64,000 nucleotides of DNA. Origin: Tabrizicola sp. (lineage in GTDB: Bacteria > Pseudomonadota > Alphaproteobacteria > Rhodobacterales > Rhodobacteraceae). Location of the stretch: the NCBI RefSeq assembly GCF_016793705.1, contig NZ_JAEULO010000068.1, positions 1 through 64,000 of the forward strand, in the 5' to 3' direction. Made by a program: the position numbers and the translations under genes. Every line of letters starts with the position of its first letter. The first letter of the stretch is position 1. Below are positions 1 through 64,000 of the stretch, piece after piece. Under the pieces are notes generated by a model. The model was not told the origin of the DNA. It saw only the letters and a list, made by a program, of their open reading frames with translations, and did not search any database.

Positions 1-64
1 AACTCACTCACAAACGATGATCGCGCAAAAACACCCCCGAAAGGCGGTCGCGCAAACCAAGTGT

Positions 65-141
<77 letters not shown>

Positions 142-200
142 ATCCCCCGCAGCCCGTCTCCCGTCTGACGTATAAACAGCCCACTCGACTGTTTGCTTGA

Positions 201-276
201 CGGTTGAACCTCGTCAGCCTCATAGTCTGAAGGCTCGAGGTACACGTCGACGGTCCAAACCCTGCCCCCGAAACGA
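201..276 (+). pseudogene. Decayed tRNA-fMet copy
   Basis: The stretch resembles the 3' two-thirds of the intact tRNA-fMet upstream. The CTCGTCAG D-arm end, CAT at 221-223, the TCTGAAGG stem, and a GGTCCAAACCC T-arm followed by CCCCCG and AAACGA all align to it. About a dozen extra bases lie in the variable loop, the acceptor 5' strand is unrecognisable and the CCA end is changed to CGA. It cannot fold into a normal tRNA and is read as a decayed duplicate or an old integration scar. Confidence 0.6.
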
Positions 277-340
277 AAAAAGCCACCGAAAACCGCGCTA
301 AAGCAGCTGCTTGATGGGGTTTTGTTTTCCCGCTCCGCAC

Positions 341-394
341 CTGCGTCGACAACATCGATGACCCGGAATCGCAGGCTCAAATCGGGTGTCCCGA
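341..394 (+). pseudogene. Possible second, more degraded tRNA-like remnant
   Basis: A weaker match to the same tRNA: CGTC, a CAT at 353-355, GACCCGGAA in the place of the anticodon stem, then GGCTCAAATC and TCCCGA in the place of the T-arm and acceptor. The CAT triplets of the three copies are 122 and 132 bp apart. The match is short enough to be chance and is offered only because it continues the spacing. Confidence 0.3.
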
Positions 395-725
395 AGCTCG
401 CGGCCAGAGGCGACGCGAAGCAGTGGATAGAACGACGGCCCAAGGACAGCCGCAGGTGTCATCGCAGACCGTGAATCTGGGCGTTCAGACGGTGTAGCCG
501 GTTGCCGCTCGGTCTGATCGTGGACAGTTGGCTTTTGCCGGGACCACCGGATGATAGCTTTGATGCGGCACTAGGTCCCTTACGCCACTTCAAGATGAGC
601 AGAATGAAGGGTGCGAGGCGCACGGCAATGGGAAAGCCCTTCTTTACATTCGACAGTGCTTCTTTGCAGACAGGACGAAGCCGATGGGCGACATTCGGTC
701 AAATTTTCTCTTGCCGGAAAAGCCC
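395..725. other. Non-coding stretch with no recognisable gene
   Basis: Open frames here have no recognisable protein motif, no convincing ribosome binding site and no homology I can name. The sequence lies between tRNA-like remnants and an aldehyde-dehydrogenase fragment, so it is most simply read as decaying DNA at a tRNA-associated junction. Confidence 0.5.
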
Positions 726-1214
726 ATGAGCCAATCCCGTCTCAATCTGATCGCCGGTTGCTGCGCCCAGGGGATGAAGAAGGTCCAGCTGGAGATGGGT
801 GGCAAGAACCCGATGGTGGTCACGGCCAGGGCGGACATCGATCTCGCGGTCGGGGTCTGCCTGAACGGAAACTTCTTCTCGACCGGGCAGCGCTGCACCG
901 CCTCGTCTCGACGGATCGTCGACGAGCGGGTCCAGCCGGAATTCACCGACAGGCTTGTCGCAGCGATGGGCACGCTGCGGATCGGCGACCCGCTGGACCC
1001 GGTTACGCAGATTGATCCGGTGGTTTCGGAAGTGCGGCTTTCGGGCAATCTGGACTATGTCCGGCTGGCGGGAGAGGAGGGATGCGAGGTCATCGGCGGG
1101 CGACACCTGAACCGCCCCGGCAGCTTCCAGGCGCCTGCCCTGTTTCTGGGGGCGCGCAACGATTTGCGCGTCGCGCGCGAGGAAAGACGGCCTGCACGTT
1201 CGCGGGACAGGTGA
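726..1214 (+). pseudogene. Aldehyde dehydrogenase remnant (truncated both ends)
   Basis: From about 741 the frame encodes the middle of an NAD(P)-dependent aldehyde dehydrogenase. It contains the general-base glutamate motif LEMGGKNP and, further on, the nucleophile motif TGQRCTASSR, followed by typical GDPLDP spacing. The nucleotide-binding N-terminal half (roughly 250 residues) is absent. After the REE that normally precedes FGP the similarity stops and the frame ends at a TGA overlapping the next gene's ATG (TGATG). The closest type by eye is the alpha-ketoglutarate semialdehyde dehydrogenase group. It cannot make an active enzyme and looks like the scar of a deletion at the edge of the catabolic island. 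Confidence 0.75.
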
Positions 1215-2608
1215 TGGAAGATTTCGCCTTTCTGGGCCCGAAGGGCTGGCTGACGGGGACGGATGCGCTGCCGTATCAGCGGGATTGGCTGAACCGCTAT
1301 GGCACAGCCCCTATCGGGGTGGCGCGCCCGGTCTCGACCGCCGAGGTCGCGCGAGTCATCGCGCTGGCACGAGCACATGGCCTGGCAGTGGTGCCTCAGG
1401 GCGGGAACACCGGGCTTTGCGGGGCGGCGGTGACAGAGGGCCGGGCGCTGATCCTGTCGCTGAACCGGATGGCGGCGATTGGGGCGGTCGATCTGGACGG
1501 CGGCGCGGTCGAGGTCGAGGCCGGGCTGGTGCTGGCCGACCTGCACGCACGGCTCGAAGGGTCAGGGCTGGTGTTTCCGTTGCATCTGGGGGCCGAAGGC
1601 TCGGCGCGGATCGGTGGGCTGATCGCCACCAACGCCGGGGGCTCGCAAGCCTTCCGCCACGGCACGATGGCCGATCTGGTGCTGGGGCTTCAGGTGGTGC
1701 TGCCTGACGGTACGATCTGGGACGGCAGGCGCGCGGTGCAGAAGGACAATGCGGGCTATGCGCTGCGGCGGCTCTTCGCCGGGTCAGAGGGGACGCTGGG
1801 CGTCATCACCCGCGCCGTCCTGCGGCTTGCCCCGGCGCCGCGCGACGAAGCGACGGCGCTGCTGGCGCTGCCTGACGCCGAGGCGCTGGTCGCCTTCGGT
1901 CGCCATCTGCGCGCGACGGCGGGCGAGTTCCTTGCCGCCGCCGAGTTCCTTTCCGATCAGGGCCTGGACTGGGTGTTGAAGCACCTGGCGCTGGACTGGC
2001 CGCTGGACAGCCGCGCGCCCTTCTATCTGCTCGTCGCGCTTTCCACGACCTCGGCGCAGGTCGCGCTGGACGACATCTTTGCCGAGGCGCTGGAGACCGG
2101 GATGGCGCAGGGGCTGGTGCTGGACGGGGCGATTGCCGCCTCGCTGGCGCAGCGGGCGGCCTTCTGGCGCCTGCGCGAAGAGCAGCCCGAGGGGCAGCGT
2201 CTGGAAGGTGTGCAGATCAAGCACGACATCTCGGTGCCGGTGGCGCGCATCCCGGACTTCCTGGCCCAAGGCGCGGCGCTCTGTGCGGCGCATCAGGCGG
2301 GCATCCGGATCAACCCGTTCGGCCATCTGGGCGACGGGAACATCCACTACAACATCTCGCCGCCGGAGGGCGCGGGCTTTGCGGGCGACATCGGCCAGCT
2401 CAGCCTGCACCTTTGCGCGCTGGCGCAGGACATGGGCGGCTCCTTCGCGGCTGAACACGGGCTGGGACGATCCAAGGTGGCGCTGGCCGACCGGCTTCGC
2501 AGCCCCGTAGAGCGGCGGTTGATGGCCGGGATCAAGGCAGCGCTGGACCCGGAAGCCCTGTTCAATCCGGGCGTGATCCTGCGCGATGCGAAAGAAAAAC
2601 TTTCCTGA
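1214..2608 (+). CDS. FAD-linked D-2-hydroxyacid dehydrogenase/oxidase (GlcD/D2HGDH type)
   Basis: A 464-residue member of the FAD-binding PCMH/VAO family that oxidises 2-hydroxyacids to 2-oxoacids. The N-terminal FAD domain carries the pyrophosphate loop PQGGNTGLCG at residues 61-70. The C-terminal FAD-oxidase domain has the metal-binding motifs GHLGDGNIHYN and AEHGLGRSK and the closing FNPGVIL typical of D-2-hydroxyglutarate and D-lactate dehydrogenases. Length is normal. The ATG at 1214 is chosen because the family homology begins there; upstream codons in frame belong to the neighbouring remnant in another frame. It ends 89 bp before the ThDP enzyme gene and probably feeds the same pathway. 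Exact substrate (D-lactate, glycolate, D-2-hydroxyglutarate or a sugar-acid relative) is not readable. Confidence 0.85.
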   Translation: MEDFAFLGPKGWLTGTDALPYQRDWLNRYGTAPIGVARPVSTAEVARVIALARAHGLAVVPQGGNTGLCGAAVTEGRALILSLNRMAAIGAVDLDGGAVEVEAGLVLADLHARLEGSGLVFPLHLGAEGSARIGGLIATNAGGSQAFRHGTMADLVLGLQVVLPDGTIWDGRRAVQKDNAGYALRRLFAGSEGTLGVITRAVLRLAPAPRDEATALLALPDAEALVAFGRHLRATAGEFLAAAEFLSDQGLDWVLKHLALDWPLDSRAPFYLLVALSTTSAQVALDDIFAEALETGMAQGLVLDGAIAASLAQRAAFWRLREEQPEGQRLEGVQIKHDISVPVARIPDFLAQGAALCAAHQAGIRINPFGHLGDGNIHYNISPPEGAGFAGDIGQLSLHLCALAQDMGGSFAAEHGLGRSKVALADRLRSPVERRLMAGIKAALDPEALFNPGVILRDAKEKLS

Positions 2609-2697
2609 AGATCGACGATCTTTGTTTCAGCGGCTTCGGGTTGTCGGCCATACTCTGCAAGGCGCTCGCGGCAGCGCTGGAAGGAAAGAAGACCAAG

Positions 2698-4365
2698 ATG
2701 ACACGAAACGGCGGACAGCTTCTGGTGAAAAGCCTGCTGGCGCTCGGGGCCCGCAAAGGGTTCGGCGTGCCGGGGGAAAGCTATCTTGCGGTGCTGGACG
2801 CCCTGCATGACACGCAAGGTCGGCTCGACTTCGTGAACTGCCGGAACGAGGGTGGGGCGGCCTTCATGGCCGCGGCCTGGGGCAAGCTGACGGGCGAACC
2901 GGGGCTTTGCTTTGTCACACGGGGGCCAGGCGTCACCAATGCCTCGATCGGCATTCACACCGCGATGCAGGATTCGGCGCCGATGATCGTCTTCGTCGGT
3001 CAGGTCGGCACCGACATGAAGGGGCGCGAGGCCTTCCAGGAAATCGACTACCGCGCCGTGTTCGGCACGATGGCGAAATGGGCGGCCGAGATCGATCAGG
3101 TGGACCGCATTCCCGAGATCCTCGCCCGGGCCTGGGTGACGGCCACGACGGGCCGCCCCGGTCCGGTCGTCATCGCTCTTCCCGAGGACATGCTGACCAG
3201 CCCGACCGATGCCGCGCCCCTGACCGGACCGGCACGGATCGCCGAGGCGGCGGCCAAGCCCGAGGCGCTGGAGGACGCGCTGGGGGTACTGGCTGGAGCT
3301 CGGCGCCCGCTGATCCTGATGGGCGGCTGCAACTGGACCGCAGCAGGCCGGATCGCCTTGCAACGCTTTGCCGAGGCCTCAGACATTCCGGTGGTCGCGG
3401 CCTTCCGCTATCAGGACCAGGTGGACAACCACTCCCCCGTCTATGCCGGAGAGGCGGGGGTGGGCATGACCGCCAATGTGAAGCGGCTGATCCGCGAAGC
3501 GGACGTGATCCTTGCGGTCAATGTTCGCTTCGGCGAGATGACAACGGACGGCTACACGCTCCTGTCGGTCCCGGTTCCCTCGCAAAAGTTGATCCATGTG
3601 CATGGGTCGGACCGCGAGATCGGCAAGGTCTATCAACCGACTCTGGGCATCCATGCCGGGCCGAACGCCTTTGCGGCGGCGCTGCGTCCGGTGACCGGCA
3701 AGTGGAGCGCGTGGCGGGCAAAGGCGCGGACAGAATGGGAGGCGGGGTTCGATCTGGGCCCGCTGCCCTCGCCGGTGGACATGGGCGTGGTGACGGCCCA
3801 TCTGCGCGATCTCCTGCCCGAGGACGTGATCCTGACCAACGGGGCGGGCAACTTCACCGTCTGGCCGAACAAGTTCTTCAAGTTTGGCCCCAAGGCCCGG
3901 CTCCTGGCGCCGCAGTCCGGGGCGATGGGCTATGGCCTGCCCGCTGCCGTGGCCGCCAGGATCGCCGATCCCGCGCGGACCGTGGTCTGCTTTGCGGGCG
4001 ACGGCGATTTCCAGATGAACTGTCAGGAACTGGCGACCGCCGCCCAATATGGCGCGCAGCCCATCATCCTGCTCTTGAACAATGGCATCTACGGCACGAT
4101 CCGCGCCCATCAGGAACGCGAGTTTCCCGGCCGCGTATCGGGCACCGACATGATCAACCCGGACTTCGTTGCCCTGGCCCGCGCCTACGGTTTCCATGCC
4201 GAGCGGGTGGAGACCACCGATGCCTTCCCGGCGGCGATGGCGCGCGCTTTGGCCTCGACCACGGGCGCGGTTCTTGAGTTGACCATCTCGCCCGAGGCGC
4301 TGACGCCACGGCAGACCCTTTCGCAGATGCGTGCCGCAGCCCTTTTCAGGAAAGACGCCAAATGA
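2698..4365 (+). CDS. Thiamine-diphosphate-dependent enzyme, acetolactate-synthase-like
   Basis: A 555-residue protein with the three-domain ThDP fold. The N-terminal Pyr domain has the catalytic glutamate in the RNEGGAAF motif (E51), which separates it from glyoxylate carboligase, where that Glu is replaced. The C-terminal PP domain has GDGDFQMN, ending in the NN of LLLNN, the Mg-ThDP signature. Family members decarboxylate 2-oxoacids and often ligate the product to a second carbonyl. ATG 2698 is preferred over an in-frame earlier codon because it follows a GGAAGGAAAG purine tract. It opens a six-gene operon and overlaps hyuA by ATGA. It may act on the oxoacid from the preceding oxidase. Not assignable to ilvB, since no small subunit lies nearby. 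Confidence 0.85.
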   Translation: MTRNGGQLLVKSLLALGARKGFGVPGESYLAVLDALHDTQGRLDFVNCRNEGGAAFMAAAWGKLTGEPGLCFVTRGPGVTNASIGIHTAMQDSAPMIVFVGQVGTDMKGREAFQEIDYRAVFGTMAKWAAEIDQVDRIPEILARAWVTATTGRPGPVVIALPEDMLTSPTDAAPLTGPARIAEAAAKPEALEDALGVLAGARRPLILMGGCNWTAAGRIALQRFAEASDIPVVAAFRYQDQVDNHSPVYAGEAGVGMTANVKRLIREADVILAVNVRFGEMTTDGYTLLSVPVPSQKLIHVHGSDREIGKVYQPTLGIHAGPNAFAAALRPVTGKWSAWRAKARTEWEAGFDLGPLPSPVDMGVVTAHLRDLLPEDVILTNGAGNFTVWPNKFFKFGPKARLLAPQSGAMGYGLPAAVAARIADPARTVVCFAGDGDFQMNCQELATAAQYGAQPIILLLNNGIYGTIRAHQEREFPGRVSGTDMINPDFVALARAYGFHAERVETTDAFPAAMARALASTTGAVLELTISPEALTPRQTLSQMRAAALFRKDAK

Positions 4366-6452
4366 CCCTTTCCATCCGCCTGGGGGCCGATATCGGCGGC
4401 ACCTTCACCGACATTGCGCTGGAAGTCGGCGACCGGATCTTCTCGACCAAGGTCCTGACCAACTATTCGGCCCCCGAACAGGCGATTCTTGACGGGATGG
4501 ATGCCGTCCTGGCCGAGGCAGGGCTTGGCTATGGCGAGCTTCAGATCGTCATCCACGGCACGACGCTGGCCACGAACGCGCTGATCGAACGGCGTGGCGC
4601 GAAGGTGGCTTTCCTCACCACCGAGGGGTTCCGTGACGTGATCGAGATGCGGACCGAAAGCCGGTTCGACCAATACGACCTGAACCTGCGTCTCCCGGCG
4701 CCGCTGGTTCCGCGCGAGGACCGCTTCCCGATCGGCGGCCGGATCGGGGCCTCGGGCGCCGAACTGGCCCCGCTTGACGAAGCCGCGCTGCGGGCGCTGG
4801 TCTCGGTCGTTTCGCAAGGCGGCTACGGGGCTGTGGCCATCGGCTTCATCCATTCCTATCTGAACCCCGACCACGAACGGCGCGCGCGCGATTTCCTGGC
4901 CACCTGCGGGCTACCGATCTCGATCTCGTCCGAGGTCTCGCCGCAGATGCGGGAGTATGAGCGCTTCAACACGGTCTGTGCCAATGCCTATGTCCGGCCG
5001 CAGATGGCGTCATATCTGGATCGGCTTCAGGAGCGGCTGAAAGAGCGGGGCGCACGATGCCCGGTCTTCATGATCCACTCCGGCGGTGGCCTGGTCAGCG
5101 TAGACACCGCTGCCGAGTTCCCGGTCCGGCTGGTGGAATCCGGCCCGGCGGGCGGGGCGATCTTTGCCGCCGACGTCGCCCGTCGTTTCGGGCTGGACAA
5201 GGTCGTGAGCTACGACATGGGTGGCACCACGGCGAAGATCTGCCTGATCGAGGATTACGCGCCGAAGACCGCCCGCAGCTTCGAGGTCGCGCGCACGACG
5301 CGATTTGCCAAGGGGTCGGGGATGCCGATTTCCATCCCGGTGATCGAGATGATCGAGATCGGCGCGGGGGGCGGCTCCCTCGCCTGGGTCGATCCGATGG
5401 GGCGCATCCAGACCGGGCCGGAATCGGCGGCGTCGGAACCGGGACCGGCCTGCTACCAGCGCGGCGGCACGCGGCCCGCGATCACCGACGCCGACCTGAT
5501 CCTGTCGAAGCTCGACCCCGACAATTTCGCGGGCGGAGCGATCAAGCTCTCCACCGCCAACGCGGCTTCAGCCATCGCCGCCCATGTCGGCGACCGTCTG
5601 GGCCTTTCGCCGCAGTCTGCCGCCTTCGGCATCTGCGAGGTGGTGGACGAGAACATGGCCAACGCCGCCCGCGTCCACGCGGTCGAGAACGGCAAGAACA
5701 TCTCGGACAACATCATGGTGGCCTTTGGCGGCGCGGCCCCGCTGCACGCGGCGCGGCTGTGCGAGAAGCTCGGGATCGACCAGTGCCTGGTGCCCCCCGG
5801 CGCAGGCGTTGGTTCGGCCATCGGCTTCCTGAAGGCGCCGTTCGGCTACGAGGCGCTGGCATCGCGGATCATCGGGCTGTCGGCCTTCGATCCGGCGGCG
5901 TTCAACGGGCTGGTCGACGGGCTGAAGGAAACCGCCAGGCGGTTCGTGGCGCAGGGCACTTCCGGCACCATCCTGTGCGAGACGGTCGCCTTCATGCGCT
6001 ATCGCGGCCAGGGCTGGGAGATCCCGGTGCCGCTGCCCGACCGGCCGCTGACGGCGGCGGATGCCGGATTGATCCGCGACAGGTTCCGCACCGCCTATGC
6101 CCGCTTCTTCGGCCGCGCCATCGACGGTCTGGACGGCCAGGGCGCGGGGCTGGAGATCGAGATCGTCACTCTTTCGGTCAAGGCCGCCGACGAACGCTCC
6201 GCGCCGACCCCGGTCACGCTGACGACCGGCACCCGCTCGGCTCCCGCCGCGCAACTGCGTGACGTCTTCGACCCCGCCACTGGGGCCGATTTGCCGACCG
6301 CCATCGTCACGCGCGACAGTCTTGCAGCGGGCGACCGCGTTGCCGGACCGGCGATCGTCGTGGAGCGGGAAACCTCCACTGTCGTCACTTCGCCCTTCGA
6401 CGTGGTCAAACAACCGGACGGCTCGCTGCTGATCCTGCGGAAAGGAGCGTGA
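4362..6452 (+). CDS. Hydantoinase/oxoprolinase subunit A (HyuA family)
   Basis: A 696-residue ATP-dependent subunit of the hydantoinase A/5-oxoprolinase/acetone carboxylase superfamily. The ASKHA nucleotide-binding signature DIGGTFTD is near residue 10. HGTTLATNAL and the ERR segment follow, then VESGPAGGA and YDMGGTTAK of the second nucleotide-binding half. Partners are a B subunit encoded immediately downstream and an upstream gene overlapping by 4 bp. Known relatives open cyclic amides (5-oxoproline, N-methylhydantoin) or carboxylate ketones using ATP. The sequence does not show which applies, but the aminotransferase and amine oxidases in the same operon favour a nitrogenous substrate. 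Confidence 0.9.
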   Translation: MTLSIRLGADIGGTFTDIALEVGDRIFSTKVLTNYSAPEQAILDGMDAVLAEAGLGYGELQIVIHGTTLATNALIERRGAKVAFLTTEGFRDVIEMRTESRFDQYDLNLRLPAPLVPREDRFPIGGRIGASGAELAPLDEAALRALVSVVSQGGYGAVAIGFIHSYLNPDHERRARDFLATCGLPISISSEVSPQMREYERFNTVCANAYVRPQMASYLDRLQERLKERGARCPVFMIHSGGGLVSVDTAAEFPVRLVESGPAGGAIFAADVARRFGLDKVVSYDMGGTTAKICLIEDYAPKTARSFEVARTTRFAKGSGMPISIPVIEMIEIGAGGGSLAWVDPMGRIQTGPESAASEPGPACYQRGGTRPAITDADLILSKLDPDNFAGGAIKLSTANAASAIAAHVGDRLGLSPQSAAFGICEVVDENMANAARVHAVENGKNISDNIMVAFGGAAPLHAARLCEKLGIDQCLVPPGAGVGSAIGFLKAPFGYEALASRIIGLSAFDPAAFNGLVDGLKETARRFVAQGTSGTILCETVAFMRYRGQGWEIPVPLPDRPLTAADAGLIRDRFRTAYARFFGRAIDGLDGQGAGLEIEIVTLSVKAADERSAPTPVTLTTGTRSAPAAQLRDVFDPATGADLPTAIVTRDSLAAGDRVAGPAIVVERETSTVVTSPFDVVKQPDGSLLILRKGA

Positions 6453-6453
6453 G

Positions 6454-8064
6454 ATGACCGACCAGACCCAGGAAATCCGGATGCAGGTGATGTGGAACCG
6501 CCTGATCTCGGTCGTCGAGGAACAGGCGATGACGCTCTTGCGCACCGCCTTCTCGACCTCCGTCCGCGAGGCGGGCGATCTATCGGCAGGCGTTTTCGAT
6601 CCGCAGGGCCGGATGCTGGCGCAGGCCGTGACCGGCACCCCGGGACACGTCAACACCATGGCCGAGGCGGTCCTGCACTTCATCGCCGAGATCGGGCGGC
6701 AGAATATGTTCCCCGGCGACACCTATGTGACGAACGATCCCTGGAAGGGCACCGGCCACCTGCACGACATCACCATGGTCTCGCCCAGCTTCAAGGGCGA
6801 CCGGCTCGTCGGCTTCTTCGCCTGCACCGCGCATGTCGTCGATGTGGGGGGCAGGGGCTTCGGGGCCGACGGCAAGTCGGTCTACGAGGAAGGCATCCAG
6901 ATTCCGATCATGAAGTTCGCCGAGCGGGGCGTGGTGAATGCCGACCTGATCCGCATCCTGCGCGCCAACGTGCGCGAGGCGAACCAGGTGGTCGGCGACT
7001 TCTACTCGCTGGCCGCCTGCAATGACGTGGGGCACCAGCGCCTGATCGCGATGATGGAGGAGATCGGCCTGCCGAACCTCAATCAGTTGGGCGACTTCAT
7101 CTTCTCGCGCACCCGTGCCGCCACGCTGGAGCGGATCGCCGCCCTGCCGCGCGGAGCCTGGGTCAATACCATGATCACCGACGGCTATGATCAGCCGGTG
7201 AAGCTGCAAGCGACGGTCGAGACCCGCGACGGCACGGTCAACGTGGACCTGACCGGCACCGACGGCATCAGCCGCTGGGGCATCAACGTACCGATCATCT
7301 ACACCAAGGCCTATGCCTGCTATGCGATGAAATGTGTCGTGGCGCCGGATATCCCGAACAACTGGGCCTCCCTTGAGCCCTTCACCGTCTCGTCGCCAGA
7401 GAACATCCTGAACGCCCCGTTCCCGGCCCCGGTGTCACTGCGCCATGTCTTCGGCCACATGGTCCCCGACCTGGTGCTTGGGGCATTGGCGCAGGCGCTG
7501 CCGGGAAAGATCCTGGCAGAGGGTGCGGGGGCGCTCTGGAACATCCACATGTCGGTGAAGCCCACCACGCCCGGCGGGCAGCGGGCCGAGATCCTGATGT
7601 TCAACTCGGGCGGGATGGGCGCGCGGCCCGAGGCGGACGGACTGTCCGCGACCGCCTTCCCCTCGGGCGTGATGACCATGCCGATCGAGGCGACCGAGCA
7701 CACCGGCCCGGTGGTGATCTGGCGCAAGGAACTGCGGCCCGACTCTGGCGGCGATGGCCAGTATCGCGGTGGGCTGGGCCAGATCATCGAGATCGAACCG
7801 GCGAAGGGCCACATGATGGACTTCTCGGCGATGTTCGACCGGATCGGCCCGGCCCCGCGCGGACGCGACGGCGGGCAGGCCGGGGCGAATGGCGTCGCCA
7901 TGCTGGACGATGGCACGAAGCTGCGTCCGAAGGGCTGGCAGCACCTTCCCGAAGGCCGGCGGCTGGTGTTGCACCTGCCGGGCGGCGGTGGCTATGGCGA
8001 TCCCGAAAACCGCAGCCCGGAGGCACGGGCCGACGATCTCTCGAAAGGCTATGTGACGAAATGA
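6454..8064 (+). CDS. Hydantoinase/oxoprolinase subunit B (HyuB family)
   Basis: A 536-residue B subunit that normally forms a heteromer with HyuA. It shows the conserved EAGDLSAGVFD segment, the GHVNTM and TNDPWKGTGHLHD motifs (metal/active-site region) and a glycine-rich LPGGGGYGDP end, all characteristic. It begins 1 bp after the hyuA stop with a strong AAAGGAG ribosome site at 6441-6447, so the two subunits should be made together. Length is that of the catabolic HyuB proteins rather than the fused 5-oxoprolinase of eukaryotes. Substrate unresolved. Confidence 0.9.
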   Translation: MTDQTQEIRMQVMWNRLISVVEEQAMTLLRTAFSTSVREAGDLSAGVFDPQGRMLAQAVTGTPGHVNTMAEAVLHFIAEIGRQNMFPGDTYVTNDPWKGTGHLHDITMVSPSFKGDRLVGFFACTAHVVDVGGRGFGADGKSVYEEGIQIPIMKFAERGVVNADLIRILRANVREANQVVGDFYSLAACNDVGHQRLIAMMEEIGLPNLNQLGDFIFSRTRAATLERIAALPRGAWVNTMITDGYDQPVKLQATVETRDGTVNVDLTGTDGISRWGINVPIIYTKAYACYAMKCVVAPDIPNNWASLEPFTVSSPENILNAPFPAPVSLRHVFGHMVPDLVLGALAQALPGKILAEGAGALWNIHMSVKPTTPGGQRAEILMFNSGGMGARPEADGLSATAFPSGVMTMPIEATEHTGPVVIWRKELRPDSGGDGQYRGGLGQIIEIEPAKGHMMDFSAMFDRIGPAPRGRDGGQAGANGVAMLDDGTKLRPKGWQHLPEGRRLVLHLPGGGGYGDPENRSPEARADDLSKGYVTK

Positions 8065-9272
8065 GCTATCTTGCATCCCGACTTGCCGCGGTGAAACCCT
8101 CGGCATCCATGGCGGCCTCGATGGCGGCCAAGGCCTTGCGCGCCAAGGGCTTCGACGTGATCGACCTTGGCCTCGGCGAACCTGATTTCCCGACGCCACC
8201 ACATATCGCCGAGGCCGCGCACAAGGCGGCGCTGGCGGGCGAGACGCTCTATACCGCTGCCGCCGGAACCCCGGCCCTGCGCGCCGCAGTGGCCGAGAAG
8301 TTCCGCCGCGAGAACGGGCTGGACTATACGGCGGACGAGATCGTGGTGGCCAACGGCGCCAAGCAGATCATCTTCAACGCCCTGATGGCCACGGTGAACG
8401 AGGGCGACGAGTCGATCCTTCCCGCCCCCTATTTCGTCTCCTATCCCGAGATGGTGAAACTCTTCGGCGGGGTGCCGGTCAGCCCGGTCTGCGGGGCCGA
8501 CACCGGGTTCCGGCTGACACCAGAGGTGCTGGGGGCCGCGATCACCCCGCGCACGAAATGGCTGTTCCTGAACACGCCGGGCAATCCCTCTGGCGCAGTC
8601 TATTCCAAAGCACAGTTGCAGGCGCTGGGGGCTGTGCTGGCCCGGCATCCGCAGGTGCTGATCCTGTCGGATGAAATCTACGAGCATATCCTGTTCGACG
8701 GGCGCGACTTCGTCAGCTTCGGCGCTGCCTGCCCCGAGTTGCGCGATCGCACGCTGATCGTGAACGGTGTCGCCAAGGCCTATGCGATGACCGGCTGGCG
8801 CGTGGGTTATGCGGCGGGGCCTGCGGCGCTCCTGAAAGCAATGTCCACGGTGCAAAGCCAGTCCGTCACCTCGGTCGCGGCGCCGATGCAGGCGGCGGCA
8901 CTGGCCGCGCTGACCGGCCCGCAGGACTGCATTTCCCGTTTCCGCGAGGCTTTCGAACGGCGGCGCGATCTGGTGGTCGCGGGGGTGGCGAAGATTCCGG
9001 GTCTCAGCCTGCCTCCGCCGGAAGGGGCTTTCTACGCCTACATCGGCTGCGCCGGTCTGATCGGCAAGGTGACGCCCGATGGCAGGACGCTGGCGAATGA
9101 CGCCGATGTCTCGGACTACCTGCTGAACCACGCCCATGTCGGATCGGTCCCCGGCGCGGCCTATGGCGTCTCGCCGTTCTTCCGCATCTCGACCGCGACT
9201 GCAGACGAAGTCCTGACCGAGGCCCTGTCCCGCATCGCCAAAGCCGTCGCCAATCTGAAGGACCCGACATGA
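8061..9272 (+). CDS. PLP-dependent class I/II aminotransferase
   Basis: A 403-residue fold-type I aminotransferase of the aspartate aminotransferase 1-gamma subgroup. Visible motifs are LGLGEPDFPTP (N-terminal arm), NTPGNPSGA, SDEIYEH and the PLP-lysine segment NGVAKAYAMTGWR. Alanine rather than serine just before the lysine is usual in the Thermus-type subgroup. A terminal FRIS arginine binds the substrate carboxylate. Its ATG overlaps the hyuB stop and its stop overlaps the next start, so it is embedded in the operon. It could remove nitrogen from the ring-opened HyuAB product or interconvert an oxoacid. Amino-acid specificity cannot be read. Confidence 0.88.
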   Translation: MSYLASRLAAVKPSASMAASMAAKALRAKGFDVIDLGLGEPDFPTPPHIAEAAHKAALAGETLYTAAAGTPALRAAVAEKFRRENGLDYTADEIVVANGAKQIIFNALMATVNEGDESILPAPYFVSYPEMVKLFGGVPVSPVCGADTGFRLTPEVLGAAITPRTKWLFLNTPGNPSGAVYSKAQLQALGAVLARHPQVLILSDEIYEHILFDGRDFVSFGAACPELRDRTLIVNGVAKAYAMTGWRVGYAAGPAALLKAMSTVQSQSVTSVAAPMQAAALAALTGPQDCISRFREAFERRRDLVVAGVAKIPGLSLPPPEGAFYAYIGCAGLIGKVTPDGRTLANDADVSDYLLNHAHVGSVPGAAYGVSPFFRISTATADEVLTEALSRIAKAVANLKDPT

Positions 9273-10087
9273 GCCCGCGCTACGACACGATCCTCCTGAC
9301 CGGCGCTGCCGGACGGCTTGGCACCGAACTTCGCCGGGCGCTGGCCCCGCTCTGCCGCCGCCTGCGCCTTGCAAGCCGTAACGGTATCGCCGACCTCGCC
9401 CCGAACGAGGAGTCGGTGGCCTTCGATCTGGCCGACATGGAGGCCGTCCTTGCCGCCTGCGAGGGCGTCGATGCCATCGTCCACTACGGCGGCGTACCGT
9501 TGGAGCGGCCCTGGCAGGACATTCTCGACAGCAATATCCGTGGCAGCTACCACATCTACGAAGGTGCGCGGAAACACGGGGTCAAGCGCGTCGTCTACGC
9601 CAGCTCGGTCCACGCGATCGGCTATCACAAGCTGGAAGACCACATCGACACCAACGCCCCCCACCGCCCCGACGGCCTCTATGGCCTGTCGAAATGCTTC
9701 GTCGAGGATCTGGGGCGGCTTTACTGGGACAAGTTCGGGATCGAGACGGTGGCCCTGCGCATCTTCTCCTCCTTTCCCGAACCGGCAGACCGGCGGCATC
9801 TGTGGTCCTGGCTGTCGTTTGAAGACTGCAACCGGCTGACCGTGGCCGCCCTGACCGCGCCGCGCGTGGGGTTCACCGTGTCCTTCGGCATATCGGACAA
9901 TGCCATGAAGCCGGTCGACAACCGGCTGGCCGGACATCTGGGCTACGTGCCGCAGGACAATACCGAAGCGTTCCGCGCCGCGGTCGAGGCGAAGTTCCCG
10001 ACCCCCGACCCGAAGGCTCCGGCGGTCCTGCACCTGGGCGGCTTCTTCGTCGAAATTGGGCACCCGGATGACGAGCCCGCGAAATGA
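9269..10087 (+). CDS. NAD-dependent epimerase/dehydratase, uronate dehydrogenase-like
   Basis: A 272-residue extended-SDR protein. The dinucleotide motif TGAAGRLG is at residues 11-18, the SSV catalytic serine is near 112-113, and Tyr138 and Lys142 form the YGLSK active-site motif. Overall length and the DNIRG/GLYGLSK context fit the uronate dehydrogenase group, which oxidises D-galacturonate or D-glucuronate to the aldarolactone. That assignment would agree with the GarR/HpcH genes at 22097-23820, since glucarate catabolism ends with that pair, but dehydratases for aldarate are not in the window. An alternative is another sugar-acid dehydrogenase. It overlaps both neighbours by 4 bp. Confidence 0.75.
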   Translation: MSPRYDTILLTGAAGRLGTELRRALAPLCRRLRLASRNGIADLAPNEESVAFDLADMEAVLAACEGVDAIVHYGGVPLERPWQDILDSNIRGSYHIYEGARKHGVKRVVYASSVHAIGYHKLEDHIDTNAPHRPDGLYGLSKCFVEDLGRLYWDKFGIETVALRIFSSFPEPADRRHLWSWLSFEDCNRLTVAALTAPRVGFTVSFGISDNAMKPVDNRLAGHLGYVPQDNTEAFRAAVEAKFPTPDPKAPAVLHLGGFFVEIGHPDDEPAK

Positions 10088-11292
10088 AACCGTCCTATGA
10101 CGTGGTGATCGTCGGCGGGGCCGTCATCGGCTCGTCTGTGGCCTATTTCCTGACGGCCAATCCGGATTTCACCGGATCCGTGCTGGTCGTCGAACGCGAT
10201 CCGACCTATCGCTTCGCCTCGACCTCGCTGTCCTCCTCCTCGATCCGGGTGCAGTTCTCGAACCCGATCAACGTGAAGATCAGCCAGTTCGGCAGCGCCT
10301 TCATCAGGGACTTCGCCCGGACCATGCAGGTCGCGGACGAGGCGCCGCCGGACCTCAACTTCCACCAGGGTGGCTATCTGTTCCTTGCCGGAACCGAGGC
10401 GCAGGAACAGACCCTGCGCGAGAACCATGCGGTCCAGCGCGCCTGCGGGGCGGATGTGGTGCTCTGGGGGCAGGAAGAACTGGCCCGCGCCTTCCCGCAC
10501 CTGAACGTGGATGACATCCGCCTCGCCAGCTATGGCCGCTCCGGCGAGGGTTGGTTCTCCAACACCGGGCTGATGAACGGCTTCAAGGCCAAGGCCCGCG
10601 AACTTGGCGCGGATTACGTCACCGACGAAGTCGTGGCCATCACCCGCGCGGGCGCGCGCGTCACCTCGGTCATGCTCAAATCCGGGGCGGTGATCGCGGC
10701 GGGCACGGTGGTCAACGCCTCCGGCCCCCGCGCCGGGCTGACCGCACGGATGGCGGGGCTCGATGTGCCGGTGGAACCCCGCAAGCGCACGCTCTTCGTC
10801 TTTGACTGCGCCGCGACGCCCGAGGGCAGCGCCGCGGTCAACCGGGGCCGCCTGCCGCTGATGATCGACCCCACGGGCGTCTTCTGCCGCCCCGAAGGAC
10901 GCTTCTTCCTGTCGGGCGCCGCGCCCGAGGAGGACCCCGCGGTGGACTTTGATGATTTCGAGCCGCGCTGGGAGGAATTCGAGAACCTGGTCTGGCCCGC
11001 CCTCGCCATGCGCTCCCCCGCCTTCGAGGCGATCAAGGTGGTGAACCAGTGGGCGGGCCACTACGACTTCAACGCCTTCGACCACAACCTGATTGTCGGC
11101 CGTCACCCCGAGGTGCCGAACTTCGTCTACGCGAACGGTTTCTCCGGCCATGGCTTGCAGCAGGGTCCCGCCGCCGGGCGCGGCGTTGCCGAGCTGATCA
11201 CCTACGGCCGCTACCGCACGCTCGACCTGTCCGAGGTCGGCTACGAGCGGGTCCTCGCGGGCCGTCCCTTCCTGGAAAAGGCAGTGATCTAG
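10084..11292 (+). CDS. FAD-dependent amine/amino-acid oxidoreductase, DAO family (copy 1)
   Basis: A 402-residue flavoprotein of the DAO/sarcosine-oxidase/FOXRED1 family. A Rossmann motif VVIVGGAVIG is at the N-terminus, then a serine-rich segment leading into SNPINVKISQFG, a mid-protein NASGPRAG and the C-terminal FAD-closing GFSGHGLQQGPAAGRG. Family members oxidise C-N bonds of secondary or primary amino acids to imines, passing electrons to oxygen or the respiratory chain. It is the last gene of the ThDP-HyuAB operon. It is clearly paralogous to the protein encoded head-on at 11289-12497; both are 402 residues and end in AVI. RidA in the neighbouring operon could hydrolyse the imine product. 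Confidence 0.87.
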   Translation: MKPSYDVVIVGGAVIGSSVAYFLTANPDFTGSVLVVERDPTYRFASTSLSSSSIRVQFSNPINVKISQFGSAFIRDFARTMQVADEAPPDLNFHQGGYLFLAGTEAQEQTLRENHAVQRACGADVVLWGQEELARAFPHLNVDDIRLASYGRSGEGWFSNTGLMNGFKAKARELGADYVTDEVVAITRAGARVTSVMLKSGAVIAAGTVVNASGPRAGLTARMAGLDVPVEPRKRTLFVFDCAATPEGSAAVNRGRLPLMIDPTGVFCRPEGRFFLSGAAPEEDPAVDFDDFEPRWEEFENLVWPALAMRSPAFEAIKVVNQWAGHYDFNAFDHNLIVGRHPEVPNFVYANGFSGHGLQQGPAAGRGVAELITYGRYRTLDLSEVGYERVLAGRPFLEKAVI

Positions 11293-11297
11293 ATCAC
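11284..11297. other. Perfect 14-bp palindrome shared by two convergent stop codons
   Basis: GTGATCTAGATCAC encodes the last residues and the TAG stop of both convergent oxidase genes. The CTAG centre is the stop on each strand (11290-11292 on plus, 11289-11291 on minus). The two C-termini, both ending AVI, are therefore written by the same double-stranded bases. Confidence 0.9.
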
Positions 11298-12497
11298 CGC
11301 TTCCTCAAGGAAGGGTTTCCCGGCTGGGATGCGTTCATAGGCGAAGGGCGACAGGTCCAGCGTCTGGAACGCGCCATGCACGATCAGCTCGGCCACCGCG
11401 CGGCCCGTGGCGGGGGACTGCTGCAAGCCATGGCCGGAAAACCCGTTGGCGAACATGAAGTTGGTGACCTCCGGGTGGAAGCCGACGATGCCGTTGTGGT
11501 CGAGCATGTTCATCTCGTAGTGCCCGGTCCAACGGTTCACCACCTTCAGCGCGTCGAAATCCGGGATGCGGTGGTAGAGCGCGGGCCAGATCACATCGTC
11601 GAACTCCTGGTCGCGGGGGCCGAAATCCTCGTAATCCGCCGGACCATCGTCGCCGGGCGTGTTGCCACTCAGGAACAGCGGGCCTTCCGGACGGACGAAG
11701 GTGCCCGACAGGTCGATGACATTCGGCATCCGGCCGGGGATCGGGTTGGCGCTGGCGAAGACGAAGCTGTAGCGTTTGAACGGCGCCACCGGGATCGACA
11801 GGCCCGCCATCGCCGCCACCTGCTGCGCGCGCGGCCCCGCCGCATTGACCAGCACCCCGCAGGCGATCTCTTCCCCCGTCTCCAGCCGCACGCCCGCGAC
11901 CCTGCCGCCCGCCAGCGTCAGTCCGGTCACGCGGTTGTCGATGTAGTCCACCCCCATCGCCCGCGCCGCCCGGCGGAAGCCGGTCAGAAGGCCCATCGAA
12001 TCGAACCAGCCTTCCGCCCCGGCCCCCCAGGACCCTCCACCAAGATCGTCCACGTTCAGCCAGGGAAACCGCTCTTTCAAGGCGCCCGGCTCCAGGAACA
12101 CCGTCTCGGCCCCCAGGTTGCGCTGCATCTCGACCCGGGCTTTCGCGGCCTCCACCCCTTCGGGCGAACAGCAGTAGAGATAGCCATGTTCCTTGAAGCC
12201 CAGGTCGGGCGCAGCCTCGCCCGGGAAGTAGGGCGCCATCCGTTCGGCGAAGCTGCGGATGACCTCCACCCCGAACTGGCTGATCTTCACGTTGATCGGG
12301 TTGGAATATTGCTGCCGGATCGCGCTGGTCGACAGCGCGGTCGACGAGAATTCGTAACTCGAATCACGCTCCACCACCAGGACCGACAGTCCCGACGGCC
12401 CCAGCCAGTAGGCCGTCGAGGACCCCACCGCCGCCCCGCCGACGATGACCACGTCATACGAGCGTCTCTTCGGCGCGAAATAGGGAGGGATCGGCAT
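11289..12497 (-). CDS. FAD-dependent amine/amino-acid oxidoreductase, DAO family (copy 2)
   Basis: A 402-residue paralogue of the convergent oxidase. It shares VVIVGGAAVG, the identical SNPINVKISQFG stretch, the WLNVDD and GAEGWFDSMGL region, VNAAGPRAQ and GFSGHGLQQSPATGR. Both belong to the same sarcosine/FOXRED1-like branch but differ enough in the middle third to suggest different substrates or enantiomers. The start codon lies 77 bp from that of the shikimate-dehydrogenase-like gene on the other strand, with a candidate GntR site between them, so its expression is probably controlled with that operon. A GGGAGGG tract precedes the start region. Confidence 0.87.
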   Translation of the reverse strand: MPIPPYFAPKRRSYDVVIVGGAAVGSSTAYWLGPSGLSVLVVERDSSYEFSSTALSTSAIRQQYSNPINVKISQFGVEVIRSFAERMAPYFPGEAAPDLGFKEHGYLYCCSPEGVEAAKARVEMQRNLGAETVFLEPGALKERFPWLNVDDLGGGSWGAGAEGWFDSMGLLTGFRRAARAMGVDYIDNRVTGLTLAGGRVAGVRLETGEEIACGVLVNAAGPRAQQVAAMAGLSIPVAPFKRYSFVFASANPIPGRMPNVIDLSGTFVRPEGPLFLSGNTPGDDGPADYEDFGPRDQEFDDVIWPALYHRIPDFDALKVVNRWTGHYEMNMLDHNGIVGFHPEVTNFMFANGFSGHGLQQSPATGRAVAELIVHGAFQTLDLSPFAYERIPAGKPFLEEAVI

Positions 12498-12521
12498 GAC
12501 GGCTCTCGATTTCAGTTGTCA

Positions 12522-12538
12522 GTTGTATGATGACTGAT
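12522..12538. promoter_or_regulatory. Candidate FadR/GntR-type operator O1
   Basis: GTTGTATGATGACTGAT lies in the divergent promoter between the copy-2 oxidase and the shikimate-dehydrogenase-like operon. It matches 14 of 17 positions with a site at 22988-23004 in the other divergent promoter of the island. The TGT-N3-A core resembles the TNGTNNNACNA consensus of FadR-subfamily regulators, and such a regulator is encoded at 14526. Binding is inferred. Confidence 0.55.
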
Positions 12539-12574
12539 AAGATGCCCCCGTGCAAGATACCAAAGAGGATGCAG

Positions 12575-13381
12575 ATGCGGGGAACGGGGAAGGCGGATGT
12601 GTTCGCAATGCTGGCCCATCCGGTTGGCCATGCCAAAAGCCCGGGGGCGGTAAACCAGATGTTCGAGGATCGGGGGCTCGACAGCCTTATGGTCCCCGTC
12701 ACCTGCGCGCCAGAGCGGTTCGACGCCCTCTGGGAAGGTCTGGACGCGATGCAGAACCTGCGCGGGGTTATCGTCTCGATCCCCTACAAGAGCCGTGTGA
12801 TGGATAAGGTGGCGAAGGCCCATCCGCGCGCTGCGCGCGTCGGTGCCGCCAACGTGCTGCGCCGCCTGCCCGAGGGTGGTTGGGAGGCGGACAACTTCGA
12901 CGGCTACGGCTTCATCATGGCGATGAAGGCAGCGGGTCATGTCATGGCGGGTAAAAGGGCGCTTCTGGTGGGCGGCGGCGGGGGAGGGTCCTCCATCGCG
13001 CATTGCCTTGCCGAAGAGGGGATAGCGGAGCTGACCATCGCCGACACCGACGGCCCGCGCGTCGCGGCGCTCGTGGCGGCTGTGCAGGCGAACTTTCCGG
13101 GCTGCCGGGCGAAGGTCGGCTCGGCCGATCCCGCCGGCATGGACATCGCAGTGAACGCCACGCCCATGGGCATGAAGCCCGACGACCCGCTTCCCATGCC
13201 GGTCGAAGCCATCGGCCCAGGCATGGTGATCTACGACATCATCATGGAGCCCGCCGAGACCCGACTGATGGCCGAGGCCCGGGCGCGCGGCGCCCATGCC
13301 CATGGCGGTCGCCCGATGATGGATGCCCAGATGCAGGCCTGGTCCGACTTCTTCGACTTCGAAAGGAAACACCGTGGCTGA
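12575..13381 (+). CDS. Shikimate/quinate dehydrogenase family protein (catabolic type)
   Basis: A 268-residue protein with the AroE-type two-domain fold. The N-terminal HPVGHAKSP segment matches the substrate-binding SxS region only loosely. VSIPYKSR carries the catalytic lysine (canonical V(T/S)xPxK), and NFDGYG replaces the usual NTDxxG. The NAD(P) site is GGGGGGSS. ATG 12575 is chosen because AAAGAGG lies six bases upstream; the earlier in-frame ATGs would place the operator-like site inside or against the start. It heads an operon with SDR, RidA and GntR genes. Quinate-utilisation partners are absent, so it probably reduces another cyclic or polyhydroxy acid. It is the lone AroE homologue visible here, but the context argues against a biosynthetic role. 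Confidence 0.8.
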   Translation: MRGTGKADVFAMLAHPVGHAKSPGAVNQMFEDRGLDSLMVPVTCAPERFDALWEGLDAMQNLRGVIVSIPYKSRVMDKVAKAHPRAARVGAANVLRRLPEGGWEADNFDGYGFIMAMKAAGHVMAGKRALLVGGGGGGSSIAHCLAEEGIAELTIADTDGPRVAALVAAVQANFPGCRAKVGSADPAGMDIAVNATPMGMKPDDPLPMPVEAIGPGMVIYDIIMEPAETRLMAEARARGAHAHGGRPMMDAQMQAWSDFFDFERKHRG

Positions 13382-14156
13382 CACGCTGGCCCTGATCATC
13401 GGCGGCACCTCCGGCATCGGCCGCGCCATCGCCTTGCGCTTTGCCACCGAAGGGATGCGCGTGGTCGTCACCGGCCGCGATGCGGCGCGGGGCCGGGCGA
13501 CCGCCGACGCCTGCCGCGCCGCCGGTGCGCCCGAGGCCACCTTCCTGCCGGTCGATGTCTCCGAGGAAGCCAGCGTCAAGGCCCTGTCCGCCGCCCTGCC
13601 CGAGGCCCCCGGCATCCTGGTGAACTGCGCAGGCATCCTGCAAAGCGGCAAGCGCGTGCTCGATCAACCGCTGGACGAGGACGAACGGCTCTGGCGCATC
13701 AACTATCGCGGCACGCTGATCGGCGCGCAGGTCTTTGGCCGCCGGATGGGCGAGGGTGGCGCTATCCTGAACATCGGTTCGCTGGCCTCTTTCGCGCCGC
13801 TGTCGCTCCCGGCCTATACTCCCGGCAAGCAGGCCGTGAAGGCCTTGACCGAAATCCTCGCCTGCGAACTTGGCCCGCGCGGCATCCGGGTCAATGCGCT
13901 CGCCCCCGGCTACACGCTGTCCGATGGCCTCAAGGCCCGGATCGCCGCCGGGGAACGCAACCCCGAGGCCATCGTTGCGACCACCGCGCTGCGCCGCTTC
14001 GTCCAGCCCGACGACGTGGCCGAGGCAGCACTGTTCCTCTGCTCGCCGCGCGCGGGCGCGATCACCGGCGTCACCCTACCCGTCGACGCCGGTTGGCTGG
14101 TCCAGGCCCCTTACGCGCAATATCTGCGCGGCAACCCGATCAAGGAACTGGCATGA
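13374..14156 (+). CDS. SDR-family NAD(P)-dependent oxidoreductase
   Basis: A 260-residue classical short-chain dehydrogenase starting with GTG (13374) after AAAGGA. Cofactor motif GGTSGIG at residues 10-16, NCAG motif, and an active-site serine with YTPGK in place of YxxxK. The C-terminal third ends in VDAGW. It overlaps the upstream gene by 8 bp and the RidA gene by 4 bp, so it works with them. Reaction direction and substrate (keto acid, hydroxy acid or imine-derived ketone) are unknown. Confidence 0.85.
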   Translation: MADTLALIIGGTSGIGRAIALRFATEGMRVVVTGRDAARGRATADACRAAGAPEATFLPVDVSEEASVKALSAALPEAPGILVNCAGILQSGKRVLDQPLDEDERLWRINYRGTLIGAQVFGRRMGEGGAILNIGSLASFAPLSLPAYTPGKQAVKALTEILACELGPRGIRVNALAPGYTLSDGLKARIAAGERNPEAIVATTALRRFVQPDDVAEAALFLCSPRAGAITGVTLPVDAGWLVQAPYAQYLRGNPIKELA

Positions 14157-14494
14157 TTAAGCGCTTCGCCTTCGACACCCGCATCCATCACGGCGTGATC
14201 CACAACGGCACTATCTATCTGACCGGACAGGTCGGCACTCCCGGCACCTCCGCCGAGGCGCAGATGGCCGAGGTTCTGGCAAAGATCGATGGCCTGCTCG
14301 CCAAGGCCGGGACCGACAAGAGAAGGATTCTGCATGTGCAGATGTGGCTCGACGACATCCGCGACTTCGACGCGGTCAACCGGGTCTGGGATGCCTGGAT
14401 GCCGATGGACCATGCCCCCGCCCGCTCCAGCGGTGAGGGGCGGATGGCCAAGCCGGGGATGCTGGTGGAGTTGATTGTGACGGCGGCCGTCTGA
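14153..14494 (+). CDS. RidA/YjgF-family enamine/imine deaminase
   Basis: A 113-residue Rid protein with the family's Gly-rich GTIYLTGQVG strand. The terminal segment APARSSGEGRMAKPGMLVE carries the arginine that binds the carboxylate of 2-aminoacrylate-like imines, and length is slightly below the usual 120-130. Trimeric Rid enzymes hydrolyse imino acids released by PLP or flavin enzymes. Placement in an operon divergent from one DAO-family oxidase, and near a second, suggests it clears their imine product. It overlaps the SDR stop by ATGA. Confidence 0.88.
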   Translation: MIKRFAFDTRIHHGVIHNGTIYLTGQVGTPGTSAEAQMAEVLAKIDGLLAKAGTDKRRILHVQMWLDDIRDFDAVNRVWDAWMPMDHAPARSSGEGRMAKPGMLVELIVTAAV

Positions 14495-14525
14495 TACACC
14501 CGCAGGAAGCAATGGAAGCCCTGCG

Positions 14526-15278
14526 ATGAAGCGCCCCTCTCTCTCGACCGTGGTTTCTGAAAGCCTTCTGGGCAGCATCAGGGCCGGAGAACTGGCGCCG
14601 GGGGCGCAGCTGCCGACTGAATCCGAGTTGTGTGCGGTTTATTCGGTTAGCCGCACCGTCGTGCGCGAGGCAATCGCGCGGCTGCGTTCCGAAGGACTGG
14701 TGATCCCGCGGCAGGGCAAGGGGGTCTTCGTCTCGGAAGCGCCTCTGGCAAGCTTCTCCATTCCGACTTCCGACCTCGAGGCCTTGCCCCAGACCATCGC
14801 GCTTCTGGAATTGCGGTTGGGCGTCGAAGTCGAATCCGCCGGGCTTTGCGCCTTGCGCCGCAGCGACGCGGAAGCCGCGGCGATCCGGGTCGAGATGGAG
14901 CGGACGGACTCCGCCCGCCCCGACCCGGACGCCACCCGCGTCCACTATGACTACGACTTCCACCTCTCCATCGCCAAGGCCTGTGGCAACGAGCAAATCT
15001 TTGGTTTCCTTGGCTATCTGCGCGGACAGATCGCGCCGCGCCTGGCTTTGGGGTATCTTCTGGCCGCCGGGGTGAAGGACGACTACTTCGACCGTATCCA
15101 TGGCGAGCATGAAGCCATCGTCGTGGCGATCGAAGCCCGGGACGAGGCCGCCGCCCGAGCCGCGATGCGCGCACATCTGTCAAACAGCCTTGAACGGTTG
15201 CGGGCATTGGCGCGTGCTGCAGGCCAGTTGGACGGAACGAAACGCCACCCGCATCGAGCCGCGTCCGAACCTGTCTGA
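14526..15278 (+). CDS. GntR-family regulator, FadR subfamily (FCD domain)
   Basis: A 250-residue regulator. The N-terminal winged HTH spans about residues 5-75, with LAPGAQLPTESELC and VSRTVVREAIARLRSEGLV typical of GntR. The C-terminal FCD domain has the metal/ligand-binding DYDFHLSIAKACGN and the EHEAI...RDEAAARAAMRAHL signature. It follows RidA by 31 bp and closes that operon, so it is a likely local sensor of the pathway substrate. Two matching sites, at 12522 and 22988, are its best candidate operators. FadR-type proteins usually repress until a small acid binds FCD. Confidence 0.88.
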   Translation: MKRPSLSTVVSESLLGSIRAGELAPGAQLPTESELCAVYSVSRTVVREAIARLRSEGLVIPRQGKGVFVSEAPLASFSIPTSDLEALPQTIALLELRLGVEVESAGLCALRRSDAEAAAIRVEMERTDSARPDPDATRVHYDYDFHLSIAKACGNEQIFGFLGYLRGQIAPRLALGYLLAAGVKDDYFDRIHGEHEAIVVAIEARDEAAARAAMRAHLSNSLERLRALARAAGQLDGTKRHPHRAASEPV

Positions 15279-15319
15279 TCTCTTGCCCGCTGAGCGATTA
15301 GCGCCCGCCAGGCCTCCGG

Positions 15320-15335
15320 TCCGATCCGGATCGGA
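15320..15335. promoter_or_regulatory. Perfect 16-bp palindrome upstream of SDR gene
   Basis: TCCGATCCGGATCGGA, a perfect inverted repeat in the spacer after the GntR gene and about 95 bp before the next SDR start. It could be an operator or part of a 3' hairpin. No matching copy was seen elsewhere in the window. Confidence 0.4.
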
Positions 15336-15346
15336 TCCGTGCGTTA

Positions 15347-15363
15347 CGAAAGCCAAGCTTTCG
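15347..15363 (+). terminator. Possible weak terminator after the GntR operon
   Basis: CGAAAGC, loop CAA, GCTTTCG makes a 7-bp stem. A T-rich stretch ending in six Ts follows only about 20 bases later, so it is a weak or imperfect intrinsic terminator at the end of the SDH-SDR-RidA-GntR operon. Confidence 0.35.
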
Positions 15364-15429
15364 CTTGCCCGACATTTCTTCCTTTTTTGAATCCCCCCGC
15401 CAAGACATCCTCGCCACGAAGGAGAGACC

Positions 15430-16134
15430 ATGACCGAAGTTCTCGTCACCGGAGCGACCAGCGGCATCGGCCGCGCAATGGCCCGGACGCTGCACGCGGC
15501 GGGCTATCGGGTCTTGGCGCTCGGGCGGAATGCGAAAGCCCTGGCCGAACTGGCGGCCGAAGGGATCGAGATCCTGGCGCTGGACCTTGCCGATCTCCGG
15601 GCGCTGTCCGCGTTGCAGGGCCGCCCGATCGACGTCCTGGTGAACAACGCCGGGATCATGCCGAAACCCGGTCCTTTTGCCGAAATGTCCGCTGTCGAGA
15701 TCGACCAGACCCTCGCGGTCAATCTGGCTTCGGTCCTGCATCTGACGCAGGCGATCGTGCCCGGCATGATTGCGCGGGGCGCGGGGCATGTCGTCTTCAC
15801 CGGCTCCACCGCAGCCCATGCGCCGGGCGCAAATTTCGCCGCCTATGCCGCCAGCAAGGCCGGCATTGCGGCTTTTGCCACGGCACTGCGCGCGGAAATC
15901 TCGCCCCATGGCATCCGCGTGACCGAACTGGTTCCCGGTCGGGTCGAAACCGGCCTTTACAGCGCCGTCCTTCCCGATTCCGCCCGGGGCGACATGTATG
16001 CCAATGGAAACTCCCTGCAACCGCAGGACCTGGCCGACGCGTTGCTGGCCGTCCTGTCGCTTCCGCCGCGCGCGACAGTCACCCGGCTGGACATCCTGCC
16101 GACCCGCCCCGTTCCCGCCATCCGGCTGAAGTGA
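15430..16134 (+). CDS. SDR-family oxidoreductase
   Basis: A 234-residue classical SDR. Cofactor motif TGATSGIGRA at residues 7-16, NNAG in VLVNNAGIMPK, catalytic serine in TGSTAAH and YAASK active site. It is preceded by AAGGAGAG. The C-terminal third is short, as in the YdfG/serine-dehydrogenase-like group, but the substrate cannot be assigned. It starts a new transcription segment 151 bp after the GntR gene and is followed 7 bp later by another SDR, suggesting the pair act on successive hydroxyl or keto groups. Confidence 0.85.
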   Translation: MTEVLVTGATSGIGRAMARTLHAAGYRVLALGRNAKALAELAAEGIEILALDLADLRALSALQGRPIDVLVNNAGIMPKPGPFAEMSAVEIDQTLAVNLASVLHLTQAIVPGMIARGAGHVVFTGSTAAHAPGANFAAYAASKAGIAAFATALRAEISPHGIRVTELVPGRVETGLYSAVLPDSARGDMYANGNSLQPQDLADALLAVLSLPPRATVTRLDILPTRPVPAIRLK

Positions 16135-16141
16135 GACCAAG

Positions 16142-16885
16142 ATGAAAGACCTCAACATCGTTATCGTCGGCGGCGCGATGGGCTTCGGCGCGCTCATCGC
16201 GGAGATGGCCGTCGAGGCAGGCGCCAGGGGCGTTGGCATCATCGACATCGCCGATGCGACCGATGCCCTGGCCCCCGCCCGCGCCGGGGGGCTGAAGACC
16301 GCGCAGACACTGTGCGACATCCGCACCGCGCCTGCCTGCCAGGCCGCCTTCGACCGGATCGTGGCCGAACTGGGCCGCGTCGACACCCTGGTCAACTGCG
16401 CCGCGATCTATCCGCGCAAGCCGACGCTGGGCGTCACCGACGAGGAATGGGATGCCTCGAACGCGATCAACATCAAGGGCACCTATCACATGATGGTCGC
16501 GGCCATCGCCCATATGAGGACGCTGGATCCGGTGGCCCATGTCCGCGGACGCATCGTCAACATCACCTCGGTCGATGCCTTCAAGGCGCATCCGAAGAAC
16601 ATCCACTACGCCGCCACCAAGGCCGCAGTCGTGAGCCTTACCAAGTCCGTCGCCGACTATGTCGCGCCCGACGGCATCCTGGTCAACTCAGTCGCACCCG
16701 CCGGAATGGCCACCGAGAAGGCCCGGCAGTCGGGCTTCCTGGACGAGCTGGCCAAGGCAAGCCCCTTGGGCCGGGGCGCTCTGCCGCGTGAGATCGCCGA
16801 ATGGGTCATCATGGCCGGCAGCCCGAAGAACACCTACATGACCGGAGAAAACATCATCGTTTCCGGTGGTTACATCTACGCCTGA
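16142..16885 (+). CDS. SDR-family oxidoreductase, atypical cofactor loop
   Basis: A 247-residue SDR with a modified glycine motif (VGGAMGFGA near residue 10 in place of TGxxxGIG). It retains the NCAA motif in TLVNCAAIYP, a catalytic serine in NITSVDAF, and YAATK. C-terminal ENIIVSGGYIYA matches the usual NVDGG closing strand only loosely. It follows the previous SDR by 7 bp in the same direction, and AapJ begins 113 bp later. Activity is probable because the catalytic Ser-Tyr-Lys set is intact. Confidence 0.82.
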   Translation: MKDLNIVIVGGAMGFGALIAEMAVEAGARGVGIIDIADATDALAPARAGGLKTAQTLCDIRTAPACQAAFDRIVAELGRVDTLVNCAAIYPRKPTLGVTDEEWDASNAINIKGTYHMMVAAIAHMRTLDPVAHVRGRIVNITSVDAFKAHPKNIHYAATKAAVVSLTKSVADYVAPDGILVNSVAPAGMATEKARQSGFLDELAKASPLGRGALPREIAEWVIMAGSPKNTYMTGENIIVSGGYIYA

Positions 16886-16998
16886 CCCAACCTCCTGACC
16901 CCGGCGGCAGACCGGGGCAAAGCCCGAACCGGCGCGGCAGGCCCGGATCGGGGTGGCCGACTGTTGCCTGCCATCACGCCAACCAGGGAGTGGCACCC

Positions 16999-18030
16999 AT
17001 GAATTTCAAGACGACGACCGCCTTCGGGCTGGGGATGCTGGCGCTGTCGGCCGTTGCGGTCCAGGCCGATACCGGCGACACGCTGAAGACGGTGCAGGCC
17101 CGCGGCACGCTGAACTGCCCCGGCGACATCGGGTCCTACATGGGCTTTGCCGAAGTGGACGACCAGGGCAACTGGAAGGGCCTCGACATCGAGCTGTGCC
17201 GCGCGATGACCACGGCGATCTTCGGCGATCCGGCCAAGGCCAACATCGTCCCGATCGACTGGGCGCAGCGCTGGCCGTCCTTGCAGTCGGGCGACATCGA
17301 CATCGTGATCAAGGCCTCCGGCGGCACCCGATCGCGCGACACCGAACTCGGGCTGCAATTCTCGATGTCCTACTACCTCGGGACCACCAAGGTCATGGCG
17401 CACAAGGAGCTGAACCTGGCCTCGCTGAAGGATGCCGAGGGCGGTTCGATCTGCGTGCCCGCCTCGACCTCGACCGAGCGGCAGGTCGCGTCCTATCTGG
17501 AAGCCAAGGGCATCAAGATGGAGATCGTCGCCATCGAGAAGAACGAAGAGGTGGAGGCCGCCTATTTCTCGGGCCGCTGCGACACCTATGCCCAGTGGGG
17601 GCCGGTCCTGGCTATCGCCGCCTCGCAGTCCGAGGCGCCCGACAGCCATGTCCTGCTGCCCGACGTTCTGGCACTGGAGCCGGAAGTGATGATCACCCGT
17701 CAGGGCGATGACAACTGGGTGGACATCGCCAACTGGACGCTGACCGCGCTGATCTATGCCGAACAGGAAGGCATCACCTCGGCCAATGTCGACGAGATCA
17801 AGGCCGCGCCGCCCTCGGCCGAAATCGGCAAGTTCCTCGGCGCGACGCCCGGCATGGGTGCGGGTCTCGGACTGGGCGACGACTGGGCCTACAACGTGAT
17901 CAAGCAGGTCGGCAACTACTCGGAAATCTTCGAGCGCAGCCTTGGACAGGGCTCCCCCTACAAGATGCCGCGCGAGATGACCGCCCTGTGGAAGGACGGC
18001 GGCGTGCTGTTCCCGCTGGTGGTCGACTGA
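16999..18030 (+). CDS. aapJ: Amino-acid ABC transporter substrate-binding protein (AapJ-like)
   Basis: A 343-residue periplasmic protein of SBP family 3. A signal peptide covers about residues 1-23 (hydrophobic LGMLALSAVAVQA, cleavage after VQA). The mature start TLKTVQARGTLNCPG and later WKGLDIELCRA, GTRSRDTELGL and CDTYAQWGP are typical of AapJ/BztA, which bind a broad range of L-amino acids. It is the first gene of a four-gene transporter and is followed by a strong hairpin that could stabilise its own message. The preceding 113 bp show no further gene. Given the island, the natural ligand may be a modified amino acid rather than general amino acids. Confidence 0.88.
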   Translation: MNFKTTTAFGLGMLALSAVAVQADTGDTLKTVQARGTLNCPGDIGSYMGFAEVDDQGNWKGLDIELCRAMTTAIFGDPAKANIVPIDWAQRWPSLQSGDIDIVIKASGGTRSRDTELGLQFSMSYYLGTTKVMAHKELNLASLKDAEGGSICVPASTSTERQVASYLEAKGIKMEIVAIEKNEEVEAAYFSGRCDTYAQWGPVLAIAASQSEAPDSHVLLPDVLALEPEVMITRQGDDNWVDIANWTLTALIYAEQEGITSANVDEIKAAPPSAEIGKFLGATPGMGAGLGLGDDWAYNVIKQVGNYSEIFERSLGQGSPYKMPREMTALWKDGGVLFPLVVD

Positions 18031-18039
18031 TCAAGGTCG

Positions 18040-18069
18040 GGCCCGTGGCGGGTTGTGCCGCCGCGGGCC
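18040..18069 (+). promoter_or_regulatory. Intercistronic hairpin between aapJ and aapQ
   Basis: A 12-bp stem (GGCCCGTGGCGG paired with CCGCCGCGGGCC, one U:G pair) closes a 6-base loop ten bases after the aapJ stop. No T-run follows. Such elements usually protect the binding-protein mRNA or reduce read-through, giving excess SBP over membrane components. Confidence 0.65.
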
Positions 18070-18111
18070 TCCCCAATCCCCGCTCCCCGTTCTTCGTCCA
18101 AGGGCAGACCG

Positions 18112-19290
18112 ATGGCAGGATCAACCTTCTGGCGCAGCAAGTCCGTCCGGGGCATCGTCCTCCAGGGCGGCTTCCTGGCGCTGATCGCCGCCGTCGTGAT
18201 CGGTGCCACCCTGACCGCGCGCGACACTCTGGCCGCGCAGGGGCTGACGTCGGGCTTCGGCTTCCTGCGGAAGGCGACAGGATGGGAGATGAACTTTTCC
18301 CTCCTCCCGACGACCACCAGCGATCCCTATTGGTGGTATCTGCTGATGGGCCTCATGAACACGCTCTTCATGGGGCTGGTCGGCTTGACCGGGGCCTCGG
18401 TCCTTGGCCTGATCGTGGGACTCATGCGGTCGGGCCGCAACCCCGCCGCCCGGCTCCTGGGCACGCTCTATATCGAGCTGTTCCGCAACCTGCCGCTGAT
18501 CCTGCAACTCTTCTTCTGGTATGCGATGGCGAATGCGCTGCCTGCGCCCCGCCAGTCGCTGGAAATCGGCGGCGCGCTGGTCAATGCGCGGGGCATTTAT
18601 CTGCCGGGTCTGGCCATCGGGCCGGGAACCGTCGCGCTTGCCCTACTGGCCGTGGCCTCGGGGGCCTGCCTTGCCGTCTGGGTTCTTGCCGCCCGCCGGT
18701 TCCGCCGGATGGAGCCGCAGGGCCAGCGCCGCCTCTCACTGGCCGCGCTGGGCGCCGGACTGGCCCTTGCCGCCGTAACGGTCCTTGCCGGACACGAACC
18801 CGGCACCGCCTGGACCTCCTGGCCCGCGCTCGCAGGGCTGAAGGTCGACGGCGGCTTCCGCATCCAGCCCGAGGTCTATGCCCTGGCCATCGCGATCATG
18901 ACCTATGGCGCCGCCTATGTCGGAGAGATCGTCCGGGGCGGCTTCAAGGCGGTGGGTCGCGGCCAGATGGAAGCCGCCGCCGCCCTGGGCCTGTCGCCGT
19001 GGCAGGTCTTCTCCCGCGTGCGGATGCCGCTCGCCTTCCGCGCCATGCTGCCGATCCTGATCAACCAGTATGTCTGGCTGATCAAGGCTACCACGCTCGG
19101 CATCGCGGTCGGCTTCTCGGATTTCTTCATGGTGATCGCCTCGTCGATCAACCATTCCGGCCAGACCTTCGAATTCATCGCCATCCTGATGGGCGGCTTC
19201 CTTCTGATCAACTTCTCGCTGGCCGCGGTGCTGAACCGTCTGAACCGGGCCATCGCGCTGAAGGGCCATCAGACGACGGGTGTGCAATGA
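18112..19290 (+). CDS. aapQ: Amino-acid ABC transporter permease (AapQ-like)
   Basis: A 392-residue inner-membrane permease. Family features are a long N-terminal segment with one membrane helix, LMGLMNTLFMGLVGL, a long central insertion, and the C-terminal core with the ATPase-contacting EAA loop (GRGQMEAAAALGLSPWQ...). ATG 18112 fits the usual AapQ/BztB N-terminus; an in-frame ATG at 18055 lies inside the intercistronic hairpin. It overlaps aapM by ATGA. Confidence 0.87.
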   Translation: MAGSTFWRSKSVRGIVLQGGFLALIAAVVIGATLTARDTLAAQGLTSGFGFLRKATGWEMNFSLLPTTTSDPYWWYLLMGLMNTLFMGLVGLTGASVLGLIVGLMRSGRNPAARLLGTLYIELFRNLPLILQLFFWYAMANALPAPRQSLEIGGALVNARGIYLPGLAIGPGTVALALLAVASGACLAVWVLAARRFRRMEPQGQRRLSLAALGAGLALAAVTVLAGHEPGTAWTSWPALAGLKVDGGFRIQPEVYALAIAIMTYGAAYVGEIVRGGFKAVGRGQMEAAAALGLSPWQVFSRVRMPLAFRAMLPILINQYVWLIKATTLGIAVGFSDFFMVIASSINHSGQTFEFIAILMGGFLLINFSLAAVLNRLNRAIALKGHQTTGVQ

Positions 19291-20363
19291 CCAGTGCGGC
19301 GCGCTCCAGAACCGGACTCAAGCGCTGGCGCAAGGACTATTTCGGTTCACCCGGTGCCGCGCTGATGACGCTCTTCAGCCTCGCAGCGCTTGGGGCGATC
19401 CTGTGGGTACTGGTCGACTGGGGCCTGATCCGCGCCACCTTTGGCGCCGAGGGCAATCAGGAAACCTGCGCCGCCGGCGGCGGGGCCTGCTGGTCGGTGA
19501 TTGCCGTGCGTTGGCGGGTGATCCTGTTCGGCATCTACCCATTCGAGGAACAGTGGCGCGCAGCCCTCGCCTGCGGCACCGTCGCGCTGGTGATCCTTCT
19601 GTCCTGCATCCCGAGGCTCTGGAGCTTCGGCCGCCTGGCCCTGATCTGGACCTTGGGGACGGCGCTCTTCTACGCGCTTATGCGCGGTGGCGTGCTGGGG
19701 CTGGCGCCAGTCAATGAACAGCAATGGGGCGGGCTGCCGCTGACGCTCTTCGTCTTCGTCGCCACCGGCGTGATCGGGATGCCGCTCGCCATCGGTCTCG
19801 CGCTGCTCAGGCGGTCGGACTATCCGGTCATCGCCCGCGTCTCCGGCTGGATCATCGACACGATCCGTTCGCTCCCCCTGCTCTCGATCCTCTTCACCTG
19901 CGCCATCGTGTTGCCGTTCATGCTGCCGGGCTTCCTGATCGGCGAGAAGCTCTACCGCGTTGTCTTCGGCGCCGCCCTGTTCTTCGCCGCCTATCAGGCC
20001 GAGATCATCCGTGGCGGCTTCCAGGGCATTCCGTCCGGCCAGGAAGAGGCGGCGAAGGCGCTGGGCCTGTCCTACTGGCAGCGCATGGGCCGCATCGTCC
20101 TGCCGCAGGCCTTCCGGCTGGCGCTTCCGGCCACGATCAACCAGTTCGTCATCGCCTTCATGGAAACCTCGCTGATCGTCGTCGTCGGCTTCATGGAACT
20201 GCTGGCGGCGGGTAACACCGCCTTCAAGACCGGCGACTGGAAGTTCGCCTATGCCGAGGTCTACGTCTTCATCGCCGCCATCTACTTCACCTTCGTCTTC
20301 GGCCTGTCGCGCTATGGTGCCTATCTCGAGGCCCGGATGAACACTGGCCACGCCAAGGACTGA
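19287..20363 (+). CDS. aapM: Amino-acid ABC transporter permease (AapM-like)
   Basis: A 358-residue partner permease with several predicted membrane helices and an EAA loop (SGQEEAAKALGLSYWQ) followed by VLPQAFRLALP. The FGSPGAALMT near residue 20 and the central cysteine-containing periplasmic insert are typical of AapM/BztC. It is somewhat shorter than some homologues. It overlaps aapQ by 4 bp and is separated from aapP by 3 bp. Confidence 0.87.
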   Translation: MTSAARSRTGLKRWRKDYFGSPGAALMTLFSLAALGAILWVLVDWGLIRATFGAEGNQETCAAGGGACWSVIAVRWRVILFGIYPFEEQWRAALACGTVALVILLSCIPRLWSFGRLALIWTLGTALFYALMRGGVLGLAPVNEQQWGGLPLTLFVFVATGVIGMPLAIGLALLRRSDYPVIARVSGWIIDTIRSLPLLSILFTCAIVLPFMLPGFLIGEKLYRVVFGAALFFAAYQAEIIRGGFQGIPSGQEEAAKALGLSYWQRMGRIVLPQAFRLALPATINQFVIAFMETSLIVVVGFMELLAAGNTAFKTGDWKFAYAEVYVFIAAIYFTFVFGLSRYGAYLEARMNTGHAKD

Positions 20364-20366
20364 CCC

Positions 20367-21113
20367 ATGGACCTGACCGCCCCCGCCATCGAGATCACGG
20401 GACTCGACAAGTTCTATGGCAGCTTCCACGCCCTGAAGGGCATCGACCTCTGCGTCGCGAAAGGCGAGAAGGTGGTGATCTGCGGCCCTTCGGGCTCGGG
20501 CAAGTCAACCCTCATCCGCTGCATCAACCAGCTTGAGGAACATGACAGCGGCGCGATCCGCGTCTTCGGCACCGCGCTGGACGACAGTCTCGCCTCGCTG
20601 GACGAGATCCGCCGCGAAGTCGGCATGGTCTTCCAGCAGTTCAACCTTTTCCCGCACATGACGGTGCTGGAAAACTGCACGCTGGCGCCGATGCTGGTGC
20701 GCAAGACCGCGCGGGCCGAGGCCGAGGCCATCGCCATGCGCTATCTGGAAAAGGTCCGCATCCCCGATCAGGCGCAGAAATATCCCGGCCAGCTGTCCGG
20801 CGGCCAGCAGCAGCGTGTGGCCATCGCCCGCGCCTTGTGCATGCAGCCCGAAATCCTGCTCTTCGACGAGCCCACCTCGGCGCTCGACCCCGAGATGATC
20901 GCCGAGGTGCTGGATGTCATGGTGACCCTGGCGCAGGAAGGCATGACCATGGTCTGCGTCACGCATGAGATGGGCTTCGCCCGCAAGGTCGCCGACCGGG
21001 TCATCTTCATGGACAAGGGCGAGATCGTCGAGGAGGCCGCGCCCGAGGCCTTCTTCACCGCCCCGAGAAGCGAACGGACACGACTTTTCCTGTCGCAGGT
21101 GCTGGGGCACTGA
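20367..21113 (+). CDS. aapP: Amino-acid ABC transporter ATP-binding protein (AapP-like)
   Basis: A 248-residue ATPase. Walker [10 protein letters not shown] near residue 42, Q-loop in [14 protein letters not shown], signature [15 protein letters not shown], Walker [15 protein letters not shown] and H-loop CVTHEMGFA are all intact. It completes AapJQMP. The [11 protein letters not shown] start is usual for polar amino-acid transporters. Confidence 0.92.
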
Positions 21114-21172
21114 CTTTTGCAGCGGGGGCCGGAATGCTAACGTCGGCGCGCCGACCTGTTCACGGATACCGA

Positions 21173-22078
21173 ATGGCCCCGCGCGTCAAACTGCCGCCCT
21201 TGAACTCTCTGCGCGTGTTCCACGCGGTCGTGCGGCACCGCTCCCTGCGCGAGGCGGCTGACGAATTGCTCGTCTCGCCGCAGGCCATCGGCCAGCAGGT
21301 CCGCCTGCTGGAAGAAGCGCTCGGTGTCGTGCTGATGGAGCGCGACGGTCGCTCGATCCGCTTCACCGAAAAGGCGATCACCCTGTCCCACTACATCCAG
21401 GCCGGGTTCGAGGAGTTCGAGGAAGGCGTCCGCCGGGTGACCGCACCCCGCGAACGCGCCCGGATCAACCTCAACGTCAGCCCCTACTTCGGCACGCGCT
21501 ACCTGATGCCGCGCCTTGCCGAATTCCGGACCGCCGTGCCCGAGGCCGAGATCGGCCTGACCACGATGATCGACCTGGTCGACCTCGAACGCGACCAGAT
21601 CGACCTCGCCGTGCAATGGGGCTACGGCGACCGCAAGGACGCGCTGTCGCATCTCTTGCTGCGTGACCCCAAGGTCGTCTGCTGTCGCCCCGATATGGCC
21701 GAGAAGATCGCGTCGCCGTCCGATCTTCTGCGCTTCAACCTTTTGCAGCCGGCGCGATCCAAGCGCCTCTGGCCCGACATTCTTGCCTTTCTCGGTGTCG
21801 ATATGCCTGAACTGGACCGCAGCCTGACCTTCGATGATGCCGCGACCATGCGGCGCGCGGCGCATCAGGGGCTGGGCATCGGTCTGATCTCGCGGCTGGA
21901 TGCCGAAGAGGATATCGCCGCCGGAAAGCTGATCGCGCCGATCGGAATCGACGCGCTGGCAGAGATGCCGCCGGAAACCGTTCCCGGCTTCTATGTCATC
22001 ACCACGAAAGCACGGCTCAGGGCGCGGCATGTCGCGGCGCTGCACCGTTGGCTTTTGGAACAGGACTGGCAGGCCTGA
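21173..22078 (+). CDS. LysR-family transcriptional regulator (GcvA-like)
   Basis: A 301-residue LysR protein. The N-terminal HTH LNSLRVFHAVVRHRS...EAADELLVSPQAIGQQVR is the GcvA/AmpR-type variant. The C-terminal substrate-binding domain carries ISPYF-like and DLAVQWGYG strands. The ATG at 21173 places the HTH at the usual distance from the start; an in-frame ATG 13 codons upstream is possible. It follows aapP by 59 bp in the same direction and converges with the GarR-like gene. It may control the transporter, but no LysR T-N11-A box was pinned down. Confidence 0.85.
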   Translation: MAPRVKLPPLNSLRVFHAVVRHRSLREAADELLVSPQAIGQQVRLLEEALGVVLMERDGRSIRFTEKAITLSHYIQAGFEEFEEGVRRVTAPRERARINLNVSPYFGTRYLMPRLAEFRTAVPEAEIGLTTMIDLVDLERDQIDLAVQWGYGDRKDALSHLLLRDPKVVCCRPDMAEKIASPSDLLRFNLLQPARSKRLWPDILAFLGVDMPELDRSLTFDDAATMRRAAHQGLGIGLISRLDAEEDIAAGKLIAPIGIDALAEMPPETVPGFYVITTKARLRARHVAALHRWLLEQDWQA

Positions 22079-22096
22079 AACCCGCCAGTCCCGGCG

Positions 22097-22957
22097 TCAC
22101 CCCAGTCGGTGAGAGGCGAGAGCTTCGAGAGCCTTCACCAGGCTGGAGTGATCCTGTTCGCGATCACAGGCGCTCATCAATTCCTGCGCCGTCGCGGTAT
22201 TGGGCAGTGCGACCCCCAGCGACTTCGCGCTGTCCAGCGCAAGGGTAAGGTCCTTCTGATGCAACTTCAGCCGGAACCCCGGCGCGAAGCTTCGCTTGAT
22301 CATGCGCTCCCCATGTACTTCAAGCACCCGGCTGGCGGCAAATCCTCCCATCAGGGCCTGCCGCACCCGTGCCGGATCGCAACCCGCTTTCGACGCAAAG
22401 ACGAGGGCTTCCGAAACGGCCTCGATGGTCAACGCCACGATGATCTGGTTCGCCAGCTTGCAGGTCTGTCCCGCGCCGGTTGCACCCACCAGGGTGATGT
22501 TCTTTCCCATGATCTGAAACAGCGGCAGCGCCCGGTCGAAATCGGCCTCCGCACCGCCGACCATGATGGTCAGCGTTGCGTTTTCGGCGCCGACCTGTCC
22601 GCCGGACACCGGCGCATCGAGGTAGGAACCACCTTTTTGACCCACCGTATCGGCGAAGCGGCGCGTGGCGATCGGGCTGATCGTGCTCATGTCGATCACC
22701 AGGCTTCCGGGCCGAAGCCCGGCGAGAACGCCCCTGTCCCCCAGAAGGACCCGTTCCACATCCGGCGTGTCGGGCAGCATCAGGATGACGATCTCCGAAG
22801 CCTCCGCCACCTCTGCCGGAGCAGGCAGGACACGGGCTGCAATTCCCTCGGGAAGGGGGGAGCGGTTGAGCGTCGTTGCGATCTCATGCCCCGCGTTTGC
22901 AAGATGCCGGGCCATGGGTGATCCCATTACGCCCAGGCCGATAAAGCCGATCTTCAT
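22097..22957 (-). CDS. garR: NAD(P)-dependent beta-hydroxyacid dehydrogenase (GarR-like tartronate semialdehyde reductase)
   Basis: A 286-residue 3-hydroxyacid dehydrogenase. N-terminal GFIGLGVMGSPMARHL, DAPVSGG substrate loop, GATGAGQTCKLANQ with the catalytic lysine, and a C-terminal LKDL-like LHQKDLTLALD. These are the four signatures of the tartronate-semialdehyde/3-hydroxyisobutyrate dehydrogenase family. A strong GGAGGA lies before the ATG. It is divergent from an HpcH/HpaI aldolase; in the galactarate/glucarate route that pair makes tartronate semialdehyde and reduces it to glycerate, which favours the GarR assignment. 3-Hydroxyisobutyrate dehydrogenase is the alternative. Confidence 0.78.
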   Translation of the reverse strand: MKIGFIGLGVMGSPMARHLANAGHEIATTLNRSPLPEGIAARVLPAPAEVAEASEIVILMLPDTPDVERVLLGDRGVLAGLRPGSLVIDMSTISPIATRRFADTVGQKGGSYLDAPVSGGQVGAENATLTIMVGGAEADFDRALPLFQIMGKNITLVGATGAGQTCKLANQIIVALTIEAVSEALVFASKAGCDPARVRQALMGGFAASRVLEVHGERMIKRSFAPGFRLKLHQKDLTLALDSAKSLGVALPNTATAQELMSACDREQDHSSLVKALEALASHRLG

Positions 22958-22987
22958 CTGTCCTCCGCTTGCGAGCGATAATCATAT

Positions 22988-23004
22988 GATGTATGACAAC
23001 TGAT
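22988..23004. promoter_or_regulatory. Candidate FadR/GntR-type operator O2
   Basis: GATGTATGACAACTGAT in the garR/aldolase divergent promoter matches 14 of 17 positions of the site at 12522-12538. Its core TGTATGACA is a TGT-N3-ACA inverted repeat, close to the FadR-family consensus. It sits 31 bp from the garR start and 19 bp from the aldolase start, where a bound repressor could block both. Confidence 0.6.
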
Positions 23005-23022
23005 AGGTCAAAAGGAACGATC

Positions 23023-23820
23023 ATGCAAGAACGAGAGAATGTCCTGAAGTCGATGGTCGCAGGGGGTCGGGCCGCCATTGGCCTCTGGTGCTCGCTCGGT
23101 TCCGCTCTGACGACCGAGATCGTGGCGGGATCGGGCGCCGACTGGATTCTGATCGACGGCGAGCATAGCCCGAATGATCTGCGGTCCGTCGTGGCCCAAC
23201 TTCAGGCCGCAGCGGCGTTCCGCTGCGAGGCAGCCGTGCGCCTGCCGTCGGATGACCTTAACCTCATCAAACAGTTCATGGACGGCGGGGCCCGCAGCCT
23301 GATGATCCCGAACGTGAAAACCGCCGATCAGGCCCGTGGCATCGTCTCCGCGATGACTTACGCCCCGGGCGGCATCCGTGGCTTCTCTGTCGGCCATCGG
23401 GCGAATGCCTTTGGTCGGATCAAGGGCTACCACGCGAATGCCCGGAACCAGCAGCTTCTGGCCGCCCAGATCGAATGTGCGACCGGGGTGGCCAATGCTG
23501 CCGAGATTGCTGCGGTCGAAGGCGTCGATGTCCTGTTCGTCGGACCGGGCGATCTTTCCGCCAACCTTGGTGTGATGGGCAATCCGTCCGCGCCGCATGT
23601 GCAAGAGGCGATTGCTTCCGTCCTGGCTGCTGCAAAGGCGGCCGGCAAGGCAGCAGGCATACTCGCCCCCAATCCTGCGGATGCAGATCGGTATCTCGCG
23701 GCAGGCTTCACGATGGTGGCGGTTGGCTCCGACCTCGGCCTCCTGGCGCGCGGTTCGGATGACCTCGTGTCGCGTTTCAGAACATGGACGGGCCGCACCC
23801 TGCAAGCGCCCTTGGGATGA
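23023..23820 (+). CDS. HpcH/HpaI-family class II aldolase (GarL-like)
   Basis: A 265-residue metal-dependent aldolase that cleaves 2-keto-3-deoxy acids to pyruvate and an aldehyde. GLWCSLGS at the start, LIDGEHSPND with a metal-region residue, ALR-like AAVRLPS with the catalytic arginine, and the FVGPGDLSANLG motif near the end match the family. ATG 23023 follows AAAAGGA. Divergent from garR with a shared operator, it is probably a 5-keto-4-deoxy-glucarate or 2-keto-3-deoxy-rhamnonate-type aldolase; the pairing favours release of tartronate semialdehyde. Confidence 0.85.
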   Translation: MQERENVLKSMVAGGRAAIGLWCSLGSALTTEIVAGSGADWILIDGEHSPNDLRSVVAQLQAAAAFRCEAAVRLPSDDLNLIKQFMDGGARSLMIPNVKTADQARGIVSAMTYAPGGIRGFSVGHRANAFGRIKGYHANARNQQLLAAQIECATGVANAAEIAAVEGVDVLFVGPGDLSANLGVMGNPSAPHVQEAIASVLAAAKAAGKAAGILAPNPADADRYLAAGFTMVAVGSDLGLLARGSDDLVSRFRTWTGRTLQAPLG

Positions 23821-24054
23821 GCGCACTCCTGCCTGCGGGTCGCTCGCGCTGTTTCAACCTGCTCGGCACGGGCAGGGCATCGCGCCCGGCAGGTGGTCCA
23901 GGACGCATTCGGTCGGGGAATGCATGGATGGGTGGCAAGGTCAGAGCAACGTCAGGGGATCGTGCTCACGAAACTCTTACAAGGCCCGGCGGATTGGTGA
24001 CAGCCCGCGCGATTCGCGGGAAATCCCCACTCGCGCGGCGAATGCAAAAGGCGC

Positions 24055-24669
24055 ATGATCCGCCCCATGCGCAGCCTCGTCCTCCTCCTTGCGGTCCTGG
24101 CTTCCCCGGTCCTTGCCGGGTCCGAACCCTCGCGCCTGACCGCCGCCGCGCGGGATCAGGTCGGGGTGACGGTGACCTATGACCCGGCCTATGCGAAGCT
24201 GGGCTTTCCCGGCGGCGATGTGCCGCGCGACCGCGGTGTCTGCACCGACGTGGTGATCCGCGCCCTGCGCGACGGCTGGGGGATCGACCTGCAACTGGCG
24301 GTGAACCGCGACATGAAGGCCGACTTCGCGGCCTATCCTGCACTCTGGGGCCTGACGCAGACTGACCGCAACATCGACCACCGCCGGGTGCCGAACCTTG
24401 CCACGCTCTTTGCCCGCGTCGGTGCCGAGGTGCCGCTCCAGGAAGATCCCGCGCCCTATCTCCCCGGCGACATCGTCACCTGGAAGCTGCCCGGCAACCT
24501 CGACCATATCGGGATCGTTTCCGACCGCCGGGCTACCGACGGCACACCCCTGATCCTGCACAACATCGGTCGCGGCGCGCAGGAGGAAGACATCCTCTTC
24601 GCCTATCCGATGACCGGCCACTACCGGATCGGCAAGGAACAGGCGGACCGGCTGAAGGCGCTGCAGTAG
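24055..24669 (+). CDS. DUF1287 exported protein
   Basis: A 204-residue protein with an N-terminal signal peptide (LVLLLAVLASPVLA, cleavage near residue 22). The DUF1287 core has PGGDVPRDRGVCTDVVIRALR with the conserved Cys, NIDHRRVPNL with the conserved His, and YLPGDIVTW...HIGIVSD. The Cys/His/Asp arrangement recalls NlpC/P60-type cell-wall amidases, so a periplasmic hydrolase role is plausible. Start 24055 is supported by AAAAGG. The 234 bp before it hold no other gene that I could identify. Confidence 0.85.
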   Translation: MIRPMRSLVLLLAVLASPVLAGSEPSRLTAAARDQVGVTVTYDPAYAKLGFPGGDVPRDRGVCTDVVIRALRDGWGIDLQLAVNRDMKADFAAYPALWGLTQTDRNIDHRRVPNLATLFARVGAEVPLQEDPAPYLPGDIVTWKLPGNLDHIGIVSDRRATDGTPLILHNIGRGAQEEDILFAYPMTGHYRIGKEQADRLKALQ

Positions 24670-24830
24670 CGCGCCCGACCCCTAAAATTGTCTAAAATCG
24701 TGCTTGCTCCTTGCGAAATACTCTCTGGGGGTCCGGGGGGGGAAGCGCCCCCGGCGGCTGGTCACAGGGCTTCGCGGTCACAGGTTAAGAAATCCTTTCC
24801 GCCCACGGGCAAGCCTTTGATATTGAGCAT

Positions 24831-24856
24831 TTTTCCAGAAATGTCCACCGTGGACA
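24831..24856. repeat. Dispersed TGTCCAC inverted-repeat element, copy 1
   Basis: TTTTCCAG followed by TGTCCACCGTGGACA (24842-24856), a 7-1-7 inverted repeat, eight bases from the argE stop in a convergent spacer. A second copy in opposite orientation is at 40659-40684 and keeps the flanking TTTCCAG. The symmetrical core suggests a protein-binding site or a small bidirectional hairpin. Confidence 0.7.
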
Positions 24857-24863
24857 CCCTGCC

Positions 24864-26012
24864 CTAGAACCCCTCCTCCAGCCGCCCGACCAGCGCCGCC
24901 AGCATCCCCCGGCACCGCTCCACCTGCTCGACCGCAACGAATTCGTCCGGTTTGTGCCCCTGGGCCATCGACCCCGGCCCGCAGATCACCGTTGGCACCC
25001 CGAGCCGGGCGTCGAACAGCCCGCCCTCCGTCCCGAAGGCCACCTTGATCGTCCCGTTCGCCCCGGTCAGCCCCTTCACGAAGCGGACCACCCCGGCATC
25101 CGAGGGCGTCCCCAGCCCGGGGTAATCCCAGAGCCGCTCCACCCGGATCGCCGCCTCCGGGAACTCCCCCCGCAAGGGCGCGACGATGGCCTCCGCCTCC
25201 CCTTCCAGCCGCCGGATCAGCCCCGCCACGTCCTCCCCCGCGAGGCTGCGGATCTCGAAATCCAGCACCGCATGGTTCGGCACGATGTTGACCTGCACCC
25301 CGCCGGACATCTTCCCCACATGCAGGGTCGAATAGGGCACATCATAGTCCCCGTCCTTCAACCCGCTCGCCGCCACCTCGGCCTGCACCCGCCGCACCGC
25401 TCCCAGGAAATCCGCCCCCAGATGCAGGGCGTTCAAGGCCAGCGGAGCCAGCGCGGAATGACCCTCCCGCCCCACACAGGTCGCGCGCAGCGCCACCTTC
25501 CCCTTGTGCCCGGTCGCGACCTGCATGCCCGTCGGTTCTCCCACGATGCAGAAGCGCGGCTTCACCGGGGCGGCAGCGAGGAGGTCGATCAGCGACCGCA
25601 CCCCCATGCAGCCGATCTCCTCGTCATAGGACAGCGCGAGGTGGAGCGGGACCTTCAAGGGGCGGCGGGCGGCATCCAGCATCGCCTCCACCGCGCAGGC
25701 GACGAAGCCCTTCATGTCCGCCGCCCCCCGGCCGTAGTAGCGCCCGTCCTCTTCAGTCAGGGCGAAGGGGGGCTTCGTCCAGGCCTGGCCCTCCACCGGT
25801 ACCACGTCGGTATGGCCGGAGAGCATGACGCCCCCCGCCCCCTCCGGCCCGGTCGAAGCGAAGAGGTTCGCCTTGCCGCCCGCGGCATCGGGGACAAGCG
25901 TCACGGTAAGCCCCACGCCTTCCAGGAGGCCCTTCACATAGTCCATCAGGGCGATGTTCGGCTTGGAGCTGACGGTGTCGAAGGCCAGAAGCCGGTCCAG
26001 AATGTCGCGCAT
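24864..26012 (-). CDS. argE: Acetylornithine deacetylase
   Basis: A 382-residue M20-family zinc hydrolase that removes the acetyl group from N-acetylornithine in arginine synthesis. LLAFDTVSSKPN at the start, SGHTDVVPVEG (metal His/Asp), GRGAADMKGF, YDEEIGCMGV (catalytic Glu pair) and the dimerisation VNIVPNHAVLDFEIR fit ArgE. Length is standard. It is transcribed toward the DUF1287 gene, and its start is about 110 bp from the divergent exported-protein gene at 26126. A related succinyl-diaminopimelate desuccinylase or another M20 amidohydrolase is less likely. Confidence 0.87.
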   Translation of the reverse strand: MRDILDRLLAFDTVSSKPNIALMDYVKGLLEGVGLTVTLVPDAAGGKANLFASTGPEGAGGVMLSGHTDVVPVEGQAWTKPPFALTEEDGRYYGRGAADMKGFVACAVEAMLDAARRPLKVPLHLALSYDEEIGCMGVRSLIDLLAAAPVKPRFCIVGEPTGMQVATGHKGKVALRATCVGREGHSALAPLALNALHLGADFLGAVRRVQAEVAASGLKDGDYDVPYSTLHVGKMSGGVQVNIVPNHAVLDFEIRSLAGEDVAGLIRRLEGEAEAIVAPLRGEFPEAAIRVERLWDYPGLGTPSDAGVVRFVKGLTGANGTIKVAFGTEGGLFDARLGVPTVICGPGSMAQGHKPDEFVAVEQVERCRGMLAALVGRLEEGF

Positions 26013-26125
26013 GTGTCACCTCTTTTCCCCCTGCTAGCGCGAAACCGGCGGGGCGGGAAGCTTTCCCGGCTTGTCGCTGGCACCGGGCTTTGCGATGGTC
26101 ACGCGAGTTTTCCGAAAGCCCACCC

Positions 26126-26794
26126 ATGCCCCGCCGCCTTGCCCTCATCCTTGCCCTTGGCCTGACCCCCGCCCAGGCGCAGGAGCCGAACCTCTCGCCT
26201 GAACTGCGGGCCTTGCCGGGCGGCGCGGCGAGCCAGCTTGTGCTGGCGCAGCGGTTGTTCCGCACCGCGACCGGAACCGGCGATCCGGTGCTGCTTCTCG
26301 CGGCGATCCGGCTGGCGCGGGGGGTGACGGTGCGCCCGGCGGTGGGCTGGGAGCGGGCGGCGGGTGACGAGGGAGAGGCGCCGCAGGTCGGCGGCCCGCC
26401 CGACCCGGGAAGCGCGGCTGCGCTGGCGATGCTGCAAGGCCTGGCGGTCGACGACCCGGATTTGCAGGACCTCGTCTACGATCTGGATGCGCAGCTGCCG
26501 CATGGCAGGCTGCCGGTGGCCACGGTCGCGAAGTCCGGCCTTGGCGGAGGGGCCGGGGAGGAGTGGCGGCTGCCCCTGTCTGGATCGGTCTCCGCCGAGA
26601 TCGCGGTGATCGGCGATGACGGTTCCAAGCTGGGGCTAAGCGTGACCGACGAGAGCGGTGCGGTGGCCTGCGCCCGGCCCGCGACGACCGACCCGGCGCT
26701 GTGTCGCTTTACGCCTGCTCGAAACGGGTTCTTCCGGGTGCGGGTCAGAAACGAAGGTGCGGAGGCCACCGGCTACATGCTGATCGGAAACTGA
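26126..26794 (+). CDS. Exported protein of unknown function, paralogue A
   Basis: A 222-residue protein starting with a signal peptide (RRLALILALGLTPAQA). A helical segment (LVLAQRLFR...DPVLLLAAIRLARGV) is followed by a beta-rich C-terminal domain, AEIAVIGDDGSKLGLSVTDESG...C...C.FTPARNGFFRVRV.N. Domain order and many residues match the protein encoded 109 bp downstream, so the two are tandem paralogues. The C-terminal domain resembles PPC-type beta-sandwiches of secreted proteins; no catalytic motif is visible. Function unknown. Confidence 0.75.
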   Translation: MPRRLALILALGLTPAQAQEPNLSPELRALPGGAASQLVLAQRLFRTATGTGDPVLLLAAIRLARGVTVRPAVGWERAAGDEGEAPQVGGPPDPGSAAALAMLQGLAVDDPDLQDLVYDLDAQLPHGRLPVATVAKSGLGGGAGEEWRLPLSGSVSAEIAVIGDDGSKLGLSVTDESGAVACARPATTDPALCRFTPARNGFFRVRVRNEGAEATGYMLIGN

Positions 26795-26903
26795 AGCGGA
26801 TGACTGCATTTGTCACATTTTACCACCTTCTCAAGCGCATGATCGCCTGCAATGATCCTGCCATTCCGGCCCAATCCGGGCTGGCCAACCGTTAGAGGCC
26901 CAG

Positions 26904-27728
26904 ATGTCGCTCAAATCCCTTTCCCTGATCCTTGCCACCACTGCCGTCGCCGCGCTGACCCTTCCTGCCCTTGCCCAGGACAAGACCGGCACGAACGTCG
27001 GCGCTGCTGCCGAGGGCGCTGCCCCCGGTGCTGCCTCGACCATGGGGCTGGCGCAGGAGCTTTATGCGCTGGGAGTCGCCCAGGGCGATGCCGTCACGGT
27101 GCTGGCCGCCGCGAAGCTCGCCGCCTCGGTCGAGGTCACCTCGGCGGAAGCCGCCGCGCTGGACCCGGCGAAGGTGACGTTCGAGGAGGGGACGGATCAG
27201 ACGACATTCCGCAAGAAGGCTGCCCCCGGCGCGCCGGCCGCCCCGGCACCGATGATGAATGACGGCAGCCCGCGTACTGCGTCGAAGGCCACCTTCTTCA
27301 ACGCCGCGAACGAGGATGAGGGTGCCGCGGATGCCCCGGTCACGGCCGATGCGATGTTCGCCAAGGCCAAGGAACTGGCCGCGGACGACGAGGCCCTGCT
27401 GGGCCTGATCGACGATGCGATGGCCGAGACTGGCCGGGGCCGGATCGGCGGGGCGGTCGAGTGGTTGTCGCGCCTGCCCGCAGGCCAGACCGATGTCTGG
27501 GAAATCCCCTACTACGGCAATTCCTATGCCGAGATCGCCATTGTGGGCGACGGCGACGCGAACCTGGACGTGGCGGTGACGGACGAGAACGGCAACGTGA
27601 TCTGCTATGATGTCAGCTGGTCGGACAAGCTGTACTGTGACTGGACCCCCGCCTGGGACGGGTATTTCTACGTTACTGTGCAAAACATGGGCGGGTCGCG
27701 GAACAGCTACTACCTGATGACGAATTGA
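26904..27728 (+). CDS. Exported protein of unknown function, paralogue B
   Basis: A 274-residue paralogue of the preceding protein. It has a signal peptide (LSLILATTAVAALTLPALA), a helical GLAQELYALGVAQGDAVTVLAAAKLA segment, an inserted alanine-rich low-complexity stretch around residues 110-145, then the same beta domain (AEIAIVGDGDANLDVAVTDENGNVICYD, C.WTPAWDGYFYVTVQN) ending YYLMTN. Paired cysteines near CYD and YCDW could form a disulphide, as in paralogue A. Probably periplasmic or surface-associated; role unknown. Confidence 0.75.
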   Translation: MSLKSLSLILATTAVAALTLPALAQDKTGTNVGAAAEGAAPGAASTMGLAQELYALGVAQGDAVTVLAAAKLAASVEVTSAEAAALDPAKVTFEEGTDQTTFRKKAAPGAPAAPAPMMNDGSPRTASKATFFNAANEDEGAADAPVTADAMFAKAKELAADDEALLGLIDDAMAETGRGRIGGAVEWLSRLPAGQTDVWEIPYYGNSYAEIAIVGDGDANLDVAVTDENGNVICYDVSWSDKLYCDWTPAWDGYFYVTVQNMGGSRNSYYLMTN

Positions 27729-27801
27729 CCCGGCAGACGGGTCCATATCTGGGGGCCAGCGGCGAAAGTTGCTGGTCCCTGTCTTTCGGACGGCGCCCGG
27801 C

Positions 27802-28305
27802 ATGACGCAGCGCATCGTGATCATGGGCGTTTCGGGCTGCGGAAAGTCCTCGGTCGGGGCGGCCCTGTCGGGCGCTCTGGGCATTCCCTACCGCGACGGC
27901 GACGACCTGCATCCGCCCGCCAATGTCGCTAAGATGCGCGTCGGCGAGGCGCTGACCGATGCCGACCGCTGGCCCTGGCTGGACCGCGTTGCGGGCGAGT
28001 TGGCCAGCGGGGCGCCGCTCATCATCGGCTGCTCGGCGCTGCGCCGATCCTATCGCGACCGGATCAGGGCGGGGGTGGGCGGGCCGGTCTGCTTTGTCCA
28101 CCTGGCAGGCAGCCGCAATGTGATCTCGGCCCGGATGGCAGCGCGGTCGGGTCATTTCATGCCCGCGTCGCTTTTGGATAGCCAGTTCGCCACGCTGGAG
28201 CCGCCCGACCCCGATGAAGCGGCGATCACTGTCGACATCGACAAGTCGCTCGACCGGCTGGTGACAGATATCCTGCACCGGATGGGGCCGCGCAGCTCGG
28301 GCTGA
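27802..28305 (+). CDS. gntK: Gluconokinase
   Basis: A 167-residue P-loop kinase that phosphorylates gluconate to 6-phosphogluconate. Walker A GVSGCGKSS near residue 9, the gluconate-site DGDDLHPPANVAKM, ALTDADRWPWL, CSALRRSYRD and the R-x-x-H segment RSGHFMPASLLDSQ are diagnostic. ATG 27802 is chosen because the family homology begins at MTQRIVIMG. It converges with the peptide transporter, leaving 2 bp between the stops. No gluconate transporter lies beside it. Confidence 0.9.
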   Translation: MTQRIVIMGVSGCGKSSVGAALSGALGIPYRDGDDLHPPANVAKMRVGEALTDADRWPWLDRVAGELASGAPLIIGCSALRRSYRDRIRAGVGGPVCFVHLAGSRNVISARMAARSGHFMPASLLDSQFATLEPPDPDEAAITVDIDKSLDRLVTDILHRMGPRSSG

Positions 28306-28307
28306 AC

Positions 28308-29069
28308 CTAGGGGGCGGCGAGCATCCGGTCGGCCGAAGCCTCGAACAGGCTGCGGGCGTAGGACGTGGTCATGCGGGCGGCGGCGAGGTCTGCGCGGGC
28401 CAGTTCCTCGACCGCCTTGCCATGCTGCATGACGAGGATGCGGTCGCACATATGGTCGATGACCGAAAGGTCGTGGCTGACCATCAGGAAGGTCAGGCCC
28501 CGTTCGGCCCGCAGGCGGTTCAGGAGATTCAGCACCTCGGCCTGGACCGAGGCATCCAGCGCGCTGGTCGGTTCGTCCAGCAGCAGGATCTTCGGTTGCA
28601 GCATCAGGGCGCGGGCGATGGCGACACGCTGGCGCTGGCCGCCCGACAGCTGGTGCGGGTAGCGGAAGCGGAAGCCGGGGGGCAGGCCCACGTCGACCAA
28701 AGCCTGCACCACGCGGGCGTCGCTGTCGCGCAACCCGTGGATCGCCAGCGGTTCCGAGAGGGTGCGGTCGATGGTGTGTCGGGGATGCAGGCTGGCGTAG
28801 GGGTCCTGGAAGACCATCTGCACCTGCGCGGCGAAGCCGGGCCCTCGCGGACTGGGAAGCGGCTGGCCAGCGATCCGGATCGTCCCTCCGGTGACGGGCG
28901 CGAGCCCGCAGATCGCGCGCAGGATGGTGGACTTGCCGGATCCGCTTTCGCCGACGAGGCCGTAGCTTTCGCATTCCTCCACCTTGAGGCTGACGCCCTC
29001 GACTGCGTGGACGAGGCGGCCCTGGGCGCGGAAGGTGACGGAGAGGTTGTCGATCTCGATCAGGCTCAT
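28308..29069 (-). CDS. Peptide/nickel-type ABC transporter ATP-binding protein (DppF-like)
   Basis: A 253-residue ATPase with [37 protein letters not shown] and [12 protein letters not shown]; the SLHPR segment after the Q-loop is typical of OppF/DppF. ATG 29069 overlaps the DppD-like stop (ATGA), so the few longer in-frame codons upstream are not needed. It is the last gene of the operon. The substrate of the whole transporter is not readable. Confidence 0.88.
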   Translation of the reverse strand: MSLIEIDNLSVTFRAQGRLVHAVEGVSLKVEECESYGLVGESGSGKSTILRAICGLAPVTGGTIRIAGQPLPSPRGPGFAAQVQMVFQDPYASLHPRHTIDRTLSEPLAIHGLRDSDARVVQALVDVGLPPGFRFRYPHQLSGGQRQRVAIARALMLQPKILLLDEPTSALDASVQAEVLNLLNRLRAERGLTFLMVSHDLSVIDHMCDRILVMQHGKAVEELARADLAAARMTTSYARSLFEASADRMLAAP

Positions 29070-29896
29070 TCCGCCCATGCCCCTGTTCGATCGAGCCCCG
29101 GCAACGGTTCCCGCGGGCCGCCGATGCGAGGCAGGCAGTTCAGCAGGCCGCGGGTATAGGGATGCTGGGCTTCCAGCAGCTTGCCTGCGGCGACTTCCTC
29201 GACGATGCGGCCCTTGTACATGACCAGCACCCGGTCGCAGAAGCGGGCGACAAGGCGCAGGTCGTGGCTGATGAAGATCAGGCTCATGTTGCGGTCGCGG
29301 ACCAAGTTGTCGAGGATCGAGAGCACCTCGGCCTGCACGGTGACGTCAAGCGCGGAGGTCGGTTCGTCGGCGATCAGGAGGTCGGGTTCCGGGATCAGCA
29401 TCATCGCGATCATCACCCGCTGGCCCATCCCGCCGGAAAGCTCGTGCGGATAGGCGCCCATCACCCGCTCGGGGTCGCGGATCTGCACGGCCTTCAGCGC
29501 GGCGAGCGCCTTGGCAGAGGCATCGGCCCGGCCCAGCCCGTCGCGCAGGCGCAGGCCCTCGGTCAGCTGGCGGCCCACGGTCATGACGGGATTCAGCGAG
29601 AACTTCGGGTCCTGCATGATCATGCCGATGCGCTTGCCGCGCAGGGCGCGCATGTCGCGCTCGGAGGCGGCCATCAGGTCCTGACCGTCGAAGGTCATCC
29701 GGTCGGCCTCGATGCGGCCCGGCGGGCGGATTAGGCGCAGGACGGCGCGGCCGGTCATCGTCTTGCCCGAGCCGCTTTCGCCGACGATCCCCAGCCGTTC
29801 GCGGTTCAGGGAGAAGGAGACGCCGCGCACGGCCTGGACGGGGCCGGTCTCGGTGTCGAAAGTCACGCGGAGGTTCTTGATGTCTAGAAGGCTCAT
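29066..29896 (-). CDS. Peptide-type ABC transporter ATP-binding protein (DppD-like)
   Basis: A 276-residue ATPase: GESGSGKTM as Walker A, MIMQDPKFSLNPVMTVG, ELSGGMGQRVMIAMML signature, [12 protein letters not shown] and a C-terminal HPYTRGLLNCLPR, the oligopeptide-transporter extension associated with an Fe-S site in some relatives. The signature LSGGMGQR is the usual DppD/OppD form. It overlaps both neighbours by 4 bp. Confidence 0.88.
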   Translation of the reverse strand: MSLLDIKNLRVTFDTETGPVQAVRGVSFSLNRERLGIVGESGSGKTMTGRAVLRLIRPPGRIEADRMTFDGQDLMAASERDMRALRGKRIGMIMQDPKFSLNPVMTVGRQLTEGLRLRDGLGRADASAKALAALKAVQIRDPERVMGAYPHELSGGMGQRVMIAMMLIPEPDLLIADEPTSALDVTVQAEVLSILDNLVRDRNMSLIFISHDLRLVARFCDRVLVMYKGRIVEEVAAGKLLEAQHPYTRGLLNCLPRIGGPREPLPGLDRTGAWAE

Positions 29897-30798
29897 CGCG
29901 AGGCACTCCTCGGATCAAGCACATCGCGGAGCCCGTCGCCGAGGAGGTTGAAGCCCAGCGAGACGATGAAGATGGCGAGGCCGGGCATGGTGGCGACCCA
30001 CCATTGCTCGAACAGGAACTTGCGGCCGGAGGAGATCATCAGTCCCCATTCCGGCAGGGGCGGCTGCACGCCGAGGCCGAGGAAGCCGAGGCCCGCCGCG
30101 ATCAGGATCACCCCCGCCATGTCCAGCGTGACGCGGATGATGACCGACGGCAGGCACATCGGCACGACATGACCCGCGATGATCCGCGGGGCAGAGGCGC
30201 CTTGCAGGCGGATGGCGGCGATGTAGTCGGAGTTGCGCACTGTCAGCGTCTCGGCCCGCGCGATCCGGGCATAGGGCGGCCAAGCGGTCAGCGCGATGGC
30301 GAGGACGGCGTTCTCGATGCCCGGGCCCAGGACGGCGACGAGGGCGAGGGCCAGGATCAGCCGGGGGAAGGCGAGGAAGATGTCGGTCAGGCGCATGAGC
30401 ACCGCGTCGATCCAGCCGCCGAAATAGCCCGAGACGGTGCCGACCAGAAGACCGAGGACCGGGGCGGTCACGGCGACGAGTGCGATGATGTAAAGCGTGA
30501 TCCGCGCGCCGTGGATGATCCGGCTCAGGATGTCGCGCCCGAAATCGTCGGTGCCAAGCAGGTAGCCGGGAGTGCCGGGCGGCTTCAGCCGGTTGCCGAG
30601 GTTCTGCACGAAGGGATCATGCGGCGCGATCCAGGGGGCGAGCAGCGCGACAACCAACAGCAGCCCCACGATGACCAGCCCCGCCATCGCCAGCCGGTTC
30701 CTGCGGATGCGCAGCGCGGCTAGCCAGAGCTGCCCCAGTCTGGCTTGCCGCCGCGATGCGGGGTTCGGGTCGGAGAGCCAGGCGCGCAGCGTCGTCAT
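29893..30798 (-). CDS. Peptide-type ABC transporter permease (DppC-like)
   Basis: A 301-residue permease with an N-terminal cytoplasmic segment and a first membrane helix (LAMAGLVIVGLLLVVALLA). The diagnostic LLGTDDFGRDILSR periplasmic motif follows, then four or five more helices with the EAA loop (IAAIRLQGASAPRIIAGHVVP). It starts within ATGA of the DppB-like gene. Longer open frames on this strand extend far upstream but run through the DppB gene in another frame. Confidence 0.88.
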   Translation of the reverse strand: MTTLRAWLSDPNPASRRQARLGQLWLAALRIRRNRLAMAGLVIVGLLLVVALLAPWIAPHDPFVQNLGNRLKPPGTPGYLLGTDDFGRDILSRIIHGARITLYIIALVAVTAPVLGLLVGTVSGYFGGWIDAVLMRLTDIFLAFPRLILALALVAVLGPGIENAVLAIALTAWPPYARIARAETLTVRNSDYIAAIRLQGASAPRIIAGHVVPMCLPSVIIRVTLDMAGVILIAAGLGFLGLGVQPPLPEWGLMISSGRKFLFEQWWVATMPGLAIFIVSLGFNLLGDGLRDVLDPRSASR

Positions 30799-31859
30799 GT
30801 CCGCGCCCTGGGGTCGACAAGGCGGTAGAGGAGGTCGGAGGCCATGTTCAGTGTGACGAAGGCCACGCCCACGACCACGGTGCCACCCAGCACGGCAGGC
30901 ATGTCGGCGGCGAAGAGCGCATCGGTGATGTAGCTGCCAAGGCCGGGCCAGGCGAAGATCGTCTCGGTCAGGACTGACCCCTCCAGCAGGTAGGCGTAGG
31001 ACAGGGCGATGACGGTGATCAGCGGCACCAGCACGTTCTTCATGGCATGGACCCAGATCACCCGGCTTTCCGGCATCCCCTTCACCCGGGCGGTGGTGAT
31101 GTATTCCTGCCCAAGCTCGTTCATCATGAAGCTGCGGGTCATCCGGCTGATGTAGGCCATCGAGACATAGCCCAGAAGGCCCGCAGGCAGGATGATGTGG
31201 CTGAGAGCGTTGGCGAAGACATCCCAGGCACCGTTCAGCGCAGAATCGATCAGGATCATGCCGGTGTAGGGTTTCAGGGTGAACTCCATCATCATGTCGT
31301 AGGTCGGGTCCAGCCGACCGGGACCGGCAACCCAGTCGAGCTGGCCGTAGAAGACCAGAAGCCCGATCAGCCCCAGCCAGAAGACCGGCATCGAATAGCC
31401 CATCAGGCCGACGACGCGGACGATCTGGTCGGCGATGCTGCCGGGGCGCGTGGCGGCGAGGACTCCGGCCGGGACGCCGACAAGGGTGCCGAAGATCGTG
31501 CCCAGTGTCGCAAGCTCCAGCGTCGCGGGGAAATAGCGCGCGATTTCGCTGGCGATATCCTGGCCGGTGCGGATCGACCGGCCGAGATCGCCCTGCACGG
31601 CGTCGCGGACATAGATCAGGAACTGCTGCCACATCGGCAGGTCGAGGCCCAGCTTGTCACGGACCGCCTGTATCTGCGCCTCGGTCGCGCGTTCGCCGAC
31701 GATGCTGAGCACCGGGTCGATGGGCACGACGCGGCCGATCAGGAAGGTAACAAGAAGCAGGCCCAGAAGGGTGATGGCAAGCGTCAGAAGGCCAAGCCCG
31801 ATCTGGCCCGACAGGGTCAGCAGGCGGTTCTTACGCGCGGGGGAGGGGAGACCGGACAT
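30795..31859 (-). CDS. Peptide-type ABC transporter permease (DppB-like)
   Basis: A 354-residue permease. The first helix is LGLLLVTFLIGRVVPIDP, followed by a large periplasmic region (GLDLPMWQQFLIYVRDAVQGDLGRS, typical of DppB), then five helices. The EAA loop is EYITTARVKGMPESR. It lies 38 bp after the binding-protein gene, with a hairpin in between. Confidence 0.88.
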   Translation of the reverse strand: MSGLPSPARKNRLLTLSGQIGLGLLTLAITLLGLLLVTFLIGRVVPIDPVLSIVGERATEAQIQAVRDKLGLDLPMWQQFLIYVRDAVQGDLGRSIRTGQDIASEIARYFPATLELATLGTIFGTLVGVPAGVLAATRPGSIADQIVRVVGLMGYSMPVFWLGLIGLLVFYGQLDWVAGPGRLDPTYDMMMEFTLKPYTGMILIDSALNGAWDVFANALSHIILPAGLLGYVSMAYISRMTRSFMMNELGQEYITTARVKGMPESRVIWVHAMKNVLVPLITVIALSYAYLLEGSVLTETIFAWPGLGSYITDALFAADMPAVLGGTVVVGVAFVTLNMASDLLYRLVDPRART

Positions 31860-31867
31860 GCGGTAAA

Positions 31868-31891
31868 GGGCCGCCCCCGAAGGGACGGCCC
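31868..31891 (-). promoter_or_regulatory. Intercistronic UUCG hairpin between binding-protein and permease genes
   Basis: Read on the minus strand, GGGCCGTCCC, loop TTCG, GGGGCGGCCC form a 10-bp stem (one G:U pair) with a C(UUCG)G tetraloop, an unusually stable fold, followed by only TTTA. It sits in the 38-bp gap after the SBP stop and is likely to stabilise that message or attenuate read-through. Confidence 0.65.
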
Positions 31892-31897
31892 AATCGC

Positions 31898-33499
31898 CTA
31901 CTTGGTCACGGTCCAGTAGGAGGCAGAGTCGGTCGCGCCACCGGCGTAGAAGCCCGAGACATTGGCGCGCATCCCGTCCTGCCGGGCCTGCTGGAACATC
32001 AGCACGAAGGCGGAATTGTCACGCACCTTGCGCTGAATGTCGCCATACATCTCTGCCCGTTTGGCGCTGTCCTTCTCGACCACGGCGGCCTCGGTCTCGG
32101 CGTTCAGCTCGGCACCCGGGTCCCAGGCGGTCCGCCAGGCGAGGTAGCCCGTGGCATTCGCCTCGTCGCTGTTGTCGGGGTTCAGCGCGAAGGTCGAGGC
32201 GTTGGTATGCGGGTCGGGATAGTCAGGCCCCCAGGTCTGCAGCGTGATGTCATGCAGACGCCCGCGATAGGTGGCAAGACCCTGCGCCCCGTCGCCCACG
32301 TCGAGAACCAGGTTGATGCCGATCTGGGCGAAGGTGTTCTGGATCGAGGTGGCGATGTCCATCCGTTCCTGGTTGTTGCGGACGGTGAAGCCGATCTCGA
32401 TAGGAAGCGTCAGCCCGGATTCGGCCATCAGCGCCTTGGCCTTCTCGATATCGAGCGAGTAGGGGTTCTCGTCGATGGAGCCGAGGAAGCCCTTGGGCAG
32501 GAAGTTCTGGTGCACGACCCAGAGGCCCTTGAGGATGCTGTCCTGCATGCCCGTGTAGTCTATGGCCCAGCGCATCGCTTCCTGGACCTTCGGGTTCGCC
32601 AGTTCCGCTTTCTTCTGGTTCAGCGCGAGATAATAGACCTGCCCGCCCACGTCGGACTGGATCTTCACGTCGGCATTGCCCGAAAGGCCTTCGAGGTCGG
32701 TCGGCGTCAGCTCGCGCGCGATGTCGATGTCGCCCTTTTCCAGCAGCAGGCGTTCGGTCGCGCCTTCGGGGATATGCTGCATGAAGACGTTCTTGATCTT
32801 GGCGTCGCCGCGCCAGTGGCCCTGACGGGCTTCCAGCACATAGCCTTCGTTCGGCTTGAACGACTTCAGCACATAGGCCCCGGTCCCGGCGCTGTTGGCC
32901 TTCAGCCAGGCATTGCCCATGTCGCCGTCGACCTCGTTCGCCATGACGGTCTTCATGTCGACGATATTCGCCACGCCCGCCGTCAGGCAGTTGTAGACGA
33001 AGGAGGGCGCATAAGCCTTGTCGGTCTTCAGTGTGACGGTGTCGCCCTCGAAGGTGATCATCTGGTCGACGTTTTCCGGCGTCAGCCCGAACTGGGTCAG
33101 GATGAAGGCCGGGGTCTTGTTCAGCTTGACGACGCGGCGCAGCGAGCCCGCAGCATCCTCGGCGGTCAGGGGGTTTCCGGACGAGAAGGTGATCCCGGAC
33201 TTGATCTTGAACGTGTAGGTCATGCCGTCATCGGCCACCGACCAGCTTTCGGCGAGACCCGGCACCAGCTCTCCCGGCTTGGCGGGGTCAAGCTCGACCA
33301 GCGTGTCATAGGTATTGTTGTTCAGGTCCACGCCCGAGAACTCGAAGGCCTCGTGCGGGTCGATCGACACGATGTCGTCGATGGCATCGGCGACAACCAG
33401 CGTGTCGGCCGGAGTCTCTGCCATCAGCGCCATCGGCGAGGTGCCCATCATCAGCACCGCCAAGGCCGCGGCACGGGCAAATCCTTGCTTCAGCTGCAT
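31898..33499 (-). CDS. ABC transporter substrate-binding protein, family 5 (peptide type)
   Basis: A 533-residue periplasmic protein. A signal peptide runs to about residue 27 (AAALAVLMMGTSPMALMA). The mature protein has the SBP_bac_5 pattern: VVADAIDDIVSIDPHEAFEFSG near the start, AESWSVADDGMTYTFKIKSGITFSSG, YYLALNQKK, and RPLH-like GPDYPDPHTNASTF late. First gene of the five-gene operon, with AGGGAGA before its ATG. A TTGACA-like box on the minus strand (33580-33585) lies about 80 bp upstream, but no clear -10 was found. Ligand could be a dipeptide, oligopeptide or another small molecule. Confidence 0.88.
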   Translation of the reverse strand: MQLKQGFARAAALAVLMMGTSPMALMAETPADTLVVADAIDDIVSIDPHEAFEFSGVDLNNNTYDTLVELDPAKPGELVPGLAESWSVADDGMTYTFKIKSGITFSSGNPLTAEDAAGSLRRVVKLNKTPAFILTQFGLTPENVDQMITFEGDTVTLKTDKAYAPSFVYNCLTAGVANIVDMKTVMANEVDGDMGNAWLKANSAGTGAYVLKSFKPNEGYVLEARQGHWRGDAKIKNVFMQHIPEGATERLLLEKGDIDIARELTPTDLEGLSGNADVKIQSDVGGQVYYLALNQKKAELANPKVQEAMRWAIDYTGMQDSILKGLWVVHQNFLPKGFLGSIDENPYSLDIEKAKALMAESGLTLPIEIGFTVRNNQERMDIATSIQNTFAQIGINLVLDVGDGAQGLATYRGRLHDITLQTWGPDYPDPHTNASTFALNPDNSDEANATGYLAWRTAWDPGAELNAETEAAVVEKDSAKRAEMYGDIQRKVRDNSAFVLMFQQARQDGMRANVSGFYAGGATDSASYWTVTK

Positions 33500-33742
33500 A
33501 ATCCATCTCCCTGTTCTTTTGTGATCGCGGAGTCGGTCTCACCGCTTCCTTGACCAACAGGACAAATCTGCCGCACGACTGTCAACCGAAATCCCCTCGG
33601 CCTGCGGGAAAGCTTGATCCGGCGGCAGACGGGCCTGGCAGCCCGGGTTTCCGGGCCGGTTCGATACTGCCGTGGCCATGCCCTGCCGCAGAGGCTTGCA
33701 AGAGCGCGAGACCGTCGCGAGGACGGTGCGCGTGATCGCTGT

Positions 33743-34726
33743 CTAGATCAGGCCTTCCTTGCGGAACAACGCCTTGAGGTCGGTCTCGGGGCGCGCGCCG
33801 AAATGGGAAATCACCTCGGCGGCGGCGACGCAGCCCATGCGGCCCGCGGTAGCAAGCGGCTGGCCGGTCGCGAGGCCATAAAGGAACCCCGCGGCGAACT
33901 GGTCGCCCGCGCCGGTGGCATCCACCGGCACGACGCGGCGGACGGGGACCACGGCCTGTTCCTCGCCCCGTACGACGATCACGTCATGGCCCGACCGGGT
34001 GCAGACCACCAGCCCCGCATCCGCCGCCGCCTGCTCCAGCGCGGCGGAAAGGTCGGTCTGGTAGAGCGAGGCCCATTCGTGTTCGTTGCCGATCACATAG
34101 TCCAGCGACTTCACCAGCCGCCGGAAATCGCCCCGGTGCCGGTCGACGCAGAACGGATCGGAAAGCGCGATCCCGGCCTTGCCGCCCGCCTTGTGGCACA
34201 GGTCGACCGCGCGTTCGAAGGCCTGCATCCCTTTCGACTTGTCGTAAAGATAACCTTCCAGGAACAGGATCTCGGCGCTGCCGGCGACGCTGTCGGACAC
34301 GTCATCGGGGCCAAGCTCGGAGGAAATGCCGAGGTAGGTGTTCATCGACCGCTCCCCGTCCGGCGAGACGAAGATCATCGACCGCGAGGTCGGCAGCTCG
34401 CCCCCCGGCACCGGCGGGTTGACGAAATCGGTGCCCTCCTGCGCCATGGTCTGCGCGTAAAACCGCCCAAGCGCATCATCGTGCACCCGGCCGATGAAGG
34501 CGGTCGTCAGGCCCAGATTGCCCAGCCCCGCCAGCGTGTTCGCCACCGATCCGCCCGGGGCCTGCTGACGGTTGGTCATCGCGCCGTACAGCAACTCGCC
34601 CCGCTCACGTTCGACCAGCTGCATGATGCCCTTCTGGATGCCCATCAGGTCCAGGAAACTGTCGTCGGCGGACGAGAACACGTCGACGATGGCATTGCCG
34701 ATGCCGACGACCTGGTAGGACTTCAT
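33743..34726 (-). CDS. PfkB-family carbohydrate/adenosine kinase
   Basis: A 327-residue ribokinase-fold kinase. VVGIGNAIVDV at the start, PGGSVANTLAGL substrate loop, and DATGAGDQFAAGFLYGL with the catalytic aspartate and anion hole. The sequence is of the type usually annotated adenosine kinase in alphaproteobacteria. ATG 34726 is preferred because GGAGAAG precedes it and it overlaps the nth stop by ATGA. The nth-pfkB pairing recurs in related genomes. Confidence 0.85.
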   Translation of the reverse strand: MKSYQVVGIGNAIVDVFSSADDSFLDLMGIQKGIMQLVERERGELLYGAMTNRQQAPGGSVANTLAGLGNLGLTTAFIGRVHDDALGRFYAQTMAQEGTDFVNPPVPGGELPTSRSMIFVSPDGERSMNTYLGISSELGPDDVSDSVAGSAEILFLEGYLYDKSKGMQAFERAVDLCHKAGGKAGIALSDPFCVDRHRGDFRRLVKSLDYVIGNEHEWASLYQTDLSAALEQAAADAGLVVCTRSGHDVIVVRGEEQAVVPVRRVVPVDATGAGDQFAAGFLYGLATGQPLATAGRMGCVAAAEVISHFGARPETDLKALFRKEGLI

Positions 34727-35367
34727 GCGGTCTTCTCCGGGTAAAGGCACCAGTCCCGGATCGGGCAGATGCCGCATTTGGGTTTGCGCGCGACGCAGAT
34801 ATACCGGCCATGCAGGATAAGCCAGTGATGCGCATGGCCCTGGTATTCGACCGGCACGTTGTCCTCGATCGCGCGCTCCACCGCCACCTCGTCACGGCCC
34901 GGGCAGATGCCGGTGCGGTTGCCGACGCGGAAGATATGGGTGTCCACCGCCTGCGCCGGATGGTGGAACCACATGTTCAGTACCACGTTCGCCGTCTTGC
35001 GCCCCACCCCCGGCAGCGTCACCAGCGCCGCACGGGAGGACGGTACCTCGCCCCCGAAGTCCTCGATCAGCAGGCGCGACAGCTTGATGACGTTCTTCGC
35101 CTTGTTGCGATAGAGACCGATGGTGCGGATGTGCTCGATCAGGCCCTCCTCGCCCAGGGCCAGCATCTTCTCCGGCGTGTCGGCGATCTGGAACAGCTTG
35201 CGGGTCGCCTTGTTCACCCCCGCATCGGTGGCCTGCGCCGACAGCGCCACCGCGACCAGCAGGGTGAAGGCATTCACATGCTCCAGTTCACCTTTCGGAT
35301 GCGGCTCGATCTCGGCGAACCGGGCGAAGATCTGTTTCAGCGTGGCATAGGGAAGCTGCGCGGTCAT
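34723..35367 (-). CDS. nth: Endonuclease III
   Basis: A 214-residue DNA glycosylase/AP lyase that removes oxidised pyrimidines. The helix-hairpin-helix LPGVGRKTANVVLN holds the catalytic lysine, AVDTHIFRV holds the catalytic aspartate, and the C-terminal four-cysteine [4Fe-4S] loop runs C-x6-C-x2-C-x5-C. Length is normal. Divergent from the AraC-MGMT repair gene at 35485, so two DNA-repair genes share a 117-bp promoter region. Confidence 0.95.
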   Translation of the reverse strand: MTAQLPYATLKQIFARFAEIEPHPKGELEHVNAFTLLVAVALSAQATDAGVNKATRKLFQIADTPEKMLALGEEGLIEHIRTIGLYRNKAKNVIKLSRLLIEDFGGEVPSSRAALVTLPGVGRKTANVVLNMWFHHPAQAVDTHIFRVGNRTGICPGRDEVAVERAIEDNVPVEYQGHAHHWLILHGRYICVARKPKCGICPIRDWCLYPEKTA

Positions 35368-35484
35368 CCGGCCTTTGCAGCACGAAACCGGCGAAGCGAC
35401 AAGCCGCAGGAAACGGGTCGCGGACGCGACGAGGGGCGGCTACATCGGAACGGACGCTCGACGAGCAGCCCCGAGGATACCCAG

Positions 35485-36315
35485 ATGACCGATCTTTCCC
35501 CCGCCTACCACTACCAGGTGATCGCCCGCGCCCTGGCCGTCATCGACAGCGAGGGCCCGGCGCTCACGCTGGATGATCTGGCGCAGCGGATGAACATGAG
35601 CCCGGCGCATTTCCAGCGCATCTTCAGTCAATGGGTCGGTGTCAGCCCGAAGCGCTATCAGCAGTATCTGACCCTGGGCCATGCCCGGCGGCTCTTGTCC
35701 GAGCGCCACACGATGCTTGGCACGGCGCTGGAGACGGGCCTGTCCGGCACAGGTCGGCTGCACGACCTGTTCCTGACCTGGGAGGCAATGTCTCCCGGCG
35801 ACTATGCCAGGGGTGGGGCGGGGCTGGAAATCAGATGGGGCTGGTTCGAAAGCCCCTTCGGCCCGACCCTTGTGATGGCGACCGAGAAGGGCATCTGCGG
35901 CATGGGGTTTGCCGACGAAATGGGGGCCGATGCCGCGATGGAAGACCTCGTGAGCCGGTGGCCAAAAGCGTCCTTTGTCGAGGACCCGGTGGCGATCCGG
36001 CCCATGGTTGACGCGGCTTTCGGCGGGCAGACCGCCCACCTGCACCTGATCGGAGCCCCGTTCCAGATCAAGGTCTGGGAGGCCCTGCTCACGATCCCGA
36101 CCGGCCATGTCACCACCTATTCCGACATCGCGGGGGCCATCGGCCACGCCTCGGCGCATCGTGCGGTGGGAACGGCCGTTGGCCGCAACCCGATATCATT
36201 CCTGATCCCCTGTCATCGGGCGCTCCGCCGCGACGGCGGCCTCGGCGGCTATCACTGGGGCCTGCCCAGAAAGCGCGCCATGCTGGCCTGGGAGGCCGCT
36301 CGCACGGAAGTGTAG
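35485..36315 (+). CDS. AraC-type HTH fused to methylated-DNA-protein cysteine methyltransferase
   Basis: A 276-residue fusion. The N-terminal half is an AraC-type HTH (LDDLAQRMNMSPAHFQRIFSQWVGVSPKRY). The C-terminal half is an O6-alkylguanine-DNA alkyltransferase with the PCHR acceptor motif (Cys243), TYSDIAGAIGHASAHRAVGTAVGRNP and GGLGGYHWG. The N-terminal zinc/methylphosphotriester domain of E. coli Ada is absent, so it may repair O6-alkylguanine and regulate without the Ada sensor. The ATG at 35485 gives the full HTH; longer frames upstream run antisense through nth. Confidence 0.9.
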   Translation: MTDLSPAYHYQVIARALAVIDSEGPALTLDDLAQRMNMSPAHFQRIFSQWVGVSPKRYQQYLTLGHARRLLSERHTMLGTALETGLSGTGRLHDLFLTWEAMSPGDYARGGAGLEIRWGWFESPFGPTLVMATEKGICGMGFADEMGADAAMEDLVSRWPKASFVEDPVAIRPMVDAAFGGQTAHLHLIGAPFQIKVWEALLTIPTGHVTTYSDIAGAIGHASAHRAVGTAVGRNPISFLIPCHRALRRDGGLGGYHWGLPRKRAMLAWEAARTEV

Positions 36316-36432
36316 TGCGCGGAACCCTGCCGAAGCCTTGGGGAACCCGCAGCCTCTCGACGACGTTCATGTATTGTGGCACGGGTCTGAGCGCGAGGCC
36401 CGAACGGGCGAACTTTTGAGGCGAGAGCAAAC

Positions 36433-37089
36433 ATGATGATGAAGACCCCCCTTATTCTGGCTGCGACCGGAACGCTGTTCCTCACCGCCTGTGTCGATCC
36501 CAATGCCTATCCGAACGACCCGAACGCGCGCCAGCGCAATGGCGCAGTGATCGGCGGGCTGGTGGGTGCGGTGACGGGTGCCGCAGTGTCGGGCGACGGC
36601 GACGAGCTGAAGGGCGCCATCATCGGTGGCGCGCTGGGTGCGGGCACCGGCGCAATCATCGGTGCCGACCTTGACCGTCAGGCCGCCGAACTGCGCGGTT
36701 CGCTCAGCTCGAACATCTCGGTCACGAACACCGGCGAATACCTGATCGTGAACATGCCGCAGGATCTGCTTTTCGCGACCGACAGCGCCTCGGTCCGGCC
36801 CGATCTGCGCGCCGACCTGAACACCGTCGCCTCCAGCCTGCTGAAATATCCGAACAGCCGGATCGAGGTGATCGGCCATACCGACAACACCGGCTCCGCC
36901 GCCTACAACCAGGACCTGTCGCAGCGCCGCGCCGTGTCGGTGGCCAGCGTGCTCCGCGAAAGCGGCGTGCCGGGCGGCCGCATCGCGGCCTATGGCCGGG
37001 GCGAGGACCAACCGATCGCGTCGAACCTGACGGCGGAGGGCCGCGCCAAGAACCGCCGTGTCGAGATCATCATCCGCCCGATCAAGTAA
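36433..37089 (+). CDS. OmpA-family lipoprotein (YiaD-like)
   Basis: A 218-residue outer-membrane lipoprotein. The signal ends in the lipobox LTAC, lipidated Cys20. Glycine-zipper repeats (GAVIGGLVGAVTGAA, GAIIGGALGAGTGAIIG) follow at about 37-80, then a C-terminal OmpA peptidoglycan-binding domain with LLFATDSASVRPD, VIGHTDNTGS and NQDLSQRRA. Likely anchors the outer membrane to peptidoglycan. Monocistronic: a clean terminator follows 20 bp after its stop. Confidence 0.92.
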   Translation: MMMKTPLILAATGTLFLTACVDPNAYPNDPNARQRNGAVIGGLVGAVTGAAVSGDGDELKGAIIGGALGAGTGAIIGADLDRQAAELRGSLSSNISVTNTGEYLIVNMPQDLLFATDSASVRPDLRADLNTVASSLLKYPNSRIEVIGHTDNTGSAAYNQDLSQRRAVSVASVLRESGVPGGRIAAYGRGEDQPIASNLTAEGRAKNRRVEIIIRPIK

Positions 37090-37109
37090 TCGCTTTCACA
37101 TTCCGGAAG

Positions 37110-37134
37110 GGGCCAGCCGCGGCTGGCCCTTTTT
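37110..37134 (+). terminator. Rho-independent terminator of the OmpA-like gene
   Basis: GGGCCAGCC, GC, GGCTGGCCC forms a 9-bp GC stem with a two-base spacer and is followed at once by TTTTT. A textbook intrinsic terminator, 20 bp after the stop. Confidence 0.93.
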
Positions 37135-37152
37135 CATTGTGATCCCCGCCAG

Positions 37153-37175
37153 ATCGGTCATATTTCCAGACCAAT
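37153..37175. promoter_or_regulatory. Candidate autoregulatory operator of the downstream FadR-type gene
   Basis: ATCGGTC and GACCAAT are inverted arms separated by nine bases (GGTC-N9-GACC), ending 12 bp before the regulator's ATG. The ATTGGT/ACCAAT arms resemble half-sites of PdhR/LldR relatives. Binding is inferred from symmetry and position only. Confidence 0.45.
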
Positions 37176-37187
37176 AGCGGGGTTGTC

Positions 37188-37955
37188 ATGCCGTTCCTGA
37201 AAGTCACGCCCGAAAAACTGTCGAACTCCGTCGTCCGTCAGATCGAGCAGCTGATCCTGCGCGGCGTCCTGCGTCCGGGCGAGAGGCTGCCCTCGGAGCG
37301 CGACCTCGCCGACAAGCTGGGCGTCTCGCGCCCCTCCTTGCGCGATGCCATCGCCGACCTTGCCGAGCGTGGCCTGCTGGTCAGCCGGGCGGGGTCCGGC
37401 ATCTTCGTGGCCGAAGTGCTGGGCTCGGCCTTCTCCCCCGCGCTGACGCAGCTTTTCTCCACTCACGATGAGGCGGTCTTCGACTACATCAGCTTCCGGC
37501 GCGACATCGAGGGGCTAGCGGCGGAACGGGCGGCGAGCTTCGGGTCCGAAACCGACCTGAAGCTGATCGACACCATCTTCGGCAAGATGGAACTGGCGCA
37601 CCAGAAGCGCGACCCCTCGGACGAGGCGCAGCTGGATGCGGAATTCCACATGGCGATCATCGAGGCGAGCCATAACGTCATCATGCTGCACATGCTGCGG
37701 TCGATGTTCGAGCTGCTGCGGCAGGGGGTGTTCTACAACCGGCAGGTCATGTTCAGGAACCGGATGACCCGCGACCAGCTTCTTGACCAGCACCGGGCGA
37801 TCAACGCCACGATCCAAACGCGCGACCCGGCGGCGGCACGGGCGGCGGTGGGCGCGCATATGGCCTATGTGGAGCAGGCCTTCCACGACCAGATGCGCGC
37901 CGAAAAGCACGAATCCATTGCCCGGCAGCGGCTGGAGCAGGAGGCGAGCCGCTAG
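37188..37955 (+). CDS. GntR-family regulator, FadR subfamily (PdhR/LldR-like)
   Basis: A 255-residue regulator: HTH with LRPGERLPSERDLADKLGVSRPSLRDAIADLAERGLL and a C-terminal FCD domain with DAEFHMAIIEASHN and the LDQHRAI...RDPAAARAAVGAHM signature. Closest by eye to PdhR/LldR, which sense pyruvate or lactate. No catabolic partner is adjacent. It ends inside a CTAG shared with the convergent AraC gene. Confidence 0.87.
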   Translation: MPFLKVTPEKLSNSVVRQIEQLILRGVLRPGERLPSERDLADKLGVSRPSLRDAIADLAERGLLVSRAGSGIFVAEVLGSAFSPALTQLFSTHDEAVFDYISFRRDIEGLAAERAASFGSETDLKLIDTIFGKMELAHQKRDPSDEAQLDAEFHMAIIEASHNVIMLHMLRSMFELLRQGVFYNRQVMFRNRMTRDQLLDQHRAINATIQTRDPAAARAAVGAHMAYVEQAFHDQMRAEKHESIARQRLEQEASR

Positions 37956-38791
37956 CCTTTCAGCGGAAGGTGCAGTTCGGTGATCAGGTCTTCGGGCGCG
38001 GTGTCCATCGGCGTGTTCAGATAGACCTCGAAGGAGGGAGCGTCGGCCGGTTCCTCTCCCGACTGAGGCAGCCAGAGGCCGAACAGCTCGTCATAGGCGG
38101 CGGGCAGGCCGGCATAGGGGCCCTTGTAGGTCAGCACCGCCTGCCGTCCTCCGGGCAGCGTGACCTCCTCCAGCGGTGCGGACAGGTCGGCCTGGCCCCT
38201 GATCTCGAACCCGGCATGGCTGCGCAAGTCCGGTTCGGCCACCGACTGCGGATCGTCGTAAAAGACGGCGATCATCCGGCCCGCGCTGCCGACCAAGTCG
38301 CGGCTGGCCATGACGGCAGACAGCTTCTCGAAGGCGCGCGCGATCTCGAAATAGGCGCCCTTGTGCGGCAGGGCGGCAAGGCGGGTCGGGGCTTCGGTGC
38401 GGATGGCGATGGGGTGCATGGGGTCTCTCCTCGGTGGGATGTTGCGGACGAAGGGGCGAAGCTCGCCCCGCTTGCGGAAGGCGGTGGGCGACATGAGGAA
38501 CGCTTCCGCAAAGCAGCGCTTGAAGCTTGGCACGCTCTCCATCCCGACCGAGGCGGCGATGGCGGCCAGCGGCTGGTCGGTCATCGCCAGCAGGTAGGAC
38601 GCCCGCTGCATCCTGATCCGGCGCACGGCCTGGGCCAACGTCTCGCCCGTCATCGCGCGGAACACCCGGTGCCAGTGGAACCGGCTCATCGCCGCCACAT
38701 CGGACAGCGCGTCCAGCGACAGGTCCCCGGCGGGGTTGTCGTGGATGTGGTCAAGCACCCGCAAGAGCCGCTTTTCGTTCGCATTCGTCAT
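37952..38791 (-). CDS. AraC-family regulator with GyrI-like effector domain
   Basis: A 279-residue protein. The N-terminal AraC HTH pair (LSLDALSDVAAMSRFHWHRVFRAMTGETL, LAAIAASVGMESVPSFKRCF) comes first, then a C-terminal GyrI-like small-molecule domain (about residue 125 on: APTRLAALPHKGAYFEI, VTLPGGRQAVLTYKGPYAGL). This is the Rob/SoxS-like domain order with HTH first, often linked to drug or stress response. ATG 38791 is preferred because GAAAGG precedes it. The stop shares CTAG (37952-37955) with the regulator gene on the other strand. Confidence 0.87.
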   Translation of the reverse strand: MTNANEKRLLRVLDHIHDNPAGDLSLDALSDVAAMSRFHWHRVFRAMTGETLAQAVRRIRMQRASYLLAMTDQPLAAIAASVGMESVPSFKRCFAEAFLMSPTAFRKRGELRPFVRNIPPRRDPMHPIAIRTEAPTRLAALPHKGAYFEIARAFEKLSAVMASRDLVGSAGRMIAVFYDDPQSVAEPDLRSHAGFEIRGQADLSAPLEEVTLPGGRQAVLTYKGPYAGLPAAYDELFGLWLPQSGEEPADAPSFEVYLNTPMDTAPEDLITELHLPLKG

Positions 38792-38849
38792 GTGCCTTTC
38801 CCTTCGCCGGGCCACCCTTGCACGACCCCGCCACACAAATCTTGCCGAG

Positions 38850-38880
38850 TTGCATCACGCTCTGCCCACGGGCATATAAG
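38850..38880 (+). promoter_or_regulatory. Sigma70-type promoter of accA
   Basis: TTGCAT (38850-38855) and TATAAG (38875-38880) are 19 bp apart (18 if ATATAA is taken). They lie 24 bp upstream of the accA ATG, which has AAAGGA in front of it. Good consensus for a GC-rich genome. Confidence 0.6.
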
Positions 38881-38903
38881 GGCGGTCCCGTAAAGGAAGC
38901 GCC

Positions 38904-39863
38904 ATGCAATACCTCGAATTCGAAAAACCCCTCGCCGACATAGAAGGCAAGGCGGAAGAGCTTCGCGCCATGGCGAAGACCGGCGGCGGCGTGGATATGT
39001 CCAAGGAGGCCGAGGCGCTGGACCGCAAGGCGGATGCGGCGCTGCGCGATCTCTACAAGAACCTGACGGCCTGGCAGAAATGCCAGGTGGCCCGCCACCC
39101 GGACCGGCCGCATTGCCAGGATTACATCGAGGCGCTTTTTACCGAATACACTGCTCTGGCGGGGGATCGCGCCTTTGCCGACGACCATGCGGTGATGGGG
39201 GGCCTCGCGCGGTTCAACGACCATCCGGTGATGGTGATCGGGCACGAGAAGGGCAACGACACCAAGTCCCGCATCCAGCGCAATTTCGGCATGGCGCGGC
39301 CCGAGGGGTACAGGAAGGCGATCCGGCTGATGGACATGGCCGACCGCTTCCGTCTGCCGGTGATCACCCTGATCGACACGGCAGGCGCCTATCCCGGCAA
39401 GGGCGCCGAGGAGCGCGGCCAGGCCGAGGCCATCGCCCGGTCGACCGAGAAATGCCTCGCCATCGGGGTGCCGCTGATCAGCGTCGTGATCGGCGAGGGC
39501 GGGTCGGGCGGGGCTGTCGCCTTCGCGACAGCGAACCGGGTCGCGATGCTGGAGCATTCGATCTATTCGGTGATCAGCCCCGAAGGCTGCGCCTCGATCC
39601 TGTGGAAGGACGCCGAGAAGATGCGCGAGGCGGCCGAGGCCCTGCGGCTGACGGCGCAGGACCTGCAGAAGCTGGGCGTGATCGACCGGATCGTGAAGGA
39701 ACCCCTCGGTGGGGCGCAGCGGTCCCCTCGCGAGGCGGTCGAGGCGGTGGGCAAGGCGATCGAGGCGATGCTGGGCGAACTGTCGGGCAAGAAGCCCGAG
39801 GCGCTGGTCAGGGACCGGCGGCAGAAGTTCCTCGACATGGGATCGAAGGGGCTGGCGGCGTGA
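38904..39863 (+). CDS. accA: Acetyl-CoA carboxylase carboxyltransferase subunit alpha
   Basis: A 319-residue subunit that, with AccD, transfers carboxyl from biotin to acetyl-CoA. [14 protein letters not shown] at the N-terminus, then [56 protein letters not shown], and [13 protein letters not shown] are the standard AccA blocks. Length matches. GTG of the SMR gene overlaps its stop. Confidence 0.97.
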
Positions 39864-40174
39864 ACCCTTGGGCGATCGTCGCCATCGCCGGGCTGATGGA
39901 AACCGGCTGGGCGCTGGGGTTGAAATATTCCGACGGGTTCACGAAGCTGATGCCTTCGGTGGTGACGGTCGTGCTGGCGCTGGGGTCGTTCTACCTGCTC
40001 GCGGTCGCGATGAAGTCCTTGCCCGTCGGCACCGCCTATGCGGTCTGGGTCGGGATCGGGGCCATCGGCACGGCGGTCGCGGCGGTGTTCCTGTTTCAGG
40101 AGCCGGTCAACCTGATGCGCGTCGCAGGCGTGCTCCTGATCCTCGCCGGGATCGTGGCGCTGAAATTCGCATGA
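39860..40174 (+). CDS. SMR-family efflux protein, SugE/Gdx type
   Basis: A 104-residue four-helix membrane protein starting with GTG overlapping the accA stop. The transport glutamate is Glu14 ([13 protein letters not shown]), followed by GFT, which marks the SugE/Gdx guanidinium-exporter subgroup rather than EmrE. No guanidine riboswitch was seen. It forms a dense cluster with accA and a small exported protein. Confidence 0.88.
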
Positions 40175-40656
40175 TGCGCTGGCTTGCCCTGGCCGTGACG
40201 CTGGCCGCTCCGGTCCAGGCGGGGACGCTGGAGGGGCGGCTCGTCACCTTCACGGTGGAAACCTGGGACGACCGCGAGGCCCCCCTGCTGGTCGCGCGGG
40301 GGCGGACGGTGGTGGTGGGCAAGGGCGTCGAGTTCGGGCTGGGGCCGGAGGGGTTCACCGGGGGTCTCGACGTGGTGCCGGTCGCGGTGGAGATCGGGCC
40401 GACGCGGATCGAGCTGAGCTATCCGCAGGGCATCGGGCGGTTCTACGAGGCGAAGTTCAACGGCTACGTCCTGAGGTTCGAGACTGACTGTGCGCTGTTC
40501 GAGAAGGTCGCCATCGACCCGGCGGGGACGACGATGCAGGGGGTCGAGGTCTGGGCGGAGACCGGGGCGCTTTATATCGACGTCGCGGGGCTGGGCTATG
40601 GGCCGGACTCGACGCTCGCGCTGGAGCTTCAGGTCGCCGACTGTCCGCTGAGCTGA
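40171..40656 (+). CDS. Exported protein of unknown function
   Basis: A 161-residue protein starting with a signal peptide ([16 protein letters not shown]). The mature part is predicted mostly beta and has one pair of cysteines (ETDCALF and VADCPLS) that could form a disulphide. I do not recognise the family. It overlaps the SMR stop by ATGA and is followed immediately by the TGTCCAC repeat. Confidence 0.7.
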   Translation: MMRWLALAVTLAAPVQAGTLEGRLVTFTVETWDDREAPLLVARGRTVVVGKGVEFGLGPEGFTGGLDVVPVAVEIGPTRIELSYPQGIGRFYEAKFNGYVLRFETDCALFEKVAIDPAGTTMQGVEVWAETGALYIDVAGLGYGPDSTLALELQVADCPLS

Positions 40657-40658
40657 TC

Positions 40659-40684
40659 TGTCCACGGTGGACAAATCCTGGAAA
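40659..40684. repeat. Dispersed TGTCCAC inverted-repeat element, copy 2
   Basis: TGTCCACGGTGGACA (40659-40673) plus CCTGGAAA is the reverse complement of the element at 24831-24856 with small changes. It begins two bases after the stop of the upstream gene, again in a convergent spacer. Confidence 0.7.
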
Positions 40685-40754
40685 TCAAGCAAAAACAATT
40701 AGTTATCTGATTTCATTAGGGATTTGGAAACCTTCGCCCCGCCCTGACCGATCC

Positions 40755-40818
40755 CTCCTCGTTCGACTTCGTCTTCTCGTCCGTGGCGAGGAAGCAACGA
40801 AGTCTGCGACGAGCCTCC
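40755..40818. repeat. Interspersed hairpin repeat, copy A
   Basis: Outer arms CTCGTTCGACTTCGT and ACGAAGTCTGCGACGAG can pair, and an inner hairpin TTCTCGTC/GCGAGGAA lies between them. It ends 3 bp from the stop of the minus-strand gene. Copies B (48319) and C (51389) share arms and position. Confidence 0.85.
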
Positions 40819-40821
40819 GCT

Positions 40822-41427
40822 TCACCACATCGTCTGCGCCGCCCGGCCCGGCCAGTCGGCGTCGTAGGCCTTGCCGTCGATCCGGCCCTCGGTGATCTCG
40901 CGCAGCATGTCGCCCACCGTGGGCAGGCCCGCCGACTGGTCTCCGCCGGTCCAGAGCGCCGAGCGGATCAGCGCGCGGGCGCATTGGGAATAGACCTCGG
41001 CGATGTCGATCACGATCACCGTGCGCGGTTCCTTGCCATCGCGGGCGAAGCGCGCGCGCAGGGCGGCATCGGCGGTCAGGCGCGCGGTGCCATTGACGCG
41101 CAGTGCATTCAGCGCGCCGGGGATCAGGAACATCAGGCTGACCCGCCCGTCGCGGAGGATGTTGCGCAGCGAGTCGATGCGGTTGTTGCCGAGCCAGTCG
41201 GGCAACGCCAGCGTCTGCGGATCGAGCACCGCGGCCACCGACCCCTCGTCGCCGCGCGGGCTGCCGTCGGTGCCTTCCGGGCCGACCGTCGACAGGACGC
41301 AGAAGCGGGACCTGTCCACCCAGGCGCGATAGGCCGGGGTGAGGCGGTTCGTGACCTTGACGGTCGCAGCCTCGCCCGGCTGGCCGTACTGCGCGTGAAG
41401 GTCTTCGAGCGTGGTGATCCAGTCCAT
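40822..41427 (-). CDS. Pyridoxamine 5'-phosphate oxidase-family FMN-binding protein
   Basis: A 201-residue split-barrel protein: FCVLSTVGPEGTDGSPRGDEG, LPDWLGNNRIDSLRNI and a RVNGTARLT strand typical of the flavin-binding PPOX group. It lacks the C-terminal block of true PdxH, so it is a general FMN or F420-type reductase relative. Transcribed toward the upstream gene across copy A of the hairpin repeat. Confidence 0.85.
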   Translation of the reverse strand: MDWITTLEDLHAQYGQPGEAATVKVTNRLTPAYRAWVDRSRFCVLSTVGPEGTDGSPRGDEGSVAAVLDPQTLALPDWLGNNRIDSLRNILRDGRVSLMFLIPGALNALRVNGTARLTADAALRARFARDGKEPRTVIVIDIAEVYSQCARALIRSALWTGGDQSAGLPTVGDMLREITEGRIDGKAYDADWPGRAAQTMW

Positions 41428-41473
41428 GCGGTGCCCCCTTTGTCGGCCGCGGGGATATAAGGAACGTTTCGGG

Positions 41474-41806
41474 TCAGGCTTTCGGCTTCCTTGGCTTCTT
41501 CGGTTTCGGGGCCGGAAGGTCCGCGGCGATGGCGCGGAGGGCGGGGATCAGGCGGTCGGGCTCGTCCAGCAGGCTGTCGGCGGCAATCCAGTCCTTCGCG
41601 CCGGGGAAGGGCGCCTCGCGCGGGCAGTCGGGCAGGGCGGCCAGCCCGCCGGGCGTGGGCTTCAGCCAGAGCCGGTCGTCGCCGATGACCGCCACCACCT
41701 TGCCGTCGAGGTAGAGGACATATTCCCCCATCATCCGGCGGTGCGTCAGCGGCAGGGCCGACAGGCAGTCGAGCACAGGGGCAAGGCTTTCGGCGCGACT
41801 GCCCAT
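41474..41806 (-). CDS. TfoX/Sxy N-terminal domain protein
   Basis: A 110-residue protein with RRMMGEYVLYLDGKVVAVIGDDRLWLKP and the downstream alpha-beta pattern of TfoX_N. A basic lysine/proline tail (PKPKKPRKPK) ends it. Despite the competence name, small TfoX_N proteins here have no proven DNA-uptake role. Its ATG and the plsC stop overlap by one base. Confidence 0.82.
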   Translation of the reverse strand: MGSRAESLAPVLDCLSALPLTHRRMMGEYVLYLDGKVVAVIGDDRLWLKPTPGGLAALPDCPREAPFPGAKDWIAADSLLDEPDRLIPALRAIAADLPAPKPKKPRKPKA

Positions 41807-42531
41807 CAGGCCTTGAACCCGGCCTCGGCCATCAGTCGGTTGGAGTGGTCTTCGACCTTGGATTCCAGACGAGTCATGAACTCGGCCACCGGCAGGCCGG
41901 GCGCGATGGGATCCAGGAATTCCACCACCGCAAGGCCGGGTTTGCGCAGGATGCCGCGCTTGGGCCAGAACAGCCCGACGTTGGCGGCAACGGGATGGCA
42001 GGGCTGGGCGAGCTGTTCGTAAAGCAGCCCGGTGCCCACCTTGTAGGCCTTTGTCGCGCCGGGGGCGACGCGCGTGCCTTGCGGATAGATGATCAGCTGT
42101 CCCGGTTCCGCGGCGCCCGCCGCCACGTCGGCCTTCATCCGGGCGATGGCCGCGCCGCGCTTGCCCCGGTCAACGGGGACGCAGCCGATCCGCAGCGCGT
42201 ATTGGCCGAGGAAGGGGGCAAACATCAGCTCGCGCTTCATGATGAACTTGCCCGCCGGGACGGCGTTGAAGATCAGGATGATGTCGAGGAAGCTCTGGTG
42301 CTTGGCGGCGATCAGCGCCTCGCCAGCCGGGGGGGTGCCGCGAACCTCGGATTTCAGGCCGGTCAGGACGCGGAGCGAGAAGATCACCCAACGGCAGAAG
42401 GTCTTGCAGGCGACGCGCGCGCCGTGGCGGGACACGAGCGCCCAGGGGGCGAAGACCACGGCGATGACGGCCATCGCCAGATACATCTGGATGATGAACA
42501 CCAGCGACAGAAACCAGCGGATCGGGGTCAT
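41806..42531 (-). CDS. plsC: 1-acyl-sn-glycerol-3-phosphate acyltransferase
   Basis: A 241-residue membrane-associated acyltransferase in phosphatidate synthesis. An N-terminal membrane helix (LSLVFIIQMYLAMAVIAVVFAPW), KHQSFLD supplies the HX4D catalytic dyad, FIMKREL and IIYPQGTRV (substrate-binding blocks) follow at normal spacing. It overlaps ftsX by ATGA, forming the ftsE-ftsX-plsC order frequent in Rhodobacteraceae. Confidence 0.9.
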   Translation of the reverse strand: MTPIRWFLSLVFIIQMYLAMAVIAVVFAPWALVSRHGARVACKTFCRWVIFSLRVLTGLKSEVRGTPPAGEALIAAKHQSFLDIILIFNAVPAGKFIMKRELMFAPFLGQYALRIGCVPVDRGKRGAAIARMKADVAAGAAEPGQLIIYPQGTRVAPGATKAYKVGTGLLYEQLAQPCHPVAANVGLFWPKRGILRKPGLAVVEFLDPIAPGLPVAEFMTRLESKVEDHSNRLMAEAGFKA

Positions 42532-43424
42532 GTCAGCTCTTTGAGTTTCTGGAAGGCGGCGCGGCGGGTGGCGAGGAAGGCCACGATAGCAGCGAGGGGG
42601 GGCAGGGCAAAGGGCCAGAGCCAGCCGGTGCCGGAAAACCCGAGGCCGGTCAGGAACCCCCCGGCGGCATCGGCGGCGGGTAGTGCGGCGACGCCGACCA
42701 GCCCGGCGGCGGCGCCCACGGCGGCCCCGGTCAGGGTGCGCAGCGTGAAGCGGCGGACGAAGGCGCGGGCGATGTAGCTGTCCTTGGCGCCGACAAGGCG
42801 CAGGACGCGGATCACCTCGGCATTGGTCGCCAGCGCGGCACGGGCGGCAAGGGTGATCATCGCGGCCATCGTCGCCCCGATCAGCGCGATGGAGAGGACG
42901 CCGAGCAGGCGGATGCGGGAGGCCGCTTCGGCCAAGGGGCGGCGCCAGCGGGTGTGGTCGTCGAGGACCGCGCCGGGGGCCTCGGCCGTCAGGCGCTGTT
43001 TCAGGCCTTCGGCATCATAGGGCGGGTCGGCCTCGACCACCTCGATCAGGCGGGGGATCGGCAGGGCCTCGATGGGCAGGCCGGGGCCGAACCAGGGTTC
43101 GAGAAGCTTCTTCGTCTCGGCATCGTCGATCAGCCGGTAGCTGGCGATGCCGGGGGTGGTGGCGAGCGTGGCGAGGATCGCGTCGGTCTGGATCTGCACC
43201 TGTTCCACCGGGGCCGACAGCCGGATGGTGGCGGTCTTCGCCAGTGCCTCGGACCAGCGGGTCGCCAGGCGGCCGGAGGCGAGGGAGAGGGCAAGCGCGA
43301 AGACGCAGAGGAAGGTCATCGCGCCGGCGGTGAAGGTGGTGAGCCAGGCGGTGGGGCCGGAGGGCGGGACGACTTCAAGCGCGCGGGTGGCGGGGCTGGC
43401 GGGTTTGGCCTTGGGGAACTTCAC
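42528..43424 (-). CDS. ftsX: Cell division protein FtsX
   Basis: A 298-residue integral-membrane protein with one N-terminal helix (LTTFTAGAMTFLCVFALAL), a periplasmic domain, then three helices near the C-terminus (LLGVLSIALIGATMAAMITLAAR onward). EVIRVLRLVGAKDSYIARAFVRRF is the FtsX family signature. With FtsE it couples divisome signals to peptidoglycan hydrolases. It overlaps the ftsE stop by 4 bp. Confidence 0.92.
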   Translation of the reverse strand: MKFPKAKPASPATRALEVVPPSGPTAWLTTFTAGAMTFLCVFALALSLASGRLATRWSEALAKTATIRLSAPVEQVQIQTDAILATLATTPGIASYRLIDDAETKKLLEPWFGPGLPIEALPIPRLIEVVEADPPYDAEGLKQRLTAEAPGAVLDDHTRWRRPLAEAASRIRLLGVLSIALIGATMAAMITLAARAALATNAEVIRVLRLVGAKDSYIARAFVRRFTLRTLTGAAVGAAAGLVGVAALPAADAAGGFLTGLGFSGTGWLWPFALPPLAAIVAFLATRRAAFQKLKELT

Positions 43425-44098
43425 AGGTCAGCCCCCGCAAGCTGGACGCGGTGTTTGGCGATGCGCAGCACACGCGCCTGAATCTGCGCCTTGGCCTGGC
43501 GGATCAGGTTCAGGTCGTGGGTGGCAACGAGGATGGTCTTGCCCATCTTGTTCAGCTCGACCAGCAGGGTGAGGATGCGGAGCGACATCTCCCAGTCGAC
43601 GTTGCCGGTGGGCTCGTCCGCGAGGATCACGTCGGGGTCGACGATGACGGCGCGGGCCAGGGCGGCGCGCTGGCGTTCGCCGCCCGACATCTGCGGCGGC
43701 AGCGCGTCGGCGAGGTGCTTCAGGCCGACCCAGGACAGAAGATCGTCCATGTCCTGCGCATCGCTCTCGCGGTCGGAGACGGTGAAGGGCAGCGCCATGT
43801 TGGCGGCCAGCGTCATGTGGTCGAGGAACTTGCAGTCCTGGTGCACGATGCCGATCCGGCGGCGGGTGCGGGCCACGTCATCGCGGGAAAGCTTCGTCAC
43901 GTCGTTGTCGAAGAGGGTGACGCGGCCTGAGCTGGGAAGCAGCTCGGCATAGGCGAGCTTCAGGAAGGTCGACTTGCCCGCGCCCGAGGGGCCGGTCAGG
44001 AAGTGGAACGACCCCGGCGCCAGCTTGAGCGAGACATCCGACAGAAGCTCGCCCCCGCCATAGCTGTAGGCCACGTTTTCAAAGCTGATCACGCTCAT
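43421..44098 (-). CDS. ftsE: Cell division ATP-binding protein FtsE
   Basis: A 225-residue ABC ATPase: Walker A GPSGAGKST, IGIVHQDCKFLDHMT (Q-loop with the characteristic FtsE sequence), MSGGERQRAALARAV, and VILADEPTGNVD. ATG 44098 gives the standard length; the same frame remains open for 400 codons upstream but runs antisense through the zinc-ribbon gene and is not coding. Confidence 0.93.
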   Translation of the reverse strand: MSVISFENVAYSYGGGELLSDVSLKLAPGSFHFLTGPSGAGKSTFLKLAYAELLPSSGRVTLFDNDVTKLSRDDVARTRRRIGIVHQDCKFLDHMTLAANMALPFTVSDRESDAQDMDDLLSWVGLKHLADALPPQMSGGERQRAALARAVIVDPDVILADEPTGNVDWEMSLRILTLLVELNKMGKTILVATHDLNLIRQAKAQIQARVLRIAKHRVQLAGADL

Positions 44099-44269
44099 TC
44101 CTCGCTGCCCCGGCCCGATGGTACGGTCGGCGCACTGCCGCCGCCACTGCGCTTTCCATCGCACAGGGTGAAACGATTGCACAAGGGCACGCGACAAACC
44201 CTTGGAACGACTGGAATTTGGGATTACAACTTGGCCGAGCAGCCGGAAAACAGGCGTTGAGGGACGAAA

Positions 44270-45346
44270 ATGCGGTTGGTTTGCCCGAACTGTGAGGCGA
44301 AATACGAGGTCCCCGAGGACGCGATCCCGGAAACCGGGCGCGACGTGCAATGCGCGAATTGCGGCCATGCCTGGTATCAGATGCGCCCGCGCGCCGGGGG
44401 GGCGGAACCGGCGGTGCCGCCGGTCGTACCACCTGCGGCGGTTGAAGAGAGTGTGCCGGAGCCCGCGCCCGTGATCGAGCCGGAGCCCGTGATCGAGCCG
44501 GAGCCTGAGCCCGCTGCCGAGGTGGTGGCCGAGGTTGTTGCGGAAGTCCCGGTCGTGGCTGAGGACGTGGTGGCTGAGGTGGCAAGCGAACCATCGGTCG
44601 CGGCGGAGGAGGTTGCGCCGGAGACGGTCGAGGCGGCGGCGGAAGAAAGCGCGGCGGTGGTCGAAGCGGCTGTGGAAACGGTCGCCGAGGCGGAAGCCCC
44701 GGCCGTGGAGGCCGAAGTCGCGGCGGCGGTAAGCGAGACAGTCGAAGGGGCGGATGCCGAGGAGGTATCCGAGGACGGGCAGGCCGAAGTCGGGGCACCG
44801 GTCCTGGGCGCTGCGGCCGCGCCTGCGGCCTATGCGGTGGACGAATCCGTGCTTGCCATCCTGCGCGAGGAGGCCGAGCGCGAAGCCCGGGCCCGACGCG
44901 CGGAAGCGGCGAAACCGCTGGAAACCCAGACCGACCTTGGCATCGAGGCGGCTATTCCGGCCGCGGTGAAGGCGCCCATGCCTGCTGTCCCGGCTGCCGT
45001 CGATACGGAGAGCGAGGACAAGCTGGCCGCCCGGCGCACGCGGCTGCCGGATGTCGAGGAGATCAACTCGACCCTGCGCCCGGCAGAGGCGGCGGCAGAA
45101 GAGAGCGAGGGCGCCGATCCGCTGCCCGTCGTCGCCGAGCGGCGGAGCAGTTTCCGCAGCGGCTTCCTTCTGGTGCTGACGGTCGCGATCCTGGGCTCGG
45201 CGATCTATGGTGCGGCGGATTCGCTGGCGCAGGCCGTGCCCGCGCTGGCCGGGCCGCTGAAGGCCTATGTCGGCTTCGTCGACAGCCTGCGCCTGCATCT
45301 GGACGGGCTGATGCAGAGCGCGACCGTCGCGATCAACGGCGACTGA
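44270..45346 (+). CDS. MJ0042-type zinc-ribbon membrane protein, Ala/Glu-rich
   Basis: A 358-residue protein. The N-terminal zinc ribbon is CPNC...CANCGHAW (residues 5-37). A long low-complexity Ala/Glu/Val/Pro-rich linker from about 45 to 200 is strongly acidic, and one membrane helix ([17 protein letters not shown], about 299-315) precedes a short C-terminal segment. The layout is common in alphaproteobacteria, where the cytosolic zinc ribbon and acidic linker lie before a single membrane helix. Divergent from ftsE. Function unknown; a link to the cell envelope is only a contextual inference. Confidence 0.82.
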
Positions 45347-45422
45347 CGGCCCAAATCGGCTTGCCCCTGACCGGGCGGGCCTTTATCCCTTGCGGCCAAG
45401 CCAATTCCCGCAAGGAGCCGCC

Positions 45423-47156
45423 ATGACCAACCAGCGTTTCGACAAGTCGAAGCTTCCCAGCCGCCATGTCACCGAAGGCCCGGCGCGCGCCCCGCATCGC
45501 AGCTATTTCTACGCGATGGGGATCACCGAGGAAGAGATCCACCAGCCCTGGGTGGGCGTGGCGACCTGCTGGAACGAGGCGGCCCCCTGCAACATCGCGC
45601 TGAACCGTCAGGCGCAGATCGTGAAGCAGGGCGTGAAGAAGGGCGGCGGCACCCCGCGTGAGTTCACGACGATCACCGTGACCGACGGCATCGCGATGGG
45701 ACATGAGGGGATGCGCTCGTCCCTGGCGTCGCGGGATGCCATCGCCGACACGGTGGAGCTGACGATGCGCGGGCATTGCTATGACGCCATCGTCGGGCTG
45801 GCGGGCTGCGACAAGTCGCTGCCGGGGATGATGATGGCGATGGTGCGGCTGAACGTGCCGTCAGTCTTCATCTATGGCGGGTCGATCCTGCCGGGTCGCT
45901 ACAACGGCCAGGACCTGACTGTGCAGGATATGTTCGAGGCAGTGGGCAAGCACCAGGCCGGGAACCTGTCGGATGCGGAACTGGAGATCATGGAGCGTGT
46001 CGCCTGCCCGTCCTCTGGCGCCTGCGGTGCGCAGTATACGGCGAACACCATGGCCTGCGTGTCCGAGGCGATCGGGCTGGCGCTGCTGAATTCCTCCTCT
46101 GCCCCCGCACCCTATGAAAGCCGCGACCAGTATGGCGAGGCGTCGGGTGTGGCGGTGATGAACCTGATCGAGAAGAACATCCGTGCGCGGGATATCGTGA
46201 CGCTGAAGGCGCTGGAGAACGCGGCGCGGGTTGTAGGCTGCACCGGCGGGTCGACCAATGCTGCCTTGCACCTGCCGGCGCTGGCGAACGAGGCGGGGAT
46301 CGACTTTGACCTGTTCGACGTGGCCAAGATCATGAAGGATACGCCCTATTTCGTCGACCTGCGACCCGGCGGGAAATACGTCGCCAAGGACCTGCATGAG
46401 GTGGGCGGCGTGGCTGTCGTGATGAAGGAACTGGCGCGCGAGGGGCTTTTGCACCTCGACTGCATCACCGCGAGTGGCAAGACCCTGGGCGAAAGCCTGG
46501 ACGAAATCCGCGGTGAGGCGGATGGCCGGGTGATCTACCACATCAACTCGCCCATCACCAAGACCGGCGGCGTCGTCAGCCTGAAGGGCAACCTCGCGCC
46601 CGACGGGGCCATCGTGAAGGTCGCCGGGATGACCGAGGCCGAGCAGGTGTTCTCCGGCCCCGCCCGCGTCTTCGAATGCGAGGAAGACGCGTTCGAGGCG
46701 GTGAAGAGCCGCGGCTACAAGGAAGGCGAGGTCATCGTCATCCGCAACGAGGGCCCGGCGGGAGGGCCCGGAATGCGCGAGATGCTGGCGACCACGGCGG
46801 CCCTCTCTGGTCAGGGCATGGGCAAGAAGGTGGCGCTGATCACCGATGGCCGCTTCTCTGGCGCGACGCGGGGCTTCTGCGTCGGCCACGTCGGGCCGGA
46901 GGCGGCGCATGGCGGGCCGATTGCTCTTCTCAAGAACGGCGACGTGATCAGCCTGAACGCGCTGACCGGCGAGCTGTCGGTGGCGCTGTCGGACGAGGAA
47001 CTGGCCAGGCGCAAGGCCGAATGGAAAGGGCCGCGCAGGACTCAATACACCTCTGGCGCGGTGCACAAGTTCGCGAAACTGGTCGGCGGCGCGCGCTGGG
47101 GGGCGGTGACGCATCCGGGGGCGAAGGCGGAAAGCCACGTCTACATGGACCAGTAA
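45423..47156 (+). CDS. ilvD: Dihydroxy-acid dehydratase
   Basis: A 577-residue Fe-S dehydratase of branched-chain amino-acid synthesis. [26 protein letters not shown] and [16 protein letters not shown] hold the cluster cysteines; [14 protein letters not shown] and [21 protein letters not shown] are the C-terminal family blocks. AAGGAG lies before ATG 45423. Length fits the IlvD type. Confidence 0.96.
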
Positions 47157-47161
47157 GGCCG

Positions 47162-47935
47162 ATGGCCAGCCGCATCGCCCGCGCCGTGCAGGGCTGGCAT
47201 CAACGCCGGACCGAAGCGCGCTGGGCACGGCTGGCCGAGACGGCGCCGGAGCTGGAAAGCCATGAGCTGCGCGCCTTGCGGTCCGAGGCGCGGGGGATGC
47301 GGCGGCAGCTGGACCGGGTGATGCAGGCGGCGGATGCGCGACTGGCGGTGCCACCCTTGAGCGCGGGCCTGGCGCAGATGCCGCTGGGCACCGACTGGTC
47401 CTGGCGCCCCGACCTCTGGCGCGGGGCGCTGCCCGACCCCGGTGCTGTGGCCTCCACCGATCGCACGGCGCTGGGGGAAGGCGTGGCGCTTTATCACGAC
47501 TGCCCGCTGGGCGAGGTGGTGGTACGGCAGGTCAGGAACGACCGTCCCGAGGATCGTGCGCCCTACGGGTTGGCCATCGACGTCTTCGGCTTCAAGGGCA
47601 GCTTCCTGTCGCTGGCGCTGAACCTGCCCGAGGCGGCGGTCGAGGGGCTGAAGGCGCGGCATCTGCTGCGGGCCGAGCTGGTCATAGACTGCGACCGCCC
47701 GGCGAAGGCCTTCACCCGGCTGAACATCAAGCATGGGCCCAACCTGGCGCAGCCTGTCAGCAGCCTGCCGGAGCAGGGCCGCGAGAAGCTGGCGGAGTTC
47801 GACCTGGCCTATGCCGGGCTGAACGACAGGCGGATCGAGCGCGCCTGGCTGGACCTGATCCTGAACGATGCGGGCATGAGCCGGATCGTGATCCGCGATC
47901 TGGTGGTCAGCCGCCGCCCGCGCGCCGAGCTTTGA
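47162..47935 (+). CDS. Conserved protein of unknown function (possibly DUF6478)
   Basis: A 257-residue protein with an N-terminal basic helical segment (about 1-60, RRTEARWARLAETAPELESHEL) and a beta-rich C-terminal part. No signal peptide or catalytic motif visible. I believe it matches the Rhodobacterales family annotated DUF6478 but cannot verify. It begins 5 bp after ilvD and is followed after 10 bp by another small conserved gene, so the two are probably cotranscribed with ilvD. Confidence 0.7.
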   Translation: MASRIARAVQGWHQRRTEARWARLAETAPELESHELRALRSEARGMRRQLDRVMQAADARLAVPPLSAGLAQMPLGTDWSWRPDLWRGALPDPGAVASTDRTALGEGVALYHDCPLGEVVVRQVRNDRPEDRAPYGLAIDVFGFKGSFLSLALNLPEAAVEGLKARHLLRAELVIDCDRPAKAFTRLNIKHGPNLAQPVSSLPEQGREKLAEFDLAYAGLNDRRIERAWLDLILNDAGMSRIVIRDLVVSRRPRAEL

Positions 47936-47945
47936 GGGGAAGACG

Positions 47946-48311
47946 ATGACCGCAGGGTTGAAGATCGAGCAGGGCCGGATCGCGGGCGGGGTCTGGGAAG
48001 CGGTTGCGACCGGCTCTGGCGCGGCCCCGGTGATCGAGGCGCTGCATGCGGGCCGGGCGGTCGAGGGCGTGGAGGTCCGGCCCGTGACCGGCAAGGCGGG
48101 GCGTTTTGCGGTGCGGGTGCCGATCCCGGACTGGGCGTTGAACGAAGGCGTGCAGACGATCCTGGTGCAGTCCGGCGGGGAGACGCTGGCGCAGGTCACT
48201 CTGGTCGCCGGACAGGTGCTGGACGAAGACATCCGCGCCGAGCTGAGCCTCTTGCGGGCCGAGCTGGACCTGTTGAAGCGGGCCTTTCAGCGGCACGCGC
48301 GGGAGGGGTGA
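47946..48311 (+). CDS. Small conserved protein of unknown function
   Basis: A 121-residue protein: a beta-rich N-terminal two-thirds (LKIEQGRIAGGVWEAVATG, GRFAVRVPIPDWALNEGVQTILVQ) and a C-terminal amphipathic helix (DIRAELSLLRAELDLLKRAF) likely to form a coiled coil. No known domain recognised. Third gene of the ilvD cluster; the hairpin repeat copy B follows its stop. Confidence 0.7.
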   Translation: MTAGLKIEQGRIAGGVWEAVATGSGAAPVIEALHAGRAVEGVEVRPVTGKAGRFAVRVPIPDWALNEGVQTILVQSGGETLAQVTLVAGQVLDEDIRAELSLLRAELDLLKRAFQRHAREG

Positions 48312-48318
48312 ACTCGGG

Positions 48319-48393
48319 CCTCGCCGTGCGACTTCGTCTTCTCCTCGGAGGGGCTTTCCCAGCGAGGAGCGGCGAAGCCGACGACGAGCCTCC
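48319..48393. repeat. Interspersed hairpin repeat, copy B
   Basis: Starts CCTCGCCGTGCGACTTCGTC and ends GACGACGAGCCTCC, matching copies A and C in both arms; the inner part is the most diverged. It lies between the stop at 48311 and the convergent peroxiredoxin stop at 48396. Confidence 0.82.
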
Positions 48394-48395
48394 CG

Positions 48396-48881
48396 TCAGA
48401 GCTGCGACAGAAGGTGTTCGCCCGCCGAAATCTCGCAGCCCGAGCCGGTTTCCGGGTTGAACCGCGTCACCATGCCGTCCTCGGCCAGAAGCGAATAGCG
48501 TTTCGACCGACCGAAGAAGCCCAGGTGCTGCACGTCGAAGCTCAGGCCGAGCGCCTTGGTGAAGCTTCCGTCGGCATCGCCCAGCATCGTGATTCCGGCG
48601 GCGGTGGCCCCGGTCGCCTCGCCCCAGGCCTTCATCACGAAGGGATCGTTGACCGAGACGCAGATGATCTCGTCCACGCCCTTGTCGGCGAAGGCCTTTG
48701 CGGTGCGCATGAAGCTTGGCACATGCGCGGTGGAGCAGGTGCCGGTATAGGCGCCTGGCAGGCCGAAGATCACCACCTTGCGGCCCTTCAGCCGGTCGGC
48801 CAGCGTCACCGCTTCGGCGCCGTTCTCGCCCATCTTCAGGAGGGTGGCTTCGGGCAGTCGGGAGCCGGTTGCGATCGTCAT
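48396..48881 (-). CDS. Peroxiredoxin (Prx5-like)
   Basis: A 161-residue thiol peroxidase. FGLPGAYTGTCSTAHVPSF holds the peroxidatic cysteine in the PGAxTxxC motif of the Prx5 group, and VNDPFVMKAWG is the second family block. A C-terminal GCEIS cysteine may resolve the disulphide. ATG 48881 follows AAGGAA. It shares a divergent promoter with a ferredoxin-reductase-like gene. Confidence 0.9.
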   Translation of the reverse strand: MTIATGSRLPEATLLKMGENGAEAVTLADRLKGRKVVIFGLPGAYTGTCSTAHVPSFMRTAKAFADKGVDEIICVSVNDPFVMKAWGEATGATAAGITMLGDADGSFTKALGLSFDVQHLGFFGRSKRYSLLAEDGMVTRFNPETGSGCEISAGEHLLSQL

Positions 48882-48969
48882 TGAGGGAATTCCTTCTTCA
48901 TCGCGCGTTGCGCCTTGCTTTGAAAGGGTTATAGGGTCCCACGCGAAACATGCCAGAGGGGGATGCGGA

Positions 48970-50172
48970 ATGCGGGTGGTGATCGTGGGTGCCGGGCAGG
49001 CAGGTGCGGCCCTGGCCGCGAAGCTGCGGACCCTCGGCCATGCGGGCGACATCGTGATACTGGGCGACGAACCGGCACCGCCCTACCAGCGCCCGCCGCT
49101 GTCGAAGGCTTATCTCCTGGGCGATATGGAGGAAGACCGGCTCTGGCTGCGCGCGCCAGAGTTCTGGGCGGAGCACGGCGTGGAGCTGCGGCTGGGGCAG
49201 GCGGTGACGGACCTCGATCCGGTGGCGAAGACCGTGACCGTGGGCGGCGAGGTGCTGGAGTACGACCATCTGGCGCTGACCACGGGATCGACCCCGCGGC
49301 GGTTGCCTGCGGCCATCGGTGGGTCGCTGGACGGCGTCTATACGGTGCGGACGCTGGCGGATGTCGATGCGATGCGGGCCGAGTTCCGGCCGGGTCGCCG
49401 GGTGATCATCGTCGGCGGCGGCTATATCGGGCTGGAGGCGGCGGCGGTGGCTGCGAAGCTGGGGCTGGACGTGACGGTGCTGGAAATGGCGCCGCGCATC
49501 CTGCAACGGGTGGCCTCGCCCGAGACCTCGGACTATGTCCGCGCGCTGCACCAGTCGCATGGGGTGAAGGTGCTGGAGTCCACGGGCCTTGACCGGCTGG
49601 TGGGCGACGACCGGGTGGAGGGCGTGGCGCTCAAGGACGGGCGGATGCTGCCGGCGGATTTCGTGATCGTGGGCGTGGGGATCACTCCGAACACCCACCT
49701 GGCCGAGGCGGCGGGGCTGGCCCTGGACAACGGCATCGCCACCGATGAGTTGGGCCGGACCTCGGACCCGGCGATCTGGTCGGCGGGGGACTGCGCGTCC
49801 TTCCCCTGGAAGGGCGGGCGCATCCGGCTGGAATCGGTCGGCAATGCCATCGACCAGGCCGAGGCGGTGGCGGCGAACATCATGGGGGCCGGGGAGCCCT
49901 ATCGGGCGAAGCCCTGGTTCTGGTCGGACCAGTATGACCTGAAGCTCCAGATCGCCGGGCTGAACAGCGGCTACGACCGGATCGTGACGCGCAAGGGCGA
50001 GGGCGATGCGGCGAGCTTCTGGTACTACCGGGGGGCTGACCTGCTGGCGGTGGATGCGATGAACGACAGCCGCGCCTATATGGTGGGCAAGCGGCTGATC
50101 GAGATGGGCAAGAGCCCCGCTCCGGATGTGATCGAGACGGCGGCCGACCTGAAGGCACTGCTGAAGGGATGA
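48970..50172 (+). CDS. FAD-dependent ferredoxin/rubredoxin-type NAD(P)H reductase
   Basis: A 400-residue two-dinucleotide flavoprotein. VVIVGAGQAG (FAD) at the N-terminus, PYQRPPLSKAYL, VIIVGGGYIGLEAA (NADH) near residue 145, GVGITPNTHLAEAAG and the FAD-closing SAGDCASFP are typical of putidaredoxin/rubredoxin reductases. The C-terminal reductase domain contains WFWSDQYDLKLQIAG. ATG 48970 chosen on homology. Its redox partner is not adjacent. It overlaps rsmD by 4 bp. Confidence 0.9.
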   Translation: MRVVIVGAGQAGAALAAKLRTLGHAGDIVILGDEPAPPYQRPPLSKAYLLGDMEEDRLWLRAPEFWAEHGVELRLGQAVTDLDPVAKTVTVGGEVLEYDHLALTTGSTPRRLPAAIGGSLDGVYTVRTLADVDAMRAEFRPGRRVIIVGGGYIGLEAAAVAAKLGLDVTVLEMAPRILQRVASPETSDYVRALHQSHGVKVLESTGLDRLVGDDRVEGVALKDGRMLPADFVIVGVGITPNTHLAEAAGLALDNGIATDELGRTSDPAIWSAGDCASFPWKGGRIRLESVGNAIDQAEAVAANIMGAGEPYRAKPWFWSDQYDLKLQIAGLNSGYDRIVTRKGEGDAASFWYYRGADLLAVDAMNDSRAYMVGKRLIEMGKSPAPDVIETAADLKALLKG

Positions 50173-50729
50173 GGATCATCGGCGGCGCGCGCCGGGGGCT
50201 GAAGCTGGCGGAGGTGGGCGAGGGCGACGTGGCGGCGCATCTGCGCCCCACCTCGGACCGGGTGCGCGAGGCGATCTTCAACCTGTTGATCAATGCCCAT
50301 GGCAACCCGGTCGCGGGCGCGCGGGTGCTGGACCTTTTCGCCGGGACCGGGGCGCTGGGGCTGGAGGCGCTGAGCCGGGGGGCGGCGCAGGCGACCTTCG
50401 TCGAGGACGGCGCGAAGGCGCTGGCGCTGATCCGGGCGAACATCGCGAAGATGCGGGTCGAAGGCGAGACGCAGGTGCTCCGGCAGGATGCGACCCGGTT
50501 GGGGGGGAATCCGGGGGCAGGTTATGGGCTTGTTTTTCTTGATCCGCCATATGCGAAGGGGCTGGGGGAGATTGCGCTGGCGACAGCGCTGAAGGGTGGA
50601 TGGCTTGCCCCGGAGGCGGTGGTGATCTGGGAGGAAAGCGCTGCCCTGGCTGTGCCGGAGGGGTTCAGTCAGGTCGACCAGCGCAGGTATGGCGATACCG
50701 TCGTGACCCTGCTGAGGGCCCCGAAATGA
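50169..50729 (+). CDS. rsmD: 16S rRNA (guanine-966-N2)-methyltransferase
   Basis: A 186-residue SAM-dependent methyltransferase. MRIIGGARRGLKL at the start, RPTSDRVREAIFNLL, VLDLFAGTGALGLEALSRGA (SAM site) and LDPPYAKG (catalytic N/D-P-P-Y) are diagnostic. It sits within ATGA of both neighbours. Confidence 0.94.
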   Translation: MRIIGGARRGLKLAEVGEGDVAAHLRPTSDRVREAIFNLLINAHGNPVAGARVLDLFAGTGALGLEALSRGAAQATFVEDGAKALALIRANIAKMRVEGETQVLRQDATRLGGNPGAGYGLVFLDPPYAKGLGEIALATALKGGWLAPEAVVIWEESAALAVPEGFSQVDQRRYGDTVVTLLRAPK

Positions 50730-51382
50730 CCCCCCCGGACGCCGTGCTGTTCGACTGCGACGGGGTGGTGGTGGACAGTGAAGGGCCAACATTTGCCCTG
50801 TTCCTGCAAGATCTGGCGGCGCACGGCCTGCCGATGTCTCTGGAGCGGTTCGAGGCGGAGTTCCTGGGCGGCACGGTCGAGATGGTGGCGGCGCGGGCGC
50901 GGGCGGCGGGGGCGCGGCTGCCGGGGGACTGGGTCGCGGATTTCTATCGGCGGATGTATGCGATGCTGGCCGAAGGCGTGCCGCTGATCGAGGGGGTGAC
51001 GGGGGCGCTGGACCGGCTGGACCGGGCGGGGATTCCCTATGCCATGGGGTCGAACGGGTCGCTGGAGAAGATGGAGATCACCCTGGGCCAGCATGGGCTG
51101 CCGGGCCGGTTCAAGGCGGTTCTGTCCGGGCAGGAGATGGGCGCACCGAAGCCTGCGCCGGATGTCTATCTCGCGGCGGCGCGGGCCTGCGGGGCGCGGC
51201 CCGAGGCCTGCGTGGTGATCGAGGACAGCGCCTCGGGAGCGAGGGCGGGGCTGGCGGCGGGAATGCGGGTCATGGGCTTCGCGGCGCATGGGCCGGACAC
51301 CGTGACTGCCCGGCAACTGAAGGCCCTGGGGGTGCCGCTGTTCCACAGGATGGCGGATTTGCCGGAGCTGCTGGGGCTGTAG
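50726..51382 (+). CDS. HAD-superfamily phosphatase (Gph/beta-phosphoglucomutase-like)
   Basis: A 218-residue HAD hydrolase. Motif I FDCDGVVVDSEG has the nucleophile and acid/base aspartates, motif II is GSNGS, and motif III/IV is IEDSASGARAGLAAGM. The alpha-helical cap lies between motifs I and II. Substrate is probably a small sugar phosphate or phosphoglycolate. Overlaps rsmD by ATGA. Confidence 0.88.
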   Translation: MTPPDAVLFDCDGVVVDSEGPTFALFLQDLAAHGLPMSLERFEAEFLGGTVEMVAARARAAGARLPGDWVADFYRRMYAMLAEGVPLIEGVTGALDRLDRAGIPYAMGSNGSLEKMEITLGQHGLPGRFKAVLSGQEMGAPKPAPDVYLAAARACGARPEACVVIEDSASGARAGLAAGMRVMGFAAHGPDTVTARQLKALGVPLFHRMADLPELLGL

Positions 51383-51388
51383 CGGAAG

Positions 51389-51460
51389 CCTCCTCGTGCG
51401 ACTTTATCTTCTCGTCGGGAGTGACCCCCGCGAGGAATGACGAAGTCATCGACGAGCAAG
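51389..51460. repeat. Interspersed hairpin repeat, copy C
   Basis: Starts CCTCCTCGTGCGACTTTATC and ends GACGAAGTCATCGACGAGCA. The arms pair with each other (CTCGTGCGACTT with AAGTCATCGACGAG), and an inner TCGTCGGG/CGCGAGGA portion follows the same layout as copies A and B. It fills the convergent spacer between the HAD stop (51382) and the recR stop (51465). Confidence 0.85.
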
Positions 51461-51464
51461 GCCG

Positions 51465-52073
51465 TTACAGCCTGCGCCGGGCCCGAAGTGCCGCACCGAT
51501 GGTGCCGTCGTCGAGATAGTCCAGCTCGCCGCCGATGGGGACGCCCTGGGCCAGCGTAGTGATCTGAGCCTGCGACCCGGAGAGCGCGTCGGCGATGTAA
51601 TGCGCGGTGGTCTGGCCGTCGACGGTGGCGTTCAGGGCCAGGATGACCTCTCGGGTGGCTTCCTCGCCCACGCGGGCCACGAGGCGGGGAATGCCCAGTT
51701 CCTCGGGACCGATGGCGTCGAGCGCGGAGAGGGTGCCGCCCAGAACATGATACCGGCCGCGGAAGACCTGGCCGCGCTCCATGGCCCAGAGGTCGGCCAC
51801 GTCTTCCACCACGCAGATCTCGCCGGTGGCGCGAGCAGGGTCGGCGCAGATGCCGCAGACCTCGGCGGTGGAGATGTTGCCGCAGATGCGGCAGTCCTTG
51901 GCCGCCAGCGCCACTTCGGCCAGCGCCTGCGCCAGCGGGGCCATCAGTTGCGCGCGTTTCTTCAGCAGCACCAGCACCGCCCGGCGGGCCGAGCGCGGTC
52001 CGAGGCCGGGCAACCGGGCCATCAGTTCGATCAGCGCCTCGATGCCGGTCTCGTCGGCGGCACGCGGGGGCAT
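51465..52073 (-). CDS. recR: Recombination mediator protein RecR
   Basis: A 202-residue RecFOR-pathway protein. HhH-like [17 protein letters not shown], the C4 zinc finger [16 protein letters not shown], a Toprim domain with [14 protein letters not shown], and [16 protein letters not shown] are standard. It starts one base from the ybaB gene stop. Confidence 0.95.
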
Positions 52074-52074
52074 G

Positions 52075-52419
52075 TCAGCCGGGCAGGCTCATGCCGGGGG
52101 GCAGGCCCATTTCCTCGGCGATGCGGGCCATTTCGGCCTGGGCGCGGTCATTGCCGCGAATTTGCCCATCGCGGATCGCGGCGAGGATCAGGTCCTCGAC
52201 CACTTCCTTCTGCGCGGGGTCGAGCAGGCTGGGGTCGATGTCGAGCCCGGTGACACCCCCCTTGGCCGTCACCCGCGCCTTGACGACGCCGCCACCGGCC
52301 TCGCCCAACACGACGATGCGGCCAAGTTCTTCCTGGAGGGCGGCAAGCTTGCCCTGCATTTCCTGCGCGGTCTTCATCATCTTGGCCATATCGCCAAGGG
52401 CACCCAGGCCTTTCAGCAT
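52075..52419 (-). CDS. YbaB/EbfC nucleoid-associated protein
   Basis: A 114-residue dimeric DNA-binding protein. [25 protein letters not shown], a helical stretch, then [19 protein letters not shown] and a methionine-rich [10 protein letters not shown] end. ATG 52419 follows AGGGAG; the longer frame upstream is not supported. Usual partner of recR and dnaX. Confidence 0.93.
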
Positions 52420-52473
52420 GTCGTTCTCCCTCTGTTTCGGATCAGATACGGCTTGCATGCGCCGGGCGCAAGC

Positions 52474-52938
52474 TTACGGCACGGCGCGGAACAGCATTCG
52501 GCGGGGTTCGAACCCGTTGGCGCGGAAGAAGGCATGGGCGTCGCGGTTCGCTTCCCAGGTGTCGAGGAGAATTTCATCGGCCTGAAGGTCGCGGGCAAGC
52601 TGGCGGGCGGCGGCGAGGAGGGCGCGGCCCTGGCCCCGGCGGCGGGCTTCGGGGGCGACGGCGATGTGGTCGATCATCAGGCGGCGGTAGCCGGGGGAGA
52701 AGACCGAGGTCTCGCGGGTCTGGAGGGTGCAGAGCGCATAGCCGGTGGCGGGGTCGCCGGTGAGGAAGGCGGTGCAGGCCGGGTCCGACAGGCGGTCCCT
52801 GAAGTGGTCTGTCAGCGCCGTCAGGTCGGGGTCCGGGAAGAAGGCTTCGGGGTAGTGCGCGGCGTGCCAGCCCTGCACATGGGCGTTGAGCCGCGCAAGA
52901 GTGGCGGCATCCGTCGGCGTGGCCCGGCGCGGGATCAT
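52474..52938 (-). CDS. GNAT-family N-acetyltransferase
   Basis: A 154-residue acetyltransferase with IDHIAVAPEARRRGQGRALLAAARQ (acetyl-CoA pyrophosphate loop RRRGQG), then LLDTWEANRDAHAFFRANGFEPR, the classic terminal GNAT block. ATG 52938 overlaps the dnaX stop by 4 bp. It sits between dnaX and ybaB, which are usually adjacent, so it is an insertion into a conserved operon. Acceptor unknown. Confidence 0.88.
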   Translation of the reverse strand: MIPRRATPTDAATLARLNAHVQGWHAAHYPEAFFPDPDLTALTDHFRDRLSDPACTAFLTGDPATGYALCTLQTRETSVFSPGYRRLMIDHIAVAPEARRRGQGRALLAAARQLARDLQADEILLDTWEANRDAHAFFRANGFEPRRMLFRAVP

Positions 52939-54686
52939 TCCTCGAACGGGTCCCAGTCGTCGTCGGCCTCGGGCTCGGCCTGGGGCAGCGCGGCTTCGGC
53001 AGCCTCGGCGGTGATGGCCTCGGGTGAGCGGACGTCGCTGATCCTGGCGCCGGGGAAGGCAGTGAGGATGGCCTGGACGAGCGGGTTCTCGGCGGCCTCG
53101 GCGCGAACTTCGGAAAGGGTGTTGTCGCGGGTCTCGGCGATGGTGGGCGCCCCGCCAGAGGCAACGACCGAGACCCCCCAGCGCGCGCCAGTCCAGCCTT
53201 GCAGGCGCTGGCCAAGGCGGGCGGCGAGGTCTGCCTTTGCGCCGGGGGCGGGCTCGAATTCGATCCGGCCGGGGGCGTAGCGGGCGAGGCGGAGGCCGGT
53301 TTCCACCTCGTTCAAAAGGAGCATGTCGCGTTTGGCGCGGATCAGCTCGATGACGGAGGCGAAGCTGGCATAGACCTGAAGCTGGCCCTCGGCGAGGGCC
53401 GGGGCGGTGGCGGTCATGGTAGGGCCACGGGTGGGGGCAGAATGGACGGGGGCGAGGCGGGGGGCGTGGACGGTGCCGCCACCGGCGGGCGCACCTCCGG
53501 CGATGCCGCCTCCGTCGGGCGGGCGGGGGTTGTCCTGGAGTTTCTTCACCAGCGTTTCCGGGTCCGGCAGGTCGGCGACATGGGTCAGGCGGATCACCGC
53601 CATCTCGGCGGCCATCATCGCGTTGGGGGCCAGCGCCACCTCCTCGATGGCTTTCAGCAGCATCTGCCACATCCGGGTCAGCGCCCGCATCGGCAGGCGG
53701 CTGGCCATGTCCTGCCCGCGGGTCTGTTCGTCCGGCGGGGTGGTCGGGTCCTCGGCGGCGGCGGGGTTGATCTTGATGACCGAAATCCAGTGCGTGATCT
53801 CGGCCAGGTCGCGCAGGACGGCCATCGGGTCGGCGCCATCGGCATACTGGGCGCTGAGTTCCGAAAGCGCGGTCGCCGCGTCGCCCTGCATGATCAGGTT
53901 GAAGAGGTCGAGCGTGCGGCCCCGGTCGGCGAGGCCCAGCATGGCGCGGACCTGATCGCCGGTCGTCTCGCCCGCACCATGGGCGATGGCCTGGTCCATC
54001 AGGCTCATCGCGTCGCGGACCGAGCCTTCGGCGGCGCGGGTGATCAGGGCGAAAGCGTCGGGAGCGAGCTTGGCGCCTTCCAGGTCGGCCACTTTCGCGA
54101 GGTGGGCCATCATGACTTCCGGCTCGATCCGTTTCAGGTCGAAGCGCTGGCAGCGGGACAGGACGGTGACGGGAACCTTGCGGATTTCGGTGGTGGCGAA
54201 GATGAACTTCACATGCGCCGGGGGTTCCTCCAGCGTCTTCAGGAGCGCGTTGAATGCGGCGGTCGACAGCATGTGGACTTCGTCGATGATGTAGACCTTG
54301 AAGCGTGCGGAGGCCGCCCGGTAGTGGACCGAGTCGATGATCTCGCGGATGTCGCCGACCCCGGTGCGCGAGGCTGCGTCCATCTCCAGCACGTCGACGT
54401 GGCGGCCTTCGGCGATGGCGCGGCAGGGTTCGCATTGGCCGCAGGGTTCGGTCGTCGGCCCGCCGGTGCCGTCGGGCCCGACGCAGTTCAGCCCCTTGGC
54501 GATGATCCGGGCGGTGGTGGTCTTGCCCACCCCGCGGACGCCGGTCATCACGAAGGCATGGGCGATCCGGTCGGCGGCAAAGGCGTTCTTCAGGGTGCGG
54601 ACCATTGCCTCTTGCCCGATCAGGTCGGCAAAGGTCTGCGGGCGGTACTTGCGGGCAAGGACCTGGTAGGCTTTCTCGTCGGACAT
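52935..54686 (-). CDS. dnaX: DNA polymerase III subunit gamma/tau
   Basis: A 583-residue clamp-loader ATPase. Walker A GVRGVGKTT near residue 46, a zinc module with four cysteines ending CGQCEPC, DEVHMLS as Walker B, and a sensor LSRCQRFDL. The C-terminal region (about residue 390 on) is proline/alanine-rich followed by a tau-like domain. ATG 54686 starts at MSDEKAYQVLARKYRPQ, the normal N-terminus. No slippery heptamer for programmed frameshifting was looked for in detail. Confidence 0.95.
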   Translation of the reverse strand: MSDEKAYQVLARKYRPQTFADLIGQEAMVRTLKNAFAADRIAHAFVMTGVRGVGKTTTARIIAKGLNCVGPDGTGGPTTEPCGQCEPCRAIAEGRHVDVLEMDAASRTGVGDIREIIDSVHYRAASARFKVYIIDEVHMLSTAAFNALLKTLEEPPAHVKFIFATTEIRKVPVTVLSRCQRFDLKRIEPEVMMAHLAKVADLEGAKLAPDAFALITRAAEGSVRDAMSLMDQAIAHGAGETTGDQVRAMLGLADRGRTLDLFNLIMQGDAATALSELSAQYADGADPMAVLRDLAEITHWISVIKINPAAAEDPTTPPDEQTRGQDMASRLPMRALTRMWQMLLKAIEEVALAPNAMMAAEMAVIRLTHVADLPDPETLVKKLQDNPRPPDGGGIAGGAPAGGGTVHAPRLAPVHSAPTRGPTMTATAPALAEGQLQVYASFASVIELIRAKRDMLLLNEVETGLRLARYAPGRIEFEPAPGAKADLAARLGQRLQGWTGARWGVSVVASGGAPTIAETRDNTLSEVRAEAAENPLVQAILTAFPGARISDVRSPEAITAEAAEAALPQAEPEADDDWDPFEE

Positions 54687-54760
54687 GGAACCCTCGTGAC
54701 TCGGGGGCCAGAGTAGGGTGCGGGGGGCGGAAGGTCCACCGGGAAGGGTGTGGGACGGTG

Positions 54761-55231
54761 ATGGTGGAATTGGCGGTCGGCGGGGGAATGCTGGGGATCG
54801 GGCCGATGCCGGGGCGGGGCGGGGCCTATGCCCGCGATCTGGCGGAGGTGCTGGACTGGGGGCCGGGGTTGGTGCTGACGATGACGACGGCGGAGGAACT
54901 GGAGGCGAAGGGGGCCGAGGGGTTGCCGGGTGACCTGGCGGCGGCCGGGGTGGAGTGGCTGCATTTGCCGATTGCCGACTATGGCGCGCCATCCGGGGAG
55001 ACGCTGTTGGCATGGCCGGGGGCGGCGGCGCAGGTGCGCGGGGTGCTGGCCGCGGGCGGCAAGGTCTGGGTGCATTGCATGGGCGGTTGCGGGCGGTCGG
55101 GGACGGTGGCCTTGCGGCTGATGGTCGAGGCGGGAGAGGAGCCTCGGGCCGCGTTGGAGCGGTTGCGGCAGGTGCGGCCCTGCGCGGTGGAGACGCCGGA
55201 GCAGTTCGCGTGGGCGGCGGGCGGATGGTAA
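54761..55231 (+). CDS. Dual-specificity/tyrosine phosphatase-like protein
   Basis: A 156-residue cysteine phosphatase. VHCMGGCGRSG gives the CX5R P-loop, an upstream IADYGAPSG supplies a candidate general acid, and RQVRPCAVETPEQ closes the domain. ATG 54761 chosen, with an alternative GTG three bases earlier. Divergent from dnaX. Substrate unknown. Confidence 0.82.
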   Translation: MVELAVGGGMLGIGPMPGRGGAYARDLAEVLDWGPGLVLTMTTAEELEAKGAEGLPGDLAAAGVEWLHLPIADYGAPSGETLLAWPGAAAQVRGVLAAGGKVWVHCMGGCGRSGTVALRLMVEAGEEPRAALERLRQVRPCAVETPEQFAWAAGGW

Positions 55232-55322
55232 AGGCCTTGCCGCAGATCAGTTCGCGGCTTCCTTGACTTCGGGGAGACTACATCGGCAAATTTTGCCCCG
55301 AATGTGGGGTGGGAAAGAAGCG

Positions 55323-56021
55323 ATGCGTGTTATCCAGCCGGCGGGGCAGAGGGGGAGTCTGAAGTGGATACAGCAGGCGGTGCAGCGGTGCCCCGACCTA
55401 CTTCAGCCACCGAAGCTGCCCCCGATCCGGTGGCTGTCACCGCGCCGCGACGATGACTTTGCGGAGTATCGGGATAGCGCTTTTCTGGAACGTCTTGGTC
55501 TGCCGCATCTGTCCGAGGCGCTGAAGGGCTTCTGGCCGAAACGGGGGCCGCAGTGGGACGCGCTTGGCCTGACCGAGCGAGGGCCGGTGCTGGTGGAAGC
55601 GAAGGCGCATGTGCCGGAAATCTTCTCGCCGGGAACCAAGGCCAGCTGGGTCTCAAGGAGGATGATCGAAGCTGCCTTTCGAGCAGTGCAGGAAGATTTG
55701 GGTGTCAGGCCGTCAACGAACTGGGCGGAAGTCTACTTCCAGTATGCCAACCGGCTGGCGTTTCTGTGGTGGCTGCGAAAGCACGGCGTCGAGGCCGACC
55801 TACTGTTCGTGAGCTTTCTGAACGATGACGATATCGGCGGGCCAAGCAGCGCCGAGGCTTGGCATGCAGCATTCGCGGGGGCGGACTATGCGCTTGGCCT
55901 GCCTGCGCGGCACAGGCTTGCGGCGAATGTCCACCATGTCACGCCGGACGTGCGGCAGATACTGGACGCAGGGCCGGGATCCGGGATCGAGCCGGATGGT
56001 TACGACGGCAGCGGTCCGTAA
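55323..56021 (+). CDS. PD-(D/E)XK nuclease-like protein of unknown function
   Basis: A 232-residue protein. Asp79 in PQWDALG and Glu92-Ala-Lys94 in VLVEAKAHVPE give the D-X12-E-X-K pattern of the PD-(D/E)XK nuclease fold, with the hydrophobic strand VLV before EAK. The rest has no other motif that I recognise. No signal peptide. ATG 55323 follows GGGAAAGAAG. Its last 22 bases overlap the convergent TetR gene. Base composition looks slightly less GC-rich than its neighbours. It may be an accessory nuclease or defence component. Confidence 0.65.
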   Translation: MRVIQPAGQRGSLKWIQQAVQRCPDLLQPPKLPPIRWLSPRRDDDFAEYRDSAFLERLGLPHLSEALKGFWPKRGPQWDALGLTERGPVLVEAKAHVPEIFSPGTKASWVSRRMIEAAFRAVQEDLGVRPSTNWAEVYFQYANRLAFLWWLRKHGVEADLLFVSFLNDDDIGGPSSAEAWHAAFAGADYALGLPARHRLAANVHHVTPDVRQILDAGPGSGIEPDGYDGSGP

Positions 56022-56566
56022 AGCCGGGCGGGCAGGCCGCGCAGGACGTCGGATTTGCGGCGGGTGCGGGCGAGGGTCCAGCTGCCCTGGAAGCCGATGA
56101 TGAAGGTCTCGGCGGCTTCATGCGCGGCTTCGGCGGTGATGCCGAGCGCCTGACCATGGCTGGCGGCAGCGGTGATGATGCGGTCGAAGGAGCGTTCGGC
56201 CTGGGCGCGGAAGCGGTCCTGGTCGGGGCCTTCGAAGAGAAGGCCGAAGATCGGGCAGGCGTCGGCGCTGTCCAGGATGTCGAACAGCTTGGCCATCTTG
56301 TAGCAGAAGGTGGTGACCCCCTGTCGCCAGTCCGGCGCGGCGCGGAAGCTGTCGTCGATCACCCGGATGATCTCGGAGGCGGTCCAGTCGGCGGCGGCAC
56401 AGGCGAGGTCGGCCTTGCCGTCGGGAAAGTGATGGTAGAGCGAGCCCTTCGGCACCCCCGCCTCGGACAGGATCTCTGCCAGGCCGGTGCCGTCATAGCC
56501 CCGCTGCCGGAAAAGGCGCGTGGCTGCGGTCACGAGGCGGTCGCGGGTGGTGGGTTCGTCGGTCAT
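56000..56566 (-). CDS. TetR/AcrR-family regulator
   Basis: A 188-residue regulator with the TetR HTH RLVTAATRLFRQRGYDGTGLAEILSEAGVPKGSLYHHF and a variable C-terminal ligand domain including a CPIF segment. ATG 56566 gives the usual spacing before the HTH; in-frame ATGs upstream lie near or in the operator sites. Divergent from a hydrolase, with two mirror-image operators between them, so it most likely represses the hydrolase and itself. Confidence 0.9.
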   Translation of the reverse strand: MTDEPTTRDRLVTAATRLFRQRGYDGTGLAEILSEAGVPKGSLYHHFPDGKADLACAAADWTASEIIRVIDDSFRAAPDWRQGVTTFCYKMAKLFDILDSADACPIFGLLFEGPDQDRFRAQAERSFDRIITAAASHGQALGITAEAAHEAAETFIIGFQGSWTLARTRRKSDVLRGLPARLYGPLPS

Positions 56567-56605
56567 GGCGGTCAACATAGGCGCTGGAGCCCTGCCGGAA
56601 AAGAC

Positions 56606-56621
56606 TAGACCGATTGGTCTA
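56606..56621. promoter_or_regulatory. TetR operator 1
   Basis: TAGACCGATTGGTCTA, a 16-bp inverted repeat (TAGACC/GGTCTA arms) in the TetR/hydrolase divergent promoter. The second site nearby is its near reverse complement. Confidence 0.8.
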
Positions 56622-56631
56622 ATCATGTTAC

Positions 56632-56647
56632 TGGACCAATCGGTCTA
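56632..56647. promoter_or_regulatory. TetR operator 2
   Basis: TGGACCAATCGGTCTA differs from the reverse complement of operator 1 at one base. Centres are 26 bp apart, allowing two dimers on nearly adjacent helical faces; the site ends 16 bp before the hydrolase ATG. Confidence 0.8.
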
Positions 56648-56663
56648 ATGGACGGAGCACGCG

Positions 56664-57530
56664 ATGCTGGATGCAACGATCCCGGTGGGCGTCAGCGGTG
56701 AGGACCTGGACATCCGCAGCGACGGCGCGGTCTTGCGCGGGCGGTTGGTGCGGCCGATGGGCACCCAGCGCGCGGCGCTGGTTCTGCATGGGGCGACCGG
56801 GGCACCCGCCCGCTACTATCGGGGCTTCGCCGAATGGGCGGCGCGGGAGCGGGACCTGGCGGTGCTGACCTATGACTACCGGGATTTCGGGGCCTCGCTT
56901 CGGGGACCGATGCGGGCCTCGCGGGCGACGCTGGCCGACTGGGGGCGGCTTGACCAGGGCGCTGCGCTGGCGGCGCTGGCCCGGATCTATCCTGACACGC
57001 CGCTCTGGGTGCTGGGGCATTCGGTGGGGGGCCTGTGGATGGGCTGGCATCCGGCAATGGGCCGGGTCAGCCGCGCGATCACCATCGGGGCCGGGCTGAC
57101 CCATGTGTCCGACCATCCCTGGCGCTATCAGTGGAAGGCGCGGGTCTTCTGGTCGCCGCCGGTCCGGGCTCTGGCGCGAGTCGCGGGCTATCTGCCCGGT
57201 GGGCTCGTGGGCCTTGGCGCCGACCTGCCGCGCGGGGTCTATGAGGACTGGCGGCGCTGGTGCACCACGCGGGGCTGGCACCTGTCGGACGTCGGCAGGA
57301 CCCTGCCCCTGCCTGACCCGGCGCGGGTGACGGCGCGGCTGCGGATGATCGCGGTGGCCGACGACGATCTCGTCCCGCCGGACGCCGTCTGGCGCGCGCG
57401 GGCGCTGTACCCGGAAGCGATGAAGGAGCAGAAGGTCCTGCGGCCCGGCGATTTCGGGCTGGAGCGGATCGGGCATATCCCTCCCTTCACCAGACGCAAC
57501 GCGGTCTTGTGGCCGGCGATCCTCGACTAG
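56664..57530 (+). CDS. Alpha/beta-fold hydrolase
   Basis: A 288-residue hydrolase: VLHGATGAPARYY forms the oxyanion region, DYRDFGAS follows, LGHSVGGLW is the nucleophile elbow (G-H-S-V-G), and VADDDLVPPDA supplies the acid. The C-terminal histidine is in IGHIPPF. Probably a serine esterase or lipase-like enzyme. Under the divergent TetR regulator by the two operator sites. Substrate unknown. Confidence 0.88.
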   Translation: MLDATIPVGVSGEDLDIRSDGAVLRGRLVRPMGTQRAALVLHGATGAPARYYRGFAEWAARERDLAVLTYDYRDFGASLRGPMRASRATLADWGRLDQGAALAALARIYPDTPLWVLGHSVGGLWMGWHPAMGRVSRAITIGAGLTHVSDHPWRYQWKARVFWSPPVRALARVAGYLPGGLVGLGADLPRGVYEDWRRWCTTRGWHLSDVGRTLPLPDPARVTARLRMIAVADDDLVPPDAVWRARALYPEAMKEQKVLRPGDFGLERIGHIPPFTRRNAVLWPAILD

Positions 57531-57551
57531 CCCTGCCTGCGTCGCGCAGAG

Positions 57552-57581
57552 GTTGCAATGCAGCGAAAGCTGCATTGCAAC
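57552..57581. promoter_or_regulatory. Perfect 13-bp inverted repeat with GAAA loop upstream of RpiR gene
   Basis: GTTGCAATGCAGC, GAAA, GCTGCATTGCAAC are a perfect dyad, and TTGACA (57586-57591) follows within five bases. It could be an operator for the RpiR-type regulator that starts 63 bp downstream, or an RNA hairpin with a GNRA-type loop. No T-run follows, so it is not a terminator. Confidence 0.6.
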
Positions 57582-57644
57582 ACAATTGACAAGAATTGCT
57601 GCGGCATGCTGGAGTGACGGGATCGCGCCCGCCGGACAGGACAC

Positions 57645-58514
57645 ATGGCAAGTTACCAGCCGCCCGAAACCTACGAAGACCTGATCAAGCTGATCCATGA
57701 CCGGTATGACGATATGTCGAAGTCGTACCAGAAGATCGCCCTTTACCTGACACAGAACCCGAACGACGTGGCGGTGCTGTCGGTCAATGCCATCGGGGCG
57801 AGATGCGGGATTCACGCGTCAAGCTTCGTGCGTTATGCACAATCTCTGGGCTACAGGGGGTTCAAGGAGCTTCAGGCGGTGTTCCAGCGCCGGTTGTCGA
57901 CAGCTGCTCCCGGGTTCGATGCCAGGGTGCGCGCGCTTGAGGCCGAACTGGGCGGCACGCGCGAGGGCGACCTCGGCTTCCTCTCCGATCTCGTCGCGCG
58001 GGACGTGGCCTCGTTGCAGGAGCTTCTGGCCAGCATCGATGCCGCGGGTCTGGCCAGGGCAGCCGAACTTCTGGAAGCCGCCGACACGGTCTATCTGCTG
58101 GGGCAGTTGCGCTCGGCGCCGGTGGTCGATCTCTTGCGCTACGTCCTGACCATGCTGGGAAAGCGGACGGTGCTTCTGGATGCCAGCGGCGGGCTTGCCA
58201 CCCACATGGCCAAGGTGGCGCGACCGACCGACCTTCTTTTCGTGGTGTCATTCCGCTTCTATGCGACCGAGGTGGTGAATGTCGCCGAGGAGACGGCGGC
58301 TCGGGGTGTGCCGATCCTGGCGATCACCGACAGCACGCTCTCGCCATACGCCAAGCTGGCGCAGGTTCTGTTCGCCGTGCCGGAACACGAATACACCTTC
58401 TCCCGCAGCCTCGCCGCGCCGATGTGCCTGGCGCAGGCCCTGTGCGTGGCCCTGGCGGCGCGATTGCAGACCGACGCCACAGCCCCGCGGATTCCGGTGG
58501 TGACCGGGCCCTAA
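57645..58514 (+). CDS. RpiR-family regulator (HTH plus SIS domain), putative inositol-locus regulator
   Basis: A 289-residue regulator. The N-terminal RpiR HTH includes DDMSKSYQKIALYLTQNPNDVAVLSV and GIHASSFVRYAQSLGYRGFKELQ. The C-terminal SIS sugar-isomerase-like domain contains VYLLGQLRSAPVVDLLRY and FVVSFRFYATE with EETAARGVPILAITD. In proteobacteria IolR is an RpiR protein beside iol genes, so this is a plausible IolR, but no direct test of ligand is possible. It shares CTAA with the convergent SDR gene. Confidence 0.85.
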   Translation: MASYQPPETYEDLIKLIHDRYDDMSKSYQKIALYLTQNPNDVAVLSVNAIGARCGIHASSFVRYAQSLGYRGFKELQAVFQRRLSTAAPGFDARVRALEAELGGTREGDLGFLSDLVARDVASLQELLASIDAAGLARAAELLEAADTVYLLGQLRSAPVVDLLRYVLTMLGKRTVLLDASGGLATHMAKVARPTDLLFVVSFRFYATEVVNVAEETAARGVPILAITDSTLSPYAKLAQVLFAVPEHEYTFSRSLAAPMCLAQALCVALAARLQTDATAPRIPVVTGP

Positions 58515-59323
58515 AGCCGCATCGGCCCCTCCGGAACCGGCATCCCGCCCGCCACCGCGCCCCAGACCGACTGGTCGAAGTTGACGATAGCCCCGGTCAT
58601 CAGCCCGGCGTCGTCGGAGACGAGGAAATTCACCGCCCGGGCCGCTTCATTCGGGTCGACAAGGCGACCGAAAGGCAGGGCAGCGGCGGCCTTGGCTTCC
58701 CAGTCGGGATCGCCGCCTTCCGCCTGGATCTCGCGCTCGTGGTCCGAGGCCATCCAGCCGACGTTCAGCTGGTTCACCCGGATGCGGTTGGCCATGACTG
58801 AAAAGGCGGTGTTCGCGGTCAGGACCGTCAGCGCGCCTTTCGACCCGCAATAGGCGTTGATGAAGGGCTGGCCCGCCAGCGCGGAAATCGAGCCTATGTT
58901 GCAGATTGCGCCCTCGATGCCTTTCGCGATCATCAGTTTGATGGCCTCCTGCATCAGGAAATAGGGGCCGCGGACGTTGGTGGCGAAGAGCGCGTCGAAG
59001 GTGTCGGGCGAGGTGTCCAGGATCGTGCCGCGCGCGGTGGAGGCCCCGGCGTTCACCAGCACGTCAAGGCGGCCGAACAGGCGGTCGGTTTCGGCCACGA
59101 CTATGCGGCAGTCCTCGACCTTCGAGAAATCGGCCTGCAGGAAATGCGCCCAGATGCCATGCGCCTCGGCGATCTCGCGGGCGACATGCGCGCCGCGCTC
59201 GGCGTTGCGGCCGGTGATGACCACGCCCTTCGCGCCCGCCGCCGCCAGCCTGCGGGCGATGGCCGCGCCCAGACCTTGAGTCGCCCCGGTGACGACGCAG
59301 ACCTTGCCGTCCATGCGGTTCAT
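58511..59323 (-). CDS. SDR-family oxidoreductase in the inositol locus
   Basis: A 270-residue SDR: TGATQGLGAA cofactor motif, VLVNAG, GSISALAGQ (catalytic serine) and YCGSKGA. It ends unusually with VFDQSVWG-like FDQSVWGAVAGG rather than the usual VDGG. It overlaps iolE by ATGA. In this position a canonical IolG would be Gfo/Idh/MocA, so an SDR here may do a different oxidation or another polyol step. Confidence 0.83.
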   Translation of the reverse strand: MNRMDGKVCVVTGATQGLGAAIARRLAAAGAKGVVITGRNAERGAHVAREIAEAHGIWAHFLQADFSKVEDCRIVVAETDRLFGRLDVLVNAGASTARGTILDTSPDTFDALFATNVRGPYFLMQEAIKLMIAKGIEGAICNIGSISALAGQPFINAYCGSKGALTVLTANTAFSVMANRIRVNQLNVGWMASDHEREIQAEGGDPDWEAKAAAALPFGRLVDPNEAARAVNFLVSDDAGLMTGAIVNFDQSVWGAVAGGMPVPEGPMRL

Positions 59324-60213
59324 TGCGCCACCTCATACCCGGCGGCGGCCATCACGCGCAGGAGTTCCTTGTGACCCTTCTTCGCCATCTCCAGCGGAGG
59401 AGATACTTTCGGGTCCTGCTCCGCCTCGACCACGAACCAGCCTTCATAGCCCTTCGCGGCCAGCGCCTTGACGATGGATTCGAAATCCAGCGATCCGTCG
59501 CCCGGCACGGTGAAAGCACCTTTCACCACCGCGTCGAGGAAGCTTTCCTTCGTGCGGTCCAGCCCGTTGATCACTGGCATCCGGACGTCCTTGGTATGGA
59601 CATGGGTGATGCGTCTCCAGTGGTTGTCGATGACCCGCAGGTTGTCGCCACCGGCAAAGGCCATGTGGCCCGCGTCGAAGAGCAGTGGCACGGTGGAATG
59701 CTTCATCAAGAGGTCCAGTTCCGCCTCGGTCTCGATGGCGGCGGCCATGTGGTGATGGTAGCTGAGCGGCATGCCGTTCGCAGCGCACCAGTCGGCGAAG
59801 TCGCTGATCTTGCGGCCATAGGCGGCGATCTCGGCCTCGGTCAGCTTGGGCTTGGTCGCCAGGGGAGCGGACTTCACGCCCTGCACCGACCGCGCGGTTT
59901 CGCCATAGACGATGCAGGGGGCGCCCGCCGCCTTGAAGAAAGCGTGCTGCTGCGCGATCCGCTCTTTCTCCACCTCGATGTCGCCGTCGAGAAGCAGGCC
60001 CGAGAACCAGCCGCCGCAGACCGAGATGCCGTATTTCGCCAGGATCGGGCCAAGCTCGGCCATGTCCATCGGGAAGCGGCGGCCGGTTTCCATCCCGGTG
60101 AAGCCCGCGACCGCGGCCTGGCGCAGGCATTCCTCCAGGCTCACGTCGTCGCTGAGTTCCGCCAGGTCATCGTTCCACCAGGCGATCGGGGCAATTCCGA
60201 GTTTCGCTTTCAT
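59320..60213 (-). CDS. iolE: Myo-inosose-2 dehydratase
   Basis: A 297-residue TIM-barrel protein of the AP-endonuclease-2-like family. It dehydrates 2-keto-myo-inositol to 3D-trihydroxycyclohexane-1,2-dione. The N-terminal LGIAPIAWWNDDL, FTGMETGRRFPMD, LSYHHHMAAAIETEAELDLLM, LLFDAGHMAFAGGD and WFVVEAEQDP blocks are those of IolE, with metal-ligand His/Glu/Asp positions present. Follows iolD by 18 bp and overlaps the SDR. Confidence 0.92.
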   Translation of the reverse strand: MKAKLGIAPIAWWNDDLAELSDDVSLEECLRQAAVAGFTGMETGRRFPMDMAELGPILAKYGISVCGGWFSGLLLDGDIEVEKERIAQQHAFFKAAGAPCIVYGETARSVQGVKSAPLATKPKLTEAEIAAYGRKISDFADWCAANGMPLSYHHHMAAAIETEAELDLLMKHSTVPLLFDAGHMAFAGGDNLRVIDNHWRRITHVHTKDVRMPVINGLDRTKESFLDAVVKGAFTVPGDGSLDFESIVKALAAKGYEGWFVVEAEQDPKVSPPLEMAKKGHKELLRVMAAAGYEVAQ

Positions 60214-60231
60214 CTCATTCGACCCTGTTCT

Positions 60232-62103
60232 TCAAATACCAACGCGCTGCTTGCTGCGGATTTCGACCTGGCTTTCGCGGGCCTTGTTCACCGTCTCACG
60301 GTCCGAGACCTCGGGCACGCCCACGTCCCAGTCGGCATCGCCGGGCACCCAGGCATAGGCGTCGGTCACGATGCTGATCACGGTGGTGCGGTCGTTGCCC
60401 TTGGCCCAGTCCAGCGCGGCCTCCAGGTCGGCGAGGCTTTCGCACCGGCGCGCGGCGGCGCCCATGCTTTCGGCGTGCTTGGCGAAGTCGACATGCAGCG
60501 GGTTGGTCTTGTCGGTGATCCGGCAGTCCTTCAACAGGTTGTTGAAACCGGGTACGCCCTTGAACTGCTGGAGGCGGCTGATCACCGCATAGCCGCCGTT
60601 GTCGCAGACGATCACGATCATCTTGTGGCCGGACAGCACCGTAGAATAGATGTCCGAGTTCATCATCATATAGGTGCCGTCGCCCAGCATGACGATGGGG
60701 GTCCCTCCCAGCGCCCCCGGCCCGGATTGCGCCATCGCGCAGCCCCAGCCGGCGGCGATCTCGTAGCCCATGCAGGAGAAGCCGAATTCCAGGTCGAAGC
60801 TGTTCGGGGTCTTGACCCGCCAGCCCTTCGCCACCTCGCCCGGCAGGCCGCCCGCAGCGGAGATCAGGGTATCGTTTTCACCGGCGGCCTTGTTCACGAC
60901 ATTGACGACCTGCGCATAGGTCGGGACCGGGGCGTTGGTCGGGGTCTGGTGGTCGTCGAGGAGCGCGTCCCAGTCCTTGAACAAAGCCTGGGCATGGGGC
61001 AGGTGCCCGGCGGGGGCCTTCCAGCCGCCAAGTGCAGCGTCCAGCTCGGCCACGCCTTCCAGCGCATCGCCGACCACGGCCAGCGCCCGGTGCTTCAGGG
61101 CGTCGAAGCGGGCGGCGTTCAGGCTGATGAAACGGGCGTCGCGGGAGAAGGCGGTCCAGGACCCGGTGGTGAAGTCCTGCAACCTTGTGCCGATGGCGAG
61201 GATCACGTCGGCCTCCGCCGCCAAAGCATTGGCGGAGGTGGAGCCGATGATGCCGATGGGACCGGCATGGACCGGGTGGTAATGCGTGAGCCCGCCCTTC
61301 CCGGCGATGGTTTCCACCACCGGAATGCCGCGCTCGGCGGCGAATTTGGCCACCGCCTCCTCGGCCCCGGAATAGCGCACGCCGCCGCCCGAGATGATCA
61401 GCGGTGTCTTCGCGGTCTTCAGCAGCGCGGCGGCATCCGCCACCGACTTGCGATCGGGGCGCGGGCGCGGGATGGTCCAGAGCCGTTCCTCGAAGAACTC
61501 CGCCGGGTAGTCGAAGGCCAGCTCCTGCGTGTCCTGCGGCAGGGCGATGAAGGCCGGGCCGCAATCGGCGGGGTCCAGCATCGCCCCCACCGCCTGCGGC
61601 AGGGACTGGAGGATCTGTGCGGGATGGCTGATCCGGTCCCAGTAGCGGGTGACAGCCTTGAAGGCGTCGTTCACCGTGATCGAGGGATTGCCGTAATGCT
61701 CCACCTGTTGCAGCACCGGGTCGGGCAGGCGGTTGGTGAAGGTATCCCCGGCGATCAGGAGGACCGGCAGCCGGTTGGCATGCGCCGTCCCCGCCGCCGT
61801 CACCATGTTCAAGGCCCCCGGCCCGATGGAGGAGGTCGCGACCATGATCTGCCGCCGCCGCTTGGCCTTGGCGAAGCCCACCGCCGCCAGCGCCATCGAC
61901 TGTTCGTTCTGCCCGCGCCAGGTGGGAAGCCGGTCCTGCACCGCTTCCAGCGCTTCAGACAGGCAGGTGACATTGCCATGGCCGAAGATGCCGAACACGC
62001 CCGCGAACAAGGGCACGCGCTGGCCGTCGATCTCGGTCATCTGCGCGGCCAGCCAGCGCACCAGCGCCTGCGCCATGGTCAGGCGAATCGTCGAGTGTTC
62101 CAT
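60232..62103 (-). CDS. iolD: 3D-(3,5/4)-trihydroxycyclohexane-1,2-dione hydrolase
   Basis: A 623-residue ThDP enzyme that opens the inositol ring-dione. Start TIRLTMAQALVRWLAAQMTEIDG, IFGHGNVTCL, GPGALNMVTAAGTAH, and the Mg-ThDP motif MLGDGTYMMMNSD fit the IolD family. GGAGGAGAGG precedes the ATG. It is the first gene of the minus-strand iolD-iolE-SDR run. Length is standard. Confidence 0.94.
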   Translation of the reverse strand: MEHSTIRLTMAQALVRWLAAQMTEIDGQRVPLFAGVFGIFGHGNVTCLSEALEAVQDRLPTWRGQNEQSMALAAVGFAKAKRRRQIMVATSSIGPGALNMVTAAGTAHANRLPVLLIAGDTFTNRLPDPVLQQVEHYGNPSITVNDAFKAVTRYWDRISHPAQILQSLPQAVGAMLDPADCGPAFIALPQDTQELAFDYPAEFFEERLWTIPRPRPDRKSVADAAALLKTAKTPLIISGGGVRYSGAEEAVAKFAAERGIPVVETIAGKGGLTHYHPVHAGPIGIIGSTSANALAAEADVILAIGTRLQDFTTGSWTAFSRDARFISLNAARFDALKHRALAVVGDALEGVAELDAALGGWKAPAGHLPHAQALFKDWDALLDDHQTPTNAPVPTYAQVVNVVNKAAGENDTLISAAGGLPGEVAKGWRVKTPNSFDLEFGFSCMGYEIAAGWGCAMAQSGPGALGGTPIVMLGDGTYMMMNSDIYSTVLSGHKMIVIVCDNGGYAVISRLQQFKGVPGFNNLLKDCRITDKTNPLHVDFAKHAESMGAAARRCESLADLEAALDWAKGNDRTTVISIVTDAYAWVPGDADWDVGVPEVSDRETVNKARESQVEIRSKQRVGI

Positions 62104-62172
62104 AGGCCTCTCCTCCCTCGGCTTGGCCCATGCAACATAGTCTCACGCATTGATGGTTGACAATAGGCGATA

Positions 62173-62192
62173 TTCGCAACGAGTATTGCGAA
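62173..62192. promoter_or_regulatory. Candidate operator in the iolD/ALDH divergent promoter
   Basis: TTCGCAA, six bases, TTGCGAA is a perfect 7-6-7 inverted repeat 70 bp from the iolD start and 94 bp from the ALDH start. Its ATTGCGAA half-site resembles the ATTGCAA of the dyad upstream of the RpiR gene, so one regulator might bind both. It does not match the GGAA-N6-TTCC site reported for rhizobial IolR. Confidence 0.55.
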
Positions 62193-62286
62193 GATGAATC
62201 GGGAGGGTCCAGATGAACCGGATCGTTGCGGCAGTGCCAGTGGGCGGGGCAATCCTCCCCTGCCGTTTTTGGCACGGAGGCAGGTA

Positions 62287-63726
62287 ATGTACGCCGGGTA
62301 TGGTTTTTTCATCGCAGGCGGTTGGCGGAACAGCGCCTCGGGCGCCACGGCCCCTGTGTTCAGCCCGGTGACGGAGCAACCGTTGGGCGATTGCCCGGTA
62401 GCCTCGGTCGCCGATACCGAGGCGGCACTGGCCGCGGCGGAATCGGGGTTCAAGGCCTGGGCGGCGACCCCGGCCTTCGACCGCGCCGATGCGCTGCACC
62501 GGATCGCCGACGAAATGCTGCGCCGTGCGGATGAGGCGGCGCGGATGATCAGCCTGGAGACCGGCAAGCCCATCGCGCAGGCGGGGCGGGAATGGGGCCT
62601 CAGCATCGACCAGTTCCGCTGGTATGCCGAGGAAGCCCGCCGCATCTATGGCCGGATCGTCGAAAGCCGGGTCCCCGGCGGGCGGTTCGAGATCCACCAC
62701 GAGCCGGTGGGCATCGTCGCCGCCTTCACCGCCTGGAATTTTCCCGCAGCCCTGATCGCGCGCAAGGTCGCTCCCGCCCTTGCCGCAGGCTGCGCCACCA
62801 TCCTCCGCCCCTCGTCGCAGACGCCGGGCGTGGCGATGGTGATGGTTGACTGCTGCCGGGCGGGCGGCCTGCCCCCCGGCGCGGTCAACCTGGTTGTCGG
62901 GCCGACGGCGGCGACCTATGCGCCGCTGATGGCCTCGAAAGCGGTGCGGAAGGTCAGCCTCACCGGCTCTACCCGCGTCGGCCAGCAGATGATCCGCGAT
63001 GCCGCCGCCACGCTGAAAAAGGTTTCCATGGAGCTGGGCGGCAATGCCCCGGTGATCGTTTATGACGACGCCGATCTGGAGGCCTGCCTGAACGTGGCGG
63101 TGCCGACCAAGTTCGCCAATGCGGGGCAGGTCTGCGTGACGGGCGACCGCTTCTATGTGCATGACCGGCTGCACGACGCCTTCGTGGACGGGTTCGTGAA
63201 GCGCACGCAGGGGATCAAGCTGGGCGACGGGCTGGACCCCTCGGTCGGCATGGGGCCGCTTATCAACGGCGCACGTCTGGCCGAGATGGAGAGGATCGTC
63301 GCCGGAGCCGTCCAGGCGGGGGCGAAACTCGCCACCGGTGGCAAGCGGGCGCAAGGCTTCAATGCCGGGCATTTCTATGAGCCGACCGTGCTGACCCGAT
63401 GCACCGACGACATGGCCGTGATGGCCGAGGAGAACTTCGGCCCCATCGCCGCGATCACCCGCTTTACTTCGGAAGACGAGGTGCTGGCCCGCGCCAATGC
63501 CTCCGACATGGGCCTTTCGGCCTACGCCTTCACGACTAGTCCCGCCCGCGCCCGGCGCACGGTCAGCGCGCTGAAGGCGGGGATGGTCGGCATCAACTCT
63601 TTCGCCATGGCGGCTTCGGAGGCGCCTTTCGGTGGCACGAACCATTCCGGCATGGGCCGTGAGGGCGGCACCGAAGGCATCCGCGACTATCTCGACGTCA
63701 AATCCAGCCAGATGGTGTGGTCATGA
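62287..63726 (+). CDS. NAD(P)-dependent aldehyde dehydrogenase (succinate-semialdehyde type)
   Basis: A 479-residue ALDH: AFTAWNFPAALIARKVAPALAAGC (cofactor block), SLTGSTRVGQQM, the catalytic base in MELGGNAP, the nucleophile in NAGQVCVTGDRFYV, EENFGPIAAI and the terminal FGGTNHSGMGREGG. Closest to GabD-like dehydrogenases; it is not the CoA-acylating IolA type. ATG 62287 follows GGAGG. Overlaps the aldolase gene by ATGA. Candidate substrates are semialdehydes from the adjacent pathway. Confidence 0.88.
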   Translation: MYAGYGFFIAGGWRNSASGATAPVFSPVTEQPLGDCPVASVADTEAALAAAESGFKAWAATPAFDRADALHRIADEMLRRADEAARMISLETGKPIAQAGREWGLSIDQFRWYAEEARRIYGRIVESRVPGGRFEIHHEPVGIVAAFTAWNFPAALIARKVAPALAAGCATILRPSSQTPGVAMVMVDCCRAGGLPPGAVNLVVGPTAATYAPLMASKAVRKVSLTGSTRVGQQMIRDAAATLKKVSMELGGNAPVIVYDDADLEACLNVAVPTKFANAGQVCVTGDRFYVHDRLHDAFVDGFVKRTQGIKLGDGLDPSVGMGPLINGARLAEMERIVAGAVQAGAKLATGGKRAQGFNAGHFYEPTVLTRCTDDMAVMAEENFGPIAAITRFTSEDEVLARANASDMGLSAYAFTTSPARARRTVSALKAGMVGINSFAMAASEAPFGGTNHSGMGREGGTEGIRDYLDVKSSQMVWS

Positions 63727-64000
63727 TCCCGAACCGCCTCAAGCAACTCTGGGCCGAGGGCAGGCCTTCGATCAACGGCTGGTGCAGCATCGGCAATCCC
63801 TTCACCGCCGAGATCATGGCGGCACAGGGTTTCGACAGCGTGACCGTTGACATGCAGCACGGTGCGCTGGACTACAGCCACCTGTTGCCGATGTTCCAGA
63901 CGATGCGGGCTTCCGGCGCCACGCTGATGGCACGGGTTCCCTGGCTGGAGCCCGGCATCATCATGAAGGCGCTGGATGCCGGGGCCTATGGCATCATCTG
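63723..64000 (+). CDS. HpcH/HpaI-family aldolase, N-terminal part (cut by window end)
   Basis: About 92 residues before the window ends: RPSINGWCSIGNPFTAEIMAA, VTVDMQHGALDY (metal-region motif) and ATLMARVPWLEPG (catalytic arginine region), all matching the HpaI fold. Second member of this family in the window. Overlaps the ALDH stop by 4 bp, so the two are likely cotranscribed. The C-terminus and stop lie outside. Confidence 0.82.
   Translation, partial: MIPNRLKQLWAEGRPSINGWCSIGNPFTAEIMAAQGFDSVTVDMQHGALDYSHLLPMFQTMRASGATLMARVPWLEPGIIMKALDAGAYGII

What the first reader, a model, noticed from the sequence alone, without database searches (positions are those of the whole stretch)
1214..23820. 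Unassigned catabolic island for an amino-acid-like substrate
The region encodes a 2-hydroxyacid oxidase, ThDP enzyme, HyuA/HyuB, aminotransferase, uronate-dehydrogenase-like protein, two DAO-family oxidases, a shikimate-dehydrogenase-like protein, three SDRs, RidA, AapJQMP and a GarR/HpcH pair, with GntR and LysR regulators. The combination of flavin oxidases with RidA suggests imine formation and hydrolysis. HyuAB suggests ring opening or ATP-driven amide cleavage. GarR/HpcH suggests a route ending in glycerate and pyruvate. I know of no described pathway with exactly this set; the substrate is unknown. This is my best candidate for an undescribed system.
Basis: partly seen in the sequence, partly recalled or inferred. 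Interest (0 to 1): 0.75.

Follow-up and report, generated by a model that had tools for sequence, protein, structure and literature searches.

The report
Gene island predicted to eat hydroxypipecolates
A block of about twenty genes, found together in scattered soil, plant and water bacteria, looks like a pathway for eating ring-shaped hydroxylated amino acids (best guess: plant hydroxypipecolic acids) by a nitrogen version of the route used for sugar acids; the substrate is predicted, not tested.

Summary
The gene set is real, at the stated coordinates. One correction: the second DAO oxidase lies on the minus strand, so this is not one operon. The set is patchy but kept together. DAO2/HpcH/GarR/SDH-like/SDR/RidA/GntR/Aap recur in Rhodobacterales and Hyphomicrobiales; UDH lies 15-21 kb from DAO2 in 11 of 11 genomes searched, inside a ThDP-HyuAB-AT-UDH block in 7 of 7 read.

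Variant loci narrow the chemistry. Some related HyuAB-AT operons end in kdgD (over cut-off). Rhizobial ones carry YdiJ, a D-2-hydroxyglutarate dehydrogenase (over cut-off in the one scanned). The window's GarR is over cut-off for tartronate-semialdehyde reductase.

Best explanation, inferred: a hydroxylated cyclic imino acid, most likely 5-hydroxy- and 4,5-dihydroxypipecolate, is oxidised by DAO to a cyclic imine. The uronate-dehydrogenase homologue turns its hemiaminal into a lactam, HyuAB opens it with ATP, and the aminotransferase gives a 2-oxoadipate. That ends as 2-oxoglutarate (ThDP, ALDH, D2HGDH) or as pyruvate plus glycerate (HpcH, GarR).

No enzyme activity was tested. No such pathway appeared in the listings of the open-access library searched.

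The parts
750..1184 (+). fragment of an aldehyde dehydrogenase gene, decayed first gene of the operon
   Evidence: tblastn 71% to Paracoccus operon ALDH residues 234-378 of 477; Pfam Aldedh
1214..2608 (+). FAD-linked D-2-hydroxyacid dehydrogenase, D-2-hydroxyglutarate dehydrogenase-like
   Evidence: start
2641..4365 (+). ThDP enzyme, PRK08199 subfamily; predicted 2-oxo acid decarboxylase (start may be 2698)
   Evidence: NF006052 769 bits over cut-off 539
4362..6452 (+). HyuA, predicted ATP-dependent lactam hydrolase subunit
6454..8064 (+). HyuB, predicted lactam hydrolase subunit
8061..9272 (+). class I aminotransferase (aspartate-aminotransferase family)
9269..10087 (+). uronate dehydrogenase homologue; predicted hemiaminal-to-lactam dehydrogenase
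10084..11292 (+). DAO1, FAD-dependent amine oxidase/dehydrogenase
11289..12497 (-). DAO2, FAD-dependent amine oxidase/dehydrogenase, minus strand
12520..12550 (.). operator-like element between DAO2 and the SDH-like gene (tentative)
   Evidence: second-best matrix score in the 64 kb window; not distinct by a simple consensus
12569..13381 (+). shikimate-dehydrogenase-like oxidoreductase (ORF opens at 12527)
13374..14156 (+). SDR1
14153..14494 (+). RidA-family protein
14526..15278 (+). GntR/FadR-type regulator
15430..16134 (+). SDR2
16142..16885 (+). SDR3
16999..18030 (+). AapJ-type solute-binding protein
18112..19290 (+). AapQ-type permease
19287..20363 (+). AapM-type permease
20367..21113 (+). 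AapP-type ATPase
21134..22078 (+). LysR regulator (GcvA-like)
22097..22957 (-). GarR, tartronate semialdehyde reductase
   Evidence: TIGR01505 376 bits over cut-off 341
22979..23009 (.). operator-like element between GarR and HpcH (tentative)
   Evidence: best matrix score in the 64 kb window; not among the eight best by a simple consensus
22993..23820 (+). HpcH/HpaI-family aldolase (start may be 23023)

Best explanation
A catabolic island for hydroxylated cyclic imino acids of the pipecolate type, working as a nitrogen analogue of the oxidative uronate pathway. (1) AapJQMP imports the substrate. (2) DAO1 or DAO2 oxidises the ring C-N bond to a cyclic imine; RidA may help handle imines; SDRs and the SDH-like enzyme interconvert or epimerise ring hydroxyls. 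(3) The hydrated imine is a cyclic hemiaminal with a carboxylate on the other side of the ring nitrogen, shaped like a hexuronate pyranose; the uronate-dehydrogenase homologue oxidises it with NAD+ to a delta-lactam. (4) A lactam does not open by itself, so HyuAB opens it with ATP to a 2-amino-(hydroxy)adipate. (5) The aminotransferase gives the 2-oxo acid. (6a) From 5-hydroxypipecolate: 2-oxo-5-hydroxyadipate, decarboxylated by the ThDP enzyme, oxidised by ALDH to 2-hydroxyglutarate and by the GlcD/YdiJ-type dehydrogenase to 2-oxoglutarate. (6b) From 4,5-dihydroxypipecolate: 2-oxo-4,5-dihydroxyadipate, which is 5-keto-4-deoxyglucarate, cleaved by HpcH to pyruvate and tartronate semialdehyde, which GarR reduces to glycerate. 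Shown here: families, synteny, conservation, residues, variant endings. Inferred: every reaction, the stereochemistry and the substrate.
For: Variant endings within one HyuA clade (47 rows, SH-aLRT 100): kdgD over the equivalog cut-off (413 vs 374) plus an ALDH nearest alpha-ketoglutarate semialdehyde dehydrogenase in S. meliloti, same layout in Ensifer; GarR and HpcH here. KdgD and GarL/GarR consume the same 5-keto-4-deoxyglucarate (pathway knowledge). YdiJ over cut-off (1489 vs 1350) beside HyuAB-AT-UDH-DAO-ThDP in Pararhizobium; P0019 nearer D2HGDH than D-lactate or glycolate enzymes. A Mesorhizobium plasmid has DAO, UDH, HyuAB and kdgD with a threonine-dehydratase-like enzyme, as expected if the ring also carries a 3-hydroxyl. 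UDH catalytic Ser/Tyr/Lys, His and Arg kept in 41 of 41, while the sugar-contacting Asn is Val/Ile in 37 of 41. HyuA nearest lactam/hydantoin hydrolases. A P5C-reductase-family gene stands near two of the loci read, L120 and L193. Gene order GlcD-ThDP-HyuAB-AT-UDH-DAO1 is nearly the reverse of the pathway. 5-Hydroxy-, 4,5-dihydroxy- and trihydroxypipecolic acids are plant products known from legumes (PMC12299671, PMC6271146 passages), and many carriers are rhizobia.
Against: No activity data. I know of no precedent for a UDH acting on a hemiaminal. ALDH and HpcH hits are below equivalog cut-offs; HyuA and HyuB are far below the caprolactamase cut-offs. kdgD is common without HyuAB: three other kdgD loci read had none. 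The S. meliloti, Ensifer and Agrobacterium kdgD variants lack DAO and UDH in the stretch read, so the whole sequence is not always present. In the HyuA-anchored count HpcH was within 9 kb in 0 of 28 and GarR in 2 of 28. Four UDHs (L103, L105, L106, L108) keep the Asn. Six of eight rows of a sister subgroup inside the HyuA clade show no UDH or DAO in the stretch read (L125, L134, L136, L138, L139, L140), as do a few DAO2-family loci (L101, L116). SDH-like, SDR1-3 and the need for two DAOs are only loosely explained. The window's own ALDH is a fragment; an intact 56% relative lies elsewhere. Some carriers are aquatic or skin isolates. The DAO2 structure model was too poor to use (pLDDT 56).
Confidence: 0.45

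Rival explanations
1. Substrate is a five-ring hydroxylated imino acid (hydroxyproline or dihydroxyproline type); HyuAB is a 5-oxoprolinase-like enzyme and HpcH cleaves 4-hydroxy-2-oxoglutarate to pyruvate and glyoxylate.
For: DAO2's best solved relative is 1y56_B, labelled sarcosine oxidase and recalled as a proline dehydrogenase subunit; HyuA matches 5-oxoprolinase (318 bits); the HpcH family accepts such acids; a P5C-reductase family gene near two loci.
Against: kdgD, tartronate-semialdehyde-type GarR and D2HGDH endings fit C6 skeletons better; known UDH substrates are six-membered rings; no hydroxyproline epimerase or deaminase recurs in the annotations read.
Confidence: 0.15
2. Substrate is an amino sugar acid (for example a 2-amino-2-deoxyhexuronate): UDH oxidises C1 to an amino-aldarate and PLP enzymes remove nitrogen to give 5-keto-4-deoxyglucarate.
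For: Explains UDH, the AT or threonine-dehydratase-like step, kdgD, HpcH and GarR.
Against: Leaves the DAO oxidases, RidA and ATP-dependent HyuAB without a clear task; UDH has lost the sugar-contacting Asn in 37 of 41.
Confidence: 0.15
3. Substrate is an opine- or Amadori-type N-substituted amino acid split by the DAO enzymes; the rest degrades the released pieces.
For: The DAO family contains opine, sarcosine and amadoriase-type enzymes (partly recalled); fructosyl peptide oxidases appear among weak hits; polar amino acid importers; rhizobial carriers.
Against: No deglycase or opine-specific partner recurs in the annotations read (an FGGY kinase touches the edge of L120 only); does not explain UDH plus HyuAB plus AT as a recurring block.
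Confidence: 0.1
4. 5-Hydroxylysine (or another hydroxylated lysine) is the real food and enters as the cyclic imine after oxidation of its amine.
For: Same ring intermediate and same endings; two plasmid carriers come from skin swabs, where collagen is at hand.
Against: The DAO family here resembles secondary-amine oxidases; no lysine oxidase recurs, and the racemase genes seen (L121, L122, L126, L128) are annotated for alanine or Asp/Glu.
Confidence: 0.1
5. Two unrelated modules that happen to be neighbours, each on its own known substrate.
For: Rhizobial loci show only the HyuAB-UDH half in the stretch read; separate GntR and LysR regulators; no operator-like site at the GlcD promoter among the ten best.
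Against: Both halves lie near each other in Paracoccus, Mesorhizobium, Labrys, Bosea, Ancylobacter, Aureimonas and Roseovarius in different gene orders, so linkage is kept despite rearrangement.
Confidence: 0.05

Closest known systems
Oxidative uronate pathway (UDH, aldarolactone opening, KdgD or GarL/GarR, KGSADH)
   Same: UDH homologue, 5-keto-4-deoxyglucarate-type ending, KdgD plus KGSADH-like ALDH in relatives, GarR and HpcH here
   Different: No lactonase, cycloisomerase or aldarate dehydratase in the island; instead DAO, HyuAB and an aminotransferase; compare Thioclava L209, where kdgD sits with TRAP, amidohydrolase and mandelate-racemase-family genes
Pipecolate to 2-aminoadipate to D-2-hydroxyglutarate catabolism of Pseudomonas (recalled)
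   Same: DAO-family amine oxidation to a cyclic imine, aminoadipate-type transamination, D-2-hydroxyglutarate dehydrogenase
   Different: The ring intermediate is, as predicted, oxidised by UDH to a lactam and opened by HyuAB rather than oxidised by an ALDH; ThDP decarboxylase instead of HglS
ATP-dependent lactamases: caprolactamase CapAB, 5-oxoprolinase, N-methylhydantoinase
   Same: HyuA and HyuB subunits, closest characterised families
   Different: Far below the curated cut-offs; recurring partnership with UDH, DAO and AT
UdhOg of Oceanicola granulosus (PMC4476818, section 9 and passages)
   Same: Loss of the substrate-contacting Asn and, in 23 of 41 of our UDHs, the same Gly to Phe change; it is a poor uronate dehydrogenase whose natural substrate its authors call undetermined
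   Different: Its sequence and neighbourhood were not examined here; kinship to this clade is not tested

Membership tests
Oxidative uronate pathway | uronate dehydrogenase with catalytic Ser/Tyr/Lys and carboxylate-binding Arg | tested here: met
   41 of 41 locus UDHs keep them; residue roles partly recalled
Oxidative uronate pathway | sugar-contacting Asn of UDH | tested here: not met
   Val in the window; Val/Ile in 37 of 41, Asn in 4
Oxidative uronate pathway | lactonase, cycloisomerase or aldarate dehydratase | tested here: inconclusive
   none among the genes scanned between 1 and 31.6 kb; the rest of the window and the genome were not searched for them
Oxidative uronate pathway | KdgD or GarL/GarR ending | tested here: inconclusive
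   GarR over cut-off, HpcH below the GarL cut-off; kdgD only in relatives
Pipecolate / D-lysine catabolism | piperideine-6-carboxylate dehydrogenase (ALDH) | tested here: not met
   the island's ALDH is a fragment; the operon ALDH of Paracoccus MA scores 502 and 495 against KGSADH-type models and 298 against NF050084
Pipecolate / D-lysine catabolism | D-2-hydroxyglutarate dehydrogenase | tested here: inconclusive
   P0019 nearer D2HGDH than other named enzymes; YdiJ equivalog over cut-off in a relative
Hydantoin/lactam hydrolase (HyuAB, OPLAH, CapAB) | HyuA and HyuB domains in adjacent genes | tested here: met
   Pfam 265 and 482 bits
Hydantoin/lactam hydrolase (HyuAB, OPLAH, CapAB) | ATP-dependent opening of a named lactam | not testable with these tools
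   needs enzyme assay
Secondary-amine oxidase of the DAO family | oxidation of a cyclic secondary amine | not testable with these tools
   nearest solved relatives 1y56_B and sarcosine oxidase subunits; AlphaFold model too poor

The most novel reading that the evidence does not exclude
An aza-uronate pathway: bacteria treat hydroxylated pipecolates (nitrogen isosteres of uronic acids) with the uronate toolkit, using a repurposed uronate dehydrogenase to make a lactam and an ATP-driven HyuAB lactamase in place of a lactonase, and then funnel the product into either 2-oxoglutarate or pyruvate plus glycerate. This would give a function at once to a recurring branch of uronate dehydrogenases, HyuAB enzymes and PRK08199 ThDP enzymes.
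Probability: 0.4. Interest if true: 0.75.

Novelty: new variant of a known kind. Interest (0 to 1): 0.62.

Why it matters
If right, it assigns a substrate class and a reaction order to about ten gene families now annotated only generically that recur together in rhizobia, Paracoccus and relatives. It would explain how such bacteria consume hydroxypipecolic acids, which legumes make and which mimic sugars. It also offers a natural substrate class for uronate-dehydrogenase homologues that have lost a sugar contact. The prediction is sharp: a handful of known compounds, five to nine enzymes, and measurable products.

Tried and rejected
Literature, open-licence library only: hydantoinase with shikimate dehydrogenase, DAO and uronate dehydrogenase (0 papers); hydantoinase with kdgD (0 papers). 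Searches on hydroxypipecolic acid with catabolism (20 of 78 listed), 5-hydroxypipecolic acid with bacteria (13 of 13), hydantoinase/S. meliloti/kdgD (12 of 17), R. leguminosarum rhizosphere hydantoinase (4 of 4), iminosugar catabolism (5 of 5) and di-/trihydroxypipecolic or hydroxypipecolate (19 of 19) showed no paper on this pathway in titles and abstract beginnings. Of these I opened only PMC12299671 and PMC6271146, passages only. One search found the UDH papers; PMC4476818 was read in section 9 and passages, PMC5442039 in two passages without use.

Rejected or weakened: a glycolate/glyoxylate carboligase reading (the ThDP enzyme is PRK08199 and by eye keeps the usual ThDP glutamate; the FAD enzyme is nearer D2HGDH); hydantoin, N-methylhydantoin and creatinine degradation (none of their known partner enzymes in the island); a plain hexuronate pathway (DAO and HyuAB unexplained, no lactonase or dehydratase in the island).

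Weak tests: the DAO2 AlphaFold model (21 sequences, pLDDT 55.8) was not searched for folds. The alignment of P0006, P0005 and P0011 joins unrelated proteins and was not used. The operator found as a gapped palindrome in 50 intergenic gaps puts the two divergent promoters first and second in the window (6.1 and 1.9, next -12.0) with a 31-column matrix, but its training sites are close relatives of each other, a 1.07 Mb null of other loci also held 6.7 and 4.0, and with a symmetric 14-base consensus the DAO2-SDH site (11 matches) was reached or passed in 35 of 100 Markov draws and the GarR-HpcH site was not among the eight best. Shared regulation is suggestive only. HyuA relatives without the partners in the stretch read: L125, L130, L195; in L128 HyuAB sits with another aminotransferase and a racemase. 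One of the two comparison UDHs (L200) shows Met where the catalytic Lys is expected, so it may not be a sound control.


Full report
WHAT IS THERE. On the plus strand: D-2-hydroxyacid dehydrogenase, ThDP enzyme, HyuA, HyuB, aminotransferase (AT), uronate-dehydrogenase homologue (UDH), DAO1; then DAO2 on the minus strand; then SDH-like, SDR1, RidA, GntR, SDR2, SDR3, AapJ, Q, M, P, LysR; then GarR on the minus strand and HpcH on the plus strand. ThDP/HyuA, HyuB/AT, AT/UDH and UDH/DAO1 overlap by four bases, as in a single transcript. DAO2 was missed in the first Pfam pass because the longer ORF there is antisense. A fragment of an aldehyde dehydrogenase (750-1184) precedes the first gene; in Paracoccus an intact ALDH stands in that place. 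The window's genome keeps a 56% identical intact relative on another contig.

IS THE SET CONSERVED. A scan of one genome for each of 84,980 species for DAO2 gave 80 kept loci of 89 relatives; 40 of the 80 are named Mesorhizobium. Of the 57 loci of at least 21 kb, SDH-like is found in 51, SDR1 in 51, GntR in 51, SDR2 in 51, SDR3 in 52, HpcH in 47, GarR in 38, RidA in 44 and AapJ in 48, but HyuA in only 15 and UDH in 14 within 10 kb; L101 and L116 have none of the partners counted except a DAO itself. The loci end too soon to show the rest: a search of the genomes behind 11 of these loci and of one plasmid record found UDH in 12 of 12 (67-79% in the 11 genomes, 55% in the plasmid); a thirteenth, L101, was not held and not searched. 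By coordinates UDH lies 15-21 kb from DAO2 in the 11, taking the contigs to be the same. Seven of the 11 were read out: ThDP, HyuA, HyuB, AT and UDH lie side by side in 7 of 7, with the GlcD-type gene in 5 of 7. Carriers of both halves include Mesorhizobium, Paracoccus, Bosea, Labrys, Ancylobacter, Aureimonas and Roseovarius; in Rhizobium, Shinella, Pararhizobium and Burkholderiaceae the stretches read show HyuAB, UDH and DAO without HpcH. Gene orders differ while the set stays together.

PATCHINESS. Within the window's family, 285 of 295 genomes have some SDH-family match, as expected for aroE, but only 3 besides the window's own have one of 69-71% identity; these 3 sit with SDR1 and GntR, and DAO2 or RidA where the stretch reaches. 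The one same-genus genome sampled lacks it. Of 387 genomes of the class, 226 have a HyuA match at E <= 1e-60, but only 3 besides the window's own are above 70% identical. The island is an accessory trait.

CONTROL. From the listed HyuA matches I chose 60 regions of up to 20 kb. Pooling all held loci with at least 6 kb on each side, HyuA at least 57% identical (n = 28) has within 9 kb UDH in 20, AT in 19, ThDP in 16, DAO in 15, a D2HGDH-type gene in 12, ALDH in 9, KdgD in 4, GarR in 2 and HpcH in 0. HyuA below 57% (n = 50) has UDH in 1, AT in 1, ThDP in 1, DAO in 3, RidA in 1, GntR in 1, and none of D2HGDH, ALDH, KdgD, HpcH or GarR. The first set is biased: many loci were chosen as plasmid hits and several are close relatives. 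The one low-identity locus with UDH is a Klebsiella plasmid locus (L122, 55%) that falls inside the clade in the tree. A quick HyuA tree of 101 rows (10 of the 80 DAO2 loci were let in) puts the rows whose locus holds UDH or kdgD in one 47-row clade, SH-aLRT 100; the four kdgD rows fall in a six-row subclade (98) with L122 and L199, and the label needs three changes. Against the reading: of eight rows in a sister subgroup of that clade only two (L135, L137) show UDH and DAO; two of the other six regions are short.

WHAT THE VARIANTS SAY ABOUT CHEMISTRY. In S. meliloti (L123) and Ensifer (L194), RidA, an amino-acid ABC importer, HyuA, HyuB and AT are followed by kdgD and an ALDH; Agrobacterium (L124) has the same without the ALDH. 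The S. meliloti KdgD passes the equivalog cut-off (412.6 vs 373.95); its ALDH is nearest alpha-ketoglutaric semialdehyde dehydrogenase but below that cut-off (544.7 vs 770). In a Mesorhizobium plasmid (L126) DAO, UDH, HyuAB, kdgD and GarR stand with a threonine-dehydratase-like enzyme. In Pararhizobium (L129) HyuAB-AT-UDH-DAO-ThDP stands with YdiJ, over the cut-off of D-2-hydroxyglutarate dehydrogenase (1488.8 vs 1350). In the window, GarR is over the cut-off for tartronate semialdehyde reductase (376.2 vs 340.75) and HpcH is below all equivalog cut-offs listed. kdgD is not tied to HyuAB in general: 333 plasmid records hold a relative at E <= 1e-60, and three such loci read (Thioclava, Pseudosulfitobacter, S. 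meliloti) have no HyuAB; it speaks only for the ending. From pathway knowledge, KdgD and GarL/GarR both consume 5-keto-4-deoxyglucarate. So the transaminated product after HyuAB is most simply 2-oxo-4,5-dihydroxyadipate, and in the ThDP/D2HGDH variant 2-oxo-5-hydroxyadipate. The amino acids before transamination are then 2-amino-hydroxyadipates, their lactams hydroxy-6-oxopipecolates, and the cyclic amines before those hydroxypipecolates. This chain is inference; each family assignment is a tool result.

THE UDH STEP. The window protein matches solved uronate dehydrogenases at 231-263 bits. Over 41 locus UDHs the positions of the catalytic Ser, Tyr and Lys, the His, Ser165 and the Arg that binds the carboxylate are invariant, whereas the substrate-contacting Asn is Val in 35, Ile in 2 and Asn in 4, and Gly163 is Phe in 23, Gly in 15, Tyr in 1 and Leu in 2; two UDHs from elsewhere keep Asn and Gly, but one of them lacks the Lys. 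The roles of Tyr136, Lys140, Ser165 and Arg174 are recalled from the A. tumefaciens enzyme; those of Ser110, Asn111, His112 and Gly163 come from PMC4476818 (section 9 and passages). That paper reports that UdhOg, with Ile for the Asn and Phe for the Gly, has the largest Km and lowest kcat of five enzymes on glucuronate and galacturonate, and perhaps another natural substrate. A hydrated hydroxypiperideine-carboxylate has the ring heteroatom, the C-OH and the carboxylate in the same places as a hexuronate; a trihydroxypipecolic acid from Baphia is described as a glucosidase inhibitor in the text of PMC6271146 and as a glucuronidase inhibitor in the title of the work it cites (passages).

ECOLOGY. 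[quoted passage not shown] PMC6271146 (passages) names Calliandra pittieri for 4-hydroxypipecolic acid and Julbernardia for the 4,5-dihydroxy acid. Many carriers are rhizobia, and the record of one names Calliandra calothyrsus as its source (L191). Aquatic and skin isolates also carry the island, so the source there may differ.

REGULATION. Scanning intergenic gaps of 80 loci for gapped palindromes gave TATGAT-N7-ATCATA in 50 gaps: 40 of 51 GarR/HpcH gaps and 10 of 11 SDH/HpcH gaps. A matrix from 51 such sites ranks the GarR-HpcH gap (22979) and the DAO2-SDH gap (12520) first and second in the 64 kb window, far above the third. A 1.07 Mb null had two scores in the same range, and a simple consensus gave no separation from shuffles. 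I take this as a hint that these two promoters share a regulator, perhaps the GntR protein. No such site was among the ten best at the GlcD-ThDP half.

VERDICT. The island is real, patchy in distribution, but kept together where it occurs. It is most likely a pathway for hydroxylated pipecolate-type imino acids by lactam formation and ATP-driven lactam opening. I put 0.45 on that mechanism. No paper describing it appeared in the searches listed in Tried and rejected, but the library is open-licence only and two listings were cut.

Noticed in passing
window 65-141, 210-244, 369-383: tRNA-Met (CAT) followed by two degraded partial copies of its sequence (77% over 35 bases; 87% over 15 bases, which may be chance), as could be left by integration at a tRNA gene.
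   Followed up: partly
window 750-1184: Fragment of an aldehyde dehydrogenase gene, 71% identical to the ALDH that opens the same operon in Paracoccus.
   Followed up: yes
L122: A conjugative Klebsiella pneumoniae plasmid carries DAO-UDH-HyuAB-alanine-racemase-like-RidA-amino-acid importer, a relative of this system in Enterobacterales.
   Followed up: partly
L095, L046, L112, L118, L119, L191, L193: Electron-transfer flavoprotein genes stand near several of these loci, suggesting that the flavin enzymes pass electrons to ETF.
   Followed up: no
L202: The aminotransferase of this Mesorhizobium locus appears as two adjacent matches, perhaps split or duplicated.
   Followed up: no
window 24055-24669: DUF1287 protein (228 bits) directly after HpcH, of unknown function; whether it recurs beside the set was not tested.
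   Followed up: no
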